A stretch of 64,000 nt of DNA from Elusimicrobia bacterium RIFOXYA2_FULL_47_53 (GTDB lineage Bacteria; Elusimicrobiota; Endomicrobiia; Endomicrobiales; XYA2-FULL-47-53), in contig MGVE01000017.1 of NCBI GenBank assembly GCA_001800315.1, positions 1 through 64,000 on the forward strand, read 5' to 3'. The notes below the pieces were generated by a model, which saw only the letters and a program-made list of their open reading frames with translations, made no database searches and was not told the DNA's origin. A program made the translations under genes and the position numbers. The first letter of the stretch is position 1. Each line of letters begins with the position of its first letter. Below are positions 1-64,000 of the stretch, one piece after another.

Positions 1-88
1 AAACTGGGAAAAGGCCGTAGCGCTCGCTCCTGACGATAAGGATATGCCGCAGATCAGAGAGCTGATGAAGAAAATTCAAAACAGGTAG
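1..88 (+). CDS. C-terminal end of a TPR-like protein (partial)
   Basis: A reading frame open from base 2 runs to TAG at 86-88 and gives 28 residues, including W-E-K-A-V-A-L-A-P-D-D. That resembles the second helix and turn of a tetratricopeptide repeat, which commonly reads A-x-x-L-x-P-x-D. The rest of the gene lies upstream of the window. It ends 39 bases before the response regulator and points the same way, so it may be the preceding gene of that operon. Too little is visible to name a function. Confidence 0.5.
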   Translation, partial: NWEKAVALAPDDKDMPQIRELMKKIQNR

Positions 89-127
89 AAGACGGGCGAT
101 TGCAAAAAATAGTTATCGGAGGAGCTC

Positions 128-1213
128 GTGAGGGTATTAATTGTAGAGGATGACGCCGAACTTCAAAGCTATATAAGAGCTATTTTTCAGATTGAAGGTT
201 ATGAATATGAGAGCGCGTATGACGAGTTGGAATATAAGAAAATAATGGATCGGGGCGAGAAGTTTGATCTGGCCCTTTTAGATTTGAATCTCGGCGCGAA
301 GGGGCAGGAAGGAATTGAGATAGCCAGGGATATCAAGGAAAAGTACCCGGAGATGGCGGCAATTATTTTGTCGGCCCTTTGCGCGGCGGATCTCAAGATC
401 AAGATGCTGAGCCTGGGCGTTGATGATTATGTCTGCAAACCTTTTTACGACGAAGAATTGCTCAGCAGAATAAAAAGAGTCGCGGCCAGGAGAAATATTC
501 AGCTTCCTTCAAAAGAGACAAGGATGAAGTTTGACGACTCAACCGCGACCGCTATCGTAGACGGGAATAAGGTGGAGCTTGAAAAGGATGAATACCTTAT
601 TCTTAAGGTCTTAAGTTCAAAGCATGAGAGAGGGATAAAGTGGGACTATCTGTTTGACATAGTCTATGATGAGAGCGAAAAAAATAAGGCGTATTTAGAC
701 GAGAAGGTGGCCGTATTGCGGGAAAAGCTTTCCTGGGCGATCAATATTAAGGATGTAGACGGATTTTACAGTCTGGTGTACAAGCTTAAATCTGATGCGC
801 CCAATAATGAAAACCGAAAAAAGATCCTTATTGTTGACGATGACGAGAATACGCAGGAACTGCTCAAAAGCATACTTGAAGAAGGCAATTACGAATGTTT
901 TTCTGCTTTTGAGGGTAACGACGGCTTAAGAAAGATATATGAGGTGAAACCGGACCTTGTTATCCTGGATATTCAGATACCGGGCATTAACGGATTTAAG
1001 CTTTGTGAGCTCATCAGAAAGATCAACAAAACAATACCTCTGGTCATAATAACAGGCCGCTTTATAGATCCCTCCGACCGGGCGCTGGGTTTAGACCTTG
1101 GCGCCGATGATTACCTGAGTAAATCCACCGACCCGGGTGAACTTCTGGCCAGGATCAGGACTATAATTACCGCATATGACCTGCTGCGCAAAAGCGCCAA
1201 GAAAGCCGATTAG
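128..1213 (+). CDS. Response regulator with REC - winged helix - REC architecture
   Basis: 361 aa, GTG start just after GGAG. Residues 1-120 form a receiver domain with acidic pair D8/D9, phospho-acceptor D52, S82 and K104. Residues about 140-225 look like an OmpR/PhoB winged helix: a V-E-L-x-x-D-E-Y-L-I-L helix, then the pattern leading to V-L-R-E-K-L and a G-F-Y-S-L-V-Y wing. Residues 232-352 form a second complete receiver (D237-D239, acceptor D281, K in Y-L-S-K-S). A winged helix between two receivers is unusual, because OmpR-type regulators normally end with the DNA-binding domain. The kinase gene follows within 75 bases and probably phosphorylates one or both receivers. Its target genes cannot be read from the sequence. 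Confidence 0.85.
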   Translation: MRVLIVEDDAELQSYIRAIFQIEGYEYESAYDELEYKKIMDRGEKFDLALLDLNLGAKGQEGIEIARDIKEKYPEMAAIILSALCAADLKIKMLSLGVDDYVCKPFYDEELLSRIKRVAARRNIQLPSKETRMKFDDSTATAIVDGNKVELEKDEYLILKVLSSKHERGIKWDYLFDIVYDESEKNKAYLDEKVAVLREKLSWAINIKDVDGFYSLVYKLKSDAPNNENRKKILIVDDDENTQELLKSILEEGNYECFSAFEGNDGLRKIYEVKPDLVILDIQIPGINGFKLCELIRKINKTIPLVIITGRFIDPSDRALGLDLGADDYLSKSTDPGELLARIRTIITAYDLLRKSAKKAD

Positions 1214-1286
1214 TATGCCGGTTAATCGGCTGCGCGTGTTTTAAGCTGAGGGTTTGATAAAGGCAGCGCGGATAAAAGGAAGAAAA

Positions 1287-3029
1287 ATGTTTAAAAAAAT
1301 GACTAAGGCTTTATTCGGGCTTAGCTTGAGAATGAAATTTTTTCTCATGTTTTTGTTCCTTTCGGTTGCCGCGATTGCGGTCAGCTCTTTTACACTGATA
1401 AACTTAAGCGATAAGAATATCCGCAAGCACGCCCAGAAAGAACAGCAGATAACTTATGAATATATTAACAAAGTAATTGAAAACTACCTTGTTGACCTGA
1501 ACAGGCGGCTGTCCTTTATAGGTGGGTTTGAGAAAACAGGAGTCAGTCAATCTCCTCAGGTAAAAGATGCCATCGCGGGCGCGCTTAAGAAAAACAACGA
1601 TCTGGTGGCCATTTTTACAGTATTACCCGACGGTACGATTTCAAACAGCGCGCTGATTGATGACTTTGCGGTTCCGAATAATCCCCAGGAGCTTGAGAAA
1701 GACTGTTCAGCGCGGGCTCTTTCAGGCGGTGAGGGCGTCAGGTTAAGTAAAATTCAGCAGGCTGGCAACAGGCAGGTAATTAAGCTGATGTATCCTCTCC
1801 AGAATAAATCCGGTTTTCTCTGTATGGTTTTTGATGTAAAAGCGATTAATGACGAAATGTTTAAAATTACCAAAACCAGCGGGCACGAAATTTCTCTAAT
1901 TGACGGTGAGGGCGTGATTATGCTCTCCAGCCGCCCTGAGGGCATAGGTAAATCCATCAGGGGGTTTGGTAAGAATAAGCCTGGATACGGGAAGGTAGTT
2001 AATTTTGACGGCGGTGATGCTGAAGTTTTTGTGTCACGAACCGCGATAGATGATTATTATGTCGCCGTTTTTCAGAGCGGCGGCGAGTTAGACTATACCG
2101 TGACTTTAATGAAGTCCATTGTGATAGTATGGATACTTATAATCTTAGGTTTGTCGTATCTTCTTTCGGTGCTGCTTTCCGGGTACATTCTTACTCCCAT
2201 GCTCAATTTAGATGCCGGCATAAAGAGCGTTACTGAGGGAAACCTCAATTACCGCATCAGCGTGCGCGATAATAACGAGATAGGAATACTGACTGACTCC
2301 TTTAATCACATGGTTGAAAACCTTAAACCCATGATAGCAAAATATTCCGAACGGGAAGCTGTAGAGGCCAAGGCCGTTCTGGCAAACAGGATCGGACATG
2401 AGATCGTGGATCCGGTAATGTCTGTGAATATGGCGGTTTCTCTGTTACAGCGGAATAAAGACAAAGCCGGGCCGCAGGACATCCTGAAATATGCCGAAAT
2501 AATTAAAAAAGAGATGCAGCAGATAGACAAGATTTCAAGCAACCTTCTGGCATTTTCAAACGACAGACAGCCGGTTATGAGCGATTTTAATCTCAAGGAA
2601 GCGGTCTCCGAGGCTTTTTCGGTCGTCCAGCCTCATCATAACATACTTGTAAAGAATGATATCAACAGCGCTCTGCTCATGTACGGCAATAGCAGTGAGA
2701 TCAAGCTTCTGTTCATAAATCTTTTTGAGAATTCAATTGACGCTCTGAAAGAAACCGGCGGCGAAATAAAAGTTTCCGTTGACGGTTCCGAAGGGAAAAT
2801 GCAGATAGTGTTTTCCGACAACGGCTGCGGTATCAGCGAAACCAATATAATAAAAATATTTGACCCGCTGTTTACCACAAAAATGCAGGGGTTGGGCCTG
2901 GGTCTCGCGGTGGTCAGAAAAATCACGGAGAGGCATGGCGGCAGAATAGATGTGGAATCGCGCGTAAACGCCGGAACTAAATTTATATTCTCTTTTAAAA
3001 ATATAAAATCCATGGGAGTAAAATCATGA
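1287..3029 (+). CDS. Membrane sensor histidine kinase with HAMP domain
   Basis: 580 aa from ATG 1287, preceded by AAAGGAAG. A TTG 33 bases upstream is possible but has poor spacing. Order: first transmembrane helix at about residues 6-28, a roughly 240-residue extracytoplasmic sensor region (Cache-like by size, not proven), a second helix (S-I-V-I-V-W-I-L-I-I-L-G), HAMP, dimerisation helix with phospho-acceptor H371 (G-H-E-I-V-D-P), then HATPase_c with N482 in the N box, D-N-G-C-G-I (G1) and G-L-G-L-G-L (G2). It sits between the double-receiver regulator and the FliF-FliG fusion, with an ATGA overlap to the latter. The three are therefore probably co-transcribed and functionally linked. Confidence 0.88.
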   Translation: MFKKMTKALFGLSLRMKFFLMFLFLSVAAIAVSSFTLINLSDKNIRKHAQKEQQITYEYINKVIENYLVDLNRRLSFIGGFEKTGVSQSPQVKDAIAGALKKNNDLVAIFTVLPDGTISNSALIDDFAVPNNPQELEKDCSARALSGGEGVRLSKIQQAGNRQVIKLMYPLQNKSGFLCMVFDVKAINDEMFKITKTSGHEISLIDGEGVIMLSSRPEGIGKSIRGFGKNKPGYGKVVNFDGGDAEVFVSRTAIDDYYVAVFQSGGELDYTVTLMKSIVIVWILIILGLSYLLSVLLSGYILTPMLNLDAGIKSVTEGNLNYRISVRDNNEIGILTDSFNHMVENLKPMIAKYSEREAVEAKAVLANRIGHEIVDPVMSVNMAVSLLQRNKDKAGPQDILKYAEIIKKEMQQIDKISSNLLAFSNDRQPVMSDFNLKEAVSEAFSVVQPHHNILVKNDINSALLMYGNSSEIKLLFINLFENSIDALKETGGEIKVSVDGSEGKMQIVFSDNGCGISETNIIKIFDPLFTTKMQGLGLGLAVVRKITERHGGRIDVESRVNAGTKFIFSFKNIKSMGVKS

Positions 3030-4483
3030 AAAAAATTATGAGGTATCTCCTGGCTCCGTTTTTGTGTTTATTGGTAGCCGGCCAGCTTTGGAGCGGGACT
3101 TTCGGTATTGACGAAAAGATAGCGCTGGAAAATTCTATCGGCAAAAAAATTGAGGAAATTGTAGTTAGGATGATAGGGGACAGGAATATAATAGTGCTGG
3201 TAAATATTGAGCACAATCCGACCATTGAGCAGGAGACCAGGCAGATCCCGGCCAATCCGGCGGACGCTGTTCTGCCTGATGGTGAATCCAATAATTATCT
3301 GCCCGGCATCCCCATGGAGGCTGTGCAGACAGATGTGGTGACAAGAGCCGACGGGACTTTTTCGCAGACCATGAAACTGCCCGACTTTATAAAAAGCATT
3401 TCTATTACGCTTATTGTCAGCGATAAGGTTTCTGACGCCCAGCTCGCGGGGGTTAGGGATTATATTGCCTCCATGGTAAACCTTAATGTTGAGCGCGGCG
3501 ATAAACTTGAAATTAAGAAGATGTTTTTCGCTGAGAATAAAACAGAAAAAATGGAGTACATTAAAAATATTGTAATAACGCAGCTGCCCTGGTTTATAGG
3601 GCTTTTCCTTCTGGCGTTTTTTATATTCGGGCCCTTGCGCAGTTTTATGAGGAATCTCGTTTCCGCTATTGAGGTGTTCAGAATACAGGCCGACACCAGG
3701 ATAGTAAGCCGCTCGGAACTTGGAATGAAAAGAAAGGGTGGAGAGCTCTCTCTTGGCGGCGAAGAACCGCAGGGGGCGCTTGCCGCTGCCGGCGCCGTGA
3801 AATCGCTTCCCGGAGGGACGCCGGGCCAGCATTTCAGTTTTATTAACGACGGTAATATTAACAGCCTGATTTATCTTCTAAAATCCGAAAAGCCTGATAT
3901 GATAGCCATAGTCATGACTTATGTTTCCAAGGAATATTCCAGTATGGTTTTAAACTCTCTGCCTCAGGATCTGCGTTCTGAGACCCTTAAGCGCATGGCG
4001 GTAGTCAGACAGTACAGAAGCGAGGATATTCAGGTCCTTGAGGAACAGCTCAAGGAGCGTGTTGATTATCTGCTCGGAGGGCCGCAGAATATAGCCGACC
4101 TAATAAATGTCTATGAAGAGGAAGAAAGAGAAAAAGTGCTGTCCGATATCGGAAGGGAAGATCCCTCCATTGTCGCGGCTATCAGAAAACTTCTTGTAAC
4201 GACAGACGACATAATGAAACTTCCCAAAGAGCACCTCTATGAGGTCTATAAGCTTATCGGCACCAGGATATTCGCCTCGGCTTTAAAGGGCGTGAAGGAC
4301 GAAATCAGGGATTATGTAATGGCTAACCTTACCGAGGGCGCCAGAGACATGCTCAGGCAGGAAATAGACCTTATACCGGGAGACCTTCCCGTATCAAGGA
4401 TAAATCAGGCTAAGAAGGACATTATTACCGCGATGAAGCGGCTTGAAGAACAGGGTGTCATAAGGATCCAGAGAGAAGGATAG
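3026..4483 (+). CDS. Natural FliF-FliG fusion: membrane-anchored motor-switch-like protein
   Basis: 485 aa. The start overlaps the kinase stop as ATGA and follows GGGAG. Residues 1-24 look like a signal peptide. Residues 25-175 resemble the C-terminal half of FliF: a V-V-R-M-I-G-D-R-N-I-I-V-L-V-N strand, P-G-I-P followed by a V-V-T-R strand, S-I-S-I-T-L-I-V-S-D, and an N-V-E-R-G-D-K-L-E-I module. A transmembrane helix follows at about 185-206. Residues 275-480 match the FliG middle and C-terminal domains: P-D-M-I-A-I-V-M-T-Y-V with S-L-P-Q-D-L-R-S-E-T-L, and the terminal A-L-K-G-V-K-D-E-I-R repeat. The N-terminal ring region of FliF and the first FliG domain are missing. No other flagellar gene is in the window, so a flagellar role is not shown. 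A motility, gliding or envelope scaffold role is inference. Confidence 0.75.
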   Translation: MKKIMRYLLAPFLCLLVAGQLWSGTFGIDEKIALENSIGKKIEEIVVRMIGDRNIIVLVNIEHNPTIEQETRQIPANPADAVLPDGESNNYLPGIPMEAVQTDVVTRADGTFSQTMKLPDFIKSISITLIVSDKVSDAQLAGVRDYIASMVNLNVERGDKLEIKKMFFAENKTEKMEYIKNIVITQLPWFIGLFLLAFFIFGPLRSFMRNLVSAIEVFRIQADTRIVSRSELGMKRKGGELSLGGEEPQGALAAAGAVKSLPGGTPGQHFSFINDGNINSLIYLLKSEKPDMIAIVMTYVSKEYSSMVLNSLPQDLRSETLKRMAVVRQYRSEDIQVLEEQLKERVDYLLGGPQNIADLINVYEEEEREKVLSDIGREDPSIVAAIRKLLVTTDDIMKLPKEHLYEVYKLIGTRIFASALKGVKDEIRDYVMANLTEGARDMLRQEIDLIPGDLPVSRINQAKKDIITAMKRLEEQGVIRIQREG

Positions 4484-4507
4484 GCGCTTTTAGCATAATA
4501 TTGGATT

Positions 4508-4540
4508 AAGCCGATGATATCGTCGGCTTTCTTCATTTTT
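4508..4540 (+). terminator. Intrinsic terminator after the FliF-FliG operon
   Basis: AAGCCGA (4508-4514) pairs with TCGGCTT (4523-4529), extendable by two inner pairs. T-rich sequence follows (TTTCTTCATTTTTT). It lies 25 bases after the stop codon. Confidence 0.65.
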
Positions 4541-4620
4541 TGAAAGAAACCTTAACATCCGGTTAGTTCCGCCGTATTTCTGGCGCGAGTGGGTCTGTTA
4601 GGGTGTGTTTTACGCGGGAT

Positions 4621-4649
4621 TTGACTATTCCGCCCAAGTTTGTTAAAAT
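4621..4649 (+). promoter_or_regulatory. Sigma70-like promoter of the tRNA pair
   Basis: TTGACT (4621-4626), 17-base spacer, TAAAAT (4644-4649). A transcript would begin about 40 bases before tRNA-Lys. The tRNA-Leu gene lies 62 bases further on, so both could come from one transcript. Confidence 0.55.
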
Positions 4650-4696
4650 CATATCCCGTTTGAGTTCTGACAACCGTTTATTACTCTCTGTTTACC

Positions 4697-4769
4697 GCAC
4701 CGTTAGCTCAATTGGTAGAGCAGGCGACTCTTAATCGTCAGGTTAGAGGTTCGATTCCTCTACGGTGCA
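4697..4769 (+). tRNA. tRNA-Lys (anticodon CTT)
   Basis: 73 bases fold as a standard cloverleaf. The acceptor GCACCGT pairs with ACGGTGC. The D-arm contains AGCTCAATTGGTAGAGC. The anticodon stem GGCGA/TCGTC (one G-T pair) encloses loop CTCTTAA with anticodon CTT, which reads AAG. The T-arm is AGAGG-TTCGATT-CCTCT. The discriminator base is A, and CCA is not encoded. Confidence 0.95.
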
Positions 4770-4831
4770 CTTTTTTTAAGCGTTAAGGGGCGAGTTATTT
4801 CTTGCCGCTTATCCCTTTACACTAGTTTGTT

Positions 4832-4913
4832 GCCGAGATGGCGGAACTGGCAGACGCGCCAGACTTAGGATCTGGTGGGGAGACCCGTCGGAGTTCAAAT
4901 CTCCGTCTCGGCA
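4832..4913 (+). tRNA. tRNA-Leu (anticodon TAG)
   Basis: 82 bases with the long variable arm of class II tRNAs. The acceptor GCCGAGA pairs with TCTCGGC. The anticodon stem CCAGA/TCTGG encloses loop CTTAGGA with anticodon TAG, which reads CTA. The T-arm is GGAG-TTCAAAT-CTCC. CCA is not encoded. It lies 62 bases after tRNA-Lys. Confidence 0.95.
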
Positions 4914-4951
4914 GTTAGATGCAGGTGTATGACGGAGATTTGAATAAGGTA

Positions 4952-5010
4952 GGCGCTCACCTGCTCGCGCCTGTTGCAAACCTCGTGTGGCTTATTCGCC
5001 ACACTGCAAC
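4952..5010 (+). repeat. Structured two-hairpin element, copy A (diverged)
   Basis: Part of the 315-base gap between tRNA-Leu and tig. Hairpin 1 is GGCGC / loop TCACCTGCTC / GCGCC (4952-4971). Hairpin 2 is GTGTGGC / loop TTATTC / GCCACAC (4985-5004), extended by GTTGCA/TGCAAC. The same loops recur in copies B (14086-14138) and C (19299-19351) on different stem sequences, which is the signature of conserved RNA or DNA structure. The long third hairpin of B and C is not visible here. Confidence 0.6.
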
Positions 5011-5044
5011 TGTCTCGGCATTTAAGCTCGTACGCTAATTCGTC

Positions 5045-5069
5045 ATGCCGGAAATGTGTTGTCCGGCAT
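5045..5069. repeat. Palindromic intergenic repeat (CCGGA family)
   Basis: ATGCCGGA, 9-base spacer AATGTGTTG, TCCGGCAT. It is related to palindromes at 14312-14336, 19574-19598 and 22942-22966, which have nearly the same spacer on different stems. It lies in the non-coding gap upstream of tig. Confidence 0.7.
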
Positions 5070-5164
5070 CCATAACAAAGTCATTTTGAATGACTTTTGG
5101 AAGTGGATATTCAATAGAGAAACTTGGGTATGACTTCTGAAAATATAATATAAACAACCAAGCA

Positions 5165-5195
5165 ATTGACTCATACATTATAGCCTGTCATAAAT
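5165..5195 (+). promoter_or_regulatory. Possible promoter of the tig-clp-lon cluster
   Basis: TTGACT (5165-5170) followed at 18-19 bases by an AT-rich CATAAAT block. The -10 match is weak, so this is tentative. It lies 34 bases before the tig start. Confidence 0.35.
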
Positions 5196-5228
5196 ATAGT
5201 TTTGGCCGGCGGAAAAAGGAAAGCAATA

Positions 5229-6503
5229 ATGGAAAACATGAAAGTAGTAGTAGAAAGTGAAAAGCCATGCGCCGTAACCCTGTCAGTTGAGTTACCATCC
5301 TCGGCCGTAAGCAGTGAAACCGAAAAAGTCTACGCTGAGATACAGAGATCCGCTCAGATACCGGGTTTCAGGGCCGGCAAAGCTCCTATGGATATGGTTA
5401 AGAAAAACTTTGTTTCTACCGCGAAACAGAAAGTGGCAGAAAACCTTATTCATAACTCGGTTTTCAAGGCTTTGGCCGATAAGAAAGTTGAGCCTGTATA
5501 TTTTCCGAAAGTTGAGAATATTGATTTTGATTTTGAGAAGCCTTTTAAATTTAAATTCACGGCCGAGCGCCATCCCGTTGTAAAGGCCGTTGACTATAAG
5601 GGTATTAAAATTGCAAAAAAAGAGAACCATGTTGACGATGCCAGGGTGAAGGAAAGTCTTGAAGCTTTGCTTGAAAGAAACTCACGGCTTGAAGAGTCAA
5701 AAACCGATATCGTAAATGACAAGCATTTTCTTATGGTTGACTACGACGCTTCTATTGACGGCCAGCCGGTTGCTGAGTTAAAGGCTAAGAACCATCTCAT
5801 TGATATGTCTTCTCCGCAGACGATAGCCGGTTTCAAGGAGGGCCTCACTGGGGTTAAAAAAGGCGAAGCCAGGGAAGTAAAAGTTAAATTTCCGGCCGAG
5901 CATCCCAATAAGAAAATCGCCGGAAAGGAAGCGGTTTTTACAATCACCGTGAAAGAAATGAAGGAAAAAGTGCTGCCGGCCTTAGACGATGAGTTCGCCA
6001 GGGATCTCGGCTTAAAAGACCTTGCCGAGTTAACGCAGCGCGTAAAAGAAAGCCTTGAGATAGAGGAAAAAAGGCGTCAGGATCAGGAAGTCAATAATCA
6101 GATCATTGAGAGCCTTGTAAAATCCAATCAGTTTGAGGTCCCTGCCACTATGGTGGAAGAACAGTCCGCTTTTCTGTTTTCCAAGGCCTCCGATTATCTC
6201 AAACAGCAGGGAGTCCCGGAAGCATCGCTTAAGGGCAATCTGGATAAATTAAAAGACAAGTATAAAGAACAGGCCGATAAGGATGTAAGGCTTTCGTATA
6301 TATTAAATTCTATTTCTGAGATTGAAAAGATTTCCGTATCTGACGAAGATCTTAAAAAAGAGCTTGAGGCTATGTATTCGCAGAACAAAGGGCGGGAGAA
6401 GGATGTTGAAAAGTATTTTAATGAGAATAAGGATAAGCTCTCCGCTCATATAAAAGAAGAAAAGATATTTAAGTTCATTTTAGATAACGCCAAGATAAAA
6501 TAG
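5229..6503 (+). CDS. tig: Trigger factor, ribosome-associated chaperone
   Basis: 424 aa from ATG 5229, with AAAAAGGAAAG six bases upstream. An in-frame TTG at 5202 lacks a good ribosome site. The N-terminal domain carries the ribosome-binding signature G-F-R-A-G-K-A-P. The middle part is an FKBP-type PPIase-like domain (H-F-L-M-V-D-Y through A-V-F-T-I-T-V-K-E). The remaining ~180 residues are the helical chaperone arms. It holds nascent chains at the ribosome exit. Gene order tig-clpP-clpX-lon is conserved in many bacteria, which supports the call. Length matches the family (about 430 aa). Confidence 0.95.
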   Translation: MENMKVVVESEKPCAVTLSVELPSSAVSSETEKVYAEIQRSAQIPGFRAGKAPMDMVKKNFVSTAKQKVAENLIHNSVFKALADKKVEPVYFPKVENIDFDFEKPFKFKFTAERHPVVKAVDYKGIKIAKKENHVDDARVKESLEALLERNSRLEESKTDIVNDKHFLMVDYDASIDGQPVAELKAKNHLIDMSSPQTIAGFKEGLTGVKKGEAREVKVKFPAEHPNKKIAGKEAVFTITVKEMKEKVLPALDDEFARDLGLKDLAELTQRVKESLEIEEKRRQDQEVNNQIIESLVKSNQFEVPATMVEEQSAFLFSKASDYLKQQGVPEASLKGNLDKLKDKYKEQADKDVRLSYILNSISEIEKISVSDEDLKKELEAMYSQNKGREKDVEKYFNENKDKLSAHIKEEKIFKFILDNAKIK

Positions 6504-6587
6504 TTCAGCGGTAAGCGCAGGGCGGTTATTCGTACGCGTTAGAGTTTCGTGCCGCGAAGCCGCTTAATCCGCATAGAGGAGTCTAAT

Positions 6588-7199
6588 ATGTCCGGTTTAG
6601 TCCCGACGATTATTGAAAGATGGAACCAGGGAGCGGCGGTTGGCTACGACATTTATTCCAGGCTGCTCAAAGACAGGATAATTTTTGTGGGCGGTTACGG
6701 CGGCGCCGTGACAACTGATTCCGCGAACCTCATTATAGCTCAGCTTCTTTACCTTGAAGCCGAAGACCCCGACAAAGACATAAACCTTTATGTAAACTCT
6801 CCCGGAGGCATGGTTACGGCAGGCCTCGCGGTTTACGACACCATGCAGCACATCAAATGCCCCATAACCACCATCTGCATGGGAATGGCTATGTCTTTCG
6901 GCGCTCTGCTTCTTGCGGCCGGAAGCAAAGGCAGGCGTTACGCCCTGCCGCATTCCCGCATTATGATTCATCAGCCCCTTATTTACGGCGAAGGGCTTTC
7001 CGGGCCAGTCACGGACATTGATATTGAGGCCAAGGAACTGCTCAATACCAAGGACAAGCTTATAGACATACTCGCGCTGCATACCGGCCAGCCCAAGGAA
7101 CGGGTGCGCCAGGACACCGAGAGAAATTTTTATATGTCTTCAGAGGACGCGAAGAAGTACGGAATTATAGACGAAATAATGATCACAAGGAAGAAATAA
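6588..7199 (+). CDS. clpP: ATP-dependent Clp protease proteolytic subunit
   Basis: 203 aa from ATG 6588 with AGAGGAG seven bases upstream. The upstream GTG at 6549 is rejected for that reason. Catalytic residues are visible: S103 (M-A-M-S-F-G-A), H128 (I-M-I-H-Q-P) and D176 (R-Q-D-T-E-R). ClpP forms a double-ring serine protease barrel fed by ClpX, whose gene starts 4 bases after the clpP stop. It lies 84 bases after tig. Length and motifs are typical of an active family member. Confidence 0.96.
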
Positions 7200-7203
7200 T
7201 AAT

Positions 7204-8460
7204 ATGGCTGACGCTAAGGCTCCCGAAAACGAATATCAATGCGCGTTCTGCCACAAGGGCAAGGTCCACGGCCTTCGCCTGATCGGCGGACAGGGTGTCT
7301 ATGTCTGTGAGGAATGCGTAAGAAATTCCGCCCAGCTTCTTGAAAAGATAGAAGCCGAGGAGTCCAGAAGGGCTTTAAAAAACCTTCCAAGGCCGAAAGA
7401 AATCAAAAAGTCTCTGGATGAATATGTCATAGGCCAGGAAAACGCCAAGAAATCGCTTTCCGTCGCGGTATATAACCACTACAGGCGGCTTGAGTCTCAA
7501 TCTTCAGGTAAAAGCGATGTTGAGCTTCAGAAGTCAAATATACTTTTAATCGGGCCGACCGGCACCGGCAAAACCCTGCTGGCGCAGACTCTCGCCAAAC
7601 TCCTGCATGTCCCTTTCGCCATGGCTGACGCCACTACGCTTACCGAGGCCGGCTATGTAGGGGAAGATGTTGAAAATATAATCCTGCGCCTCCTGCATAA
7701 CGCTTCCTTTGAAGTCAAGAGAGCGGAAAAGGGAATAATTTACATTGATGAGATTGATAAAATATCCCGCCGTTCCGACAGCCCTTCTATAACCAGGGAT
7801 GTCTCGGGGGAAGGGGTTCAGCAGGCATTGCTCAAGATTCTTGAGGGCACCGTTGCCAATGTCCCGCCCCAGGGCGGCAGAAAACACCCCCAGCAGGAAT
7901 ACATAAGGGTTGACACTTCCAATATACTGTTTATCTGTGGCGGCGCTTTTGACGGCCTTGAAAAAGTCATTGAAGGCCGCATAGTTGAAAGAAAGCTCGG
8001 GTTCGGAGCCGAGGTCAAAGGCAAGCAGGACAGAACATCAGACGAAATTCTTGCCATGACTCAGCCGGAGGACCTTATCAGATACGGCCTGATTCCGGAA
8101 TTCATAGGCAGGCTGCCCGTTGTTTCCACGCTTGAAAAACTCACTCAAAAAGACCTTGTCAGGATACTCACCCAGCCAAAAAATGCCCTTATAAAACAGT
8201 ACAGGAAAATGTTCGCCCTTGAAGGGGTGGAGCTTGAGTTCACTCCGGAAGCCGTTGAGGAGATAGCGGGGCTTTCAATAAGAAGAGGCTCTGGCGCGAG
8301 AGGCCTTCGCGCCATACTTGAAAGCCTGCTGATGGAAACGATGTACGAGCTCCCGGAACTGAAAGGGGCCGAGCGCTGCGTTGTGGATTTGGATGTTGTC
8401 TTGAAAAAAATTCAGCCAAAGCTTATTTTCCGCGCGGACACGCAGAAGGAGTCGGCATGA
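7204..8460 (+). CDS. clpX: ATP-dependent Clp protease ATP-binding subunit ClpX
   Basis: 418 aa, ATG 7204 with AAGGAAG upstream. The N-terminal zinc finger uses C13, C16, C35 and C38. The AAA+ module has Walker A G-P-T-G-T-G-K-T (117-124), pore loop G-Y-V-G-E, Walker B I-I-Y-I-D-E-I-D, the R-K-H loop (G-G-R-K-H-P) and the C-terminal small domain. ClpX unfolds substrates and threads them into ClpP. The stop overlaps the lon start as ATGA, so ClpX and Lon are probably translationally coupled. Confidence 0.97.
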
Positions 8461-10838
8461 GCGAACTGGATAGAAGGCAGTCAGGCGAGAAAAAAGACCA
8501 GATACAGAACATTCCCTCAAAACTTCCTCTTTTGCCCGTAAGGGATATAGTTATTTTCCCGGCGATGGTTCTGCCGCTTGCTGTCGGAAGGGAAAAATCA
8601 ATTAAGGCCCTTGAAGAAGCCATGTCTTCCCACAGGCTTATTTTTCTCGCGACCCAGAAAAATGTTCAGACGGAAGACCCTTCCCCCGACGATATACACA
8701 GAATCGGCACGGTCTCCGAGGTCTTGCAGCTGCTTAAGATGCCTGACGGAACTCTAAAGGTTCTTGTGGAAGGCATACAGCGCGCGAGATGGACCGATTT
8801 CAGGGTTAGTGATAAAGGGTATGTTGAGGTAGAGCTTAACATATTGGCTGAAACAGCCGAGAAGACTCCCGAGACCGAAGCGCTGATGAGGCGCTCTTTG
8901 TCTTTGTTTGAGCAGTATGTAAAGCTCAATACAAGGCTCCCCATGGAAATATTCGTGGCTGTAACCAATATAGTAGACCCGGGCAGGCTTGCCGATACCA
9001 TTGCCTCCCACCTCATGATAAAAGTCGCGGACAAACAGGCCATTTTGGAGCTTCCCGTTCCTCATGAGCGCCTTGAAAAGCTTGTTGAAATACTCAATGC
9101 CGAGATAGAGATATTAAATATTGAGCGCAGGATTCAGAACCGCGTCCGCAGCCAGATAGAAAAAACCCAGAAAGAATATTATCTTACCGAGCAGATGAAG
9201 GCTATTCAAAAAGAGCTCAAGCAGAAGGACGATTACGCCAAAGAACTTGATGAACTGCGCGTTAAGATAAAAGAAGCCAAGCTTCCTAAAGAAGCGTCAG
9301 AGGTAGCCGACAAGGAGCTTGTCAGGCTTGAAAAAATGATGCCGTTTTCGCCCGAGGCAACGGTAATCCGCACTTATTTGGACTGGCTTATCAGTCTGCC
9401 CTGGGAAGTAACCACCAAAGACAACCTGGACTTAAAGCGCGCCCAAAAAATATTAGACGAGGATCATTTCGGGCTTGAAAAACCCAAAGACAGGGTGCTT
9501 GAATACCTTGCGGTTTTAAAAAGGGTGCAAAAAATTAAAGGGCCTATTCTTTGCTTTATCGGGCCTCCCGGAGTGGGGAAAACATCCATAGCAAAATCCG
9601 TGGCCAGAAGCCTGGGAAGAAACTTTGTCAGAATCTCGCTTGGCGGAGTCAGAGACGAGGCTGAGGTCAGGGGCCACAGAAGAACCTATATCGGAGCCCT
9701 GCCCGGCAGGATAATTCAGTCGCTGAGAAAAGCCAAATCTAATAACCCGGTATTTATTCTTGACGAGATTGACAAGATGGGTTCAGACTGGAGGGGCGAC
9801 CCTTCCGCGGCTCTGCTGGAGGTTTTAGACCCAGAGCAGAACTACGCGTTTGCCGACCATTACCTGGATGTGGATTTTGACCTTTCAAAGGTAATGTTTA
9901 TTACCACGGCAAATACTTTGTATAACATTCCAACCACGCTTTTAGACCGCCTTGAAGTCATAAGATTTTCAGGCTATACCACCGACGAAAAGGTTCAGAT
10001 AGCCCAGAAATTCCTTATACCCAAGCAGTTAAAAGAGCACGGCCTTTCGGAAAACGAGATTGAGATAGCCGCCGACGCGATAAAGGCCGTTATCAACGAT
10101 TACACTCATGAAGCCGGCGTAAGAAATTTAGACCGCGAGATGGCCAATCTCTGCCGTAAGGTCGCAAAGGACCTTGGCATGGAAGAAAACGCCAAGCCCC
10201 GCAAAATAAAGATAACAGCCCAGAATGTCGGCGAATTTCTCGGCGTGCCAAGGTATTCCAAGGATAAAATAGCTCCCAACGATGTAGGCGTGGCTACGGG
10301 GCTTGCCTGGACCGAGGTCGGCGGCGAGACACTGACCATTGAAGTCAATAAAATGAAGGGAAAAGGTTCCATGAGCCTGACAGGCAAGCTCGGCGATGTG
10401 ATGAAAGAGTCAGCCCAGGCCGCCTTGTCCTATGTCAGGGCCTCGGCTAAAAAACTTAAAATTAACGAAGACATATTTAAAGAAACCGATTTCCATGTCC
10501 ATGTGCCTGAGGGCGCGGTGCCAAAAGACGGCCCCAGCGCCGGAATAGCCATGGCGACGGCTCTTGCCTCCATAGCCAGCGGCAGGCCGCTTAAAAAGGG
10601 CCTTGCAATGACAGGCGAAGTGACTTTGAGGGGCAGGGTTCTTTCAATCGGCGGGCTCAAAGAAAAGGTGCTGGCCGCCTATCGCGAGGGGATGAAAACC
10701 GTAATTTTCCCTGACGGCAACAGAAAAGACCTTGCCGACATACCAAAGGACATTCAGAAGGAGATAAAACTTATCCCCGTTAAGCACATGGATGATGTCA
10801 TAAGGCTCGCGCTGGAAGGAAAGGCATCAAAGAAATAG
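8457..10838 (+). CDS. lon: ATP-dependent protease Lon
   Basis: 793 aa. The N-terminal LON substrate-binding domain ([13 protein letters not shown]) covers about the first 210 residues. A coiled helical linker follows, then the AAA+ domain with Walker A G-P-P-G-V-G-K-T (369-376), then the S16 protease domain with catalytic S694 (D-G-P-S-A-G) and K737 (second lysine of G-L-K-E-K). All key residues are present. The ATG overlaps the clpX stop. Lon degrades misfolded and short-lived regulatory proteins in the cytoplasm. It is the last gene of the cluster, with a hairpin terminator 44 bases downstream. Confidence 0.97.
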
Positions 10839-10881
10839 TTTCAGTATAGGTTGTCCGCTCGTATGGTGGTGGCTTTGGGAT

Positions 10882-10913
10882 TGCACGGATGACGCGTTAT
10901 CCGTGCATTTTCT
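10882..10913 (+). terminator. Intrinsic terminator after lon
   Basis: TGCACGGAT (10882-10890) pairs perfectly with ATCCGTGCA (10899-10907), with an 8-base loop and a following TTTTCTGTT tract. Confidence 0.7.
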
Positions 10914-10940
10914 GTTATAGGAAATATATTTTTCGGGTAG

Positions 10941-10969
10941 TTGACAATTACTTCAAAAAAAACAATAAT
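10941..10969 (+). promoter_or_regulatory. Sigma70-like promoter of the serine genes
   Basis: Consensus TTGACA (10941-10946), 17-base spacer, AATAAT (10964-10969, five of six matches). It implies a leader of about 93 bases before the aminotransferase. Confidence 0.65.
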
Positions 10970-10978
10970 ATATACATT

Positions 10979-11019
10979 GTGAAAGATTTCACGAAGTATG
11001 GTGAAACGGATTTCGCAAA
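10979..11019 (+). promoter_or_regulatory. Tandem palindromic boxes in the serine-operon leader
   Basis: GTGAAA-GA-TTTCAC (10979-10992) is a perfect palindrome just after the -10. A related TGAAACGGATTTCG box begins at 11002. The shared TGAAA cores are 22 bases apart, about two DNA turns, so a dimeric repressor or paired dimers could bind. An RNA hairpin is an alternative. Confidence 0.45.
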
Positions 11020-11068
11020 ATTAAAGGCGCCGGCCCTACAACTACCTGCCGGCAAAAGGAGAGTCAAG

Positions 11069-12205
11069 ATGAAAAAGCATTATTTGTTAACGCCAGGGCC
11101 TACGCCTATCCCGCCGGAGATCGCTCAGAAAGAGTCGCTTCCCATTCTGCACCACAGGACCAGTGAGTTCTCCGCGATATTTTCCGAAGTCGCTGAAGGC
11201 CTGAAGTATGTGTTTCAGACAAAGAATGATGTTTTGATCCTGGCTACCTCCGGAACCGGCGCCATGGAATCGTCCATCTCCAATCTTTTGTCGCCCGGGG
11301 ACGCTGCTCTTGTCGCTTCCTGCGGCAATTTTGGCGAACGCTGGGGCAAAATAATGGAAGCTTACGGCATTAAGCCCACGATTATCGCCGCCGAATGGGG
11401 CAAGACAGTAAATCCGGCCGATATCGCCAAGGCTCTTGCCGATAACCCGCAGATTAAAGCCGTTTACGCAACCCATACTGAAACCTCTACCGGCGTTGTC
11501 AATGACATAGCCGCGATCGGAGAGATAGTCGCAAAAACCAATGCGGTTCTTGTCGTTGACAGCATATCCGGCCTTGTAGGGCAGGAAATGCGCACCGATG
11601 ACTGGAAGGTGGATGTGGTCGTTTCCGGCTCGCAGAAGGGCTTTATGCTGGCCCCGGGCCTTGCTTTTGCGTCTGTAAGCGAAAAAGCCTGGAAGCTTGC
11701 CGAAACCGCCAAGCTCCCGAGATTTTATCTGGACTGGCGTAAGATGAAAAAATCGCTTGCCACGAAAGAAACGCCGTTTACTCCGGCTATTACACTTATA
11801 GTTTCTCTTGCCGAGGCCATAAAAATGATTAAAGCCAAGGGCATTGAGAATATATGGGCTGAATGCAAACTGCTTGCCAGGGCATCTCGCGCTGGAATGA
11901 AAGCCATAGGGCTTGAACTTTTCGGCGACAAACCCTGCGAAGTTGTTACCAGCGCCAAGGTTCCCGCCGGTGTTGAAGGCGGCAAAATCGTGAAAATGCT
12001 CCGCGAGGAGTTTGGAGTTTCTATAGCCGGAGGCCAGGGCGCCCTAAAGGGCAAGATCATCCGTTTCGCCCACATGGGCTACATCGGCAAGGCGGATATT
12101 CTTGTCGGTTTCGCGTGCCTTGAGATGGTTCTCTCCAAGCTCGGCTATAAGCTTGAAAAAGGCAAAGCCGTGGCGGCCGCCGAGGAAGCATTGATCAACG
12201 GCTGA
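11069..12205 (+). CDS. Class V PLP-dependent aminotransferase, likely serine/phosphoserine pathway
   Basis: 378 aa from ATG 11069 (AAAAGGAGAG upstream). The longer frame that starts at 10889 runs through the terminator and promoter and is rejected. The N-terminal L-L-T-P-G-P-T-P motif and the PLP lysine K190 in V-S-G-S-Q-K-G place it in the serine-pyruvate/alanine-glyoxylate/aspartate aminotransferase family. The next gene is serA. In several lineages without classic SerC, an enzyme of this family paired with SerA converts 3-phosphohydroxypyruvate to phosphoserine. That role is inferred here from the pairing. Alanine-glyoxylate or serine-glyoxylate activity is possible too. Confidence 0.85.
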   Translation: MKKHYLLTPGPTPIPPEIAQKESLPILHHRTSEFSAIFSEVAEGLKYVFQTKNDVLILATSGTGAMESSISNLLSPGDAALVASCGNFGERWGKIMEAYGIKPTIIAAEWGKTVNPADIAKALADNPQIKAVYATHTETSTGVVNDIAAIGEIVAKTNAVLVVDSISGLVGQEMRTDDWKVDVVVSGSQKGFMLAPGLAFASVSEKAWKLAETAKLPRFYLDWRKMKKSLATKETPFTPAITLIVSLAEAIKMIKAKGIENIWAECKLLARASRAGMKAIGLELFGDKPCEVVTSAKVPAGVEGGKIVKMLREEFGVSIAGGQGALKGKIIRFAHMGYIGKADILVGFACLEMVLSKLGYKLEKGKAVAAAEEALING

Positions 12206-12280
12206 TGATAAGTTCTAAGTGTAAATAAAATATAGTAATCGCCCGCCGTTTGTTGCGTCAGTTTGAATAAGGAGATAAAA

Positions 12281-13861
12281 ATGCATAAAATATTAATGAC
12301 TTACGCCAGCACAGAGGGATTAGACCCCATACTTAATAATCCCGAGTTTAAAATAGAAGTTGTCGCCAAGCCGACCCCTGAGAAATTCAAGGAAATTATA
12401 GGCGAATACGACGGGCTTCTTATCCGTTCGGAAGTTAAGGTTACCCCGGAGATCATTGAAGCGGGTAAAAAGCTTAAATTCATAGGCCGCGCCGGAACCG
12501 GCGTGGACAATGTAGATATTCCTTCCGCTACTCAGCGCGGAATTGTCGTGGCGAATGTTCCGGGAGGCAATACCATATCGGCGGCCGAGCATACCATTGG
12601 CCTTATGCTGGCTATGGCGCGCAATATCCCCCAGGCGCACGGTTTATTCAAAAACAAAGAGTGGAAACGCGAGAAATTCATGGGTACCGAGCTTCAGGGC
12701 AAAGTGCTCGGGCTTATAGGTATTGGCAGAATAGGCCGCGAAGTGGCTTATAGAATGATAGCGTTCGGAATGAAGGTCATCGCTTATGACCCGTTTGTGA
12801 ACGCCGATTTCGTTAAGAGTCTCGGGATTGAGCTAAAATCTCTTGACGAGATCTACGCTCAGGCTGATTATATATCCATCCATTCGCCTCTCAACGATTC
12901 CACCAGGAATTTGATCAACGCCGAAGTCTTAAAGAAAATGAAAAAGGGTGTTAGAATAGTAAATTGCGCCCGCGGCGGCATAATTGACGAAAAAGCTCTC
13001 TCGGAAGCTATTAAATCAGGCCATGTCAAAGGGGCGGCGATAGATGTGTTCGCGAAAGAGCCTCCCGTTGACTGGACGATAATTGAAACCGAGGGCGTGG
13101 TCGTTACTCCGCATCTTGCCGCTTCTACCGAAGAGGCGCAGATTAAAATAGCGCAGGAGTTAAGCGAAGTTGTGGTTGATTTCTACACAAAGGGCATTAT
13201 CAGAAATGCCGTAAATGTTCCGACCCTTGACTGGGAAACCTACAAGAAACTTGAGCCCTACATAATCCTTGCCGAGAAAATAGGCCTCTTCCAGAGCCAG
13301 ATCGCTGAGGGCGGCATAAAAGAAGTTGAGATTGAATACGCCGGCGAGATCTCTAAGTTTAACACCAATCCCATCAATGTGGCTTATCTCAAGGGCCTGC
13401 TTTCTACCGCTCTTGATGTAAAGGTTAACTTTGTCAACGCTCCCTCGCTGGCTAAAGAGCGCGGCATAAAGATAAAGGAAACCCGCACCGAGTCTTCCCA
13501 GGATTACACTTCGCTTCTTAAGGCGAAAGTATTTACGGACAAGGAAACTCTTAAGGTATCCGCCACGCTGTTCGGACAGAAAACAGCAAAAATAGTTATG
13601 GTTGACTCGCTCGGCATGGACATCCCTCCGGCCGGCAATATGGTTTATCTGACCAATATTGACCGCCCGGGAATAGTCGGACAGGTCGCAACCATACTGG
13701 GGAAAAACAATATCAATATCGCCGGTATGCAGGTAGGGCGCAGAGAGCAGGGCGGCGAAGCGGTAACGATAATCAATGTTGACGCGGCCGTTCCTCAGGA
13801 TATTGTAAAGCAGATAGCAAACCTTTCCGGAATAAACAAAGTTAAGTACATAGCGCTATAA
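12281..13861 (+). CDS. serA: D-3-phosphoglycerate dehydrogenase (long form with ACT domain)
   Basis: 526 aa from ATG 12281, with AAGGAGA upstream. The 2-hydroxyacid dehydrogenase domain has G-R-A-G-T-G-V-D-N, the NAD-binding G-L-I-G-I-G-R-I-G, the catalytic Arg in N-C-A-R-G-G, the Glu in V-F-A-K-E-P and the His in V-T-P-H-L-A-A-S-T. A substrate-allosteric intervening domain follows, then a C-terminal ACT domain (N-I-D-R-P-G-I-V-G) that usually binds serine for feedback control. Length fits the long-form enzymes. It lies 75 bases after the aminotransferase, so the two probably form the serine operon. Confidence 0.95.
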   Translation: MHKILMTYASTEGLDPILNNPEFKIEVVAKPTPEKFKEIIGEYDGLLIRSEVKVTPEIIEAGKKLKFIGRAGTGVDNVDIPSATQRGIVVANVPGGNTISAAEHTIGLMLAMARNIPQAHGLFKNKEWKREKFMGTELQGKVLGLIGIGRIGREVAYRMIAFGMKVIAYDPFVNADFVKSLGIELKSLDEIYAQADYISIHSPLNDSTRNLINAEVLKKMKKGVRIVNCARGGIIDEKALSEAIKSGHVKGAAIDVFAKEPPVDWTIIETEGVVVTPHLAASTEEAQIKIAQELSEVVVDFYTKGIIRNAVNVPTLDWETYKKLEPYIILAEKIGLFQSQIAEGGIKEVEIEYAGEISKFNTNPINVAYLKGLLSTALDVKVNFVNAPSLAKERGIKIKETRTESSQDYTSLLKAKVFTDKETLKVSATLFGQKTAKIVMVDSLGMDIPPAGNMVYLTNIDRPGIVGQVATILGKNNINIAGMQVGRREQGGEAVTIINVDAAVPQDIVKQIANLSGINKVKYIAL

Positions 13862-13870
13862 GTGTTTCGT

Positions 13871-13910
13871 TAACCCGCGAGGTTGGAATTAGTTCCGGTC
13901 TCGCGGGTTA
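13871..13910 (+). terminator. Hairpin downstream of serA
   Basis: TAACCCGCGAG (13871-13881) pairs with CTCGCGGGTTA (13900-13910), 11 base pairs. The following ATTTAG tract is a weak T-run, so termination efficiency is uncertain. Confidence 0.5.
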
Positions 13911-13962
13911 ATTTAGTTGAGTAAGTTGAAAAAGTGTTTCAGTCCGGAAACCATCAAACGCC

Positions 13963-13989
13963 GTCATTCCTGCGAAAGCAGGAATCCAG
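13963..13989. repeat. Short palindromic repeat (ATTCCTGC-GAAA-GCAGGAAT)
   Basis: 8-bp stem and GAAA loop at 13966-13985, flanked by GTC and CCAG. This resembles the small palindromes scattered between genes in many bacteria. It opens a repeat-rich stretch of about 600 bases (13930-14575) with no credible gene. Confidence 0.7.
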
Positions 13990-14036
13990 GAAAACCTCTG
14001 GATACCAGTTTTCGCGGGGCTGCTGCCCCTGCACCC

Positions 14037-14306
14037 CGTTTTAACTTTCTTTGGGTGCGCAAATAAAGTTAATAAAGAAACTCGCGACGCCTCACTATCT
14101 CGGCGTCCTCATGGAAGTCCGCACTTATTCGTGCGAACATTCGACCCGCGAGCCATTCGCAAAAGTATTTTAGGCAGTCTTGCAAACTCCCTGCCTTGTC
14201 GGCAGGTCAAACAGGCAAGACTGAAAGCCTCCAAAAATACTTTTGCTCATAATCGGCTCGGAAGGGGGTATAAAAAAGCCCCTTAAAAACATAAAGTCAC
14301 AAAACT
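14037..14306 (+). repeat. Structured ~270-bp element, copy B
   Basis: Nearly identical to copy C (19251-19521). Hairpin 1 is GACGCC / TCACTATCTC / GGCGTC (14086-14107). Hairpin 2 is GTCCGCAC / TTATTC / GTGCGAAC with one mismatch (14117-14138). Hairpin 3 is a long nested stem from GAGCC (14150) to GGCTC (14259). There is no convincing ORF. It lies between the serA operon and the ABC transporter operon. Confidence 0.8.
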
Positions 14307-14311
14307 CCGTC

Positions 14312-14336
14312 ATCCCCGAAATGTTCTGTCGGGGAT
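14312..14336. repeat. Palindromic intergenic repeat
   Basis: ATCCCCGA, spacer AATGTTCTG, TCGGGGAT. The spacer is identical to that at 22942-22966 but the stem differs. Confidence 0.7.
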
Positions 14337-14507
14337 CCAGAACAATGGCGTTTGTTAATGGCTTTTGAAGTGGATCCCGGACTACTACCTCTGGTTATAA
14401 TGACGACGGAGAAAAAACGCCGTCGTTGCGAGCGAAGCGCGGTAATCTTGACTTAATATCGTGATTTCCTCGGCCATACACAAAAACCTGCCTCGCAGTG
14501 GCAAAAC

Positions 14508-14575
14508 TGCAAGATTGCTTCTCTCCCTTCGGGAGATCGCAATGACAGGGTCTTATTAAGGCTTTTTCAATTGAC
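14508..14575 (+). repeat. Dispersed repeat, also present inverted at 33238-33306
   Basis: The stretch from GATTGCTTCTCTCCC through GGCTTTTTCAATTGAC recurs as its reverse complement at 33238-33306 with roughly 90 % identity by eye. It contains the inverted repeat CTCCC-TTC-GGGAG. It ends just before the ABC ATPase ribosome site. Confidence 0.7.
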
Positions 14576-14606
14576 TCAAATTTGTAATCTCAATTTAAGG
14601 GGAAAA

Positions 14607-15362
14607 ATGCACGCTATTGAAGCTGAAAAACTCACCAAGATATATAAAAAACAGCACCTCTTTTCGGTAAGCCGGACCAGCGGAGTGGAAGAGTTAAGCT
14701 TTTCTGTAAAGGAAGGCGAGATTTTCGGGTTGCTGGGTTTAAACGGCTCCGGAAAAACCACCACTATAAAACTTATCCTGGGACTGCTTAAGCCGACCGC
14801 GGGCGGAGTATCTATTTTCGGTAGCAGAATGCCCGCCGTGGATGTGCTGAGCCGCGTGGGTTATCTTCCCGAAGTGCCGTACTTTTACAGGTACCTCACC
14901 GCCGCCGAGATTCTGGAGTTTTATGCCAATCTTTCAGGCCTTAAAGACGGTAAAAAATTAGCGAGAAAAATGCTGGAGCTCGTGGGGCTTTCGGAACGCG
15001 CCGATAAAAAACTATCGGAATTTTCCAAAGGCATGCTCCAGAGGATAGGGCTGGCCCAGAGCCTTCTGCACGAGCCGCGCCTGCTTGTTTACGATGAGCC
15101 TGTCAGCGGGCTTGATCCTCTGGCGGTGCAGGAAATGAGAGGCCTGCTTCTTAAACTGAAAACGCAGGGGAAAACTATATTTCTTTCGTCTCACATGATT
15201 TCAGAAGTTGAAAAGGTATGTGACAGGGTCGGAATACTTGTAAGGGGCAGGCTGGTGAGGGTTTTAGAGCAGAAAGAATGGTCCCAGAACCCCGGCACTC
15301 TTGAGAATATTTTTGTCTCCCACGCGGGCGAATCATCCGAAATGGGAAGAATATCATTGTAG
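14607..15362 (+). CDS. ABC transporter ATP-binding protein
   Basis: 251 aa from ATG 14607 (AAGGGG upstream). The TTG at 14571 lies in a dispersed repeat and is rejected. Walker A is G-L-N-G-S-G-K-T, the signature region is E-F-S-K-G-M-L-Q-R-I-G, Walker B is L-L-V-Y-D-E-P-V-S-G-L-D-P, and the switch His follows in S-S-H-M. This is the ATPase type that pairs with ABC-2 permeases (drug, polysaccharide or NatA-like exporters). It is followed after 81 bases by the permease gene. The substrate cannot be predicted. Confidence 0.92.
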   Translation: MHAIEAEKLTKIYKKQHLFSVSRTSGVEELSFSVKEGEIFGLLGLNGSGKTTTIKLILGLLKPTAGGVSIFGSRMPAVDVLSRVGYLPEVPYFYRYLTAAEILEFYANLSGLKDGKKLARKMLELVGLSERADKKLSEFSKGMLQRIGLAQSLLHEPRLLVYDEPVSGLDPLAVQEMRGLLLKLKTQGKTIFLSSHMISEVEKVCDRVGILVRGRLVRVLEQKEWSQNPGTLENIFVSHAGESSEMGRISL

Positions 15363-15443
15363 TCCGGCGCTAAGCGGTAAGATGGTGATTTACAGCCTTA
15401 ATCCATACGCCTGCGTGGTTTAAATCCGTCTTGAAGGTAATTT

Positions 15444-16208
15444 ATGAAAAAAATATTGTCCATAGCTAGGTACACTTTTATTGAAAATGTCCGTAACAGG
15501 GTGTTTTATATACTTATTTTGTTCGGTGTCGTTATTATTGGCGCGTCGCTCCTGCTCGCGGCTTTGGGCGGCGAACAGCAGCAAAGGATACTGCTGAATA
15601 TCGGGCTCGGGGCCATAGAGGTTTTCGCGCTTTTGACGGTCAGCTTCTCGGCCGTTACGCTTATTCTTGAGGAAATGGAATCCAAGACCATTTACCTTGT
15701 TCTGACAAGGCCGGTCCCGAGAGGGGTTTACCTTTTCGGCAGGTACTTAGGCCTCGCCGCCGCCGTATATTGCGGCATGGCCATAATGTCGGTTATGCAT
15801 CTGGGAGTACTGCTTTTAAAAGGCTGGAATCCCGGGCTAAAATATTTCATTGCCATACTTCTCTCGGCTGAAAAAATTACCATAATCAGTTCTCTGGCGC
15901 TGTTTTTTTCGCTGTTTTCGTCGTCAGCTGTTTCCTCGGTTAGTTTCACTTTCTTTCTCTGGGTAATGGGCCATTTCAGCGAGGAACTTAATTTTCTGGC
16001 CAATAAGCTCCAGCTGGTTGTCCCGAAGCTGTTAATCAAGACTTTTTACTATATAGCGCCCAACCTTCAATACTACAACCTTAGGGATTTCTGGGATGTG
16101 CCGGGCCTGAGCATCAAGTGGCTCTCCGCGGCTTCCGCCTATGGCGTAGCTTACTCGCTTGTGTTTCTTTTCCTTTCGCTGTGGCTGTTCAAAAACAGGG
16201 AATTCTGA
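15444..16208 (+). CDS. ABC-2 type transporter permease
   Basis: 254 aa from ATG 15444. About six hydrophobic segments are visible, beginning with V-F-Y-I-L-I-L-F-G-V-V-I-I and ending with a final helix next to the C-terminus. The E-S-K-T-I-Y-L-V-L-T-R-P-V-P-R motif after the second segment is typical of ABC-2 permeases coupled to a cytoplasmic ATPase, here the preceding gene. Its TGA overlaps the ATG of the next gene (TGATG), which suggests translational coupling to the TPR protein. Confidence 0.85.
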   Translation: MKKILSIARYTFIENVRNRVFYILILFGVVIIGASLLLAALGGEQQQRILLNIGLGAIEVFALLTVSFSAVTLILEEMESKTIYLVLTRPVPRGVYLFGRYLGLAAAVYCGMAIMSVMHLGVLLLKGWNPGLKYFIAILLSAEKITIISSLALFFSLFSSSAVSSVSFTFFLWVMGHFSEELNFLANKLQLVVPKLLIKTFYYIAPNLQYYNLRDFWDVPGLSIKWLSAASAYGVAYSLVFLFLSLWLFKNREF

Positions 16209-17026
16209 TGCGTGATACGAATAAATATTTCCTGCTGGCGGCTGTCGTTTTATCCTCAGTGCTTCTGGTAAACGCATTTTTTATAGCCTCCCGGTTTAAA
16301 TACCCTTTTGCTCCGATTGATACCGCTGTCGGTAAGCTTCCGCCCTACACCGGCCTTGATATGGCGGCGATTCTCACCGGCAACAGGCGGATAGCCGGAG
16401 ACCTTTCGTGGATTGGGCTTCTTCAGTACTACGGAAAATCGGAAAGGCTCCTGAGTAAAGAACAGGAGTACGAACTTTCCATGGATGTGGTGAAGTATTA
16501 TCTCGGGATAGGTAACCATGAAGAGTGCACGCATCACCATGTTACGAGCTACGAGGCCGGCAATTACTTTGATTTTCTTAATTACTCCTACCGTACGGTC
16601 AGGATAGATCCCTTTTTCTACTATGCTTACCTTTACAGCGCCGGCGCTTTAGCGTGGAACCTGGACCGTCCGGACGAGGCCGTTGAGCTCTTGCGTTACG
16701 GCATCGCCGAGCTGGAAAGGTATAAGTCTGATGTTACAAGAGATGTTCATGAGCCATTCTGGCAGTTGAATCTCTACATGAGCGCTATAATATACCGCAA
16801 AATGGGAGATTATACCAAAATGACCGGACTACTTGAGACAGCGGCCCGCCAGCCCGGGGCGCCTAACATGATAAAGACTATCCTGGCAAATATTTATCAG
16901 AAACAGGGTATGCTGCTCGCTTCTCTTAAGATTTGGCTGGAAGTCTATGATTCCAAGGACCCATCCTATCAAACCCGTTCCCTGGAGAAAATCCAGGAGC
17001 TTCGCGGCAAACTCAATATCCAATAA
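16208..17026 (+). CDS. Membrane-anchored TPR protein linked to the ABC exporter
   Basis: 272 aa from ATG 16208, overlapping the permease stop, with AGGGAA upstream. One N-terminal hydrophobic segment (about residues 7-28) can act as signal anchor. The rest is helical with TPR-like units (F-F-Y-Y-A-Y-L-Y-S-A-G-A-L-A-W; P-D-E-A-V-E-L-L-R-Y-G). A C-x-H-H-H cluster occurs near residue 107. It was not recognised as a named family. Its position as third gene suggests an extracytoplasmic accessory or assembly factor for the exporter, which is inference. Confidence 0.75.
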   Translation: MRDTNKYFLLAAVVLSSVLLVNAFFIASRFKYPFAPIDTAVGKLPPYTGLDMAAILTGNRRIAGDLSWIGLLQYYGKSERLLSKEQEYELSMDVVKYYLGIGNHEECTHHHVTSYEAGNYFDFLNYSYRTVRIDPFFYYAYLYSAGALAWNLDRPDEAVELLRYGIAELERYKSDVTRDVHEPFWQLNLYMSAIIYRKMGDYTKMTGLLETAARQPGAPNMIKTILANIYQKQGMLLASLKIWLEVYDSKDPSYQTRSLEKIQELRGKLNIQ

Positions 17027-17072
17027 TTCTTGTCTCCGAATGTTTTCCTTTATCGTGTATTCCTTTGTTGTC

Positions 17073-17101
17073 TTGACAGGCTCAAGCATTTAATATATAA
17101 T
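17073..17101 (+). promoter_or_regulatory. Consensus sigma70 promoter of the tetR-tolC operon
   Basis: Perfect TTGACA (17073-17078), exactly 17 bases, perfect TATAAT (17096-17101). This is the strongest promoter match in the window and would need repression, which fits the overlapping palindrome. Confidence 0.88.
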
Positions 17102-17116
17102 TAACGAAATCGTTAA
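17101..17116. promoter_or_regulatory. Palindromic operator, probably for the TetR protein
   Basis: TTAACGAAATCGTTAA is TTAACG/CGTTAA around four bases. It starts on the last base of the -10 and covers the start site. This is the usual place and size for a TetR-family autoregulatory site. Confidence 0.75.
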
Positions 17117-17131
17117 ACGAAAGAGTTAAAT

Positions 17132-17752
17132 ATGGATACAAAAGAAAAAATACTTTCAGCGGCGGCAGGGGTTTTTTCAAGCAAAGGCAAGCACGGAACC
17201 ACTATGGAAGAGGTGGCTGCGGCTGCAGGCGTGAACAAGGCCATGCTCTATTATTACTATTCCACCAAGGAAAACCTCTACAGGGAAGTCCTCTCGGTAA
17301 CTTTTAAAAAAATATTTAAGAATATATCTAAATCCTGCGGCAAAACCTGCGGGGGAGACAGCCATATTGGAACTATAAAAAGGTTCATTGAGGCGCATTT
17401 TGACGCTTTTTCCCTGAACGGCCCCGCCTCAAGGATTTTTATTGAAGCCGCGACGAGCGAGCACGAAGATTTTAAACAGGCCGTTTTAAGCAATATGAAT
17501 AATATGGAACACAGAAGCGCCATGCATAAAATGATAAATGACGGGATAGCACGCGGCATTTTCAGGAAAATTGATCCGAGGCAGATGATAATGAATATTA
17601 TAGGCATGAACATGATATATATGGCGACCAAGCCAATGGCCGGAACAATGCTGGGTTTTGATGTCAAAGGCGAGAAAAAATTCCTGAAGGACAGAAAAAA
17701 GAGCATTGTTGATATGGTTCTAAACGGAATAGTCGCGAAAAGGGAAAAATAA
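17132..17752 (+). CDS. TetR-family transcriptional regulator
   Basis: 206 aa. The N-terminal helix-turn-helix region (A-A-G-V-F-S-S-K-G followed by T-T-M-E-E-V-A-A-A-A-G-V-N-K-A-M-L-Y-Y-Y-Y-S-T-K-E-N-L) is a clear TetR_N match. The C-terminal ~140 residues are a helical ligand or dimerisation domain with no recognised subfamily. It probably represses its own promoter and the tolC gene that overlaps its stop codon. Regulators of this kind often control multidrug efflux, which fits the TolC and RND genes downstream. The inducer is unknown. Confidence 0.92.
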   Translation: MDTKEKILSAAAGVFSSKGKHGTTMEEVAAAAGVNKAMLYYYYSTKENLYREVLSVTFKKIFKNISKSCGKTCGGDSHIGTIKRFIEAHFDAFSLNGPASRIFIEAATSEHEDFKQAVLSNMNNMEHRSAMHKMINDGIARGIFRKIDPRQMIMNIIGMNMIYMATKPMAGTMLGFDVKGEKKFLKDRKKSIVDMVLNGIVAKREK

Positions 17753-19203
17753 TGAAAAAACGGATATTGCTGACAGCGCTCGCGGGTTTTGCCGCGGCCG
17801 GAATTGGTTTCGCCCAGGAACAGCTTGCGTTGCAGGATTATCTTTCGCAGGTGGAGCAAAACAGCGCCGAAATAAAATCGGTGAATCTTGCCATTGACTC
17901 CGCTGTCAATAAGACAAGAGAGCTTGATATGGCCTATTCTCCCTATTTTTCGGCTGCCGCCAGCTACGCCGTTGAAAGCGGCGCAGGTTTTGGCTCAGCT
18001 CTTCCGGCAAAAGAGATGGATGTCACGGCCTGGAACCTCGGTTTATCAAAGAAGTGGCAGACGGGTTCCACTCTGACGCTCGGCTATTCGGACACCAGCA
18101 TGATGTTTGACCTTCTTTATCCGACCGCCATAATAGGACCTGAAAAATTATCCAGTTTTACGGGCTACGAAGTTAAGCCAAGCGTTAAAATTGAACAGTC
18201 GCTTATGAAGGAATTTCTCGGCGGGCAGTCCCAGTCCGCTGTCAATAAGGCCAAGTCCTTAAACCGTGCCGGCATTTACGGTTTAATATTTAAAAAGCAG
18301 CAGCTTTTGCTCAGGGCCAGGCTCGCCTACTGGTCTCTTTCACTGTCAAGAGAAGTTGTGGCATTCAGGAAAACATCCCTGGACAGGGCCCAGGAGCTTT
18401 TAAAATGGAGCGAAAACAGGGTCTCGCTTGACCTTGCCGATAGGAGCGACCTGCTTCAGGCACAGGCAGCCTATAAAATGAGGCAGTTGAATTACCAGCT
18501 TGCCCTTGAGGACGAGGTGAAGGCCTGCAGGGTATTTAACGAACTGCGCGGTTCCGCCGCCGAAACTGTTGAGCAGGCGCTTGAAAGAATATCCGATGCA
18601 CCAAAAAAATATGAAGGGCTTGATTCAATCCGCTGTAACGGCGAGAGGGCCGACCTGCTGGCGGCAAAAGAGGTTTTAAAAGGCGCCCAATACGCTCAGA
18701 AAGAAGCTTTTAAGCGCTCCGGCCCCGAACTTAGTGTATTCGGTACGGCATCGCTTAAAGGTCTGGATTTAAGTTATTCAGGGGCCTTGCAGCAGATAAG
18801 CGACGCGGATAAGCCTGCTTACGCCGTTGGGCTGGTCTTTTTCGCTCCGATAGATTTTAAAGTTGTTTCACGCGTGAGGAAAGCTTACAAAAGCGATTAT
18901 GAATCCGCCCGCGAAGCTCTCGGTAAAACTGAGCTGTCGGTTAAAAATGACTGGGATGAACTTTTCAGGACCTGGAAAAATGTAAAATCAAGGGTCAGTC
19001 TGGCAAAAGAGATAAAGGATATTCAGTCCGAGCGGGTTGCGGTTGAAAGAGATAAGTCAAAGAGGGGAAGAACGACGACCTTTCTTCTTTTGAATTCCGA
19101 AAATGACCTTGATGACGCCACCCTTAACGAATACAGGCTGATATTTGAAGAGCTAAATATCAATGCCCAGTCCGAGCTTTATTGCACCACGCCGGTTGAA
19201 TAG
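17752..19203 (+). CDS. TolC-like outer membrane efflux protein
   Basis: 483 aa with a signal peptide (M-K-K-R-I-L-L-T-A-L-A-G-F-A) apparently cleaved near F-A-Q. Two long helical repeats resemble the OEP family: a D-Y-L-S-Q-V-E-Q-N start, and A-x-L-L-K-W-S-E-N-R with D-L-A-D-R-S-D-L-L-Q-A-Q-A in the middle. It would form the trimeric outer-membrane channel of a tripartite pump or a type I secretion system. The start codon overlaps the tetR stop (TAATG). The RND pump is 570 bases downstream, separated by a repeat element. Confidence 0.85.
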   Translation: MKKRILLTALAGFAAAGIGFAQEQLALQDYLSQVEQNSAEIKSVNLAIDSAVNKTRELDMAYSPYFSAAASYAVESGAGFGSALPAKEMDVTAWNLGLSKKWQTGSTLTLGYSDTSMMFDLLYPTAIIGPEKLSSFTGYEVKPSVKIEQSLMKEFLGGQSQSAVNKAKSLNRAGIYGLIFKKQQLLLRARLAYWSLSLSREVVAFRKTSLDRAQELLKWSENRVSLDLADRSDLLQAQAAYKMRQLNYQLALEDEVKACRVFNELRGSAAETVEQALERISDAPKKYEGLDSIRCNGERADLLAAKEVLKGAQYAQKEAFKRSGPELSVFGTASLKGLDLSYSGALQQISDADKPAYAVGLVFFAPIDFKVVSRVRKAYKSDYESAREALGKTELSVKNDWDELFRTWKNVKSRVSLAKEIKDIQSERVAVERDKSKRGRTTTFLLLNSENDLDDATLNEYRLIFEELNINAQSELYCTTPVE

Positions 19204-19226
19204 GCAGAGTGTAGTTATAGTTTTTT

Positions 19227-19254
19227 AGCTGTTGAATATACCAACAGCTGATTT
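19227..19254 (+). terminator. Hairpin after tolC
   Basis: AGCTGTTG (19227-19234) pairs with CAACAGCT (19242-19249), followed by GATTTT. The short T-run makes strength uncertain. If active, it separates the RND gene from the tetR-tolC transcript. Confidence 0.5.
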
Positions 19255-19521
19255 TAACTTTCTTTGGACGCACAAAGAAAGTTAATAAAGAAACGCGCGA
19301 CGCCTCACCATCTCGGCGTCCTCATGGTAGTCCGCACTTATTCGTGCGGACATTCGCCAGCGCGAGCCATTCGCAAAAGTATTTTAGGCAGTCTTGCAAA
19401 CTCCCTGCCTATCGGCAGGTCAAACAGGCAAGACTGAATGCCTCCAAAAATACTTTTGCTCATAGCCGGCTCTAAGGGGTATGAAAACAGAAAAACCAAT
19501 AAGGGCATTAAATCACAAAAC
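19251..19521 (+). repeat. Structured ~270-bp element, copy C
   Basis: Hairpin 0: AACTTTCTTTG/CAAAGAAAGTT (19256-19283), 11 perfect pairs. Hairpin 1: GACGCC / TCACCATCTC / GGCGTC (19299-19320). Hairpin 2: GTCCGCAC / TTATTC / GTGCGGAC (19330-19351). Hairpin 3 (19364-19472) is a nested long stem: GAGCC/GGCTC outside, GCAAAAGTATTTT/AAAATACTTTTGC, CAGTCTTGC/GCAAGACTG, and an inner CCTGCC-TATC-GGCAGG. It lies between tolC and the RND gene, where an adaptor gene might be expected. Confidence 0.85.
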
Positions 19522-19573
19522 CAGGCCGTCATACTGATCTCCCGAGGGGAGAGAAGTATCTCGCTTTGCCGTC

Positions 19574-19598
19574 ATTCCAGAGAGGTTCTGTCTGGAAT
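19574..19598. repeat. Palindromic intergenic repeat
   Basis: ATTCCAGA, spacer GAGGTTCTG, TCTGGAAT. Neighbouring bases 19608-19645 carry the common GTCATTGCGAGG...GAAGCAATCTC type repeat. Near 19725-19745 there is a short direct repeat of ACTTAGA. No gene is seen between 19204 and 19773. Confidence 0.65.
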
Positions 19599-19773
19599 CC
19601 AGAAAAGGTTGTCATTGCGAGGAACGAAGCAATCTCGTCGTCAAAATGATTTTCCGAGCTTGCTCGGCTGATGTTGTCGTAGTCTCGCCGTGCCGTTACA
19701 CATGCAGTTGAAGTTTCTTAAAACTTAGAACTTAGAACTTATAACTGTAGTAAAAAGTTTCCGGAGGAATTAA

Positions 19774-22700
19774 ATGAATCTCGCAGGTTTGTCCATCAAA
19801 AGGCCAACATTTATTTCGTCAATAATCGCGCTTATGCTTATCGTCGGTTTTATCTTTATGAACCGTCTTCCAGTGGACATGTTCCCGGATGTGAATTTTC
19901 CGTTCATAATGGTTACCACAATATACCCCGGCGCCGGCCCCAAAGAAATGGAGACAATGGTTTCCAAAATACTTGAAGAGCAGATAAGCTCTATCTCGGG
20001 ACTTAAAAATGTTACATCCATCAGCCAGGACGGGGTATCAATGGTATTCGGCGAGTTTACCCTTGAAACCGACCCGAAATACGCCGAACAGCAGGTAAAA
20101 GACAAAATAGCCCAGATCCGCAACAGCCTGCCGGCCGACATTAAAGAACCGATTATCAGAAGATTTGACCCCGCCGACAGGCCTGTGCTTACCGTTAGCG
20201 TATCGGCCGACCTTTCAGCGGCTGAGTTATATGATTTGGCTGATACCGTTATAAGGAATTCGCTTGAGCAGATAGCCAATGTAAGCACCGTTGAGCTTAT
20301 AGGCGGAACGAAGCGCGAAATACATGTTGACCTTGATCTGGCTAAACTCAAAGAGTATGAAACAAACCTTTCCCTTGTTTCCGGGCGAATCACCGCCAAT
20401 TCGCAGAATATTCCCATAGGGAAGGTGGCTCAGGGCGCGAGCGAACTGTCGTTTCGCAGTATGGGCGAGTTCCGCACAGTCCAGCAGATTAAAGATGTAG
20501 TCGTGAGCTTTTTCGGGAGTGATGTGCCGATAACAATTGATAAAATAGGCAAAGTCAGCGATTCCGTTGAGGATGTTAAAACTCTCGGTTATTTGAACGG
20601 CAAATCAGCGCTTGTTATAAATATTTATAAACAGTCCGGATCAAACACAGTGAGCGTTTCTGACGCGCTTATCAAGAGAATAGACAAGATAAATGAAAAG
20701 ATTAAAAGCGCCAGGGGCAATCCGAATATCCTTGTTGTCAGAGACGGCGCGCGGCCCATCAGGATGAACCTTGAAGATGTGAAGCAGACGATCTTTGAGG
20801 GTATCCTGCTGGCGATAATCGTAGTGTATTTCTTTTTGGGTAATTTCCGTTCCACTCTGATTACGGCGGCGGCTCTTCCCAACAGCCTTATAGGAGCCTT
20901 TATATTCATGGGCCTGGCGGGTTTTAGTATCAATATGCTTTCACTAATGGCGCTATCGCTCGCCGTGGGGTTATTAATTGATGATGCTATAGTGGTCAGG
21001 GAAAATATATTCCGACATATAGAAAACGGCGAAAAGCCGATGGTCGCGGCTCTTAAAGGAACCAACGAGGTTACTCTGGCGGTAATAGCCACAACGCTGA
21101 CTGTCGTCGCCGTCTTCCTGCCGGTGGCCTTCCTTCAGGGTATCGTAGGCCAGTTTTTCAAGCAGTTCGGCCTGACCGTAGTATTTGCAATGGGAATATC
21201 GCTTTTTGACGCTTTAACAACCGCGCCGATGCTTTCGGCGTACCTGATAGGCCAGTTGGAACATGAAAAGAAAAAAACAGGTTTTATGGCCCTTGTTAAC
21301 GCTCCCGCGGCCTGGTTCGGGCGCGTTCAGGACAAAGTGGATATCCTTTACGAAAGAGCCATGCGCTATGCCCTAAAGCATAAAAACTTTGTTCTTGTCG
21401 GAGCTTTCTTAATATTTGTTTCCAGCCTCGTGCTCGTAAGGGGCATACCAAAGACCTTTATGCCTTCCAACGAATGGGGGGAGTTCTTTGTAGATATGGA
21501 AGCCGAGCCCAGTATTTCTCTTGGAGAGATGGATAAAACTGTCCGGGAAATTGAAGCCCTGATAAGGCTGGAAAAGGATGTTGAGCTCGTTTCCACGACA
21601 GTCGGCAACACAAACGGCGAAAGCAATGTGGCTTCATTGTTTATTAAAATGATTCCCTCAAACAAAAGAAAACGCTCAACCGCGGAGCTGAAAGAATATT
21701 TAAGAAAAGAGCTCTCGCCTTACGAGCCAAAAATGCATCCGAGAGTCAACGACCAGTCCATGGCGGGCGGGTCAGATCAGCCGTTTTCTTTGATAATTAC
21801 AGGGGACGATATTTCCCAGCTGGCCAGGGTCGCCGAGGATTTAAAGGTTAAGTTTAAGGACATAAAAGGCCTGGTTGATTTAAGCACCAATTACAGGGAA
21901 GGCAAGCCCGAGTTCCAGTTTAAAATGGACGCGCGCAAGATGGAAAAGCTCGGAGTGCAGTCGGTAATGGCCGGCCTTGAGCTCAGGGCCATGGTTGAGG
22001 GCACGGTTCCCGCTAAATTCAGGGAGCACGACCTTGAATACGATATAAGGGTCAGGGCTATTGAAGAACAGAGAGATCTGAGCCGCAGCTTCGGGATGCT
22101 TTATGTGCCCAATGTAAATATGCAGCTCGTAAAACTTAAAAATATAGCCGATCCCGTAAAAACAACGGGCCCTTCAAAGGTTTACCGCAGAAACCGTTCC
22201 CGTTATGTAATGGTAAGCGGCAACCTCGGGAAAGGCGGCGCCATAGGCAACATAACGGACGAGGCCAAAAAAATCATTGGCAAAGAAAAACTGCCTGAAG
22301 GCGTAGCCTACGAGTTTATCGGTTCTTCAGAGGATATGATAGATCTGTTTAGAAGCATGCTTATAGCCGGTGTCTTGTCCATAATATTTATTTACATTGT
22401 TCTGGCAAGTTTGTACGAGTCTATAATTATCCCTTTTACCATCATGCTGGCTCTGCCGCTTGCCATTGTGGGCGGCCTGATAGCGCTTTTTGTAACCGGG
22501 GAAACCATAAGCATGTTTACCATGATAGGTTTCATCATGCTGCTCGGGCTTGTGACAAAGAATTCAATTCTGCTCGTGGATTACGCTCAGAAACTTATGA
22601 GGGGCGGCCTCCACAGGGATGAAGCTATTATCAAGGCCGGCCTTACCAGGCTTCGCCCCATTCTTATGACCACCTTCGCTCTTATAGCCGGCATGCTTCC

Positions 22701-22905
22701 GCTCGCTTTAGGGTTAAGCGAGGTGGGAAAATTCAGAAGAAGCATGGGTATAACCATAATAGGCGGCCTTATAAGCTCTACTTTCCTGACGCTTGTGGTA
22801 ATACCGGCGGTATTCGGCTATATGGACGGCTTCAGGAACAGGATGAGAAAAGTTATGAAAAGGCCCGCCCTTCGCGAGATTGATAAAACGGACAACGAGT
22901 TATAA
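19774..22905 (+). CDS. RND-family efflux transporter permease (AcrB/HAE1-like)
   Basis: 1,043 aa, ATG with GGAGG upstream. It has the RND layout: N-terminal transmembrane helix, periplasmic porter loop, helices 2-6, second large loop, helices 8-12. Proton-relay residues D403/D404 (G-L-L-I-D-D-A-I) and K929 (V-T-K-N-S-I-L-L) are present, and the early Y-P-G-A-G-P-K-E-M-E motif matches the family. It exports drugs, lipids or other compounds using the proton gradient. A periplasmic adaptor gene, normally adjacent, is absent here. The upstream tolC probably provides the outer channel. Confidence 0.93.
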   Translation: MNLAGLSIKRPTFISSIIALMLIVGFIFMNRLPVDMFPDVNFPFIMVTTIYPGAGPKEMETMVSKILEEQISSISGLKNVTSISQDGVSMVFGEFTLETDPKYAEQQVKDKIAQIRNSLPADIKEPIIRRFDPADRPVLTVSVSADLSAAELYDLADTVIRNSLEQIANVSTVELIGGTKREIHVDLDLAKLKEYETNLSLVSGRITANSQNIPIGKVAQGASELSFRSMGEFRTVQQIKDVVVSFFGSDVPITIDKIGKVSDSVEDVKTLGYLNGKSALVINIYKQSGSNTVSVSDALIKRIDKINEKIKSARGNPNILVVRDGARPIRMNLEDVKQTIFEGILLAIIVVYFFLGNFRSTLITAAALPNSLIGAFIFMGLAGFSINMLSLMALSLAVGLLIDDAIVVRENIFRHIENGEKPMVAALKGTNEVTLAVIATTLTVVAVFLPVAFLQGIVGQFFKQFGLTVVFAMGISLFDALTTAPMLSAYLIGQLEHEKKKTGFMALVNAPAAWFGRVQDKVDILYERAMRYALKHKNFVLVGAFLIFVSSLVLVRGIPKTFMPSNEWGEFFVDMEAEPSISLGEMDKTVREIEALIRLEKDVELVSTTVGNTNGESNVASLFIKMIPSNKRKRSTAELKEYLRKELSPYEPKMHPRVNDQSMAGGSDQPFSLIITGDDISQLARVAEDLKVKFKDIKGLVDLSTNYREGKPEFQFKMDARKMEKLGVQSVMAGLELRAMVEGTVPAKFREHDLEYDIRVRAIEEQRDLSRSFGMLYVPNVNMQLVKLKNIADPVKTTGPSKVYRRNRSRYVMVSGNLGKGGAIGNITDEAKKIIGKEKLPEGVAYEFIGSSEDMIDLFRSMLIAGVLSIIFIYIVLASLYESIIIPFTIMLALPLAIVGGLIALFVTGETISMFTMIGFIMLLGLVTKNSILLVDYAQKLMRGGLHRDEAIIKAGLTRLRPILMTTFALIAGMLPLALGLSEVGKFRRSMGITIIGGLISSTFLTLVVIPAVFGYMDGFRNRMRKVMKRPALREIDKTDNEL

Positions 22906-22906
22906 G

Positions 22907-22928
22907 TGCGCGGGTTGCCCCGCATTTT
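22907..22928 (+). terminator. Possible terminator after the RND gene
   Basis: TGCGCGGG-TTG-CCCCGCA with one bulged base, then TTTTGT. It overlaps the region right after the stop codon. Confidence 0.5.
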
Positions 22929-22941
22929 GTAGCATGTAGTC

Positions 22942-23240
22942 ATTCCGGAAATGTTCTGTCCGGAATCCAGTAGGCCGCCTTTGCGAGGAGTGAAATGACG
23001 CGCCAGCCCGCCGAAGGCTCAGTGGCGGGCGCCAGCCCGCCAGAGGTTCAGTGGCGGGACAATCTCTTTGTCAATAAAGGCCGTCAGAAATGTTCACAGA
23101 CTGTGTCGTAACTGCCATTAACGAGGGCTTTGAGCTGTCATGCTGAACGCAGTGAAGCATCTCGACGGTAACAATAACTTCGCGATCCTTCGCTAACGCT
23201 CAGGATGACATTGCCACACAGTCTGTCAGCCTGGGATCCA
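22942..23240. repeat. Cluster of intergenic palindromes and repeats
   Basis: The 465-base gap to the next gene has no credible ORF. It contains ATTCCGGA-AATGTTCTG-TCCGGAAT (22942-22966) and two tandem units of the form AGCCCGCC...CAGTGGCGGG (about 23006-23058). It also has a TGTCATGCTGAACGCAGTG ... CAGGATGACA pair (about 23137-23210) and GGATCCACTTC-type remnants at 23225-23290. Confidence 0.65.
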
Positions 23241-23310
23241 CTTCAAAAAGTCTTTCTCAAATGCCATTGAACCGGATCCCCGATGCCCCATTTGGGGTGG
23301 TAAATCTAAC

Positions 23311-23348
23311 AAAAAAAGAACCCGTGATTTCTCAGGGGTTCTTTTTTT
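23311..23348. terminator. Bidirectional terminator between convergent genes
   Basis: AAAAAAAGAACCC (23311-23323) pairs with GGGTTCTTTTTTT (23336-23348). It has A-run and T-run flanks, so it can work on both strands. It lies between the RND gene (+) and the minus-strand gene ending at 23371. Confidence 0.8.
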
Positions 23349-23370
23349 GTTTAAACTATTGCTAAGTCGT

Positions 23371-24192
23371 TTATTTCCTGTTTGTTTCGCTGTCAGAATC
23401 AAGTATAAGATCAGTTAAATCGGAGTTGTAAACCTTAACCGCAGAAAAAGGCACATAGGAGATTGATGCGGGTAAGGTAAGAATAACGCTTGGATCCATT
23501 AGACTTACTTTTCCTACAACAATAACCTCAATTTCTGCAGCCGCTATCTTAAGGTATTGTTTGTAGGGTTTTTTAAGAGCCCCTCCGTTTAATAGAAAGA
23601 AAAAGTCGCCGTATTTATCCTGGATCATAATTCCGAATTGCTCTTTAGGATCTCCCATATATAGGCAGCTTTCTACCATTGCCATTTTCCCAGCTACAAC
23701 ATCCATGTTCGGGTCTTTTATGCCGAGTTTTTTAAGTGTCGCTTCACGAAATGTTGTTTTGTCCTGAACTTTTTTCTTTATGGCATCCGCAACTTCGGTT
23801 GAGAGCTTTTGTCCGATTGTGAAATCTTTTGTATTAAATTCGTCAACTTCAATGCGGTATCTTATTTCTTTGCCTCCGATATTCTTCGGGTCAGGCGACA
23901 TTAACGATCCGAACACGAAAACATTCTGTTTGCTTCCTGCCAAAGACTGCAGTTCTTTTGTTCTTGTACCTACTAAAACATAGTTGTTGGTGCCGCGGGG
24001 AGTTGTAAGTACAATATGTTCGTCAATTTGGGACAGAGAGCCGCTTGCCTTGATTTTTATCGGAGCAGTCTTTACTGGAACCTGAGCGGGGGTCTTCTTT
24101 ATCATCCAAGTAAGTAATTTTGGCCCCGCAACAAAAAAAAGAATCGCTGCCACTATAAGTACAATGGCGATTACAATCATTTTGCTTTTCAT
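23371..24192 (-). CDS. Membrane-anchored protein of unknown function
   Basis: 273 aa from the ATG at 24192, chosen because AAAGGAGAA lies just upstream. A longer frame starts at 24222. One N-terminal transmembrane helix (I-V-I-A-I-V-L-I-V-A-A-I-L-F-F-V) is followed by a soluble extracytoplasmic part. Residues about 45-125 have an alternating strand pattern that could be OB-fold-like (S-G-S-L-S-Q-I-D ... V-F-V-F-G-S-L). A second, similar strand-rich stretch lies near the C-terminus (I-E-V-I-V-V-G-K-V). No named family was recognised. It follows the 610-aa secreted protein on the same strand but is separated from it by a terminator. Confidence 0.7.
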   Translation of the reverse strand: MKSKMIVIAIVLIVAAILFFVAGPKLLTWMIKKTPAQVPVKTAPIKIKASGSLSQIDEHIVLTTPRGTNNYVLVGTRTKELQSLAGSKQNVFVFGSLMSPDPKNIGGKEIRYRIEVDEFNTKDFTIGQKLSTEVADAIKKKVQDKTTFREATLKKLGIKDPNMDVVAGKMAMVESCLYMGDPKEQFGIMIQDKYGDFFFLLNGGALKKPYKQYLKIAAAEIEVIVVGKVSLMDPSVILTLPASISYVPFSAVKVYNSDLTDLILDSDSETNRK

Positions 24193-24291
24193 GCGGCTGT
24201 TCTCCTTTAGGGTAGAATGCAATTTCTTGAGTTAATTATATAGTAAAATGCATTGATAGTCAATAGATTTATTAGGTGATTTTGTAAATAT

Positions 24292-24327
24292 AAAGAAGGC
24301 TTGCCTTTTATAAGGCAAGCCTTCTTT
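24292..24327 (-). terminator. Strong terminator after the 610-aa secreted protein gene
   Basis: AAAGAAGGCTTGCCTT and AAGGCAAGCCTTCTTT form a perfect 16-bp stem with a 4-base loop (TTAT on the plus strand). Poly-T follows in the minus direction. It is palindromic and may act both ways. Confidence 0.8.
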
Positions 24328-24355
24328 AGTAAATCAATTGCTTTGGCTGTATTCC

Positions 24356-26188
24356 TTAGAAAGTCGGCCCGCTTGAATTGGCCAGAGCGTTCCACTGGTC
24401 TTTCCATGAGGCGTCTCCGACGCCAAGCGCGTCATAAACATTTATCATGGTGTTGACCATGTTCTTGTAGAATGACTCGTTCTGCTTCATCCAGGTTTTG
24501 TTGGTAGTCCCGGCTTCGCCGACAACATAGCCGCCTTCATTTACTGTCATAGTAAGGTGGCCGTCAACACTGGCTGAAACATTTCCGGATATGGTTATCT
24601 CTTGGCCGACCTTGTCTTTCATGTTCGCGGCGGTTGCGGCGTCAACCTCAATTAATATTGTTTCGCCGTCCGCATCTTTCTGCCCTTTGCCGTCAAACAT
24701 GTCAACTCCGGATGCATTGACAGACAGGTAGTAGTGTGTAACCCCATTGGCATCTTTTATTGAGAGGACATCATTAATTGCGCCCGTAACCAATGGATCG
24801 CGTTGAGCATTTGACCCTAACGAAGATGCGCAAATATTCACTGTAAGTGACTTTTGCTGAGCAGAATCAAAATAGCTTAATGTGTTTGCTAAGCCGTCAG
24901 CTCCCATTTGAACAGTAAATGTTGAGTAAGGTGATTCTTTGGCTGCTGCCCGAATGGCATCTAATCCAAGAGTTTGACCTTCAATCTTCCAAGTAATTTT
25001 GGAGTAGCTCTGCAGAGGCTGGGTGCCAGGTTGAATTTGTGTTACATGTTGGTCATCAATAGGAACCGTTATGCCATCGCCAATTTTACCTTTTTCAATT
25101 GTTCCAACCTCAACACCGGTGGAGGTGAATAGCTTTCCATCTTTTTCGTAATACAACTTTCCATTTATGATATATGAATTTGCATCTTTGAGTCCAGAGC
25201 CGGCTGTTGAGGCTGTCTTGGTTGTGTATGCCCCTTGAGTGGTTGTGAGTGCATTTTTGCCTGTATCAGTCTTTGAGACAGTAACTGTTCCATCAGTATT
25301 TACTGTGCATTCGCCAGTCCATGAATTCGCTCCATTCATGGTGTTGTGCTTAACCACGACTTTTAAGCTCCCGTCAGCATTTTGCGTGAATGTGCCCCAG
25401 GAACCTACTTGATATTGACCTGTTGAAGCATTTCTGCGGACAAGGTTGCCGTTTGATGAAAGTCCGTAAGTAGTTCCGTCAATGGTGACAGATCCTACAA
25501 TGTGTTCTCCGGCAATTCCGCCTGTTACAGTGTCACCAATCTTAAATGTATTGTTGGGGTCAATAGCGCCTGTGCCACCTGTTATTGTTGAGAGATTGAA
25601 AACTCTCGCTAGTCCGGCATCGTCAAGGTTTGCTATCTGTGAACCGGTGAGAGAAACATTTGAAACATTTATGCCGGCTTCTTTCCAAGTTTTGCGGCCG
25701 GCTAAAACATCAGCAAAAGCCTGCTGAACCTGGGCTACTGTATAATTGTTGGTGCCTCCAGATGATCCATTGGAAGTAATAGTCAGCCCATCTTTTCCTA
25801 TAGCTCCACGGTCGACGGTTACTGCTGCTCCATCGATATAAAATGTGGTATAAACATGCGGTGCTCCATCCGCTCCATTTGAAGTAAAATCTGCAGAAGT
25901 TAAGTTGCCGGCTGCATTGTAGTGGCGAACAGAGAGAACTTTGTTATCTCCATCAGTTGTGTAAGCGAGTTGCCCCGCTATGTTGAAGTGCGATATCTGT
26001 GCATTTTGTCCGAGTCCGTCCGTAGATTTAGCTATCTGAAGTATGCCGTTGGCAGCATAAGAATAGGATGTCTGGCTTTGGATTAGATTTGTATTCCAGT
26101 TGTATCCCATTGATGTTGATGACAATACATTCAACATCATGAGTGCGGCTATGCTTGTTGAAAGTATTTTTGCGATTAGTTTTTTCAT
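24356..26188 (-). CDS. Secreted repeat-rich protein (cassette 3 large protein)
   Basis: 610 aa, AGGAGG upstream of the ATG at 26188. The signal peptide is M-K-K-L-I-A-K-I-L-S-T-S-I-A-A-L. The body is rich in G, N, T and D, with YD/RHS-like strand-turn units (H-Y-N-A-A-G-N-L-T). Residues about 110-200 (T-T-F-Y-I-D-G ... V-S-L-T-G-S-Q-I ... V-F-N-L-S) resemble a domain found twice in the YD-repeat protein at 26838-29657. The C-terminal third contains further beta-rich stretches. No enzyme motif was seen. It is probably exported to the periplasm or outside. Its Shine-Dalgarno sits in a 15-bp hairpin together with the stop codon of the small upstream gene, implying coupled translation. Confidence 0.7.
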   Translation of the reverse strand: MKKLIAKILSTSIAALMMLNVLSSTSMGYNWNTNLIQSQTSYSYAANGILQIAKSTDGLGQNAQISHFNIAGQLAYTTDGDNKVLSVRHYNAAGNLTSADFTSNGADGAPHVYTTFYIDGAAVTVDRGAIGKDGLTITSNGSSGGTNNYTVAQVQQAFADVLAGRKTWKEAGINVSNVSLTGSQIANLDDAGLARVFNLSTITGGTGAIDPNNTFKIGDTVTGGIAGEHIVGSVTIDGTTYGLSSNGNLVRRNASTGQYQVGSWGTFTQNADGSLKVVVKHNTMNGANSWTGECTVNTDGTVTVSKTDTGKNALTTTQGAYTTKTASTAGSGLKDANSYIINGKLYYEKDGKLFTSTGVEVGTIEKGKIGDGITVPIDDQHVTQIQPGTQPLQSYSKITWKIEGQTLGLDAIRAAAKESPYSTFTVQMGADGLANTLSYFDSAQQKSLTVNICASSLGSNAQRDPLVTGAINDVLSIKDANGVTHYYLSVNASGVDMFDGKGQKDADGETILIEVDAATAANMKDKVGQEITISGNVSASVDGHLTMTVNEGGYVVGEAGTTNKTWMKQNESFYKNMVNTMINVYDALGVGDASWKDQWNALANSSGPTF

Positions 26189-26198
26189 TGTAGTGTTC

Positions 26199-26250
26199 CT
26201 CCTTTTTTGATTTTTTGCAGTTACAAGGTGCGCTCAAATCAAAAAAGGAG
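26199..26250 (-). promoter_or_regulatory. Hairpin joining small-ORF stop and Shine-Dalgarno (cassette 3)
   Basis: On the minus strand, CTCCTTTTTTGATTT (26250-26236) pairs perfectly with AAATCAAAAAAGGAG (26213-26199) across a 22-base loop. The 5' arm contains the TGA stop of the 158-aa ORF (26241-26239). The 3' arm contains the GGAG of the 610-aa gene's ribosome site. A ribosome finishing the small ORF would open the stem. Confidence 0.7.
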
Positions 26251-26715
26251 AGGGTTGTCGCCCCTGGGGAGCGATGGAGTGGATAGCCTGACAGTTTGTG
26301 CGCGGAAAAAGACAGATGCGAATAGGGGGAATAATACCAGAAACGCAAGGTTTGGTTTGTAGTGGAGCGCTGAATCAAATATCGCCAAAAGCTTTGAAAG
26401 CGGGAGGATGGTAATCCTTGTTACGGCGACTGAAATATTGTTAGGTGTGGCGGCCCTGGAAAAAGCATCGTCATCCGGGAGAGGCGCTGAATTGTTATTC
26501 TCGGTATTTTCAATAGGTTTTATGTTTGCCGGAGGCAGTATTTTTTCAATTACAAGCATGCTGATTTCCATTACAGGCACCCATACGAAAGAATACACAA
26601 GAATAGGTTGCTTGGCGAGAGCCTCAATAAGAGCATTCCGGCTTAAGCGGGGATAGACCGCTTGAGCGAGAATTATAGGAATTATTAAGAGGATGATTTT
26701 GTTGATTTTATTCAT
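26239..26715 (-). CDS. Small polytopic membrane protein, cassette 3 leader
   Basis: 158 aa, start ATG 26715 preceded by AAGGGA. Four hydrophobic stretches are visible: an N-terminal one (I-I-L-L-I-I-P-I-I-L-A-Q) followed by Y-P-R-L-S, a second (V-Y-S-F-V-W-V-P-V), a third around residues 105-118, and a C-terminal one (L-A-F-L-V-L-F-P-L-F-A). Layout, length and the Pro-Arg motif match the small ORFs before the giant genes at 33614 and 52046. An overlapping plus-strand frame of 82 codons is judged a shadow. Function is unknown. The position suggests a leader or partner for the secreted protein downstream. Confidence 0.65.
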   Translation of the reverse strand: MNKINKIILLIIPIILAQAVYPRLSRNALIEALAKQPILVYSFVWVPVMEISMLVIEKILPPANIKPIENTENNNSAPLPDDDAFSRAATPNNISVAVTRITILPLSKLLAIFDSALHYKPNLAFLVLFPLFASVFFRAQTVRLSTPSLPRGDNPLLF

Positions 26716-26748
26716 ATTGTTATCCCTTAACTATCTCTATTGTTATAC

Positions 26749-26777
26749 ATTATAAATGTAAAATGCAAATAAATCAA
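26749..26777 (-). promoter_or_regulatory. Promoter of cassette 3
   Basis: On the minus strand TTGATT (26777-26772), 17-base spacer, TATAAT (26754-26749). The small ORF starts 34 bases after the -10. Two TTTCACA half boxes lie directly upstream (26780-26800). Confidence 0.7.
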
Positions 26778-26837
26778 GTGTGAAATATTTGTGAAATATT
26801 AATATAGGATATGTTCAACACTGCCAAGACACCAATA

Positions 26838-29657
26838 CTAATTAGCTGCCGCATCCTTGACAGGGGTTATCTTCCTAATGGGCTGGGTAGATAACCTCCC
26901 GTCCCTTCTGGGCGGCGTAGGTTCAGAGCTGGGCGGTAAAGGTTTTATGCTTTCATCGGGAGCAGGGATATTGTTGTTGTCAGCATTTCCGGTTAAATTA
27001 GCGGCAATTTCAGAAATTATATCAATCCCGGCGGCCTGAGTTATTATGTTGCCGGCCGCTTCAAATTCCATTATGTAGGGCCTCAGTGAAAGTGTCGCAA
27101 TATTGCCGGACCCGCGGTCAATTTGAATTTGATATGCCTCTGAAGAATCTCTTGTATAGCCTATAGTCAGTGTCGCGCTTATGCCGACATCGTACGCGCA
27201 ATTCTTAACAAAGGCCGCGGCGTCCTGGCTTAGGCCGAGCAGTTCGCTTATCTGTTTGTTCTCCATTTTAAGAATCTGTGCGGGATTCACGCTTATGAAC
27301 TGGATTGTCCTTGCAAAAGAAGTCAGTTCCGTGTTTTTTCTGCCGTTTGTTATATCGTTAATGCTTGAGCCCGAGTTAACCGCATCCCAAAGTTTTGCCG
27401 CGAGTTCGGCATTGTTTTCCTGGTCGCCCCATACGGTTATAGAGGGTTGATCGCTGCCCGCAGCGCCCCAGCCGACATAGAAAGTTGTTACGAATTCCGG
27501 ACGGCCTGACTGGTCAGTAGACATTGTTTTAACGCTCTTAAGCGCCCCATTTCTTGCGTATGTAAATGACTGGGCAAGATTGCCGTCACGGTCATAAATT
27601 TTGGTTCTCTTTCCGAAGTTATCGTATTCAACCATGCCCTCTTTGCTTGACTCTGTAAGAATGTTTCCGTTATCAGAATAAGTGCGGGTAACGCCGTTGA
27701 CAGTCCTCGTCCTTTCGGTTGAGGGGGAATGTTTGGCAAGTTTCCTTCTTTCCGATGAGGCAAGATTGCTTCCGCCCGCTTCAGCCACGCTCTGTCTGTC
27801 AGCTTCGCTTGCCAGATAAAGCATATTATCATTTTGTATGCCAGTTAATCCCGCGACATAGAACTGGTCTGCGTCAATCGCGGATATCGTATGCGCATAT
27901 ACTCTGCTGCCGCCTAATGAAATGTTAACTGTTCCGTCTGTGCCTGCATTTTCAGCTCTTACAATAACATCGGAAAGATATTTCTGTGTGGCAGAGGCCG
28001 AACGGTTCCATCCAAATAGATTGCAGATCTGGGCGTCTGAGAGTTCTGAAAATACTCTTGCGTTTATGCTGATGTTTTTGATTTTCTGGGCAATCTTTGC
28101 CAGTTCACCATCTTCTGCGGATATATCGCCTATGTTCTTTGCTCCGTCAACAACAGCTTTCCACAGTTCCTTTACGAGGGCCGCGTTTGCTGTCTGATCT
28201 CCGGAAAGTATTATTGCGGTTCTTTCGTTTGAGCTTGTATTTGGCAGGTCAATAAATATCTGGGTGACCATGCCCGCGCCGTCAGAAAGGTCTTCCGACA
28301 ACACGCTTTCCAGCCTGCCGTCAACCGCGGAATAGTTGTACTTGGCCTTCTGCACGCCGGTATTTGCCGCAAGGCCGCCTTCCTTAGGCACGGCAACCGT
28401 GTTAAATACCTTGTTGTCCAGTATTGTGGGGGAAAGCTTGCGGGGGGCGCTTACAAGCATTTTAGTCACCGGCTTGGAAATAACCGCCGCTACATTGGAT
28501 TCGCCTACATCGTGCATCTGTCCGCTCTGCTCATAGTATTCCTCAAGCTGTTTGGCGGTGGGCCTGTCGGATTGGGCGTATACTTTCGCGACCTGGTCCA
28601 CCCGCTCGTACTTGAACATAGTAACGGTTTTTTCCAATTCGTCAAAATAGCCTACAAGGCGGGATTTGTGATAGAGCCATTCTTTCGTGAGGTTTTCGTT
28701 GAAAGTTGTTTTTGTCTGTTTGCCTGCCACATCATACCAGGTTGTTTCGTTTGTCCTCGTGTCAAAAGTGAAAACCAGCTTGGTTCCGTCGTAGTGGTAC
28801 TCTTTGGCTGTGCCTCCGAAGCGGGAATCGGTCCTGACCGCTCTGCCGTTTTTAAAGTAGGTCACATCGCCGCTTTGAGGCCCGGGGGAGACATCCGTCA
28901 TTTTGTCAAGGATATACCTGCCTTCCTCATCAAATTTGTATGAATATTCAGCCATTTTTTCGCCGTTGGCGTTTTCGGTGTAAGTTAAGTTTCCGTCAGA
29001 ATTGAAGTAGGTCTTATTTTTGTAGTTATCTTCTTTGTAGAGGAGCCTGTCGTCGTCATCATAGGCATACTCGGCGATCCTTGCTCCCTCAAAATTCTCG
29101 TCGTAAGATGGTTGGCCTTTGTAATTGAAAACGGTTTTAGACATTGTAAGTTCATCAACCGTAAGTTCAAGGTTCTTGCCGTAAGTGTCGTATTTGTAGC
29201 TCTTTATCTTGTTTCCTTCGGCGTCAAATTCGCCTACTGTTTTTCCGCCGAGGCCGTATTCCCTGTATCCGGTTACCTCTCCCTTGGCGTTTTTAACAAC
29301 CGCCTCGCCTGTCCCCTGGATGTTTTCTACGGTCTGGGTTATGTTGCCTTCGGCGTCTTTGCTTACGGTTTTGCCTTTAACTGAAAAAGACATGCTCCCG
29401 TCTCTGGAAACCGAGAGGACAAGGCTTCCTCCCGGGGTATAATAAACTCTGTTGCCGTTTTTGTCTCTCGCGGAAACCGGCCTGTTGGGGAGAATGTTTA
29501 CCATCTCGCTGGGTTTGCCGAAGTCAAGCTGCTCGGCGGGCCTGAGCTGGTCTCTCGGGCCAAAAGACGGATGCTGCGGCTCCAGGGTTTCCATAAAACC
29601 GAAAGCCATGTTGCTCGCTAAAACAAGCATGGATATCAGGCCGATTGTTTTTTTCAT
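26838..29657 (-). CDS. Secreted YD/RHS-like repeat protein with duplicated C-terminal domain
   Basis: 939 aa from the ATG at 29657. A GTG ten codons upstream is the alternative. The signal peptide is M-K-K-T-I-G-L-I-S-M-L-V-L-A-S. Residues about 75-370 hold many short strand-turn units of YD/RHS type (Y-A-Y-D-D-D-D-R-L-L-Y; Y-F-N-S-D-G-N-L-T-Y-T; E-Y-H-Y-D-G-T-K-L). The C-terminal half has two copies of a roughly 100-residue module ending I-S-I-N-x-x-x-F-x-x-L-x-D-x-Q-I or the like. A related module occurs in the 610-aa protein. RHS proteins can form shells around cargo, but no toxin domain or core-cleavage motif was identified. The C-terminus is Pro-rich and has no anchor. Confidence 0.75.
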   Translation of the reverse strand: MKKTIGLISMLVLASNMAFGFMETLEPQHPSFGPRDQLRPAEQLDFGKPSEMVNILPNRPVSARDKNGNRVYYTPGGSLVLSVSRDGSMSFSVKGKTVSKDAEGNITQTVENIQGTGEAVVKNAKGEVTGYREYGLGGKTVGEFDAEGNKIKSYKYDTYGKNLELTVDELTMSKTVFNYKGQPSYDENFEGARIAEYAYDDDDRLLYKEDNYKNKTYFNSDGNLTYTENANGEKMAEYSYKFDEEGRYILDKMTDVSPGPQSGDVTYFKNGRAVRTDSRFGGTAKEYHYDGTKLVFTFDTRTNETTWYDVAGKQTKTTFNENLTKEWLYHKSRLVGYFDELEKTVTMFKYERVDQVAKVYAQSDRPTAKQLEEYYEQSGQMHDVGESNVAAVISKPVTKMLVSAPRKLSPTILDNKVFNTVAVPKEGGLAANTGVQKAKYNYSAVDGRLESVLSEDLSDGAGMVTQIFIDLPNTSSNERTAIILSGDQTANAALVKELWKAVVDGAKNIGDISAEDGELAKIAQKIKNISINARVFSELSDAQICNLFGWNRSASATQKYLSDVIVRAENAGTDGTVNISLGGSRVYAHTISAIDADQFYVAGLTGIQNDNMLYLASEADRQSVAEAGGSNLASSERRKLAKHSPSTERTRTVNGVTRTYSDNGNILTESSKEGMVEYDNFGKRTKIYDRDGNLAQSFTYARNGALKSVKTMSTDQSGRPEFVTTFYVGWGAAGSDQPSITVWGDQENNAELAAKLWDAVNSGSSINDITNGRKNTELTSFARTIQFISVNPAQILKMENKQISELLGLSQDAAAFVKNCAYDVGISATLTIGYTRDSSEAYQIQIDRGSGNIATLSLRPYIMEFEAAGNIITQAAGIDIISEIAANLTGNADNNNIPAPDESIKPLPPSSEPTPPRRDGRLSTQPIRKITPVKDAAAN

Positions 29658-29693
29658 GGTTATTTTTGCCTCGCTTATGTTTTTCACATCATT

Positions 29694-29748
29694 ATTATAG
29701 TGTATTAGTATGAAAAAAACATCAAATATTTGAAAATTTTTTGTGAAA
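29694..29748 (-). promoter_or_regulatory. Putative promoter region and TTTCACAAA box of the YD-repeat gene
   Basis: A TATAAT -10 lies at 29699-29694 (minus). An AT-rich box TTTCACAAAAAATTTTCA lies at 29748-29731. No good -35 at standard spacing was found, so an activator at the box is possible. Confidence 0.4.
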
Positions 29749-29849
29749 TGTCATTAGTCAGCGGCAAGGGGGCAATGCTTTTCCGTTTGAAATAGAATAT
29801 CGAAACGAATGCCTTTAACTTACATCTTACCCCTTATCACTTACCGCTG

Positions 29850-30068
29850 TTAAATATCCCAGTTTTTCGGTATCATCTGATAGCACAACTCTGTCCAGCA
29901 AATGTTCACAAGGTCTTCAAGCTTTACATCGTAATTATGATTTTCCGCGTACATGCGCATTTTTTCCGCTGCTCCGCATTCAATTGCTTTCCAGACCATG
30001 TCAGGATCCTTGCTTTTGAGAACATTAAATGCCTTTACTTCAAGCTGAATGAATTCCTGGAAAGACAT
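29850..30068 (-). CDS. Small hypothetical protein
   Basis: 72 aa from the ATG at 30068, with AAAGGAG eight bases upstream. A longer frame starts at 30077 but its ATG touches the ribosome site. Predicted helical and acidic, with three cysteines and no signal peptide or membrane helix. No family was recognised. It precedes the YD-repeat gene on the same strand after 190 bases that contain a separate promoter, so it is probably independent. A box related to TTTCACAAA (TTTCACATTTCTTTT, 30166-30152) lies upstream. Confidence 0.55.
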   Translation of the reverse strand: MSFQEFIQLEVKAFNVLKSKDPDMVWKAIECGAAEKMRMYAENHNYDVKLEDLVNICWTELCYQMIPKNWDI

Positions 30069-30442
30069 GTTAATCATCTCCTTTTGAGGATTCCCTGCTT
30101 TCTACGATTAACTAATATGCGTTTGTATTGAAAATCACGCGTTTAAGGTGTAAAAGAAATGTGAAAGTTGGTTGGCGGTAAGGGGTAGGTGAATGGCGCG
30201 GACCTGAAAAACCCCGTAGGTCCGTATTCATATATGGCCTGGCGGCTACAAAACCACTCATACGGCGAGATTCTTCGCCCGCCGCGGCGGACTCAGAACA
30301 ACGGCGTTTGTAGTGTCATCCGAAAAAGCTTTCCGCCACTGAACCATAGGCGGACTGTTGCGTCGTGCCGCGCAGAGTTTGTAAGTCATTTGCGGTGCAG
30401 TAAGGCAATAAGTGCTTGAAAATACTATTATTATTTCAACCA
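30069..30442. repeat. Divergent intergenic region with repeat remnants
   Basis: Between the 72-aa gene (-) and the PorV-like gene (+). Bases 30270-30370 contain CCGCCGCGGCGG and CCGCCACTGAACC...GGCGGACTG palindromes of the kind seen at 23006-23058 and 33328-33390. A 76-codon frame here is repeat-derived and not counted as a gene. Confidence 0.5.
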
Positions 30443-30471
30443 TTGACAAAAGAAATATTTGCGTATATACT
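30443..30471 (+). promoter_or_regulatory. Promoter of the PorV-like gene
   Basis: TTGACA (30443-30448), 17-base spacer, TATACT (30466-30471), 28 bases before the start codon. Confidence 0.8.
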
Positions 30472-30498
30472 ATTATAAATTTCACGGAGGTGCGGATA

Positions 30499-32610
30499 AT
30501 GGTAAGTTCAAAAACATATATAAATACATCGCTGATTTTTTTTATGTGCGTTGTTCAGGCCATTGCCGCGAAGCCCGTTTCACCTGTTAAAACCAATATT
30601 GACTTTTATAAAATAGCGCCCGACGCTAAAACATCCGCGGTTGGAGGTGACAATGTTGCCCTCACCGCTTCTCTCGCCTCAGTAATCTCAAACCCCGCCG
30701 GCCTCGCCGGTATTTATCAGCACAAACTTTCTTTAAGCCATATCGTCTGGACGGACAACACGAAATTCGGTTTTGCGTCCTATGCTGTGCCGCTTGAGCA
30801 CGCTACACTCGCCTTGTCCGCGGGATATCTCGGCTACGGCGACACCCCCGGCTATGATAATAACTTAAAACCATATTCACTTTCTTCGTCGTACGAAACC
30901 GATTTGGTGCTGAGTTACGCGAGAAAATTCGGCGCCGGCGAAGATTCCATGCTGGGAATAAATACCAAGTTTGTTAATAAAAAACTCGCTTATTTTACTC
31001 ATGAGCCTATTACAATGGATTTGGGCGGTATATGGAAGCTTCCTTTTCTGAGTGAGGGTTTATCTTTGGGGCTGGTTTACAAAAATGCAGGCTCAACACA
31101 GCCTCAATCGTTAGTTACCGGCTTCGGGTATCACAATGAGGGATATAACGATCTGTCCGTCAATGTTAATGCTGATGCCACCTCAAATTCCATGCCGTCA
31201 TATTCCGCCGGTATCAGTATCGCGCCGGCGCATTTCCTCAGGATGAGAGCCGGCTGGAGAGAGACAGTTAACAAATATGAGTCTGGGCTCAGAGTCGGTT
31301 TGGGGGTGGAAGTCGGAAATTTTTCGGTTGATTACGCCCTTCTTCCCTACGACGGAGTGCTTGCGCTCCACCATATCGGGATTGACATTGCCATCGGGAG
31401 CATTTTTAAGCCGCAGACTGACCCGGAGTACCATTTGAAAAGGCATTTTACTCACGCGAAAAAGCTGTTTGACGCGAAGAAATATGTCAGGGCCAGAGCT
31501 GAGTTTGAGCAGATACTCGCTCTTTATCCCGATTATGTGCCTGCCATTGACTATATCAATCGCATGGCGCAGGCTATGAAAGAAGGTTCCAGTACGGACG
31601 AGATAGGCGCCTACTTAAGAAAAGCCGATGAGTGTCTGGCCAATAACGATTTCCTTGCCGCCAGAAAGTACTACGGCATGGTTCTCGCTGCGGAAAACGG
31701 GAATTCCATGGCTGTTGCCGGGCTGACCAGAGTAAACGAGTTAATAGACGGGCTGCAATCAGATAAGGCGCGGGATGATAACCGCGATGTCATAGCTAAA
31801 ATATGGGAAGAGGCCAGTGTTTTGTACGCGAGGGGAGAGTACTTAAACGCAAAGGAAGTTTTCAGGGGAATACTGGCTCTGGATCCGAAACATAAGGAAA
31901 CTCTTGAACGAATCGTTGAAATAGACAACCAGCTTGCCAAGATAAACGCAAGCAGGGTAAACGAGATGTTTGATTCCGGCATGGACCTCTATAATACGGG
32001 GAAATACAAAGAGGCTATCAGGTATTTTGAAGCGGTTGTGATAGCCGCGCCCCACAGGATGGACGCCGAGGAGCTGGTCGCGAAGTGCAAGCAAAGGCTT
32101 GTTGATGATGAGGCGAGGGCCAAGAGGGAGCGCCTGGCTAAAGAACAGAGCAGAATGAAAGGCGAGGTTGAGGGCGCTTTCGCCAGGGCCATGAGTTTTT
32201 ACGAAGAAGGCGATTATATAAAGGCTATGGAGTGGTTTAATAAAACCGATGATGTTGCTTCTCAGTATGAGTTTGAGGAGTATCAGGATGACTCAAAAAA
32301 ATACATCGCCACAATAAAGTCAACATTGTCCGAGAGGCACTATAAATTCGGGTTTAACTTCTACCAGCAGAACAGGTTTGAGAGCGCCTATTCAGAATAC
32401 AGAAAGGCTATTCAGTATAATCCCGACAACTCTTCGGCCAAATTGGAACTGGATCGCCTTGCTAAAATGCTGGCGCAGAATTACTACGAACGGGGAATGA
32501 GCTATTATACCCAGGGCGATTACAATAAGGCCAGGGAGCTTTTCTCAAAATCTCTCTCTTATCAGCCCGATAAACTGGAGCCGCAGCGAGCGCTTGACCG
32601 CATGAAATAG
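30499..32610 (+). CDS. PorV/UPF0164-like outer-membrane beta protein with C-terminal TPRs
   Basis: 703 aa from ATG 30499 (CGGAGGTG upstream). A frame from 30412 would begin upstream of the promoter and is rejected. After a signal peptide, residues about 25-310 show the PorV/PorQ-like pattern (S-A-V-G-G-D-N-V-A-L-T, then S-N-P-A-G-L-A-G, then amphipathic strands typical of a beta barrel). Residues about 320-700 are TPR-like repeats: A-R-A-E-F-E-Q-I-L-A-L-Y-P; A-K-E-V-F-R-G-I-L-A-L-D-P; A-R-E-L-F-S-K-S-L-S-Y-Q-P. In Bacteroidetes, PorV-type proteins carry cargo of the type IX system at the outer membrane. Whether this one serves such a system is unknown. Confidence 0.75.
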   Translation: MVSSKTYINTSLIFFMCVVQAIAAKPVSPVKTNIDFYKIAPDAKTSAVGGDNVALTASLASVISNPAGLAGIYQHKLSLSHIVWTDNTKFGFASYAVPLEHATLALSAGYLGYGDTPGYDNNLKPYSLSSSYETDLVLSYARKFGAGEDSMLGINTKFVNKKLAYFTHEPITMDLGGIWKLPFLSEGLSLGLVYKNAGSTQPQSLVTGFGYHNEGYNDLSVNVNADATSNSMPSYSAGISIAPAHFLRMRAGWRETVNKYESGLRVGLGVEVGNFSVDYALLPYDGVLALHHIGIDIAIGSIFKPQTDPEYHLKRHFTHAKKLFDAKKYVRARAEFEQILALYPDYVPAIDYINRMAQAMKEGSSTDEIGAYLRKADECLANNDFLAARKYYGMVLAAENGNSMAVAGLTRVNELIDGLQSDKARDDNRDVIAKIWEEASVLYARGEYLNAKEVFRGILALDPKHKETLERIVEIDNQLAKINASRVNEMFDSGMDLYNTGKYKEAIRYFEAVVIAAPHRMDAEELVAKCKQRLVDDEARAKRERLAKEQSRMKGEVEGAFARAMSFYEEGDYIKAMEWFNKTDDVASQYEFEEYQDDSKKYIATIKSTLSERHYKFGFNFYQQNRFESAYSEYRKAIQYNPDNSSAKLELDRLAKMLAQNYYERGMSYYTQGDYNKARELFSKSLSYQPDKLEPQRALDRMK

Positions 32611-32707
32611 TGTGTTTAGCACATTTATGATTGCTCAGGCAGATAATACCTTAACCGTTGTTCACTGAATTCTCTTCTGTGCCGCTTTCCTGTTTATTTC
32701 ATAATAA

Positions 32708-32724
32708 TTTCACAAAATTTTTTA
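32708..32724 (+). promoter_or_regulatory. TTTCACAAA-type box upstream of the receiver gene
   Basis: TTTCACAAAATTTTTTAA in the 180-base gap before the receiver gene. Similar boxes occur at 33457 and 51889 (+) and 29748 and 26800 (-). No standard promoter was seen nearby. Confidence 0.35.
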
Positions 32725-32790
32725 AGCTTTTGCGCATTGTTCTGGTAATACTCCCACAGGACAGGTCTGTAAACTAAGGCGGTGTTCTGT

Positions 32791-33150
32791 ATGGGAACAA
32801 TTCTCATTATTGAAGACGAGTTGCCGATAGCGAATCTTTTGAAAATACGCTTTGAGGCCGAGGGTTTTAAGGCTCAAATAGCCCTTTCCGCGGCAGAGTG
32901 CCTGAAAAAGATAATGACTGCTATACCGGACGCTATTACGCTGGATATCACGCTTCCGGATTGCCGAGGGTTTGGCCTGCTTCAGGTACTCAAGTGTAAC
33001 CCGAAGACTGCCAAGGTTCCGATTATCGTGATTTCTTCAAGCGATGAGGCGGAATCTGCCGCTGAGATCGGAGCGGTAAGTGTAATATCAAAACCCATTG
33101 ATTTTAAAAGGCTTTTGGAGGTTTTAAAAAAGGTGTGTGGCAGTAAGTAG
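32791..33150 (+). CDS. Stand-alone receiver-domain response regulator
   Basis: 119 aa from ATG 32791. A GTG three codons earlier is possible. It is a single CheY-like receiver with E/D cluster I-I-E-D-E, acceptor Asp in I-T-L-D-I-T-L-P-D, S-S-S-D and the conserved Lys in V-I-S-K-P. No output domain is present. The cognate kinase is not adjacent; the kinase at 1287 is far away. It would act by protein-protein contact. Its position between the PorV-like gene and the giant-gene cassettes makes a role in controlling that region possible, without direct evidence. Confidence 0.88.
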   Translation: MGTILIIEDELPIANLLKIRFEAEGFKAQIALSAAECLKKIMTAIPDAITLDITLPDCRGFGLLQVLKCNPKTAKVPIIVISSSDEAESAAEIGAVSVISKPIDFKRLLEVLKKVCGSK

Positions 33151-33237
33151 CCTCAGCTTGCATGTGTTTTTGCAGTTGCCAGGTTTGCCTGTCTGATTAG
33201 GCTGTTGAATCGTTTTCTCGTATGACTTATAGCTTGT

Positions 33238-33390
33238 GTCAATTGAAAAAGCCTTTAAAATGCCCTGTCATTGCGATCTCCCGCAGGGAGAGAAGCAATC
33301 TCGTCTTACCGTCGTAAACTACGAGATAGCTTCCCGCCACTAAAGCTTTGGCGGACTGCCGTGTTGTTGCGCTTCTCGCAAAGACGGCCC
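33238..33390. repeat. Intergenic repeats including inverted copy of 14508-14575
   Basis: Bases 33238-33306 are the reverse complement of the repeat at 14508-14575. The following TTCCCGCCACTAAAGC...GGCGGACTG palindrome matches the type at 30330. No credible gene lies in the gap from 33151 to 33613. Confidence 0.65.
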
Positions 33391-33456
33391 GAAACACATT
33401 TTTTGCAGGCTCAACTTAAAACTTATAGCTGAAAACTTAAAACTGTCGTTTTAATG

Positions 33457-33474
33457 TTTCACAAAGATTTTACA
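33457..33474 (+). promoter_or_regulatory. TTTCACAAA-type box upstream of cassette 1
   Basis: TTTCACAAAGATTTTACA, 60 bases before the -35 of cassette 1. The box of cassette 2 (51889) stands at nearly the same distance (56 bases), which supports a function. Confidence 0.45.
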
Positions 33475-33534
33475 TGTATTGCGCAAGTATTTTTATATAT
33501 AAATACACAATTATATAGCATTCAGAGAAAAGTG

Positions 33535-33562
33535 TTGCATTTACGCGATAATTAGCTATAAT
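33535..33562 (+). promoter_or_regulatory. Promoter of cassette 1 (giant gene 1)
   Basis: TTGCAT (33535-33540), 16-base spacer, TATAAT (33557-33562), followed by TGTATCGG. Cassette 2 reads TATAAT then TGTACCGG, so the two promoter regions are related. Confidence 0.75.
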
Positions 33563-33613
33563 TGTATCGGATTTGATGTTGACAATTTGTTGAAGTTGTA
33601 ACGGGTGAACATT

Positions 33614-34168
33614 ATGGGAAAAAGTGCAGCAATCATCCTGCTTTTTTCTATGCTGGCGAACACACTGTCGCCGCGCAGTTTTCTTTTTGACGAAAACAGC
33701 GGCCTTGTCGCCGGAGCCTTAGGCGCGCAGACTATGGTCGTCAGCGTTCTTCGCTTCCCTTTTCATCCCATGAAGGCTGTAAAGGAACTCTACGATAAAA
33801 AAACCCCTCTTCCCTTTTCTCCGTCTAAAAACAGCGGCAAACAGGGCCGCAGGACGGCCGGGGAATTTGAATATACGGTTTCGCTTGATAACCTGAAAGA
33901 CAACAGGTTTGACAACACCTTCATTCTTGTAAATACTTTGGTTTCCTGCTCGCGTTCGCTTACTTTAACCGTCGGTAATATTAAGAATAATTCTCCCGGC
34001 GGGAATACTTTCGCGGCACTTTTGATATTCCTGATGTTGTTTGCTCTGCGCCCGAGAAGCTCAATAAACAGCGACAATATATTTCCGATAAAATATACAA
34101 CTCTTAATCTCCGCCTCTTAACTGACGGCGGGGATTTTTTTACTTACGGTACAGGGGAGATTTTATGA
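33614..34168 (+). CDS. Small polytopic membrane protein, cassette 1 leader
   Basis: 184 aa from ATG 33614 (GGGTGA six bases upstream). Hydrophobic N-terminus, then A-N-T-L-S-P-R-S. A second hydrophobic stretch precedes H-P-M-K-A-V-K-E-L-Y. A weak third follows, then a clear C-terminal one (L-L-I-F-L-M-L-F-A-L) with R-P-R-S-S-I after it. The cassette 2 protein has V-A-N-F-L-V-P-R, L-P-M-K-M-V-N-D-L-F and L-R-P-R-S-A-I at matching positions, so they are paralogues. The last 20 codons run through a terminator-like hairpin, and the stop overlaps the giant gene start (ATGA). A partner, leader or regulatory role is inference. Confidence 0.7.
   Translation: MGKSAAIILLFSMLANTLSPRSFLFDENSGLVAGALGAQTMVVSVLRFPFHPMKAVKELYDKKTPLPFSPSKNSGKQGRRTAGEFEYTVSLDNLKDNRFDNTFILVNTLVSCSRSLTLTVGNIKNNSPGGNTFAALLIFLMLFALRPRSSINSDNIFPIKYTTLNLRLLTDGGDFFTYGTGEIL
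34106..34141 (+). terminator. Terminator-like hairpin inside the small ORF of cassette 1
   Basis: AATCTCCGCC (34106-34115) pairs with GGCGGGGATT (34127-34136) with one G-T wobble, and the T-run extends to 34141. The whole hairpin is coding sequence of the small ORF and lies 24 bases before the giant gene. A translating ribosome would prevent it from folding. Confidence 0.65.
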
Positions 34169-37100
34169 AAACAACTAACTTTTCGTCGGAGAGCCTTCTG
34201 CGAATGCCGCTTGGCATTCTGTGGAAAATGCTTTTTTCGTGGATAAGAAAAAACGCGAAAAAAATTACCGCGGTAAATGTAATTATGGTTTTTTTGTCGT
34301 TTGAAATGATGTGGGTCAGCGGCTACGCGAGCACCATTAAGGAAATTCAGGACAAAAAAGTCTCCGAGCAGGCATTGGGCCGATGGGATAAGAAAGTTGA
34401 ATTTAACGGTAAGTCAATTACTTACGCGCCAAACGGCGCGGCCAAGTCCGTAAAAGATAATAAGACGGGAATGACAGAGGATTTCATGGAAACTGACGGC
34501 AAGGTTTCCGTGATAATTAGCGATGCTCAGGGCAATGTATTATCTCAGAAAGAAATGTCTAAACAGGATTTTGTTAATTATTTTAAGGCGCTGACATCGG
34601 GCGATTCTTCCAAACCCGATAAAGACGCCTCAAATGTTCAGTATGGAAAAGTTAAGGTAGAAGATAAATCAGCAAAGAAGTCCGATGGCCAGTATAATCT
34701 GGACAGCGGCGTTAAACAGGCGGGAACCGCGAAATCAAATGTCGGCGGGCAGGTGGATCTGGCGGCGCTTGCCGCTCAGTCGTGGCAGAAGGAATATTCC
34801 GCGGCCAGCCTTTCCGGGAAAAAACAGATGGTGGAACAGGTTGGTATAACCGAGGCGGAAGCTCAGAATTTCTCTCGTGAGACCGCCAAAAAAGTTCAGG
34901 CTCACCTCGGTTTTACCGATAAGAAACAGGATGAAAGCGGCATAACGATAAAAGGCCTCGCTGATGTGCCCGAACAGATAGGCAGGTATGTAAATAAGGC
35001 GCTCGCGGGCATGGTTAATGTCGTAAAGAGCCTCGTTAAAGGAAAAGAGGGAAAAGAAGTTGAAGTCAGTATCGCGGATATCCAGGGCGCAGCGGAGAAA
35101 TACGGCATCCGCCTTAAGAGTTCCAGAGGGACGGTCACTGACCTGAAAGGTGTTGTCGCGGACGGGCCGGCGATAGCTCATTTGAACACCGGCGGCAAGA
35201 CGGGAACTTTCGTTGTTGTTAAAAGCATTGACGATGACAACGCTGCGATAATAAATTCGGATGGCAGTGAGTCAACCATTTCGGTTCAAGATTTTGAGGC
35301 CTCCTGGTCAGGGAAAATGATGTCGCAGAAATCTGACGGTCCGGAACTGGTAATAAGCGAGAAAAAAGAAACAAAAGGCAGGTTCTATAGTGAATTTTTC
35401 AGTTCAATAGGCAAGGTTTTCGGCGGCAGATCTGGTGATTTGAAAAACGCTGTCCGCGGTTCTCCTTCCGACACAGAGCCCGTGGTAGCTGGCGCTGTCG
35501 GCGGACAGATTTCAGAGGGAACGAAAACTGGACAGGTGTCGGATCTGAAAGGCAAACCAGGACAAGTCCAATCCTCAGCAAACGACCAGAGTGTAGTAGG
35601 TCAGACCATCAGTCAGATTGAAAAATTTCTCAACGATTTTGTTAATGCCAGCCCTGCCGAAAAAGCCAAAATGGCTGCCTCTCTTGGAGTTCCTGTCAGC
35701 CAGCTTGCCAATATAACCGCGGAAACTGCCTCAAAAATAATTGATTATCTTAAATCTCAGGGTGAGGGTATACTCAACTGCGCTGTGCAGTCGCTGTTCA
35801 ATCTCTTTGATTCTTCCGGGAAAAGCTACAGCAAGAGCGATGTGGCCGCAAAAGCGATTCTCGTTGATATTATAACAGGAAATGTTACAAAACAGGCGGA
35901 GCAGGGCGGTCCGTTGCGCCTGAGTATGAATGCCATACAGAAGACGGCCGGAGCGTACGGCGTTGACATGACCGGCTACAGTACGGATATGGCAGGACTC
36001 AAAGACGCGGTTGCCAATGGCCGCGGAGCGGTTGCATACATCAATACCCCCGATGGACAGGGCCATTTCGTTGTTGTCACAGGCGCGAAAGACGGGATGA
36101 TCACCTACACCGATGCTGACGGCAAGAGCTACACGGTCAGCGAGTCGGATTTTCAGTCAAAGTGGTCCGGCCAGGTGCTTTCCCAGGAAAAGGTAAAGAG
36201 CCCGAATGCCGTAGAGCTTGGGTTCTCGGCGCTGAAACAAACTATGGGCGCTTCTATGCCTCCATCAAATACTTATCCCACAGGCGCAGGCGAGTCAACT
36301 CCGGATCCCGATGCCTCAGCCTCGGCCCCGGCTCCTGACGAGGAATCTGGTGATAGTGACAGAGGTGATGGAAGGTCGGGGATTTATGGATTTGGTGGCG
36401 ACGATGATTCCGCCGCAAGAGCTGCTGAGGAAGCCAGGAAGGCAGCTGAAGATGCGAGAAAGGCCGCTGAGGAAGCTCAACGGAAGGCCGAGGAGGCCCG
36501 TAAAAAGGCTGAAGAAGCGCGCAAAGCAGCTGTTGATAGAGAAGAGCAGAAAGCGCTTGATAAGGCTGCCGATGAAGCGGAAAGGGCCGCCAAAGAAGCA
36601 ATTAGAAAAGCAGATGAGCTGGCTAAGATTGCTGATAAAACAAAAACATCCGCTGAAAGAAAATCTGTTGAGTCTGTTGCGAATTCGCAGCCGTCCGTCG
36701 GTGCCGATTCTCAGGATACGGCTGATGTCTCAGTAACAGGTAAGATGGTAAGAAGCGCTGAAAATGCCGCGGTTGCTCCCCAGCAGGCTCGCGGGACAAT
36801 GTCGGACATAATTAAAAAATCATTCGGTTTAAGCGGTACTGAGGATAAGGGCGAGTCAAATGCGCGTTCAAATATTACCGGTGAGACTGCAGATACGGCT
36901 TCCGGACTTCAGGATATAGCTAATCTAAGAACTTCCGTGGGGGCTGTGCCGTCTGACGAAGTGCCGTCTGCGGCATCTAGAGTAGTTGGTCCCAGATCAA
37001 TAGGAACAGAATCCTCGGATCAGGAGGAAACAGTTGATTCAGGGCGCAGCGCCATACAGGAAGGTTTGAGGAATGTTTTTGGGGATATTCCCGCACCTGT

Positions 37101-40100
37101 TGAAAGCGCGGTTTCCGCTTTAGAGGGAACTTTTAATGTTAGAAGCATTTTGGGTAGTTATCGTAAAGATGTCTCCGGAGATGAAAGCGATTCAAGCGGA
37201 AGTTCTTCGCAGTATGACTCGGTGTCAGGAAAAACCGCCATTCAGACAGCAGGATTAGGTAATTCCGGTTCCTCTCCCGTTGGTAGACAAGTTAGGAGCG
37301 AAGCTTCTGCCGGATTGTCGGAATCGGAATATGATAGTGGATATAGCGGCAGAAGAGTTCTTTCAAGGACGGATGAGTCAGATATGTCCTACGGCCGCCG
37401 GATAGTTGACAGTTCCAGCGGCGATGAATCCTTTACTATGGCTATGGCCGGTTTTGGCGCCAAAAGATTTGGCGCTCAGGATGAATTATCCGAAGAGGAT
37501 CAGGCTCTTGCTGAAGAGTCTGAAAAAATGGTTGACGATATTGAAACCAAACTGAAAAACTATCAGAAAGCAAGCGCTAAGGAAAAAGCAAAGATAGCCG
37601 AAGAGCTGGGTGTAAAGCCTGAAGATCTGATGAATTTGACGGATCTGGAGATAAAAAGAATTGTTCATAATCTCAGGTCTATGGGCGGCGATCTGGCGAG
37701 AAATTATCAAAAAGCTAAGGATGAAAATACTTCCGGAAGTTTTTCGCTTGATGCTTTGCAAAACAGGGGATTTGATACTTCTCGTACAACGGCTGAAAAA
37801 ACCAATGATTTATTCAAAGATATTATAACCGGCAAGGGTGTCAGGAACTCTTCGGAAAACAAAGATGGTCAAAATGAACCGCAATTTGATGAGTTTGGCG
37901 GCGCTTCTTATCAGTCTGCGGGCATGCGCGGGCAGAGTGACGGCTACAACAAAAGTGTTTATGGTAGCGGGACCACTCTTCAGGAGTTGGGTGCCCGCGG
38001 CGCGAGTGCGCTGAATGATTTATTCCACCAGGGTTATAGTCTTTTTGAGGCCGCCGGGATGCTTGCCCAGGCAAAAGAGTTTTCTAAACTGCCTCAGGAA
38101 GTGCAGGACCAGTATAATCAGGCAGCTGATAAGATGACCGATGAAATTGAAGAATGGTTATACGATTTTGAATCTGCCGATGCTGCCGGTAAAGAGAAAA
38201 TGGCCAAAAAATTCGGCCTTACGGTTGACGAGGTAAAAAACCTTACAGCTGATGGAATAGATCAGTTTGTTGGAATGCTCAGGATGCAGCGCGGCATGGC
38301 GCTGGCATTTAGTCCGGGCCTGAATAAACTATTTTCAGCTTTGCAGGGAAACGGCAAGAAATTTGACATGGCAAAGGTCGCCGGAGAGGCATTTTTGACC
38401 AATTTCCTTGTCGGCGGTTCGCGGGCATCAATTAAGAATGAGTCAAACGATGTGACAGGTGAAAATTATTCTACGAGAATTCCGCCCAGCCTCACCCTTG
38501 ACCTGTACAGCGTGCGCAAAGTAGCAGCAAAATATGGCGTTGAAATGGGTATGGCATACAGGACCGATCTGCAGGGGCTTAAAGACGCCCTGGCCAACGG
38601 AACGGAGGTGGAAGTATACTGGTCACAGTATGGAAATAATAACCTTGTCAAACTAATAGCGATAGATGGCGGACAGGTAGCTTTCATGACTGAGAGCGGC
38701 CAGGTTATGAATATTCCGGAAAAAGACTTCATATATAACTGGAAAGACGGCCTGGTTTTTACAAATGAGGAAATAACCAGAGGAGTAGCTGTCAGTGAAA
38801 CTGAACTGAAGGGCCTTGGAATAAATAACTTTTCAGGAATCAAAAAAGAAAAAAGCAAAAAGGGTTTCCTTGGCGCAATAATAGGAGTTGTGGCCATTGT
38901 GGCCATGGTAGTAATATCCATATATTGCCCTCCTGCTGGTGCCGCTATAGGTACAGCTGCGGCCGGTGCGGGTACCGGTACGGCAGCTGCCGTAGGAACA
39001 ACTGCTGCAATTGGAACATCATTGACTGCGACAGGTGTGGGTATGATGTCAGCCGGCGCGGCCATGATAGGTACGGGTATAGGAGCAACGATTGCAGGAG
39101 TAGGTATGGTTGCTGCCGGTGCTGTTGTTGCCGCAGCTGGTGCCATTGCCACAGCTGCTGCAGCGATAGGTGCGGCATTTTCCGCTGCTGGAGCTGCTGT
39201 CAGTAGCGCCATGGGACTTACTGGCGTCGCAGGTTCATTTGTTTCTGGATTTGTCTCAGGCGCTCTCTCGTCAATGGCCATGAGTATGGGTACTCAGCTG
39301 ATAATGACCGGCTCAATAGATTTCGGCCAGGTTTTAAAATCAGGGCTAACTGGCGGTTTGACGGCAGGCATAATGCAGGGAATAAATGCAGGATTTGATG
39401 TGGCCATGGGCAACCCAATAGGATCAGCTGGTGGTGGCCTTTCAGGATTTGTAGAGAATTCGTTGGGTTTTGGAAGTTCTGCCGGCGGTTTTGCAAGTAA
39501 TTTGATGCAGGGCGCAATAAGCGCGACGGTGGATTATGGTATAAATGGTGGAAATTTTGTTGATAAACTTTCAAATCTAGGAATGAGTATCGGTAGCGGA
39601 TTATTGGGTTTTGCTTCGGAAACATTAGGACTGGGTAAGGTATTTAATAATATTGGGGCGTTGGCAGGTGAAATAGTTTCCAATGCGGTTAAAGGAGCTG
39701 TAGGAGCGTTGGTAGATTATGCCATAAACGGCGGCAATCTTGCTGAAAGCCTTACCAGGTCAATTGTCGGGTCAGCAATGAATGGCTTGGTTGGAGTAAA
39801 TGGCTTAGGGCTTACTGGACAGCCCGCAAGCTCATTTATGGGAGATTTCTTTGGTACTGCTATCGTGAACTTTGTCACTGATACCGTTACAGCTTTGGTA
39901 AGCGGGAATGAATACGATTTTATGGACACTCTAACAAATAGCTTGTTGTCCGGATTTACAACAGCTACGACCAATTATGTGCTGGAGAAGCTATTTACTG
40001 AGAACGAAATTAAATTTGCGGATAAATATGGCTTTATTAATGACCCCACGAGAACAGCTGACTACGCATCTGTATCGTTTGTTATGTCAGCTTTATCAAG

Positions 40101-43100
40101 TTTGACGGGTATAGCGGTAAAAAGCGCTCTCGGAATAAAAATCCAGGATGGCGCAATCAATAGCGCCATTGCGGCAGCTTTTGAATCAGCCTTTAAGCCC
40201 TATTTGATTGGTATGTATAACAGAGGTGAGGCAGCTGTTTTGAGCGCTCAGGCAAGAGCAAATGGCTGGGGAGATAAAGACAGCGGCTTCTATATGGCTC
40301 CCCAGGATGACATAGAATTATTGCGTGACATTGACGGCAATATTAATATTATTAACGGTACCGCTCGGTACGGTTATGAAGATGGTGTGCATTATAATGT
40401 TTCTTATAAAGAAGGTAATTATTCTGAAATCCGTGTTAATGATAAAGAGAAGGGTATTGTTAACGAATTGGCTGTCACAGGCCCTCAGAATGGCCTTGCT
40501 CAGGGTATTCTTGGCATTGATCCCCAAGGCATAATTAAGGGCAAAATGGTATTTGGACAGATTTACTATTGGAATGGTGGAACCGGAGTTGGCAGACTTT
40601 CTGATTCAAGCCTTTTTAAGGATGGCAAGTATTCTTACACCCTGGGTGACGGCAGGCTGGGCGTTGATATTACTCAAGAGCAGGGTAAATATGTACTGAA
40701 CTTTAGTGTTGATAATGCTGCGGTGGATATGTATGGTTCATCAATCGCGGGCACTGTTTTTACTTCGGATAACAAAAAAGAAGTCTATGTTCTTGATAAG
40801 AACGGCGAGCTTGTTGATGTAAAGGCAGGTGGTGTAACAAAAATGTCGGTAGGCGATGTTACCGTGGAATTTGGTTTTGATGATCGCGGCTATTTTAAAG
40901 GCGATATAGTTTCCAAAACAACTTTCACGAATATTGATGGGGTTACTAATACCTATACCCTGGACAGAGCGCTTATGCAGAAGGGTAAGACCACGATTTA
41001 TTCTGCCAAGGGAGAAGATGGTAAGTCGTATCTCCTGGAATTTAATGCCGATTTTGAGCTTGTGATTAAAGATGTTTTAAAAGTAAATCAGTCTTCTGCT
41101 AAAAATGGTGTTAAAGATGTTATAGAAGTGGATAAGAATACCGGCGAGATTACAGACAGTTATCAGATGTTGTTAAAACAGCAGGATATGAGCGAAGCGA
41201 CGAAGGCGATGTTCGGAAATAAATCCGAATTAAGAATAACGAGTTCGTTGATGAAAAATTTTGATGAAACGGCGGAGTCAAGTAAGTTCGCTTTCGTAAA
41301 AGGCGCTGATGGAAAAGAGTATGTGGTCGGATTGGATGATGAAAATAATATCAAAGATATTTTGACGGGCGAAGTGGCAAATAAAAATGGTGATTGTTTA
41401 ATAACTTATAGTTCTGATGAAAACGGTGTTTTGGAAAGCACAAAAACTCGGCTGATGAATAGTGACACGCTTAACCTTGAGGATAACGAGCGTGATGCCC
41501 TTTTTGGGGATAAAGACTTAATTGATGTGACAACGCAAAAAACTGGTAGTGGCAAAGATCTTAAGATGTATGGCGAGATAAAAGACAAAGAAGGTAATGT
41601 TATTTATGTTTTGGATTTTGGGAGTGATTATGTGGTTGACGGGCTTCTCAGGAATAACACTACTCTTAATAACGGTATTCAGAAGATAAATTATACTTTT
41701 GACAGCAGTGGAAAAGTTAATAAGAGCGAGACTTGGACTGTCGCCGGTTCCGATTACGACGCCGATCAACTGAAGTTTACGGAAAATGCCGACGGGCGGA
41801 GCGTTGTTCAGGCAAGAGACAAGGATGGCAAAATTAAAGCCATTGATTATGTAGATTATAAGGATGGGGAGTATCTTGATGGAGGGGCAATAGACAAGGA
41901 CGATGAGTTTGTGCAATATAGGGGTGAAAATGGTACGGCATTATATGCTTCTTGGGACGGCAAGTCCGAGCTTCTTTCAAGTTTTGGCGATGGCAGAAAG
42001 ACAGCAGAGCTGGTAATAGGCGGGAAAACATTAAAAGTTGAGATAACTAAAGACGGAAAAGGTTTGCGTCTTACTGACGGGCCTGCAAAGATTGGCCTTC
42101 CCGGCGGCAAAGACCTGGTGATTGATGAGGTAATTAAATTAGATACCGAGAGAGGAGACCTTACCTGCACCGGCAAGTTGAATGTCGGAGCAGGCGAATC
42201 GGCTGAATTTGACAAGGAACATGTTTTTGCTGAGAAAAATTCTCAGGGTGGGGATCCGGGTCCGGATAAGTCGAAAACTAAGGCCAATACTGAAGTAGGA
42301 CTGCAAATAGACAAAGATGGAAAAGTAACTATAACCGGTGAAAAAGGCGAATCATCGCTTGATGTCAGTTTCAGTTTTGAAGCTGCCCTTGGCGGTACGG
42401 ACAGTATTGAAAGAAATATGCGCCTTGAAGGTTTTGCAAAAGGGACGCAGATTAACTTTAGATCTGATTATAGCGCCTCTGTTTCAGGCACCGGCTATAA
42501 CAGCCTGCTCGTGACTGCCGGATCTTCAATAGTCATTCAGAGAGAAGGCGGCATAATGCAGAACCTTGACGGCCTTGCTAAAGGTTCGTATATCGTAAAG
42601 GGTGTAAACGCGGATGGCGCTAAAGTGACACACGAGGAGCGCGCCGCGTCATCTGTCGGGCAAATCAAGTCAATTGATACAATTCAAAAAGGTTCCCAGA
42701 CTACGACAGTTGAAACAAAAATTGGAAGTGTTGAAAACGGGAAAGTAACGGATTATACCTATACTTACAATGGGGTTGCTTCTTCTGAAGACGCTCAGTT
42801 AGATGGTGATAGAGGAACACTTATTGTTTTTGAAGACATGGGTGGTGTTATTTTAGGCAGGGATGCTAATGGCATAACTACGCTTTCAGGAATTGTTATG
42901 TCCGGCACCCTGAAGTCTGGTGTAGTTGATGGGAGAGATTACGCGTATTCATTTAATATTTCAGGGCATAAAGGGGATTATCGGCTTGACACACAACTTT
43001 TTGTTGGCGGTGTGCCTTACAATCCGGTTGACCTGATTTCCAGGCAGGGTAATGTGTCGCGTAGTTTGTATTTTGGCGGCAAGGAAGGTAAATACTCCGC

Positions 43101-46100
43101 GCTTGCAATAGATTTTAAAGATGGCGATATCGTTGGTATTCATGGTGTCCAGTTAACTGGGAATAATCAGGAAGTTGAGCTGGGTAACGGTAAATCGGCA
43201 ATATTCTTCAGGAACGCAGATGAAGTTCTGACTTACCAGGGGAGTTATGATACAGGAAGAATAAGTGAGAAAAATGGAGACATATATGTGTCCGATTCTA
43301 TATTGAAATCCTTTGGTGTTAATAACAGTATGAATATTAAAGGAGATTTAATATTTAGAAATAACGGGACAATGAGCTCGGAATATAAAGAACTCTACAA
43401 AGGTAAAGAACTTGTAGGTAATCTTGAAAACAAGGGCAATGGTTTATATGCTGTCATCCCTCCTAATGGAAGCGATAAGATAGACCCAATCGCAGTTAAG
43501 GCCAAGGACGGCAAGGGCGGCTGGACGGATGCCGATTTTGAAATATCCAGCCTCCAGTTTAGCAATGATGGAACAACTACCGCCATGGGAAGGCTATTGC
43601 TTGATTCCGGTGAAAGTGTTGGCGGAGCAAAACTAAGTGAAACTCTTGGAGGGGAAGGTGGGAGCGCCCCGGAGAATAAGCTTGGCAAGCCTGATTATTT
43701 CTTAACAATAGATGGTGATACGATAACAAATACTGGCGCGAATGAGGTTGGATTCAGCGTTTCAGTGTCTATGGATCAGCTTGCTAACGGTCAGATAACA
43801 GAAATGACAGTAACTGGTTTTGATACTTCAACCCAAGTCACGGTTTTGAAAGCTCAGCTTAATTATTCAAGGCCGCTTGGAAATGGACTTACAGCTACAG
43901 GCACAGTCACTATTCAGAATAAAATATTTAGTATTTCCCGGCCTGGTGGTTTGATGGCAAACTGGGATACAATGGAAAATGTCCAGGGTAAAAATGGTGC
44001 GGCGTTTGAAGCGGTTTCAATAATTGATTCCAAGGGAAATATCGTTAAAGATGAAAAAGGTAACTTGGCTCAGGGTGTAAGAGTATTTGGCGACAAAGGC
44101 AAGGTGGAGCAGAGTGGAATAGCCAATATTCAGCTCCAGGGTAGCTGGATTGATACTTCAACGGCTGAGTTTGCTACAAGGACAGTATACCAGGACTTCG
44201 GCGCCGGAGTTGTTGATGTGCTTGCGGGTTCAGTAAAGGTGCTGTTTGAGGATTCTACTGAATCCGGTTGGAATAAAATATTTAGTGGCGTTGCTCAGAT
44301 GTATGGTGGTGGTTTGGGTGTCATTTCTGATATTTATGCTACAGCAAGTAATTTAGTGAAGCTTATTCCGGCATCGACACGAGTTGAAGCGGAAGAATAT
44401 TTAATGAATAACAGTATCCTCGCCCAAGGAGCAGTTAGCTTATATAATGCATCTTCAGAGCTTGTTCAGTCTGTATTGGGGTATGTGACTGATTCTGGTG
44501 TAGATAAAAATAAAGCGATAGACAATATTAAAAATAATCCAATAATTATTGGTTTTGAAAATGCAATGTCGGGATTAGCTTCTTTTGCAAATAAAACTTA
44601 TGATTTCTTGGTCGCCGTCGGTTCCGTTACTACAGGTCTGATAATTAAGGCTGTAACTTGGATCCCAAATGCAATAATGGGTATAAAGGCTGGTGATTAC
44701 AGCGATGATTTTGCAATTAAAAATAACAGCTGGACTAAGTTTGGTGATGAGATGGAAGCCTGGGGTTTAAGTACTTTGACGGGCAAACAATATGCCTCAG
44801 GTAAGGATTTGACATATTCTGATGCTTTTATCGTAGGCGCAAAGATTGGTGCAACACTTGCCGTTGGGACAAAATTATTGACTGCCGCAAAATCCATATT
44901 TGGTGTCAGTTTTAAATCAATTGTTACCGATGCTGTAAATGCTGGTGTAATAACTACGGCGGCAAATATGGGTACTAATGTTGTTTTGGGTAAGCCGATA
45001 ACCGCTGAGAATATTACATCTTCATTCTTGTCAGGAGTACTTATGGGCGGAGGGTTGTCATTAGGTTTAAGAGGTATAGGCGCTGCTCTGGGTACATCAA
45101 GCTTTATTGCAAATAGGGTTGCCGGTGGTAAATTGTTTGGTCAGATAGCAACTTTTGAAAAGACTTACCTTGCAGGTATGGATTGGTTGGGTATGTCGGC
45201 GATCAATGGTACTATCCGCGTGGTTAATGCAGTAGATGCATGGGCTGCCACCGTTGCTAAAGGAGTTATGACCGCGGCTTCAAGCGGAACGGCTATGATA
45301 ACCTATGGAGGCGTCTGGAATTTCGCAAAAGTCGCTCCGATTTTTGGTGTCGTTGAGACTGTTGGCGGCCTAACCTGGGATATGGTAGTCAAGGGTAAGG
45401 ATGTAAATGAGAGCATTGAATCAAGGGGTGGGATCTATGCCATGGCAACAAGAATAGTAACTCAGCCGTTTGAGTTTGCAAAAATGGCCCTCTGGCTTCA
45501 GCCTATGATGGGGGTTGCCCAAGCGACTGATAAAGTTGTAAAGGCATTGCTTGGAGAAGGGCGTTTTGGCCAGACAATGAGAGTTCTCTCTGGCGAGCAT
45601 AGCGCGAGCAATCTTATTAGAAGCGGAAAAGTGCTTTTTGACTACTCCGGTAAAATTAATGTGGAAGCTTTAATCGCGAGAAATCTTGAAAGACAGGCGG
45701 CTAAGCATGGGTTGGCTGCACAGTTTGATAGCGCAATATTTATTTCCGGAACGCTTTCAGCAAGCGCTTCAATAGGTACACTGATAGGCTCAACGGTTTT
45801 TGGTAAAGATAATAGCGCTATAAATCCTCTGACCGGTATGACCGAGGCTCAGGAATGGGGGCAGTCATTTGCTTTCTGGTCTCTGTTGTTCCTGCCTCGT
45901 TCTACCGTTACGGGGGTTAAACTTTCCAAAGCTCTTGGAGTTGAGAATGCTAACAAGTTGCTGAGTGGGTCTGCGGCAGGTGATGTTAAGATTAAAGACA
46001 TACTTACCGGCGACATTCCTGCTTTTGGAGAAATGCCTGTCGCGAAGGCTCGGGAGTATATAGCTAATGAGTTTCTTGGAAAAAGGTTTGAGGTCGGTTC

Positions 46101-49100
46101 AATAGATTTTGAGAACAGTAAAATTGCCATAAAAGAAATAGGTGAAGGGAATTATGCTCTTAAAGGTGAAATAGTAGCCAATCGCGGCGCTAATGTTAAA
46201 GTTGATATCAAGGATTATGGTTCGGTCACGCTTGAAACTGCGAGCGAACAGGCAAAGTTTGAAGTCACTTACGATGTTGGAACTAATATGTCCAGAGTAA
46301 CCCTCAAAGAGGGCGGAAAATTAAGTATTAATGAGAATACGGGTTCAATGAAACTTCTGGTTAAAGAAAACGCAGGTTCAGCTGAGGGCACGAAAGTAAT
46401 TGAGGTTGTTTCAGGGGAAGTTGAGGTTCGTGGCGGGAAGCTTATTCTTGACCTTGCAAATGTTAAATATGAGGTTACTGACAAAAATGGAGATGTTAAA
46501 GAAGAGAGCGGCATGATTCTTAATCTGGAGCTGGCAAGCCGTGGTGAAAGCGGTGATTTCAAATTCAATTCTGATATTTCCTTTGATATTGTCCGTGCTG
46601 GTAATGATGCCGGTAAGTTTATCGGAGATGCTAAGGAAAAGATTGGCTCGGTTATATCTAAAATGAGTGAGGGGGACACAGCATTTTCTTACAAAGAATT
46701 GCTTAGTAGTGCTTTTAATCTTTCTGCCGGCAACAAAAAAATAGTTATTGATTTTATTAAAGAAAACTTTAAGGCGAAAACAAAAGATGGTCAGAAAGAA
46801 GGGCAAGAGATGGGAACGGAACAAGCCGAACATTATTATAATCGGGCTATGGATGCGTATAAGAAGGATGTTTTAAAAGCAAATCGTTTCGTTGATGAAG
46901 CGATTGGTAAAAATGAAGTCTCAGGTGAAAGTAAAGTCGTTTTGGAGAAGAACTCAAAAGCAGATAAGGATGGTTTTAAAGGGGCAGTTAACAGATATAC
47001 AGGCCAAGTTATTGAAACCCTTAGAAAAAATGGTGTTGATTTGGATAAGACAACAAAAGATCTCGTGCGCGAGTATGTGTCTGGTAGGCTGTCTGAATTA
47101 ATTAATGAACGCATTAAGAACCTTTCTGGTAAACACGGAGACAATATCTTGGCTGCCGCCAAAGAGTTGGGAGATTTGATGGGTGTTGATACAAATCACA
47201 TGCAAGGGATTATTAATGGTAAAATGGTTGGCGATGCTGTTATAAAGGTGCTTAATGCGTTGTCTCGTGATGGTATTGATCTTCGTCCCGGCCAGTGGGA
47301 CACATTGCGCTGGGCTATCGAGCTGACCGTAGGGAAAACTGACAGGGTGCTTCTAAATAACCCTACTGCGGCCGGAAAAACTCTGAGCGGACATATCATT
47401 GCGCTATTCAGGGGCTCTTTAGGTTTGAAAACAGATATTTTCGCGCCCAATACTGCCCTTGCCAAGCAGGCTATGGAAGGCAAGGTGAATGGAAAAGCTT
47501 ATGAAACTTTACACGGATTTAAAAAACCGGTAATGTTTGACGATATTGTGCGGCAATATACTGATCCTAACAACAAACTTTCAGCGGCAGAAGTTATTAA
47601 AATTCTTGAAACAGCTGATACTTTGATATACACTCAGAATTCATTTTTCCTTATGCAGAATGCAAGAACCAATGGGGACAAGGCTTTAATGAAGGCGCTT
47701 GAGACAAGAATGCGCGACACTATGCTTGTGCTTGATGAAGCCCATCTCTATATGAAAAATGTTATGGACCTCATAATAGCGGGTGATCCTATCCCGCTTG
47801 ACGCGTTGGAAAGACAGCACTTTGAAATGGTGTTTGACAAATTGCAGCAAGCCGGGCTTGTTGATAAGGACGGGCATGTTGAACAAAAAGTTGTTAGGGA
47901 TATGGTTGAGGACGGCGGGGCTCATGTTGCTTTTAAAAAGACGGCTGAGGAAAAGCTTCTGAAAACTTTCAGTAAAAATGAGCTTGGTACTGCGGAAAGT
48001 ATTCTTTCCGGTATGCTTGGGGTTGTTAAAGGGCAGATACATGTTGACATAAATGGAGTCAAGCCTATAAGCGGTTCTACCGGACAGATAGAATATTCAA
48101 GGCAGTTCCAGGATATGAGTTTTATTCTTGGAGCGGGCAAACAGGGTAATCTTGGAAAGCATAATAAAGAAGCCTTGTATGCTGCCGCAACCAGGTCGCG
48201 CACTGTTTCAAGTGAGGGGCTTGTTACAATATTCGGCCGTTTTGGCAAGGTCCTCGCGATGACAGGCACGCCGCCCGATCGCGCGGTTGCTAAACTTTGG
48301 GGCTTTGGAGAAGCGAAATCTATTGGTTTTGCCGGTGGTGTTGACATTAACTATGTGAATGTCAGCGGAGAGAGCATCCCTGCTATGGTGAAATTTATTG
48401 TAGACAGATATATAGCAAATGATAAAATTCAATACATTATACAGCATGAGCAGGTTGATAAGGTTATGGATGCTCTAAAGAATTATATCGGTGAAATAAA
48501 AGACCCTGCCATGCGGCAAAAACTTTTAGATAATCTTGTAAGAGTTGGGGAAGACAGGATAAGCCCTCTTGCATCCGGCGGGTATATTGGGAAAATAGTT
48601 GCCGCCAACAAAATCGCCGGACTCGGCGTTGACTATAAAATTGATCTTGTTTTTGCCACCGACGCGAGATATTCGGAAGCCATTGTAAGGCAAGCCAAGG
48701 GAAGGCCGAGCAGGAGCGGTGAATATGGCGAATTTCATGTTTTCGGTGAAAGAGAATGGATTGACAAGAGATATAGTGAACTTTATGAACTTAAGTGGCG
48801 GAGCACTACAAATGAAATCCTGGAAGGACTTGGTGAAGTGGAAAGATTTGAAAAACAAAAAGCAGAGCTTTCAGGCAAAAAGGATTCTGCCGATAGAACA
48901 GCCGCCGAAGCCGAAATTAATGAAAAGCTTTATATTGAGAAGCTTCAGTTTATTCAGAAATATATGGATGCAAAAGACGAGGCTGATGTGTGTGTGCAGA
49001 CCGTTTCTCAGGCACTAAGGGATTATGTTATTGAAAGAATCAGCGTGTCAGAGGCTGATAGAGCCCTGTTTATGAAGGAATTTCATAAGAATGAGGGCAT

Positions 49101-51813
49101 TGAAAAAGGCAAAGCCTCAAAACAATTTAATAAAGGCAGCTTTGACGGCGAAATGCAGTTGAGAAACACCTTAGAGGTTACGGTGGCTTCGCTTAAGGCG
49201 GTCGTTAAAGACAAGGCGATCCTTGCAGAGCTTAATTCACTTAAGCTTAAACCCGGCGAAGGCAAAACCGGTGTTGAGTCTTTGACGGAGGCATTGAAGG
49301 GAACTGAAAATGTAATGCAGAGGATAGTTGACGCCGGCTATTCCAACGCAAAAGACCTGGTTCCTGTTGAGATACTTTTTGGCGCTCCTGTTGTATCCCA
49401 GCAGTTTGTTGATTCTCGCGCGGCTAAATCGCAGAAAATCAACGAAGTCACAGGTCCGGCGGAAAGGTACCTGTCGGACATTAAGGAAAACAATGATAAA
49501 TATACCTATTCGCGGTATGTTGAGGAGAACGGCAATCTTACCGTTGCCGGACAGATGTTGGTTTACCTTGTAAATTCTGCCGGCAGTTTATACAGCGCCA
49601 TGGTGAGCGATGATGTTTCTGCCGCCAGACCGATTGATTTAATCCTCAAAACAATGGAAGGTATAATGAATTCCAACGACTGGGAGCAGGAGTTGCTCTC
49701 AACGGTCATGGATGAGGCAAAGAAGAATTCCCAGAGTTTCGCGCAGGCCAACTCCGGAACAGCGGCAGATGTCAAGCTCACTCCGTTATATGACGACTTT
49801 AGACAGCTTAAGGAGGGCGGAGACAATATTCGCAATCTTTCTAAGCCTGGGGTTTCCGGTCTGAAATCTTTGGCATTAAATTATTACGCAAGATTAATGC
49901 CAATGCGTCAATCTAAAAACGCCATAAACTCAATCTATCGGCGTGTTGTGGGCGATCCGACTATAGCTCCTGAGGAGAAAGCCGCGCTTATAGACGCTTT
50001 ATGGACAGTTGCTTCTTCAAATCCAGCGATGGCGGGAAAAGTTAAAGGCACAGGTGCTTATAGGGCTTCTATAATGACTGCCGATCAAGCCAATGCTCTG
50101 AAGAATTTGATCGCATTCCCTAACTCAGGATTTATTTGGAAAAATGTCATTATAAATGATGTAGTAAAATCAATACAAAGTGGAAATATTGCCAATCTAA
50201 TACTCAGCCTGAGTCCAGGCGATAGTGTTCTTCCGCTTGTCGCTAAGGCTATTCAGGAAATCCCGGGGAACAGGGTGCTTACTATGGCTCAGGCAAATGC
50301 GCTTGCGACTGATATTGCCGGCAAGGCGAACATGCAGGGTAATGTGCAAGATATTCTTGAAAAGGTACTGTTTGCTGGCGGGTTGGCCTATTCTGAAAAC
50401 TTCAAGATTGATATTGAAAATGTTATTAATAGATTTGCCGAGGTTAAAAATTTAATTCAGGACACGGACTTTACCGACCGCATTACTATTGATCAGCTTG
50501 TTGCCAAAGATTTCGATGCCAAGAACTCATATAAGCAATATCTTGCATCGGTTAGATCGAGCGCATTGGCAAGATCGGTCTCTAGGGCTGATATATTCGA
50601 GGGAGTAGTAGATTCATATTTGAGCAATTCTGCGGATAATCTGAAGGATTATTCAGCTGCGGATGACTATGTTATGTCTAAACGTGCGGCAAGCGGCCTG
50701 CAGACAGTCGATGGTATTGTCGCTTCGGTTTCCGATGAGGCAAGCGCAATAAAAGCTGCAGATATATTCCGTCGCAATATTGACTTCCTAGTTGATGACA
50801 GCCTTTTAAAAAGTATACATATGGCCGGTATGTTTATTAAGATAGAAAAATCCATGGCAGACGCAGTAAAAGTTAATAATAGTGCACGTGTTCAGGCACT
50901 GGATGTTTTAAAGGGTGAGGTGTTAAAGTTTGTAACGGACATGGAAGTTACAAAAATGGCTGAGCTTGAAGCAATAGGTTTTGAGTCTATAGTCTCGCTC
51001 GGGGCCGGTAAAGCTATAGAAGGCGCTGCGAATGCAATGGGTGTAAACACAAGGGGTTATATTGCTCCAGATATAATTGAGACGCTTTTGCCGAGCGTAT
51101 ATTCAATAACCGTTTACAATGCAAATACTGAAGACGCTATGTTCGCTTCTATTTTGCGCAATTATAGAAGCGGCCAAGAGCTTATTGTTAACGGTCTTGG
51201 TATGAAAGCTGATGAGGCTCTTACGGTCGCAGCGATTGAGGGTGCTTTCCTCGATAAATGTACAAAAATAATGGCCAGATTCAATAATGCTGATATCACT
51301 CTTGAAGAGGCGCTTCTTGAGATAGAAACTGTAAAGAAGATCAAGTTTATTCTCTCGGTTGAGAACGGTGTTTCGAAATACAACGAGGTTAGAAGTGAAT
51401 TGGTGGGCAAATTTGGGGACGAGCTGTCTGATATCGATCTCAAGAGTCTGCGGAAAATTGAAGCATATGCCAGCTTGACCAAGGAAGTAAGGGGGATCGA
51501 AGCTGTCCAGAAAGACATCGCAACACTGGAGTTTGTCGGCAGGCTAAGGGCTGAATCGCAGAAGAAGATGGTGTCCGATATTAAGGCCGGGACAGTCAAT
51601 CCTTGGATGGTTTCAATCAGGACGATTAAGGGACTTGGCGAAACAATATCGGGATTTGTAGAGGGAGTCACGGGTTTTGCTCAGGGAAATAAGAAAGGTC
51701 CAGATGAACTGCTAAAAGATGCTTTGAGGAAATATGAGGGATTTGACGAGGAAAATCTCAAAGTCAAGAGGATTGATGTGCAAAAATCTATGAAGATTAA
51801 ATTAGCGGCGTAA
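34165..51813 (+). CDS. Giant protein 1 (5,882 aa): C39-like, zipper, beta modules and SecA-like helicase
   Basis: AGGGGAGA precedes the ATG, which overlaps the small ORF. The N-terminal signal anchor is at about residues 33-52. Residues 200-1540 hold four helical repeats (about 206, 486, 1127, 1329), three followed by C39-peptidase-like folds. Only the second has a triad, C539/H634/D650. The first has T348 in place of His and the last has Asn. Residues 752-835 are a TolA-like A/K/E helix. Residues about 1580-1720 are Gly/Ala-rich and hydrophobic. Residues 2100-3330 are beta-rich with a module repeated about 472 residues apart (2670 and 3142). A hydrophobic helical zone follows to about 3900. 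Residues about 4370-4870 are a superfamily-2 helicase core: N-P-T-A-A-G-K-T (4399-4406), D-E-A-H (4524-4527), T-G-T (4700-4702), R-Q-A-K-G-R-P-S-R-S-G (4842-4852). The tail is helical. Whole-protein function is unknown. Confidence 0.85.
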   Translation: MKTTNFSSESLLRMPLGILWKMLFSWIRKNAKKITAVNVIMVFLSFEMMWVSGYASTIKEIQDKKVSEQALGRWDKKVEFNGKSITYAPNGAAKSVKDNKTGMTEDFMETDGKVSVIISDAQGNVLSQKEMSKQDFVNYFKALTSGDSSKPDKDASNVQYGKVKVEDKSAKKSDGQYNLDSGVKQAGTAKSNVGGQVDLAALAAQSWQKEYSAASLSGKKQMVEQVGITEAEAQNFSRETAKKVQAHLGFTDKKQDESGITIKGLADVPEQIGRYVNKALAGMVNVVKSLVKGKEGKEVEVSIADIQGAAEKYGIRLKSSRGTVTDLKGVVADGPAIAHLNTGGKTGTFVVVKSIDDDNAAIINSDGSESTISVQDFEASWSGKMMSQKSDGPELVISEKKETKGRFYSEFFSSIGKVFGGRSGDLKNAVRGSPSDTEPVVAGAVGGQISEGTKTGQVSDLKGKPGQVQSSANDQSVVGQTISQIEKFLNDFVNASPAEKAKMAASLGVPVSQLANITAETASKIIDYLKSQGEGILNCAVQSLFNLFDSSGKSYSKSDVAAKAILVDIITGNVTKQAEQGGPLRLSMNAIQKTAGAYGVDMTGYSTDMAGLKDAVANGRGAVAYINTPDGQGHFVVVTGAKDGMITYTDADGKSYTVSESDFQSKWSGQVLSQEKVKSPNAVELGFSALKQTMGASMPPSNTYPTGAGESTPDPDASASAPAPDEESGDSDRGDGRSGIYGFGGDDDSAARAAEEARKAAEDARKAAEEAQRKAEEARKKAEEARKAAVDREEQKALDKAADEAERAAKEAIRKADELAKIADKTKTSAERKSVESVANSQPSVGADSQDTADVSVTGKMVRSAENAAVAPQQARGTMSDIIKKSFGLSGTEDKGESNARSNITGETADTASGLQDIANLRTSVGAVPSDEVPSAASRVVGPRSIGTESSDQEETVDSGRSAIQEGLRNVFGDIPAPVESAVSALEGTFNVRSILGSYRKDVSGDESDSSGSSSQYDSVSGKTAIQTAGLGNSGSSPVGRQVRSEASAGLSESEYDSGYSGRRVLSRTDESDMSYGRRIVDSSSGDESFTMAMAGFGAKRFGAQDELSEEDQALAEESEKMVDDIETKLKNYQKASAKEKAKIAEELGVKPEDLMNLTDLEIKRIVHNLRSMGGDLARNYQKAKDENTSGSFSLDALQNRGFDTSRTTAEKTNDLFKDIITGKGVRNSSENKDGQNEPQFDEFGGASYQSAGMRGQSDGYNKSVYGSGTTLQELGARGASALNDLFHQGYSLFEAAGMLAQAKEFSKLPQEVQDQYNQAADKMTDEIEEWLYDFESADAAGKEKMAKKFGLTVDEVKNLTADGIDQFVGMLRMQRGMALAFSPGLNKLFSALQGNGKKFDMAKVAGEAFLTNFLVGGSRASIKNESNDVTGENYSTRIPPSLTLDLYSVRKVAAKYGVEMGMAYRTDLQGLKDALANGTEVEVYWSQYGNNNLVKLIAIDGGQVAFMTESGQVMNIPEKDFIYNWKDGLVFTNEEITRGVAVSETELKGLGINNFSGIKKEKSKKGFLGAIIGVVAIVAMVVISIYCPPAGAAIGTAAAGAGTGTAAAVGTTAAIGTSLTATGVGMMSAGAAMIGTGIGATIAGVGMVAAGAVVAAAGAIATAAAAIGAAFSAAGAAVSSAMGLTGVAGSFVSGFVSGALSSMAMSMGTQLIMTGSIDFGQVLKSGLTGGLTAGIMQGINAGFDVAMGNPIGSAGGGLSGFVENSLGFGSSAGGFASNLMQGAISATVDYGINGGNFVDKLSNLGMSIGSGLLGFASETLGLGKVFNNIGALAGEIVSNAVKGAVGALVDYAINGGNLAESLTRSIVGSAMNGLVGVNGLGLTGQPASSFMGDFFGTAIVNFVTDTVTALVSGNEYDFMDTLTNSLLSGFTTATTNYVLEKLFTENEIKFADKYGFINDPTRTADYASVSFVMSALSSLTGIAVKSALGIKIQDGAINSAIAAAFESAFKPYLIGMYNRGEAAVLSAQARANGWGDKDSGFYMAPQDDIELLRDIDGNINIINGTARYGYEDGVHYNVSYKEGNYSEIRVNDKEKGIVNELAVTGPQNGLAQGILGIDPQGIIKGKMVFGQIYYWNGGTGVGRLSDSSLFKDGKYSYTLGDGRLGVDITQEQGKYVLNFSVDNAAVDMYGSSIAGTVFTSDNKKEVYVLDKNGELVDVKAGGVTKMSVGDVTVEFGFDDRGYFKGDIVSKTTFTNIDGVTNTYTLDRALMQKGKTTIYSAKGEDGKSYLLEFNADFELVIKDVLKVNQSSAKNGVKDVIEVDKNTGEITDSYQMLLKQQDMSEATKAMFGNKSELRITSSLMKNFDETAESSKFAFVKGADGKEYVVGLDDENNIKDILTGEVANKNGDCLITYSSDENGVLESTKTRLMNSDTLNLEDNERDALFGDKDLIDVTTQKTGSGKDLKMYGEIKDKEGNVIYVLDFGSDYVVDGLLRNNTTLNNGIQKINYTFDSSGKVNKSETWTVAGSDYDADQLKFTENADGRSVVQARDKDGKIKAIDYVDYKDGEYLDGGAIDKDDEFVQYRGENGTALYASWDGKSELLSSFGDGRKTAELVIGGKTLKVEITKDGKGLRLTDGPAKIGLPGGKDLVIDEVIKLDTERGDLTCTGKLNVGAGESAEFDKEHVFAEKNSQGGDPGPDKSKTKANTEVGLQIDKDGKVTITGEKGESSLDVSFSFEAALGGTDSIERNMRLEGFAKGTQINFRSDYSASVSGTGYNSLLVTAGSSIVIQREGGIMQNLDGLAKGSYIVKGVNADGAKVTHEERAASSVGQIKSIDTIQKGSQTTTVETKIGSVENGKVTDYTYTYNGVASSEDAQLDGDRGTLIVFEDMGGVILGRDANGITTLSGIVMSGTLKSGVVDGRDYAYSFNISGHKGDYRLDTQLFVGGVPYNPVDLISRQGNVSRSLYFGGKEGKYSALAIDFKDGDIVGIHGVQLTGNNQEVELGNGKSAIFFRNADEVLTYQGSYDTGRISEKNGDIYVSDSILKSFGVNNSMNIKGDLIFRNNGTMSSEYKELYKGKELVGNLENKGNGLYAVIPPNGSDKIDPIAVKAKDGKGGWTDADFEISSLQFSNDGTTTAMGRLLLDSGESVGGAKLSETLGGEGGSAPENKLGKPDYFLTIDGDTITNTGANEVGFSVSVSMDQLANGQITEMTVTGFDTSTQVTVLKAQLNYSRPLGNGLTATGTVTIQNKIFSISRPGGLMANWDTMENVQGKNGAAFEAVSIIDSKGNIVKDEKGNLAQGVRVFGDKGKVEQSGIANIQLQGSWIDTSTAEFATRTVYQDFGAGVVDVLAGSVKVLFEDSTESGWNKIFSGVAQMYGGGLGVISDIYATASNLVKLIPASTRVEAEEYLMNNSILAQGAVSLYNASSELVQSVLGYVTDSGVDKNKAIDNIKNNPIIIGFENAMSGLASFANKTYDFLVAVGSVTTGLIIKAVTWIPNAIMGIKAGDYSDDFAIKNNSWTKFGDEMEAWGLSTLTGKQYASGKDLTYSDAFIVGAKIGATLAVGTKLLTAAKSIFGVSFKSIVTDAVNAGVITTAANMGTNVVLGKPITAENITSSFLSGVLMGGGLSLGLRGIGAALGTSSFIANRVAGGKLFGQIATFEKTYLAGMDWLGMSAINGTIRVVNAVDAWAATVAKGVMTAASSGTAMITYGGVWNFAKVAPIFGVVETVGGLTWDMVVKGKDVNESIESRGGIYAMATRIVTQPFEFAKMALWLQPMMGVAQATDKVVKALLGEGRFGQTMRVLSGEHSASNLIRSGKVLFDYSGKINVEALIARNLERQAAKHGLAAQFDSAIFISGTLSASASIGTLIGSTVFGKDNSAINPLTGMTEAQEWGQSFAFWSLLFLPRSTVTGVKLSKALGVENANKLLSGSAAGDVKIKDILTGDIPAFGEMPVAKAREYIANEFLGKRFEVGSIDFENSKIAIKEIGEGNYALKGEIVANRGANVKVDIKDYGSVTLETASEQAKFEVTYDVGTNMSRVTLKEGGKLSINENTGSMKLLVKENAGSAEGTKVIEVVSGEVEVRGGKLILDLANVKYEVTDKNGDVKEESGMILNLELASRGESGDFKFNSDISFDIVRAGNDAGKFIGDAKEKIGSVISKMSEGDTAFSYKELLSSAFNLSAGNKKIVIDFIKENFKAKTKDGQKEGQEMGTEQAEHYYNRAMDAYKKDVLKANRFVDEAIGKNEVSGESKVVLEKNSKADKDGFKGAVNRYTGQVIETLRKNGVDLDKTTKDLVREYVSGRLSELINERIKNLSGKHGDNILAAAKELGDLMGVDTNHMQGIINGKMVGDAVIKVLNALSRDGIDLRPGQWDTLRWAIELTVGKTDRVLLNNPTAAGKTLSGHIIALFRGSLGLKTDIFAPNTALAKQAMEGKVNGKAYETLHGFKKPVMFDDIVRQYTDPNNKLSAAEVIKILETADTLIYTQNSFFLMQNARTNGDKALMKALETRMRDTMLVLDEAHLYMKNVMDLIIAGDPIPLDALERQHFEMVFDKLQQAGLVDKDGHVEQKVVRDMVEDGGAHVAFKKTAEEKLLKTFSKNELGTAESILSGMLGVVKGQIHVDINGVKPISGSTGQIEYSRQFQDMSFILGAGKQGNLGKHNKEALYAAATRSRTVSSEGLVTIFGRFGKVLAMTGTPPDRAVAKLWGFGEAKSIGFAGGVDINYVNVSGESIPAMVKFIVDRYIANDKIQYIIQHEQVDKVMDALKNYIGEIKDPAMRQKLLDNLVRVGEDRISPLASGGYIGKIVAANKIAGLGVDYKIDLVFATDARYSEAIVRQAKGRPSRSGEYGEFHVFGEREWIDKRYSELYELKWRSTTNEILEGLGEVERFEKQKAELSGKKDSADRTAAEAEINEKLYIEKLQFIQKYMDAKDEADVCVQTVSQALRDYVIERISVSEADRALFMKEFHKNEGIEKGKASKQFNKGSFDGEMQLRNTLEVTVASLKAVVKDKAILAELNSLKLKPGEGKTGVESLTEALKGTENVMQRIVDAGYSNAKDLVPVEILFGAPVVSQQFVDSRAAKSQKINEVTGPAERYLSDIKENNDKYTYSRYVEENGNLTVAGQMLVYLVNSAGSLYSAMVSDDVSAARPIDLILKTMEGIMNSNDWEQELLSTVMDEAKKNSQSFAQANSGTAADVKLTPLYDDFRQLKEGGDNIRNLSKPGVSGLKSLALNYYARLMPMRQSKNAINSIYRRVVGDPTIAPEEKAALIDALWTVASSNPAMAGKVKGTGAYRASIMTADQANALKNLIAFPNSGFIWKNVIINDVVKSIQSGNIANLILSLSPGDSVLPLVAKAIQEIPGNRVLTMAQANALATDIAGKANMQGNVQDILEKVLFAGGLAYSENFKIDIENVINRFAEVKNLIQDTDFTDRITIDQLVAKDFDAKNSYKQYLASVRSSALARSVSRADIFEGVVDSYLSNSADNLKDYSAADDYVMSKRAASGLQTVDGIVASVSDEASAIKAADIFRRNIDFLVDDSLLKSIHMAGMFIKIEKSMADAVKVNNSARVQALDVLKGEVLKFVTDMEVTKMAELEAIGFESIVSLGAGKAIEGAANAMGVNTRGYIAPDIIETLLPSVYSITVYNANTEDAMFASILRNYRSGQELIVNGLGMKADEALTVAAIEGAFLDKCTKIMARFNNADITLEEALLEIETVKKIKFILSVENGVSKYNEVRSELVGKFGDELSDIDLKSLRKIEAYASLTKEVRGIEAVQKDIATLEFVGRLRAESQKKMVSDIKAGTVNPWMVSIRTIKGLGETISGFVEGVTGFAQGNKKGPDELLKDALRKYEGFDEENLKVKRIDVQKSMKIKLAA

Positions 51814-51888
51814 ACTATCGGCCTGTGGCTGAAAAGCTAAGAGCTGGCCGGTGTGGTGAATTGAGATGGGGGCTAAGTTTTACATCAA

Positions 51889-51907
51889 ATTCACAAAAGT
51901 TTTTAAT
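51889..51907 (+). promoter_or_regulatory. TTTCACAAA-type box upstream of cassette 2
   Basis: ATTCACAAAAGTTTTTAAT, 56 bases before the -35 of cassette 2. It mirrors the arrangement in cassette 1. Confidence 0.45.
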
Positions 51908-51963
51908 CTATTTTTCATCTAAAACGGAGTATTTGAACGAGGTGTATAGTATCAAAAAAAGCA

Positions 51964-51992
51964 TTGACAACAGCGGTAAACTCGCCTATAAT
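51964..51992 (+). promoter_or_regulatory. Consensus promoter of cassette 2 (giant gene 2)
   Basis: Perfect TTGACA (51964-51969), 17-base spacer, perfect TATAAT (51987-51992). Located 150 bases after the giant gene 1 stop, so giant gene 2 has its own transcript start. Confidence 0.88.
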
Positions 51993-52045
51993 TGTACCGG
52001 GTACGGATTTGAGAATTGTTTGAAACTCTTGTTCAATTTTATTCT

Positions 52046-52555
52046 ATGAAAAAAGCGCTTGTGCTTATCATTTTAGCGGCGATGGTCGCCAACTTCCTGG
52101 TTCCGAGGTTTTCTCTGAGCCGGCAGGATAGCTTTACGCTCACGCAGATAATTAAAACGCAGTCCACTCTGCTTTACTTCTTTTCTCTGACGACGCTCCC
52201 GATGAAAATGGTAAACGACCTGTTTCACCGCTCGCAGAGCGCCCCTCTTACTTCTCAGGATAAACAGGATGGCAAGCCGCATAATGCTTCGGATACTTCG
52301 GCGGATTTCACCATTCTCTCCGCGAATAAAACAGTGGCTTCCGAGAGAAATGATCTCGGGAGCGCCTGGGTTCCGTTTGCTCTTGCTGAGGGGATAGAGC
52401 TTGTCGCCGGCAGGTTGTATAAACTATTTGGTACGGCTCAGGGGTCCGGTGTCCCTCTGATATGCATGCTTATGTTTTTTTTCCTTCGTCCAAGAAGCGC
52501 GATTGACGACATAATTTTTTCCTATACAAATAATAAAACCCAGCTTATAAACTAA
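52046..52555 (+). CDS. Small polytopic membrane protein, cassette 2 leader
   Basis: 169 aa from ATG 52046. A TTG at 52016 is the longer option. No clear ribosome site precedes either, so initiation may be weak or regulated. The N-terminal hydrophobic helix is followed by V-A-N-F-L-V-P-R. A second one precedes L-P-M-K-M-V-N-D-L-F, a third lies at about residues 110-125, and the C-terminal one is followed by L-R-P-R-S-A-I. It is paralogous to the protein at 33614 and similar in layout to that at 26239. The stop codon (52553-52555) lies at the loop/3'-arm edge of a perfect terminator. It precedes giant gene 2 by 44 bases. Confidence 0.7.
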   Translation: MKKALVLIILAAMVANFLVPRFSLSRQDSFTLTQIIKTQSTLLYFFSLTTLPMKMVNDLFHRSQSAPLTSQDKQDGKPHNASDTSADFTILSANKTVASERNDLGSAWVPFALAEGIELVAGRLYKLFGTAQGSGVPLICMLMFFFLRPRSAIDDIIFSYTNNKTQLIN

Positions 52556-52567
52556 GCTGGGTTTTTT
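52535..52567 (+). terminator. Perfect terminator between small ORF and giant gene 2
   Basis: AAAACCCAGCTT (52535-52546) pairs with AAGCTGGGTTTT (52554-52565), 12 perfect pairs, 7-base loop, T-run at 52562-52567. The small ORF is translated through the 5' arm and stops at the loop. Unless read through, it would end transcription 33 bases before giant gene 2. Confidence 0.85.
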
Positions 52568-52599
52568 CTTTGCTTAATTCTTACTTTTGAGAGGGTAAA

Positions 52600-55500
52600 A
52601 TGAACATTCAAAAACTTAAGCGGAAGCTGATGGAAGGCGTTGCCCGGCCGGTCTGGGGAACTCTTAACGCTCCGGTGCCGGTTCTTCTGGAAACGGCCTC
52701 GGAGTATTTTAGCTTTATCCGCGCGGTAGCTATTGTCACGGTCACATGCTTTATCGTCTCCTCAATAGCGGGGCCGGCCATTGCCCAGGTTTCGCAGGTG
52801 GCGGAGGAAAACAGAAAATACGCGCAGGTTTTTGATGATTTCGTTCTTCCCTATACGGCCGCCCGCATTACAGGAGCAAGCTATTCCGCCAGCCCCAGGG
52901 TTGTAATTCAGATACAGGACCTTCACTGTCACGGCGAAGTTCAGCGCAATATAAACAGGGTTTTAAGCCTTGTAAACGAGAAGTATCCGGTCTCAAAGAT
53001 CTATCTTGAGGGCGCCTATGGTTCTGTTGACACCTCCTGGCTTAATGCCATATCTGATAAAGAAATGCGGCAGGCTGTCGTTGAATCCCTCGTGGATCAG
53101 GGCAAGCTGACCGGCGTTGAATATTTCTCCGCTTCAGGAAACTCAGTTCCGGTTATGGGGCTTGAGGATAAGGATATATATAACGCAAACCTTTTGCGTC
53201 TTGGCAGGATACTTGATAGCCAAGCGGATGTGGATAAGGCGCTTTCAGGAATTGAGTTGGAGCTTGCAAGGCTTAAAGCCAGGTACTACAACCCTAAACA
53301 AAAGGCGCTTGACATTCTATCTGCCAAATACAGAAAGGAAGAGGTAAAAACCAACGATTTCTACCGCGAGCTTAAAAAATTAGGCGATAAAAACGGACTT
53401 GACATATACGAGTACAGGAATATGACGGCATTTCTCGGGCTTATGGAGCTTGAGAAAGAGCTCAACTACAAGAGGATAAGCCGCCAGCTGCAGGAGTTTA
53501 TAATAACACTCAAACAGCGCCTTCCCTACGACGCCTACAAGGTGCTTCTTGAAAAAATGAACGATTTCTCGCGTTTAGACGAGCTCTATGTTTACCTTAT
53601 TAAACTTGACCGCGATTTTAAGTTGGGACTTTCTAATACATTCCCGAATCTGAGCACTTTTTTCGCTTATATTGACGCAAGCCAGAAGGTAAATCCAGTT
53701 AATCTCGTTAATGAAGAGAGAAGGTTTGTGCGGGAACTGCAGAAAAAGCTTTCCGCCAATGCCACCGAGAAAGAAGTGGTTTTTATAGCGGATTTCTATT
53801 CAACACTTGCGGAATACTATACAAACCGCCTGACAGCGGAAGATTATGAATACTATTTGAAAAATGAAAGAGAATTTAAGGTATTGTGGTCCAAGTATTC
53901 GGATTCCTACTATTTGTCCGGATTAGAACCCTTTAACGCCATTCTTAACGACTACTATGTCGCCAACATTGAGCGCAACAGGCGTTTTGTCAAGAATATT
54001 CTATCGGCCTCGGATACCCCGGCTGGAACAGAGGCGTCGCCTTATGTTAATAGTGTTTCTGAAACGCTGAAATCACTGAAAAATGCGACTGAAATTGACA
54101 TTGTAGTAACCGGAGGTTTCCATACTTTAGGGTTGAGCGAACTGCTTGCGGAAAAGAATATTTCGTACCTTGTAATAACCCCTAATGTCACAAAGGACAC
54201 AAAGTATGCCAGCGATGTCTATAACGCTCTGGCTAAACAACAGTTCAAAGTTCTATTAGGAGAGGAGAGGCCTTCAACCTCGGCCCAAATCCAGGGCCAA
54301 ACGACCGATCGTTTTGCTAAGAACACGCCGCAGAAAGGCGCGTTAGCGTTGCCGGTTATTTCTGGAGATGAATGGGATGCGGGTTACATCCATTCCGCCA
54401 CCTTGGCTCAAGGTGGTTTAGGGGCACTTGTCAAAGCGAACAGCGATCCGAATTCAGTCGTAGGCCAAATCAACCGTGAAATTTTAAAGGACGGCAGAAT
54501 TAAGATGTCTTACAATGGCGAAAATGAGTATTCACTCCGCGACGGCAGTTACGGTAAAATAATACAAAAATACACCGTTACTCCGGAAGGTAATGTGGAG
54601 ATCGTTGGTTCAAGCGAATTCTCGTCAAAGCCCCAGGCGTTTGGCCTGACCAGCAAAACCCAGCTGATTAGCGAAGTCTATATTTCCATGCTTTCGGTAG
54701 GCGTGTCAGCCGTTCCTTTTATGAAATTAGCCGAGTACACCTTGGCTTTTCAGAATATGTCGGTAAAGGCGCTTGATAACTTAGTCGGCAAGTCAAGAAG
54801 TTATGACGGCAAAACTTTCAAAATAGTTAATGATAGCAGGCTTGAACCCGCCAGTCAAAAGGCTCTTGCCGCGCTAAAGACAAAATTGTTGGAGAGAAGA
54901 ACTGAGTTAAGGCAAATTACCGAGAAATTCGCCCCGGAAAACACAAACGGTAGAATGCCGGTCACTATCAATGTTGTAGAGGGCGATGTGCTGCCTATTG
55001 ACGATGATTCTCTCGCTTTTGCTACCGTTAAACTGGATAACGGCACGCTTGTTTTATATATCACGGAAGGGCTTTTGAAGAGTATTTCCAGGATTCCGGC
55101 CGGCGACAAGAAGGAAAGGATTATTAAGTCGCTGTTGCAGTGGGAATTGTCCGAGTATATTTATCTTAACGTGGCGGATAACGCGCTTGAAACAAAGGAC
55201 GGGCTCGGCCGTGTGGTAAGCCTGACTTATCGCGATTTCTACAATAAAGAGATGAAAGAAGCGCAGGTTAAAGGGGATAAGTGGGAGTTCGCGGAACTCT
55301 TTGCTTTTGCAGATAGGGAAAGGGCCAAACTGCAAAAGCTGGTCTATGAAGAAGCCAAGCGGGTTACATTGGTTCCGTCCACCAGAAACTCAATAGATAA
55401 AATTTCCGATCCGGTTGAAAAGAGGCAGGCTTACGCGGCAGCAATAAGGTCTGCGGTTAGAGCATGGACAATCTCGTATTTGAACGAATACAAGAAGGAG

Positions 55501-58500
55501 CGCGCGGGTGATTTAGTCGCGTTAGTTGGAGAAATTACTCCTTCAAGTTTCTACAGGAACGCCGAGAGCGATGAATATGTGTTCGCGGTTGAAGAAAATG
55601 CCAGGGCGTTATCTTTAGATGACTTGATTGCGGGGATAAGAGAAAAACTTGTCAATGATCAGCTTTTGGGGCTTGGTATCGCGAAGGGCAGTCAGGAGGA
55701 GAAGGATTTCTTTAGATTGGAAGCGAGAATACCTGAAGCTTTTTATTCTATAAGCAATGAGTTTAATAATCTTATGCCCGTTAAGGCGGTTTTAACAAAA
55801 TTAGAGGGGCCGCAGGATGCATTGACGGCTGCCGAGTTAAAGAATACGGACTTAGCGCGTAGCATTCAGGTCAAAGTTGTAATGAATGAGTTGAGTGACA
55901 AGGCCAATAAAATCAAGGCCGATCTTGTCCAAAAAGTGCTTCCGGCACAGATATACCGAAATATTCCAACAGCTTCCATTTTGGATCCTCTTATTAACAG
56001 GCTGAATATTAGCCAGTCGTTTGCCAAATTCTTTACGGTTATTCTTGCCCCGGGCTGGGAAACCATTGCCCTGTATTTCGCGTTTAACGCGTTTGGCTTT
56101 GGATGGGCGGTTCTTGGTTTTGCTTTTGCTCATACCATAGTGGACTGGGTTGTAAGAACCAATCAGGATGGATTGGCAAAGGCATTCAGCATTAATAATC
56201 TGAAAAGCGATATAAGTAAGTTCTCTGTTCGGTTGCTCCTCGCGGGCGCTTTTGTGGTTCCTTTTGAATTTTTCTCTCCTATAGCGGCCGGAGTAATAAG
56301 CTTTATTACTCACGCGGTATACAATTATGCCGTTCTCAGTAGAGGGTGGTCGCTGCCCCTGGCCTCTTTGACAACCCCAGCTTTTGATCTCAATAAAGAA
56401 AATAGAAAATTGCGGATATATAGATTCCTTGACGAAAAATGTGGCATCAGAACGGATAAGTTGAACTCTAAAGAAGTTTTCTGGAAGGACGGTGTTAGAA
56501 CTAATTTATATACCTGGATAGCTCGCAGGAGACTGCTTCCGGAAAGCACATTAACTGTCGCTTGGGGCGCTGCCCTTTCTGATGCGGCCTATATAAAGAG
56601 TCTTGATAAATCTAAATTAAGAGATTTTGCGGCCCAACAGGGTATTGATATTACAAATAGCAGGCAACCATGGGCTGATGTGACAAACTTATATCAGGAA
56701 AAATCAAGATTCTTTTCTTTGCTGCGTTCGGAATTATTTGGCTCAAAAAATATGACTTTTGACGAACTTAAATTTATTCCTGTCAGGGTAAACGATAAAG
56801 GCGAGTTTGAAATCATAGAATACCTGCTTGAAACAACAGATAAGAACGGTAACGATAAAACCTGGGTCTCTCGTGAGTTTGGATTAACTCCGTCAAAATA
56901 TTATTACGATAAGAAGCTTATGAAAGTGTCAATTAGACAGTATATTGACGGCTATTCGGCTGTTAAACAAGAATTGGATGAGAAAAATTTGTTCTATGAA
57001 GAAGAGCTTGACAGGCTGATTGAAACCGGCGAAATAAGTAATATTGGAAGATTCGGCAATATTATAAAGCCCGCTGTGATAGCGGTAGGTACATTCTTCT
57101 CAACAATGTTTTTAAGCGGCACGAGCTATGCGGCACAGGTTATTCAAAAAGGGGACAGCCTGTGGAAAATAGCTAAAAATCAATTGATAAATTCGGGCAT
57201 TTCGTCTCCCAGAAATGCCCAGATTTCTGAAATGGTAGACAAAATAAAGGAAGTAAATCCAGCCATTAATCCTAATCTGCTAAGAATTGGCCAGGAAATA
57301 AATGTTGATGTGGCGGAAAAAGTTCAGCCGAGTGTTCAGCCGCTTGTTGAAGCTGTAGCGAATACTCCGCAGGCCGCTGAAACTGCAGCCCAGGCAGTCA
57401 CAAATGTTTCAGCTAACGCAGCGCCGGCGGCTGATGTCGTTTCTCAGGCACTTCCGCAGGTAGCCGATGCCGCATCAAAACTTGCCGATTTTTATCAGGC
57501 TGTAGAGCCGGGCGCAAGGCAAGGCGCTGAAATTGCATATCCTGTCGTAAATGCAGTTCAGAATGCCGTGCCAGCCGTCAATACAGCCGTGCCTTCCGTT
57601 AACATGTTTGATTCACTGGTAACATCAATGCAATCCACAATTTTAGATGCTTTTACATACATTCAATCTATCGGTCAGTCATATCCGTCAATTGCGGCGA
57701 CAGTGGGAATAATAGCGATCGCGGTCGGAGTAGTCTTTTTGGGATACAAGGCATTCTTGCGAAATAAGGCAGTTGAAACTCTTGTTTTTAGGACAAAAGA
57801 TGAGGGGCTGAGAAGTAAGAACTTAACTTGGCTGTATGAATCTAATAGGCCAATAGCCTTAAATACTGCTGCAAAAGACTACACATTAAATAATGTCAGG
57901 GAAATAATAAAAATAAACAGGCAGAGTAAAAATGGTGTTGAAGGGTTAAGCGGTGGGAAGATAAAAGTTGATTACAGCGACTCAGTGTTGAAGCAATATT
58001 CTATTTATGAACTCTCAAGGCTTGTTGAGGAGATAATAAGGCCCCAGCTAAGCACAGGATCAAAAATCAGGCTTAGTGTGATAAACGACTTAAAGCGCGC
58101 GCCCGGAGTTTCAATCAGTCTGCTTTACAGAGTTACAAACGGAGCATTTGGAAGTGTCTCGCTTAATCTTGCGGGCCATCCCGAGGCACGGTTGTTGTAC
58201 GAGCAGGCCGGCATTTTCTTTGATTCCGGTTTAATAGTTCCGTTGTTAGCCATTGGAAAAGAGCTTTATGGCGCATCTTACGAGTTCCCCGAACCTAAAG
58301 ATGTCGGACAAGAAGAAAGTATGAAAGAACAGGAATCCGTTCTTGCAAAGTCTCTGGAGACGGCCAGAAGAGTAGCCGCTCAGGAAAAAAAGATAGAGAA
58401 GCCTAATGAAATGGATGCTCTCGCCTCTGAGGTTGTGACCTATATGCACGAAAAGGCGCGCTCCGGAATTCTGCTTCCTTGGCCGGTGTTTTCATTCCTA

Positions 58501-61500
58501 TATAAACGCGGTTTTTTCAAAAAGTCGGCAGAAAAGTTCAGGTACGCCGCCGAGGGCCAGCGCAGGTTTACAATGCCGGAGTTGTTGGTAAGCGGCAGGG
58601 TAGCTAAGCTCGCCTCAGTTAGGCTTGCGGCTATGGGAAAGGGTGACGCTGAAACTAAGAAAAAAGAGCTTGAGATTGAGCGCGCCAAGGCTGAGCCTGA
58701 TGCCGCAATAATCAATGAACTTGAGCGTTCAATTGACATGATTGAAGCCAATGGGAAAATTGAAGCTTTAAGAAAAGAATTAGATTCTATAAACGCCGAC
58801 ATTAAAAAACAGGCCAAACAGGGAGTTGACAATCCGCTGAAGGGCAATGCGCGCAAGGGTGCTATAGAGTTTGAGATTGAAAGGAGTGAATTCAATCTGC
58901 TTAATATGAAGTATCAAGTTCAGAGCGAAATTAGAAACGAGTTTATTGCTAAGTACCAGGCGCTTGCGAAAAAAGAAGTCGGCGATATGGATTTCTCTTC
59001 CTATGACAAGCTGTTTAATAATATAGTTGACAAGATTAATATAGTTGTTAAAGCCGCCGGCAATGATAAGGATATAGCCGATTTAAGCGAGATGCTCGGC
59101 CTTCCGTTAGAGGTGGTTGTGGGAGCCATTGAAGGGCACCGTATCGGCAGCGATAAACTTTATTTGGTAAACAGGTTAATAAAAGAACTGAATAGATACG
59201 GAAGCAAATACTCCTCCGCGCTTGAGATGCTTAACTACTACAAGTACGATGTTGAGGCAAGGGACTTTGTGGCTGGCCTTGTGAAAAACGCGGACACCAT
59301 AATACCGGATTCGTTTGTAAAGTCAAATCCCGCGTATTTCTATGAATGGTTTAGAATTTCCTTGCAGGCTTTCATGGGCCTCGGCATCTATGTGCTTCCG
59401 GCCTTAATATTTTACGGCACAGCTTTTGTGTTTATGCCCATTCCGATTATTTTCGGGGTAATATTCGGATTGATAACCTATTATGTCGCATGGGCTCCGG
59501 CGCACAAGTTCTCTCTTCATGTGACGGGTGTTTTTGTAAAATGGTTCGGCAGGGGCGTAAGGGGTCACGAGAGAATAAAATATATTGACAGATATATTGA
59601 CGACAAATATACGGCAGATGTTCCTTTGAGGGTTTCCAATGTAATCTCAAAGATTAGTGCGAGCGAGGATGATTTTGATGTTGCAATAAAATATCTCAGG
59701 CAGACTCTTGAAAGGGATATAGCGTTACTTAAAAGGCATCCTAATAATCTTGAATTTAACATAATAATCAGGTCTGATACCAATCCGTATAAGAGCGCGA
59801 GAAACAAGGAGATTGTTGACTATGAAATGAAGGTTATGCGGGAACTTATTGAGGAATACCGTGAGGAACTTCCCAATCTCAATATAGGCTATTTTAATAT
59901 GGGCGCAAGGGAATGGGTTAATAACACTAATGGCAAACTAGGTCAGGGCGGTTTTGGAATGAAAGCGGGTGGTATTGCCCTTCAGATGCAGTTGTTTGAA
60001 GAGGGATATACCAAATCAAGAATATATGTTGATGAGTCACACGAACATTCCATGCGTGACAACCCAGTCTTCTGTGCGGTTGTTGCAACAGATCTTGCTA
60101 AGATGCTGGGGCATGAAAAATCCCATGACACGAGAGATAAAGCGGCAAGGGGTGAACTCAATGAGAGTATTCATAGAGATATTCTTGCCGGTAATGACTT
60201 AAAGCTGACAAAAGATTACGGTTACAGAGATACGCTTTCATTGCTTTCTGATGATAAGAATATAGTGCTTGAGGTTGGAGAAACTGACAAAATGCTCGCC
60301 ATAATGCTTCATCCGGCTAACAAACATATAGTTATGACAACTCCTCACATTGTGGTAACGCCGCCATATATAGATGGTGTTCCGCAATCAAGCTGGTGGT
60401 GGAAACTTATGAAGGTCTCGCGGGATATTCATAACGAATTTAACGCCCGCCTGATGGCTAGTATTTACGGCAATGGATCTGCTTTCTTCGGGAAGGGGGT
60501 CGTAAGACAGGGTAAGTATTATCAAAATGTCTTCAAAAGAGAGACGCTTTCTATAGCCAGAATACTTTCTCATGATTGGCAGGAATCAATATTCAGTGTT
60601 TACACTGAAGCGCTCTACGGGTCACTGAATTATAGCGTTGAGATTCTGCAAAAGTCTGAAGATGAAATGCTTCTGCAGGTGAATCTTAACGACGATACCA
60701 GATTTGTTAAGATAGTTTTTGACAGAAAAAAAGGCCAGGTAGAGGTTTATGAAGAGGATTACGCAGGCGGGGATGGTAAATTTACTCTTGCGAAGGTCTT
60801 TTTGCTGAAAGATATATGCGTAAGTACCGAGTTTAACGATCTGGCCGGCATATTAAAGCTTTCGCCGGAGGCGGCCAAAGATTTTAAAGAGCTCCAGAGT
60901 AAGGAAGTTCTTAGAGTTTACGATTTAGTGTCATCTGGAGAATTGAAGAAAGTGAAAGATGAGAAGGATAAGAAAGAGTTTATAAGTAAAAAGTTGTCTG
61001 AATTTGAAAATCTGAGAGGTGTATCTAATCTCAGTGCTGCTGAAAAAGAAAAAGCGGTAGAGAATTACAAAAATGATTTGCTCGCGGCTTTTGATAAGAA
61101 ACATATTTTGGACAAGAAAATCGGGGCTCATATGGCGGAACTGGCCGAAAGAGCGGAGATTAAATTTAATGGCGACGCCCGCAAAATCGCGGAGTATATG
61201 TTGAGAAGAGGGAACGCTTATCAAAATCAACTGCTTGCCGAACTTAAATCGGCGGAACTGGCGAGGAATATCCCTATAATAAAAGCTCGTATGATTGATG
61301 AATTTGGCCACTTAATGACGATTGATCATGTGTCCAAGATTGTTACAAACTCTTACGGCAATTCTTACAGCATGGGAGAGCGCGATCAGCTAAATCCGCT
61401 GACCTATCTTATGAGAGATGCCAGATGGCTCCTGGGCGATATTCAGATGGCCAGGACAGAGCTTCCATATAAAGCATTTCTACCGCCTGCCCATCAAACG

Positions 61501-64000
61501 CATACTGAGGGAATTATGCGGCGTTTGCTTGGGAATTCATTTTTCCTTGCTTTTGTCGTGCTAAGCAATTTGATATGGATCTTTCCTACGGTATTAGCTT
61601 TGCCCGCCGTGGTGCCTATTCAGGTTGCTCTAATATTAATTACTGCGTTCGGGATTTTATATAAAGACAGGATAGGTGACCCGTTCTCGTATGCCGTAAA
61701 TATGGCAAAAGCAGAAGGAAGGGAGCTTTCGTTAGTGGGTAGGGTTGTAACATATATACCTCTGTTTTTTCAAGGTATTTTTGAGATCGTTGTAACAACA
61801 CTTGTTTCTTTGCTGCTGGTTGTCATTAGTCCGCTTATTACTTTCGCGATGTATTTGTACGAAAAAAGCGGAAAAAGCCCGTCGTGGACACCTTCCTCGG
61901 TTGTTTCAACAATGGAACTTAAAAAACCTATTTCCAGAAAAGAATTTGCCGATATGTCCGCGCGGCTTGAACTTGAAGGTCTTTCAAAGGATGAGATTCA
62001 AATGTTGAGGGATTCATTAAGTAAGGAAGGTAACGAGAAATCAGAGATAATTTCGTACATATTGCAAAGCGCGCAAAATCAGGGGTTGGATATTAAAGCG
62101 ATGCAAAAAGATATTAAGAGGATAGCCGGCGGAATAAGCCAAAAGGAATACAAAGATGTGCTTTTGTTTAAAGCGGTTAAGATTGGTATTTTTGCCGTTC
62201 TGACTTTCGGTGTGTTTATATGGCTTGGCGTAACCCCGGTAACGGCATTTTCGGTTTATGGCATTTTGCCACTTTCATTTTCTTTGCTTGGGGGTATGCT
62301 GGCAATGAGATGGGCTGGACAGGTAAGAGCGTATTCTTCTTCCAGTACTCCGCTTTGGAAAAAAGGAGTAGCTTCAGCGGTTTTGGTTTCCATAATGGCT
62401 GGTAGTGTAGCCGGAGTTATGACGGCAAGGTCTGTGCCCACTTACGATAAAAGCATGATTGAAAGAGCTTTGCCGCTGCTTTCAGAGAGCCCGGAAAGAT
62501 ATGGGTATAGCGAAGAGGTAAAAAAAGCCTTTGACCAAGTGAAGGAAAGCCAGGCCAGGGCAAATGCTTATGTGCCGAAAAGTACCGTGCCGGGCATGGC
62601 GCTCTCCGGGAAGATTAGCGATGTAGCGGCAGCTCAGGTACCGCTGACAAAAGTTGAGGCCAAACCCGGGGTAGTAATGACCAAGCCTGCCGCCAGTGTT
62701 GATGTGGTCCTTCCGCCTATAAATGCCAAGGCCGGAAGAATCAATACTGTTAGGGAAGTTTTTAGTGCTGATCTTTTGAAATTCATGAAGTATGCTAAAG
62801 TGAGAGCTGAAAGAAAGCCTCTCTCGGAAATATCGCTTCCTGATGAAGAAATAAAAAGAGGCGGCGGTGGCGAGTTGATTAAGACAGGCGCTGCGCTTGG
62901 TTTTAAAAGAACTCAAAAAAGTATTGCGTGGGCTGCCGTTCAAACCGTGGCAGCTTCGTTCTCGTCTTATATTGGTATTGGAATAAACCTGATTTCTAAG
63001 GTGGAAGCTATTGCTGTTATATGGGAGTACGGCGATAAATATCCATGGCTTTCTCTGACCGGCGATATCTCGTCAACTGTTTTCTGGTCTGAATCGCGGT
63101 TGTATGCCGACAGGAGTATGGAGGATTTTGCCAGAATATACAGGTGGGATGATATTGCCGCCATGTGGAAAGCTGGGGTGGCGGAAGATATCCCGGGTTA
63201 TGAACGATATGAATACCTTCAGACAGCCGTTGTGACATTGCATTACGCCGGACTGCCTGTTACCGAACAAAATGTGAATAAGTTTCTGGGCCATTTTACA
63301 AAAGAAAATATAAATAAATTGGTCGCAAAATATCCTGCTTTGGAGAACTCATTAAGGCCGTATCAACTGCTTCCGGAAAAAGCCAGGACAGGCATTAAAC
63401 TTTTCGGTATACTGAACCTGCTTCTTCCTCCGGGTATGGGCGTCCAGTTGCCGACTGATCTGCCGGTAATTACTTTAGCGCAGGTGGCACACCAGGTTAT
63501 TTCCGGGGACTCGGGCACCGTGGAGGTATTGACGGCGCTGGCAATAGCAAATGATATGACGCTTGAGTCGCTGCTTGATAGAATGGGTTTTGGGTATGTA
63601 AACGAGGCTATTGATAAGAAATGGGCTGTCAATGAAAAGGTTTTTGCCGAGTATGTAAACAGGTTCCAATCAGATATGAAGATGCAGGGTCTGGAAAAAC
63701 CCGAAGATTTCATGAAACCTGAATCCGTCACATTGTCTGCACATATGGCGAATTATCAGATGGTTGAGGCTGTTTGGGACACTCTTGTAAATGAAGGTTT
63801 GCGTTCGGGCCGTCCGTCTAACAACGAAATAAGGGAAATAGGCGAAAAACTGAATAATAATATGGTTGAGATGTGGGATATTTTCAGTGTCTGGGAAAGA
63901 GGGGGTAAGGAAAAGTATCCAAAAATATTTAAGCAGGCAATGATCTCTAAGGGTGTTGCTGATCAATATGCGATGAACATGTATCTGGCGATGGAGTTAG
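52600..64000 (+). CDS. Giant protein 2 (>3,800 aa, partial): LysM and OpgH/MdoH-like glycosyltransferase
   Basis: GAGAGGG precedes ATG 52600. I translated the frame to the window edge and met no stop. An N-terminal anchor lies at about residues 38-65. Residues 105-560 contain I-Q-D-L-H-C-H and V-V-T-G-G-F-H-T motifs, loosely like the TraB/ChaN/Tiki group (weak). Hydrophobic helices follow near 1150-1240. At about 1490-1512 a signal-peptide-like helix ends S-Y-A-A-Q, immediately followed by LysM (1513-1568, G-D-S-L-W-K-I-A-K). Residues about 2240-3040 resemble OpgH/MdoH: two membrane helices, S-D-T (D2393), a possible degenerate acidic motif E-T-D (2561-2563), I-L-S-H-D (D2659), D-A-R-W (W2943), then more helices. 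OpgH makes periplasmic glucans. Activity here is uncertain because the acidic motif is altered and about 280 residues are inserted between the last two motifs. The end is unknown. Confidence 0.8.
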   Translation, partial: MNIQKLKRKLMEGVARPVWGTLNAPVPVLLETASEYFSFIRAVAIVTVTCFIVSSIAGPAIAQVSQVAEENRKYAQVFDDFVLPYTAARITGASYSASPRVVIQIQDLHCHGEVQRNINRVLSLVNEKYPVSKIYLEGAYGSVDTSWLNAISDKEMRQAVVESLVDQGKLTGVEYFSASGNSVPVMGLEDKDIYNANLLRLGRILDSQADVDKALSGIELELARLKARYYNPKQKALDILSAKYRKEEVKTNDFYRELKKLGDKNGLDIYEYRNMTAFLGLMELEKELNYKRISRQLQEFIITLKQRLPYDAYKVLLEKMNDFSRLDELYVYLIKLDRDFKLGLSNTFPNLSTFFAYIDASQKVNPVNLVNEERRFVRELQKKLSANATEKEVVFIADFYSTLAEYYTNRLTAEDYEYYLKNEREFKVLWSKYSDSYYLSGLEPFNAILNDYYVANIERNRRFVKNILSASDTPAGTEASPYVNSVSETLKSLKNATEIDIVVTGGFHTLGLSELLAEKNISYLVITPNVTKDTKYASDVYNALAKQQFKVLLGEERPSTSAQIQGQTTDRFAKNTPQKGALALPVISGDEWDAGYIHSATLAQGGLGALVKANSDPNSVVGQINREILKDGRIKMSYNGENEYSLRDGSYGKIIQKYTVTPEGNVEIVGSSEFSSKPQAFGLTSKTQLISEVYISMLSVGVSAVPFMKLAEYTLAFQNMSVKALDNLVGKSRSYDGKTFKIVNDSRLEPASQKALAALKTKLLERRTELRQITEKFAPENTNGRMPVTINVVEGDVLPIDDDSLAFATVKLDNGTLVLYITEGLLKSISRIPAGDKKERIIKSLLQWELSEYIYLNVADNALETKDGLGRVVSLTYRDFYNKEMKEAQVKGDKWEFAELFAFADRERAKLQKLVYEEAKRVTLVPSTRNSIDKISDPVEKRQAYAAAIRSAVRAWTISYLNEYKKERAGDLVALVGEITPSSFYRNAESDEYVFAVEENARALSLDDLIAGIREKLVNDQLLGLGIAKGSQEEKDFFRLEARIPEAFYSISNEFNNLMPVKAVLTKLEGPQDALTAAELKNTDLARSIQVKVVMNELSDKANKIKADLVQKVLPAQIYRNIPTASILDPLINRLNISQSFAKFFTVILAPGWETIALYFAFNAFGFGWAVLGFAFAHTIVDWVVRTNQDGLAKAFSINNLKSDISKFSVRLLLAGAFVVPFEFFSPIAAGVISFITHAVYNYAVLSRGWSLPLASLTTPAFDLNKENRKLRIYRFLDEKCGIRTDKLNSKEVFWKDGVRTNLYTWIARRRLLPESTLTVAWGAALSDAAYIKSLDKSKLRDFAAQQGIDITNSRQPWADVTNLYQEKSRFFSLLRSELFGSKNMTFDELKFIPVRVNDKGEFEIIEYLLETTDKNGNDKTWVSREFGLTPSKYYYDKKLMKVSIRQYIDGYSAVKQELDEKNLFYEEELDRLIETGEISNIGRFGNIIKPAVIAVGTFFSTMFLSGTSYAAQVIQKGDSLWKIAKNQLINSGISSPRNAQISEMVDKIKEVNPAINPNLLRIGQEINVDVAEKVQPSVQPLVEAVANTPQAAETAAQAVTNVSANAAPAADVVSQALPQVADAASKLADFYQAVEPGARQGAEIAYPVVNAVQNAVPAVNTAVPSVNMFDSLVTSMQSTILDAFTYIQSIGQSYPSIAATVGIIAIAVGVVFLGYKAFLRNKAVETLVFRTKDEGLRSKNLTWLYESNRPIALNTAAKDYTLNNVREIIKINRQSKNGVEGLSGGKIKVDYSDSVLKQYSIYELSRLVEEIIRPQLSTGSKIRLSVINDLKRAPGVSISLLYRVTNGAFGSVSLNLAGHPEARLLYEQAGIFFDSGLIVPLLAIGKELYGASYEFPEPKDVGQEESMKEQESVLAKSLETARRVAAQEKKIEKPNEMDALASEVVTYMHEKARSGILLPWPVFSFLYKRGFFKKSAEKFRYAAEGQRRFTMPELLVSGRVAKLASVRLAAMGKGDAETKKKELEIERAKAEPDAAIINELERSIDMIEANGKIEALRKELDSINADIKKQAKQGVDNPLKGNARKGAIEFEIERSEFNLLNMKYQVQSEIRNEFIAKYQALAKKEVGDMDFSSYDKLFNNIVDKINIVVKAAGNDKDIADLSEMLGLPLEVVVGAIEGHRIGSDKLYLVNRLIKELNRYGSKYSSALEMLNYYKYDVEARDFVAGLVKNADTIIPDSFVKSNPAYFYEWFRISLQAFMGLGIYVLPALIFYGTAFVFMPIPIIFGVIFGLITYYVAWAPAHKFSLHVTGVFVKWFGRGVRGHERIKYIDRYIDDKYTADVPLRVSNVISKISASEDDFDVAIKYLRQTLERDIALLKRHPNNLEFNIIIRSDTNPYKSARNKEIVDYEMKVMRELIEEYREELPNLNIGYFNMGAREWVNNTNGKLGQGGFGMKAGGIALQMQLFEEGYTKSRIYVDESHEHSMRDNPVFCAVVATDLAKMLGHEKSHDTRDKAARGELNESIHRDILAGNDLKLTKDYGYRDTLSLLSDDKNIVLEVGETDKMLAIMLHPANKHIVMTTPHIVVTPPYIDGVPQSSWWWKLMKVSRDIHNEFNARLMASIYGNGSAFFGKGVVRQGKYYQNVFKRETLSIARILSHDWQESIFSVYTEALYGSLNYSVEILQKSEDEMLLQVNLNDDTRFVKIVFDRKKGQVEVYEEDYAGGDGKFTLAKVFLLKDICVSTEFNDLAGILKLSPEAAKDFKELQSKEVLRVYDLVSSGELKKVKDEKDKKEFISKKLSEFENLRGVSNLSAAEKEKAVENYKNDLLAAFDKKHILDKKIGAHMAELAERAEIKFNGDARKIAEYMLRRGNAYQNQLLAELKSAELARNIPIIKARMIDEFGHLMTIDHVSKIVTNSYGNSYSMGERDQLNPLTYLMRDARWLLGDIQMARTELPYKAFLPPAHQTHTEGIMRRLLGNSFFLAFVVLSNLIWIFPTVLALPAVVPIQVALILITAFGILYKDRIGDPFSYAVNMAKAEGRELSLVGRVVTYIPLFFQGIFEIVVTTLVSLLLVVISPLITFAMYLYEKSGKSPSWTPSSVVSTMELKKPISRKEFADMSARLELEGLSKDEIQMLRDSLSKEGNEKSEIISYILQSAQNQGLDIKAMQKDIKRIAGGISQKEYKDVLLFKAVKIGIFAVLTFGVFIWLGVTPVTAFSVYGILPLSFSLLGGMLAMRWAGQVRAYSSSSTPLWKKGVASAVLVSIMAGSVAGVMTARSVPTYDKSMIERALPLLSESPERYGYSEEVKKAFDQVKESQARANAYVPKSTVPGMALSGKISDVAAAQVPLTKVEAKPGVVMTKPAASVDVVLPPINAKAGRINTVREVFSADLLKFMKYAKVRAERKPLSEISLPDEEIKRGGGGELIKTGAALGFKRTQKSIAWAAVQTVAASFSSYIGIGINLISKVEAIAVIWEYGDKYPWLSLTGDISSTVFWSESRLYADRSMEDFARIYRWDDIAAMWKAGVAEDIPGYERYEYLQTAVVTLHYAGLPVTEQNVNKFLGHFTKENINKLVAKYPALENSLRPYQLLPEKARTGIKLFGILNLLLPPGMGVQLPTDLPVITLAQVAHQVISGDSGTVEVLTALAIANDMTLESLLDRMGFGYVNEAIDKKWAVNEKVFAEYVNRFQSDMKMQGLEKPEDFMKPESVTLSAHMANYQMVEAVWDTLVNEGLRSGRPSNNEIREIGEKLNNNMVEMWDIFSVWERGGKEKYPKIFKQAMISKGVADQYAMNMYLAMEL

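Follow-up and report, generated by a model that had tools for sequence, protein, structure and literature searches.

Small membrane-protein genes ending in a terminator-like element precede giant exported-protein genes in Endomicrobiales: a candidate translation-gated attenuator

The window analyzed was a 64,000-nt stretch of Elusimicrobia bacterium RIFOXYA2_FULL_47_53 (contig MGVE01000017.1, positions 1 to 64,000), and its features of interest are collected in Table 1. A first-pass annotation had described three copies of one cassette, each composed of a promoter, a small membrane protein, a hairpin over the 3' end of the small ORF, and a very large exported protein. Copies 2 and 3 conformed to this description in their downstream proteins, and their small proteins carried the P-R, P-M-K and L-R-P-R-S-x-I motifs as reported. 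Copy 1 did not belong with them, as its partner is only 610 aa long and its small protein was not matched by the family profile. A promoter matching the sigma-70 consensus was present before copy 3; none of that quality was found before copy 2.

Table 1. Positions of the genes and sequence elements at the three loci of the window
Feature	Position	Strand	Remarks
Copy 1, small membrane protein (separate small subfamily)	26239..26715	-	158 aa; relatives in just two other genomes; weak profile similarity to family
Copy 1, hairpin	26198..26251	-	-20.7 kcal/mol, z -4.7; covers Shine-Dalgarno site of the 610-aa ORF; without U-tract
Copy 1, downstream ORF	24356..26188	-	610 aa; N-terminal signal-like segment; no Pfam match
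Copy 2, small membrane-protein (putative leader) ORF	33614..34168	+	184 aa + stop; profile E 3e-39
Copy 2, conserved Arg codon	34055..34057	+	AGA, R148; 54 nt to hairpin core
Copy 2, terminator-like hairpin and U-tract	34106..34142	+	Entirely within small ORF; -17.8 kcal/mol, z -5.3
Copy 2, giant exported-protein ORF	34165..51813	+	5882 aa; 4-nt overlap (ATGA) with small ORF
Copy 3, sigma-70-like promoter	51964..51992	+	TTGACA-17-TATAAT; consensus matches 12/12
Copy 3, small membrane-protein (putative leader) ORF	52046..52555	+	169 aa + stop; profile E 4e-48; homologues in relatives
Copy 3, conserved Arg codon	52493..52495	+	AGA, R150, closes last hydrophobic segment; near-invariant column; 46 nt to hairpin core
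Copy 3, terminator-like hairpin and U-tract	52535..52570	+	-18.0 kcal/mol, z -5.4; 13-bp stem, T-run
Copy 3, giant exported-protein ORF	52600..64000 (window edge)	+	8798 aa; contig end position 78996

The hairpins were found where the annotation had placed them. In copies 2 and 3 they are also terminator-like, which it had not mentioned: a run of T lies directly 3' of each. The stop codon of the copy 3 small ORF (52553-52555) lies within the loop region of the hairpin, and 44 nt separate this ORF from the giant ORF. In both copies the Shine-Dalgarno site of the giant is free and lies 3' of the terminator with its U-tract.

Homologues of the 169-aa protein were present in 31 of 99 relatives. 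Among 340 genomes of the phylum, a family profile (A3) built from 26 members matched 45 when the cutoff was set at E 0.01. Nearly all of these were in one order, and the strong matches were all within Endomicrobiales. The relatives that bear names (Candidatus Ruminimicrobiellum, Praeruminimicrobium and Endomicrobiaceae) are Elusimicrobiota of the Endomicrobia, not Omnitrophota as had been supposed, and Endomicrobiales is their order (PMC11257099). Ten genomes scored in full contained 3-14 members each. No Pfam or NCBIfam model matched the small proteins, a search of the genome contigs with the single 169-aa protein gave no matches, and no description of the family or of the arrangement was found in the open-access literature searched.

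Nine pairs of close homologues gave dN/dS values of 0.12-0.33, which indicated that the small protein itself is under purifying selection. Two hydrophobic segments, rather than the four or so first counted, were conserved throughout the family. One is N-terminal and preceded by a positive N-terminus, an N-terminal topogenic segment such as monitoring peptides possess. The other lies directly before a near-invariant Arg, in contexts such as LLPRG, LLTRR and LLSRS. The middle of the proteins carries the motifs P-x-K-I-V-N-x-L-F and N-T-S-A-D-F-S-L. An AlphaFold model of the small protein was unusable (pLDDT 43).

The evidence is the sequence of draft, mostly metagenome-assembled genomes, in which many giants are cut by contig ends. 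The association with giants was counted only for the 76 members followed by 4.5 kb of sequence or more, and members had been collected by sequence similarity alone, with no use of position. Of these 76, 69 had an ORF of 1,500 codons or longer within 150 nt, and 71 had one starting within 1.5 kb. In the genome of the window, on the other hand, ORFs of that length numbered only 15 among the 648 that reach 80 aa (895 kb, a 37% sample). The same 895 kb contained seven members, each directly 5' of an ORF of 1282-9296 aa. In seven further cases the small protein and the giant were fused in frame. The profile search and the count of members before giants had both been set beforehand, and their outcome upheld, for copies 2 and 3, the proposal of an undescribed module made up of a small membrane protein and a giant protein.

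Giants without a partner also exist in this genome (17,343, 4650 and 4230 aa), so that the pairing is not a property of all long genes. The 17,343-aa ORF (G000 contig C6, 90170-142201, minus strand) has neither a small partner nor a terminator. The reverse case was seen at locus L053 of genome G007b (3037-3565, plus strand), where a family member with an intact terminator has no giant downstream. Such an orphan leader could reveal what the small protein does alone.

The giants are related at their N-termini. An N-terminal signal-like segment and a domain with IQDLHCHPEVQRNI ... GGFHT ... ITPNVT were common to 79 of 94 partnered giants. All five copies of this domain in the genome of the window have a small partner beside them, and among 34 loci of the order that carry the domain, 31 had the small partner and 33 the terminator-like element. 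In other classes of the phylum the domain occurred 12-55 times per genome (ten genomes, e.g. G266, G264, G258 and G105), mostly in ORFs of 1,500-12,000 codons that have no small partner. At 28 such loci the small family was found in none and terminators in four. The pairing thus looks like an addition within one order, and the small gene is a marker for a class of giants whose N-terminal domain is widespread in Elusimicrobiota (up to 55 matches per genome).

The domain gave one Pfam match, to the Tiki/ChaN/TraB superfamily at E 0.23, and no PDB sequence match; its model (pLDDT 59) had no fold match. Further along, the copy 3 giant gave Pfam matches to LysM, HEAT and Glyco_transf_5. The copy 2 giant contains two Peptidase_C39-like stretches near its N-terminus, a weak ResIII-like match, and a helicase-like stretch (NPTAAGKT, LDEAH) near residue 4400. 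Very large exported ORFs with few known domains are also described in uncultured Omnitrophota (PMC10066038). These belong to a different phylum, and the passages of that report that matched the search mention no small upstream gene or terminator.

The junctions between small and giant ORFs were then scored for a T-run behind a stem with a folding energy of -10 kcal/mol or lower, in a fixed window from -75 to +60 around the stop codon of the small ORF. The terminator finder and the motif finder were our own scripts with set thresholds. At 85 of 98 junctions the element was present. It occurred in 5 of 294 dinucleotide shuffles, and at 6 of 330 ends of other closely spaced co-directional genes in the genome of the window. 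Ten more junctions had it further 5', still within the small ORF, and two (in G015 and G055) had no clear element.

Relative to the stop codon, the 93 elements examined all began inside the ORF or at most 13 nt past the stop. A ribosome at the end of the leader would reach that far, its limit being about 27 nt. In 54 of the elements the hairpin contained the stop codon, and in 33 the ORF contained the whole stem. Of 47 terminators at other genes of the same genome, by comparison, 29 began more than 15 nt past the stop and two contained the stop codon. All seven in-frame fusions retained the hairpin and the T-run at the old junction, where the T-run reads RVFYL or similar. RVFYL was at first a candidate C-terminal protein motif, and was discarded as the GGGTTTTTTATTTG of the terminator translated in frame.

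Two variants of the junction were noted. In loci of genus g10 (e.g. L183, L184 and L189), a second short hairpin (TTTTTGTG ... CACAAAAA) lies just past the T-run and separates the terminator from the giant's Shine-Dalgarno site. In two other families of the phylum (L268, 472-1255; L270, reverse strand; L272, 439-1204), small ORFs of 254-288 aa overlap the start of the giant by 1-4 nt and, 50-79 nt ahead of their stop, contain a terminator-like hairpin. The layout is the same with a different leader, as no similarity of these ORFs to the small-protein family was detected.

To locate the hairpin relative to the peptide, distances were measured from the conserved Arg codon as zero point. The motif was placed automatically at 81 loci, of which 78 entered the means; the three excluded values (5, 7 and 191 nt) were probable misplacements of the motif. 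A further 25 loci gave no value because the script found no motif or no hairpin.

The distance from the Arg codon to the hairpin core was about 51 nt overall, with a standard deviation of about 4. It was 51.0 nt where the stop codon lies inside the hairpin (sd 5.2, n=38), 50.7 nt where the hairpin is entirely within the ORF (sd 3.1, n=27), 52.2 nt where it follows the stop (sd 3.3, n=6), and 52.1 nt in the fusions (sd 1.5, n=7). The distance from the Arg codon to the stop, on the other hand, varied from 39 to 471 nt. When the offsets between hairpin and stop were shuffled among loci, none of 20,000 permutations gave an equally tight distribution. This indicated that the hairpin is tied to a feature of the peptide and not to the stop codon.

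Simple arithmetic on this spacing would place the last hydrophobic segment 13-33 residues from the peptidyl transferase centre when the ribosome reaches the hairpin, a position within the exit tunnel. A decision at the hairpin would then fall while the segment is still within the ribosome, and the position of the segment in the tunnel may have a role.

Terminators within reach of a translating ribosome have been studied in other bacteria. When a terminator lies a few bp past a stop codon, the translating ribosome represses it almost completely; beyond about 27 nt it is fully active (PMC4824070). A leader with its stop codon inside a terminator switches on pilus transcription (PMC3894217), and expression of E. 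coli pyrE depends on where translation of rph ends relative to the attenuator (PMC2784333). From these precedents, the element described here should admit polymerase to the giant gene only with a ribosome close behind.

The layout is close to that of pyrBI and rph-pyrE of Escherichia coli, where a translated ORF reaches or crosses an intrinsic terminator before the regulated gene and a close ribosome prevents termination (PMC4824070, PMC2784333). In those systems UTP is the signal, and a short peptide or an unrelated RNase serves as leader, whereas the leader here is a conserved membrane-protein family, the regulated genes encode giant exported proteins, and the layout recurs 3-14 times per genome. 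In pil1 of Streptococcus gallolyticus, surface-protein genes are likewise turned on when the stop codon of the leader lies within or after the terminator hairpin (PMC3894217). The pil1 leader, however, is a repeat-containing, phase-variable peptide, while the present one is under purifying selection, with its hairpin locked to a peptide feature.

We interpreted the cassette as a translation-gated transcription attenuator placed before a giant gene, with a leader that is itself a conserved membrane protein. We hold this interpretation with moderate confidence. The arrangement suggested that the giant is transcribed only when the small protein is translated on time. RNA polymerase would start from a single promoter and transcribe the leader cistron first, and would meet an intrinsic terminator at its end, in the stretch that the ribosome reads or covers. 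With a ribosome close behind, the hairpin would be blocked and polymerase would continue into the giant gene, which is 4 to about 35 kb long. Were the leader translated late, or inserted late into the membrane, the hairpin would form and transcription would end some 600 nt from its start.

The end of the last hydrophobic segment would set the position of the hairpin (51 nt, or 17 codons), so that the decision would be taken with the segment in the exit tunnel. The cell would thereby commit itself to a giant exported protein only if the leader were made, and perhaps inserted, on schedule. The scheme presupposes coupled transcription and translation in Elusimicrobiota; termination at the hairpin, its suppression by the ribosome and the signal sensed are its predicted elements.

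As expected of an attenuator, a translated leader, judged from its dN/dS, lies directly 5' of the regulated gene. Pairing of the terminator arms with upstream RNA was also sought, and the mean duplex energy (-7.5 kcal/mol) resembled that of shuffles (-7.0 kcal/mol, sd 2.5). The mutually exclusive antiterminator pairing of the trp type was thus not found, and the pyrBI type needs none. For this reason ribosome occupancy as in pyrBI is preferred over a switch as in trp.

The annotation had offered insertion, export and regulation as roles for the partnership. Regulation is the best supported of the three, because the terminator-like hairpin overlaps the translated end of the small ORF. A partnership in export or insertion is possible, in view of the seven fusions and the purifying selection. 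A pure attenuator leader would need no conserved protein sequence. Since the sequence is conserved and fusions exist, the small protein probably has a further function of its own besides its role as leader.

Alternatively, the small protein could be a dedicated membrane partner of the giant (an insertase, an export chaperone or an anchor), with the terminator serving only to reduce giant mRNA and so to leave the small protein in excess. The obligate adjacency, the in-frame fusions and the purifying selection would all follow, and the two hydrophobic segments would suit a partner of a giant that starts with its own signal-like segment. A terminator that sets stoichiometry, however, should follow the stop codon, as it does in the other genes of the genome, and not lie over the translated region. 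It would also have little purpose in the fused genes, which retain it although they have no separate small mRNA to favour. An export role is backed by neither structure, motif nor family. We consider this alternative possible, if rather unlikely.

The fixed spacing allows a more specific form of gating. The leader would be a nascent-chain ruler: whatever happened to the last hydrophobic segment inside the exit tunnel would slow or release the ribosome, and the terminator, placed 17 codons further on, would decide between transcription of the giant and none. This reading is speculative, and we consider it rather unlikely. If it were true, membrane-insertion capacity would directly gate transcription. 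We know of no arrest-peptide system that gates transcription in this manner.

A related alternative takes the leader to be an arrest or force-sensing nascent chain in the manner of SecM, MifM and VemP, acting on transcription. The ribosome would pause at LLPR until Sec pulled on the nascent chain; while paused, it would leave the hairpin free and the giant off, and once released it would open the hairpin and turn the giant on. The constant distance from LLPR to the hairpin and the near-invariance of the Arg are consistent with such a pause, as is the computed presence of the segment in the tunnel at the time of decision. Equally, LLPR could be just the positive flank of a membrane segment. The Arg codon was AGA or AGG in 62 of 71 cases, against 52 expected, a mild skew; AGA and AGG are common in most of these genomes, and pausing at a rare Arg codon was rejected on this ground.

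No arrest sequence known from the literature was recognized in the leaders. SecM, MifM, VemP and ApcA/ApdA/ApdP do resemble the cassette in having a small exported or membrane protein of ~80-200 aa directly upstream and a regulatory RNA hairpin at the junction (PMC7897499). In SecM, however, the hairpin hides the Shine-Dalgarno site and stalling raises translation, whereas copies 2 and 3 carry terminators and no such hairpin. The gene downstream of SecM encodes a Sec component, and those of the others Sec or YidC components. Here the downstream gene encodes a possible client, and the C39-like, LysM, HEAT and GT5 stretches of the giants include no Sec or YidC component. An arrest chain of this kind is unlikely in our judgement, even with the SecM-like features of copy 1 (below) counted in its favour.

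The hairpin might instead be an mRNA processing or stability element at the cistron boundary, unrelated to termination. At the end of a cistron, a stable stem-loop can shield the mRNA that precedes it. Such a hairpin would not need a T-run, yet the T-run is retained throughout, fused genes included, which makes this explanation improbable. Lastly, small membrane proteins occur beside very large secreted proteins in polymorphic toxin systems, and the small gene could confer immunity against a toxic giant. We regard this as highly improbable: the gene precedes the giant, its conservation extends across giants whose bodies differ, and in seven cases it is joined to the giant's N-terminus, a fusion not expected of an immunity protein.

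Several uncultured phyla commonly have exported-protein genes that are 10-50 kb long. To our knowledge, it has not been explained how cells keep from spending transcription and translation on such genes in vain. An attenuator of the proposed type would be a concrete candidate for a commitment check built in at giant genes and recurring across one bacterial order. The 51-nt rule from the end of the membrane segment to the terminator is sharp and quantitative, and can be tested with reporters in an ordinary laboratory strain.

Copy 1 differed from the attenuator-like cassettes. Its 158-aa protein was unmatched by the family profile in a search of 3631 ORFs, and profile-profile comparison of its subfamily with the family gave weak similarity (P 7e-4, probability 26%). 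Its two relatives, in G003 and G004, end in LMPRSDIP and LARSDVPA, which are similar to the family motif. The ORFs 3' of these relatives run to the ends of their loci, with 454 and 472 aa visible, and no obvious counterpart of the copy 1 hairpin was seen at either locus (L298 and L299).

With a 610-aa partner, no profile match and a hairpin that has no U-tract, copy 1 was rejected as an equal member of the family. Its layout resembles that of SecM: the hairpin hides the Shine-Dalgarno site, and the stop codon of the small ORF lies in the 5' arm. Copy 1 is possibly a distant branch of the family at most, with translational rather than transcriptional control.

Directly 5' of copy 1 lies an exported-looking ORF of 949 aa (26838-29687, minus strand) with no Pfam match. 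ORFs open at the locus edge occupy the same place in L298 and L299, and the copy 1 locus may therefore represent a conserved three-gene unit.
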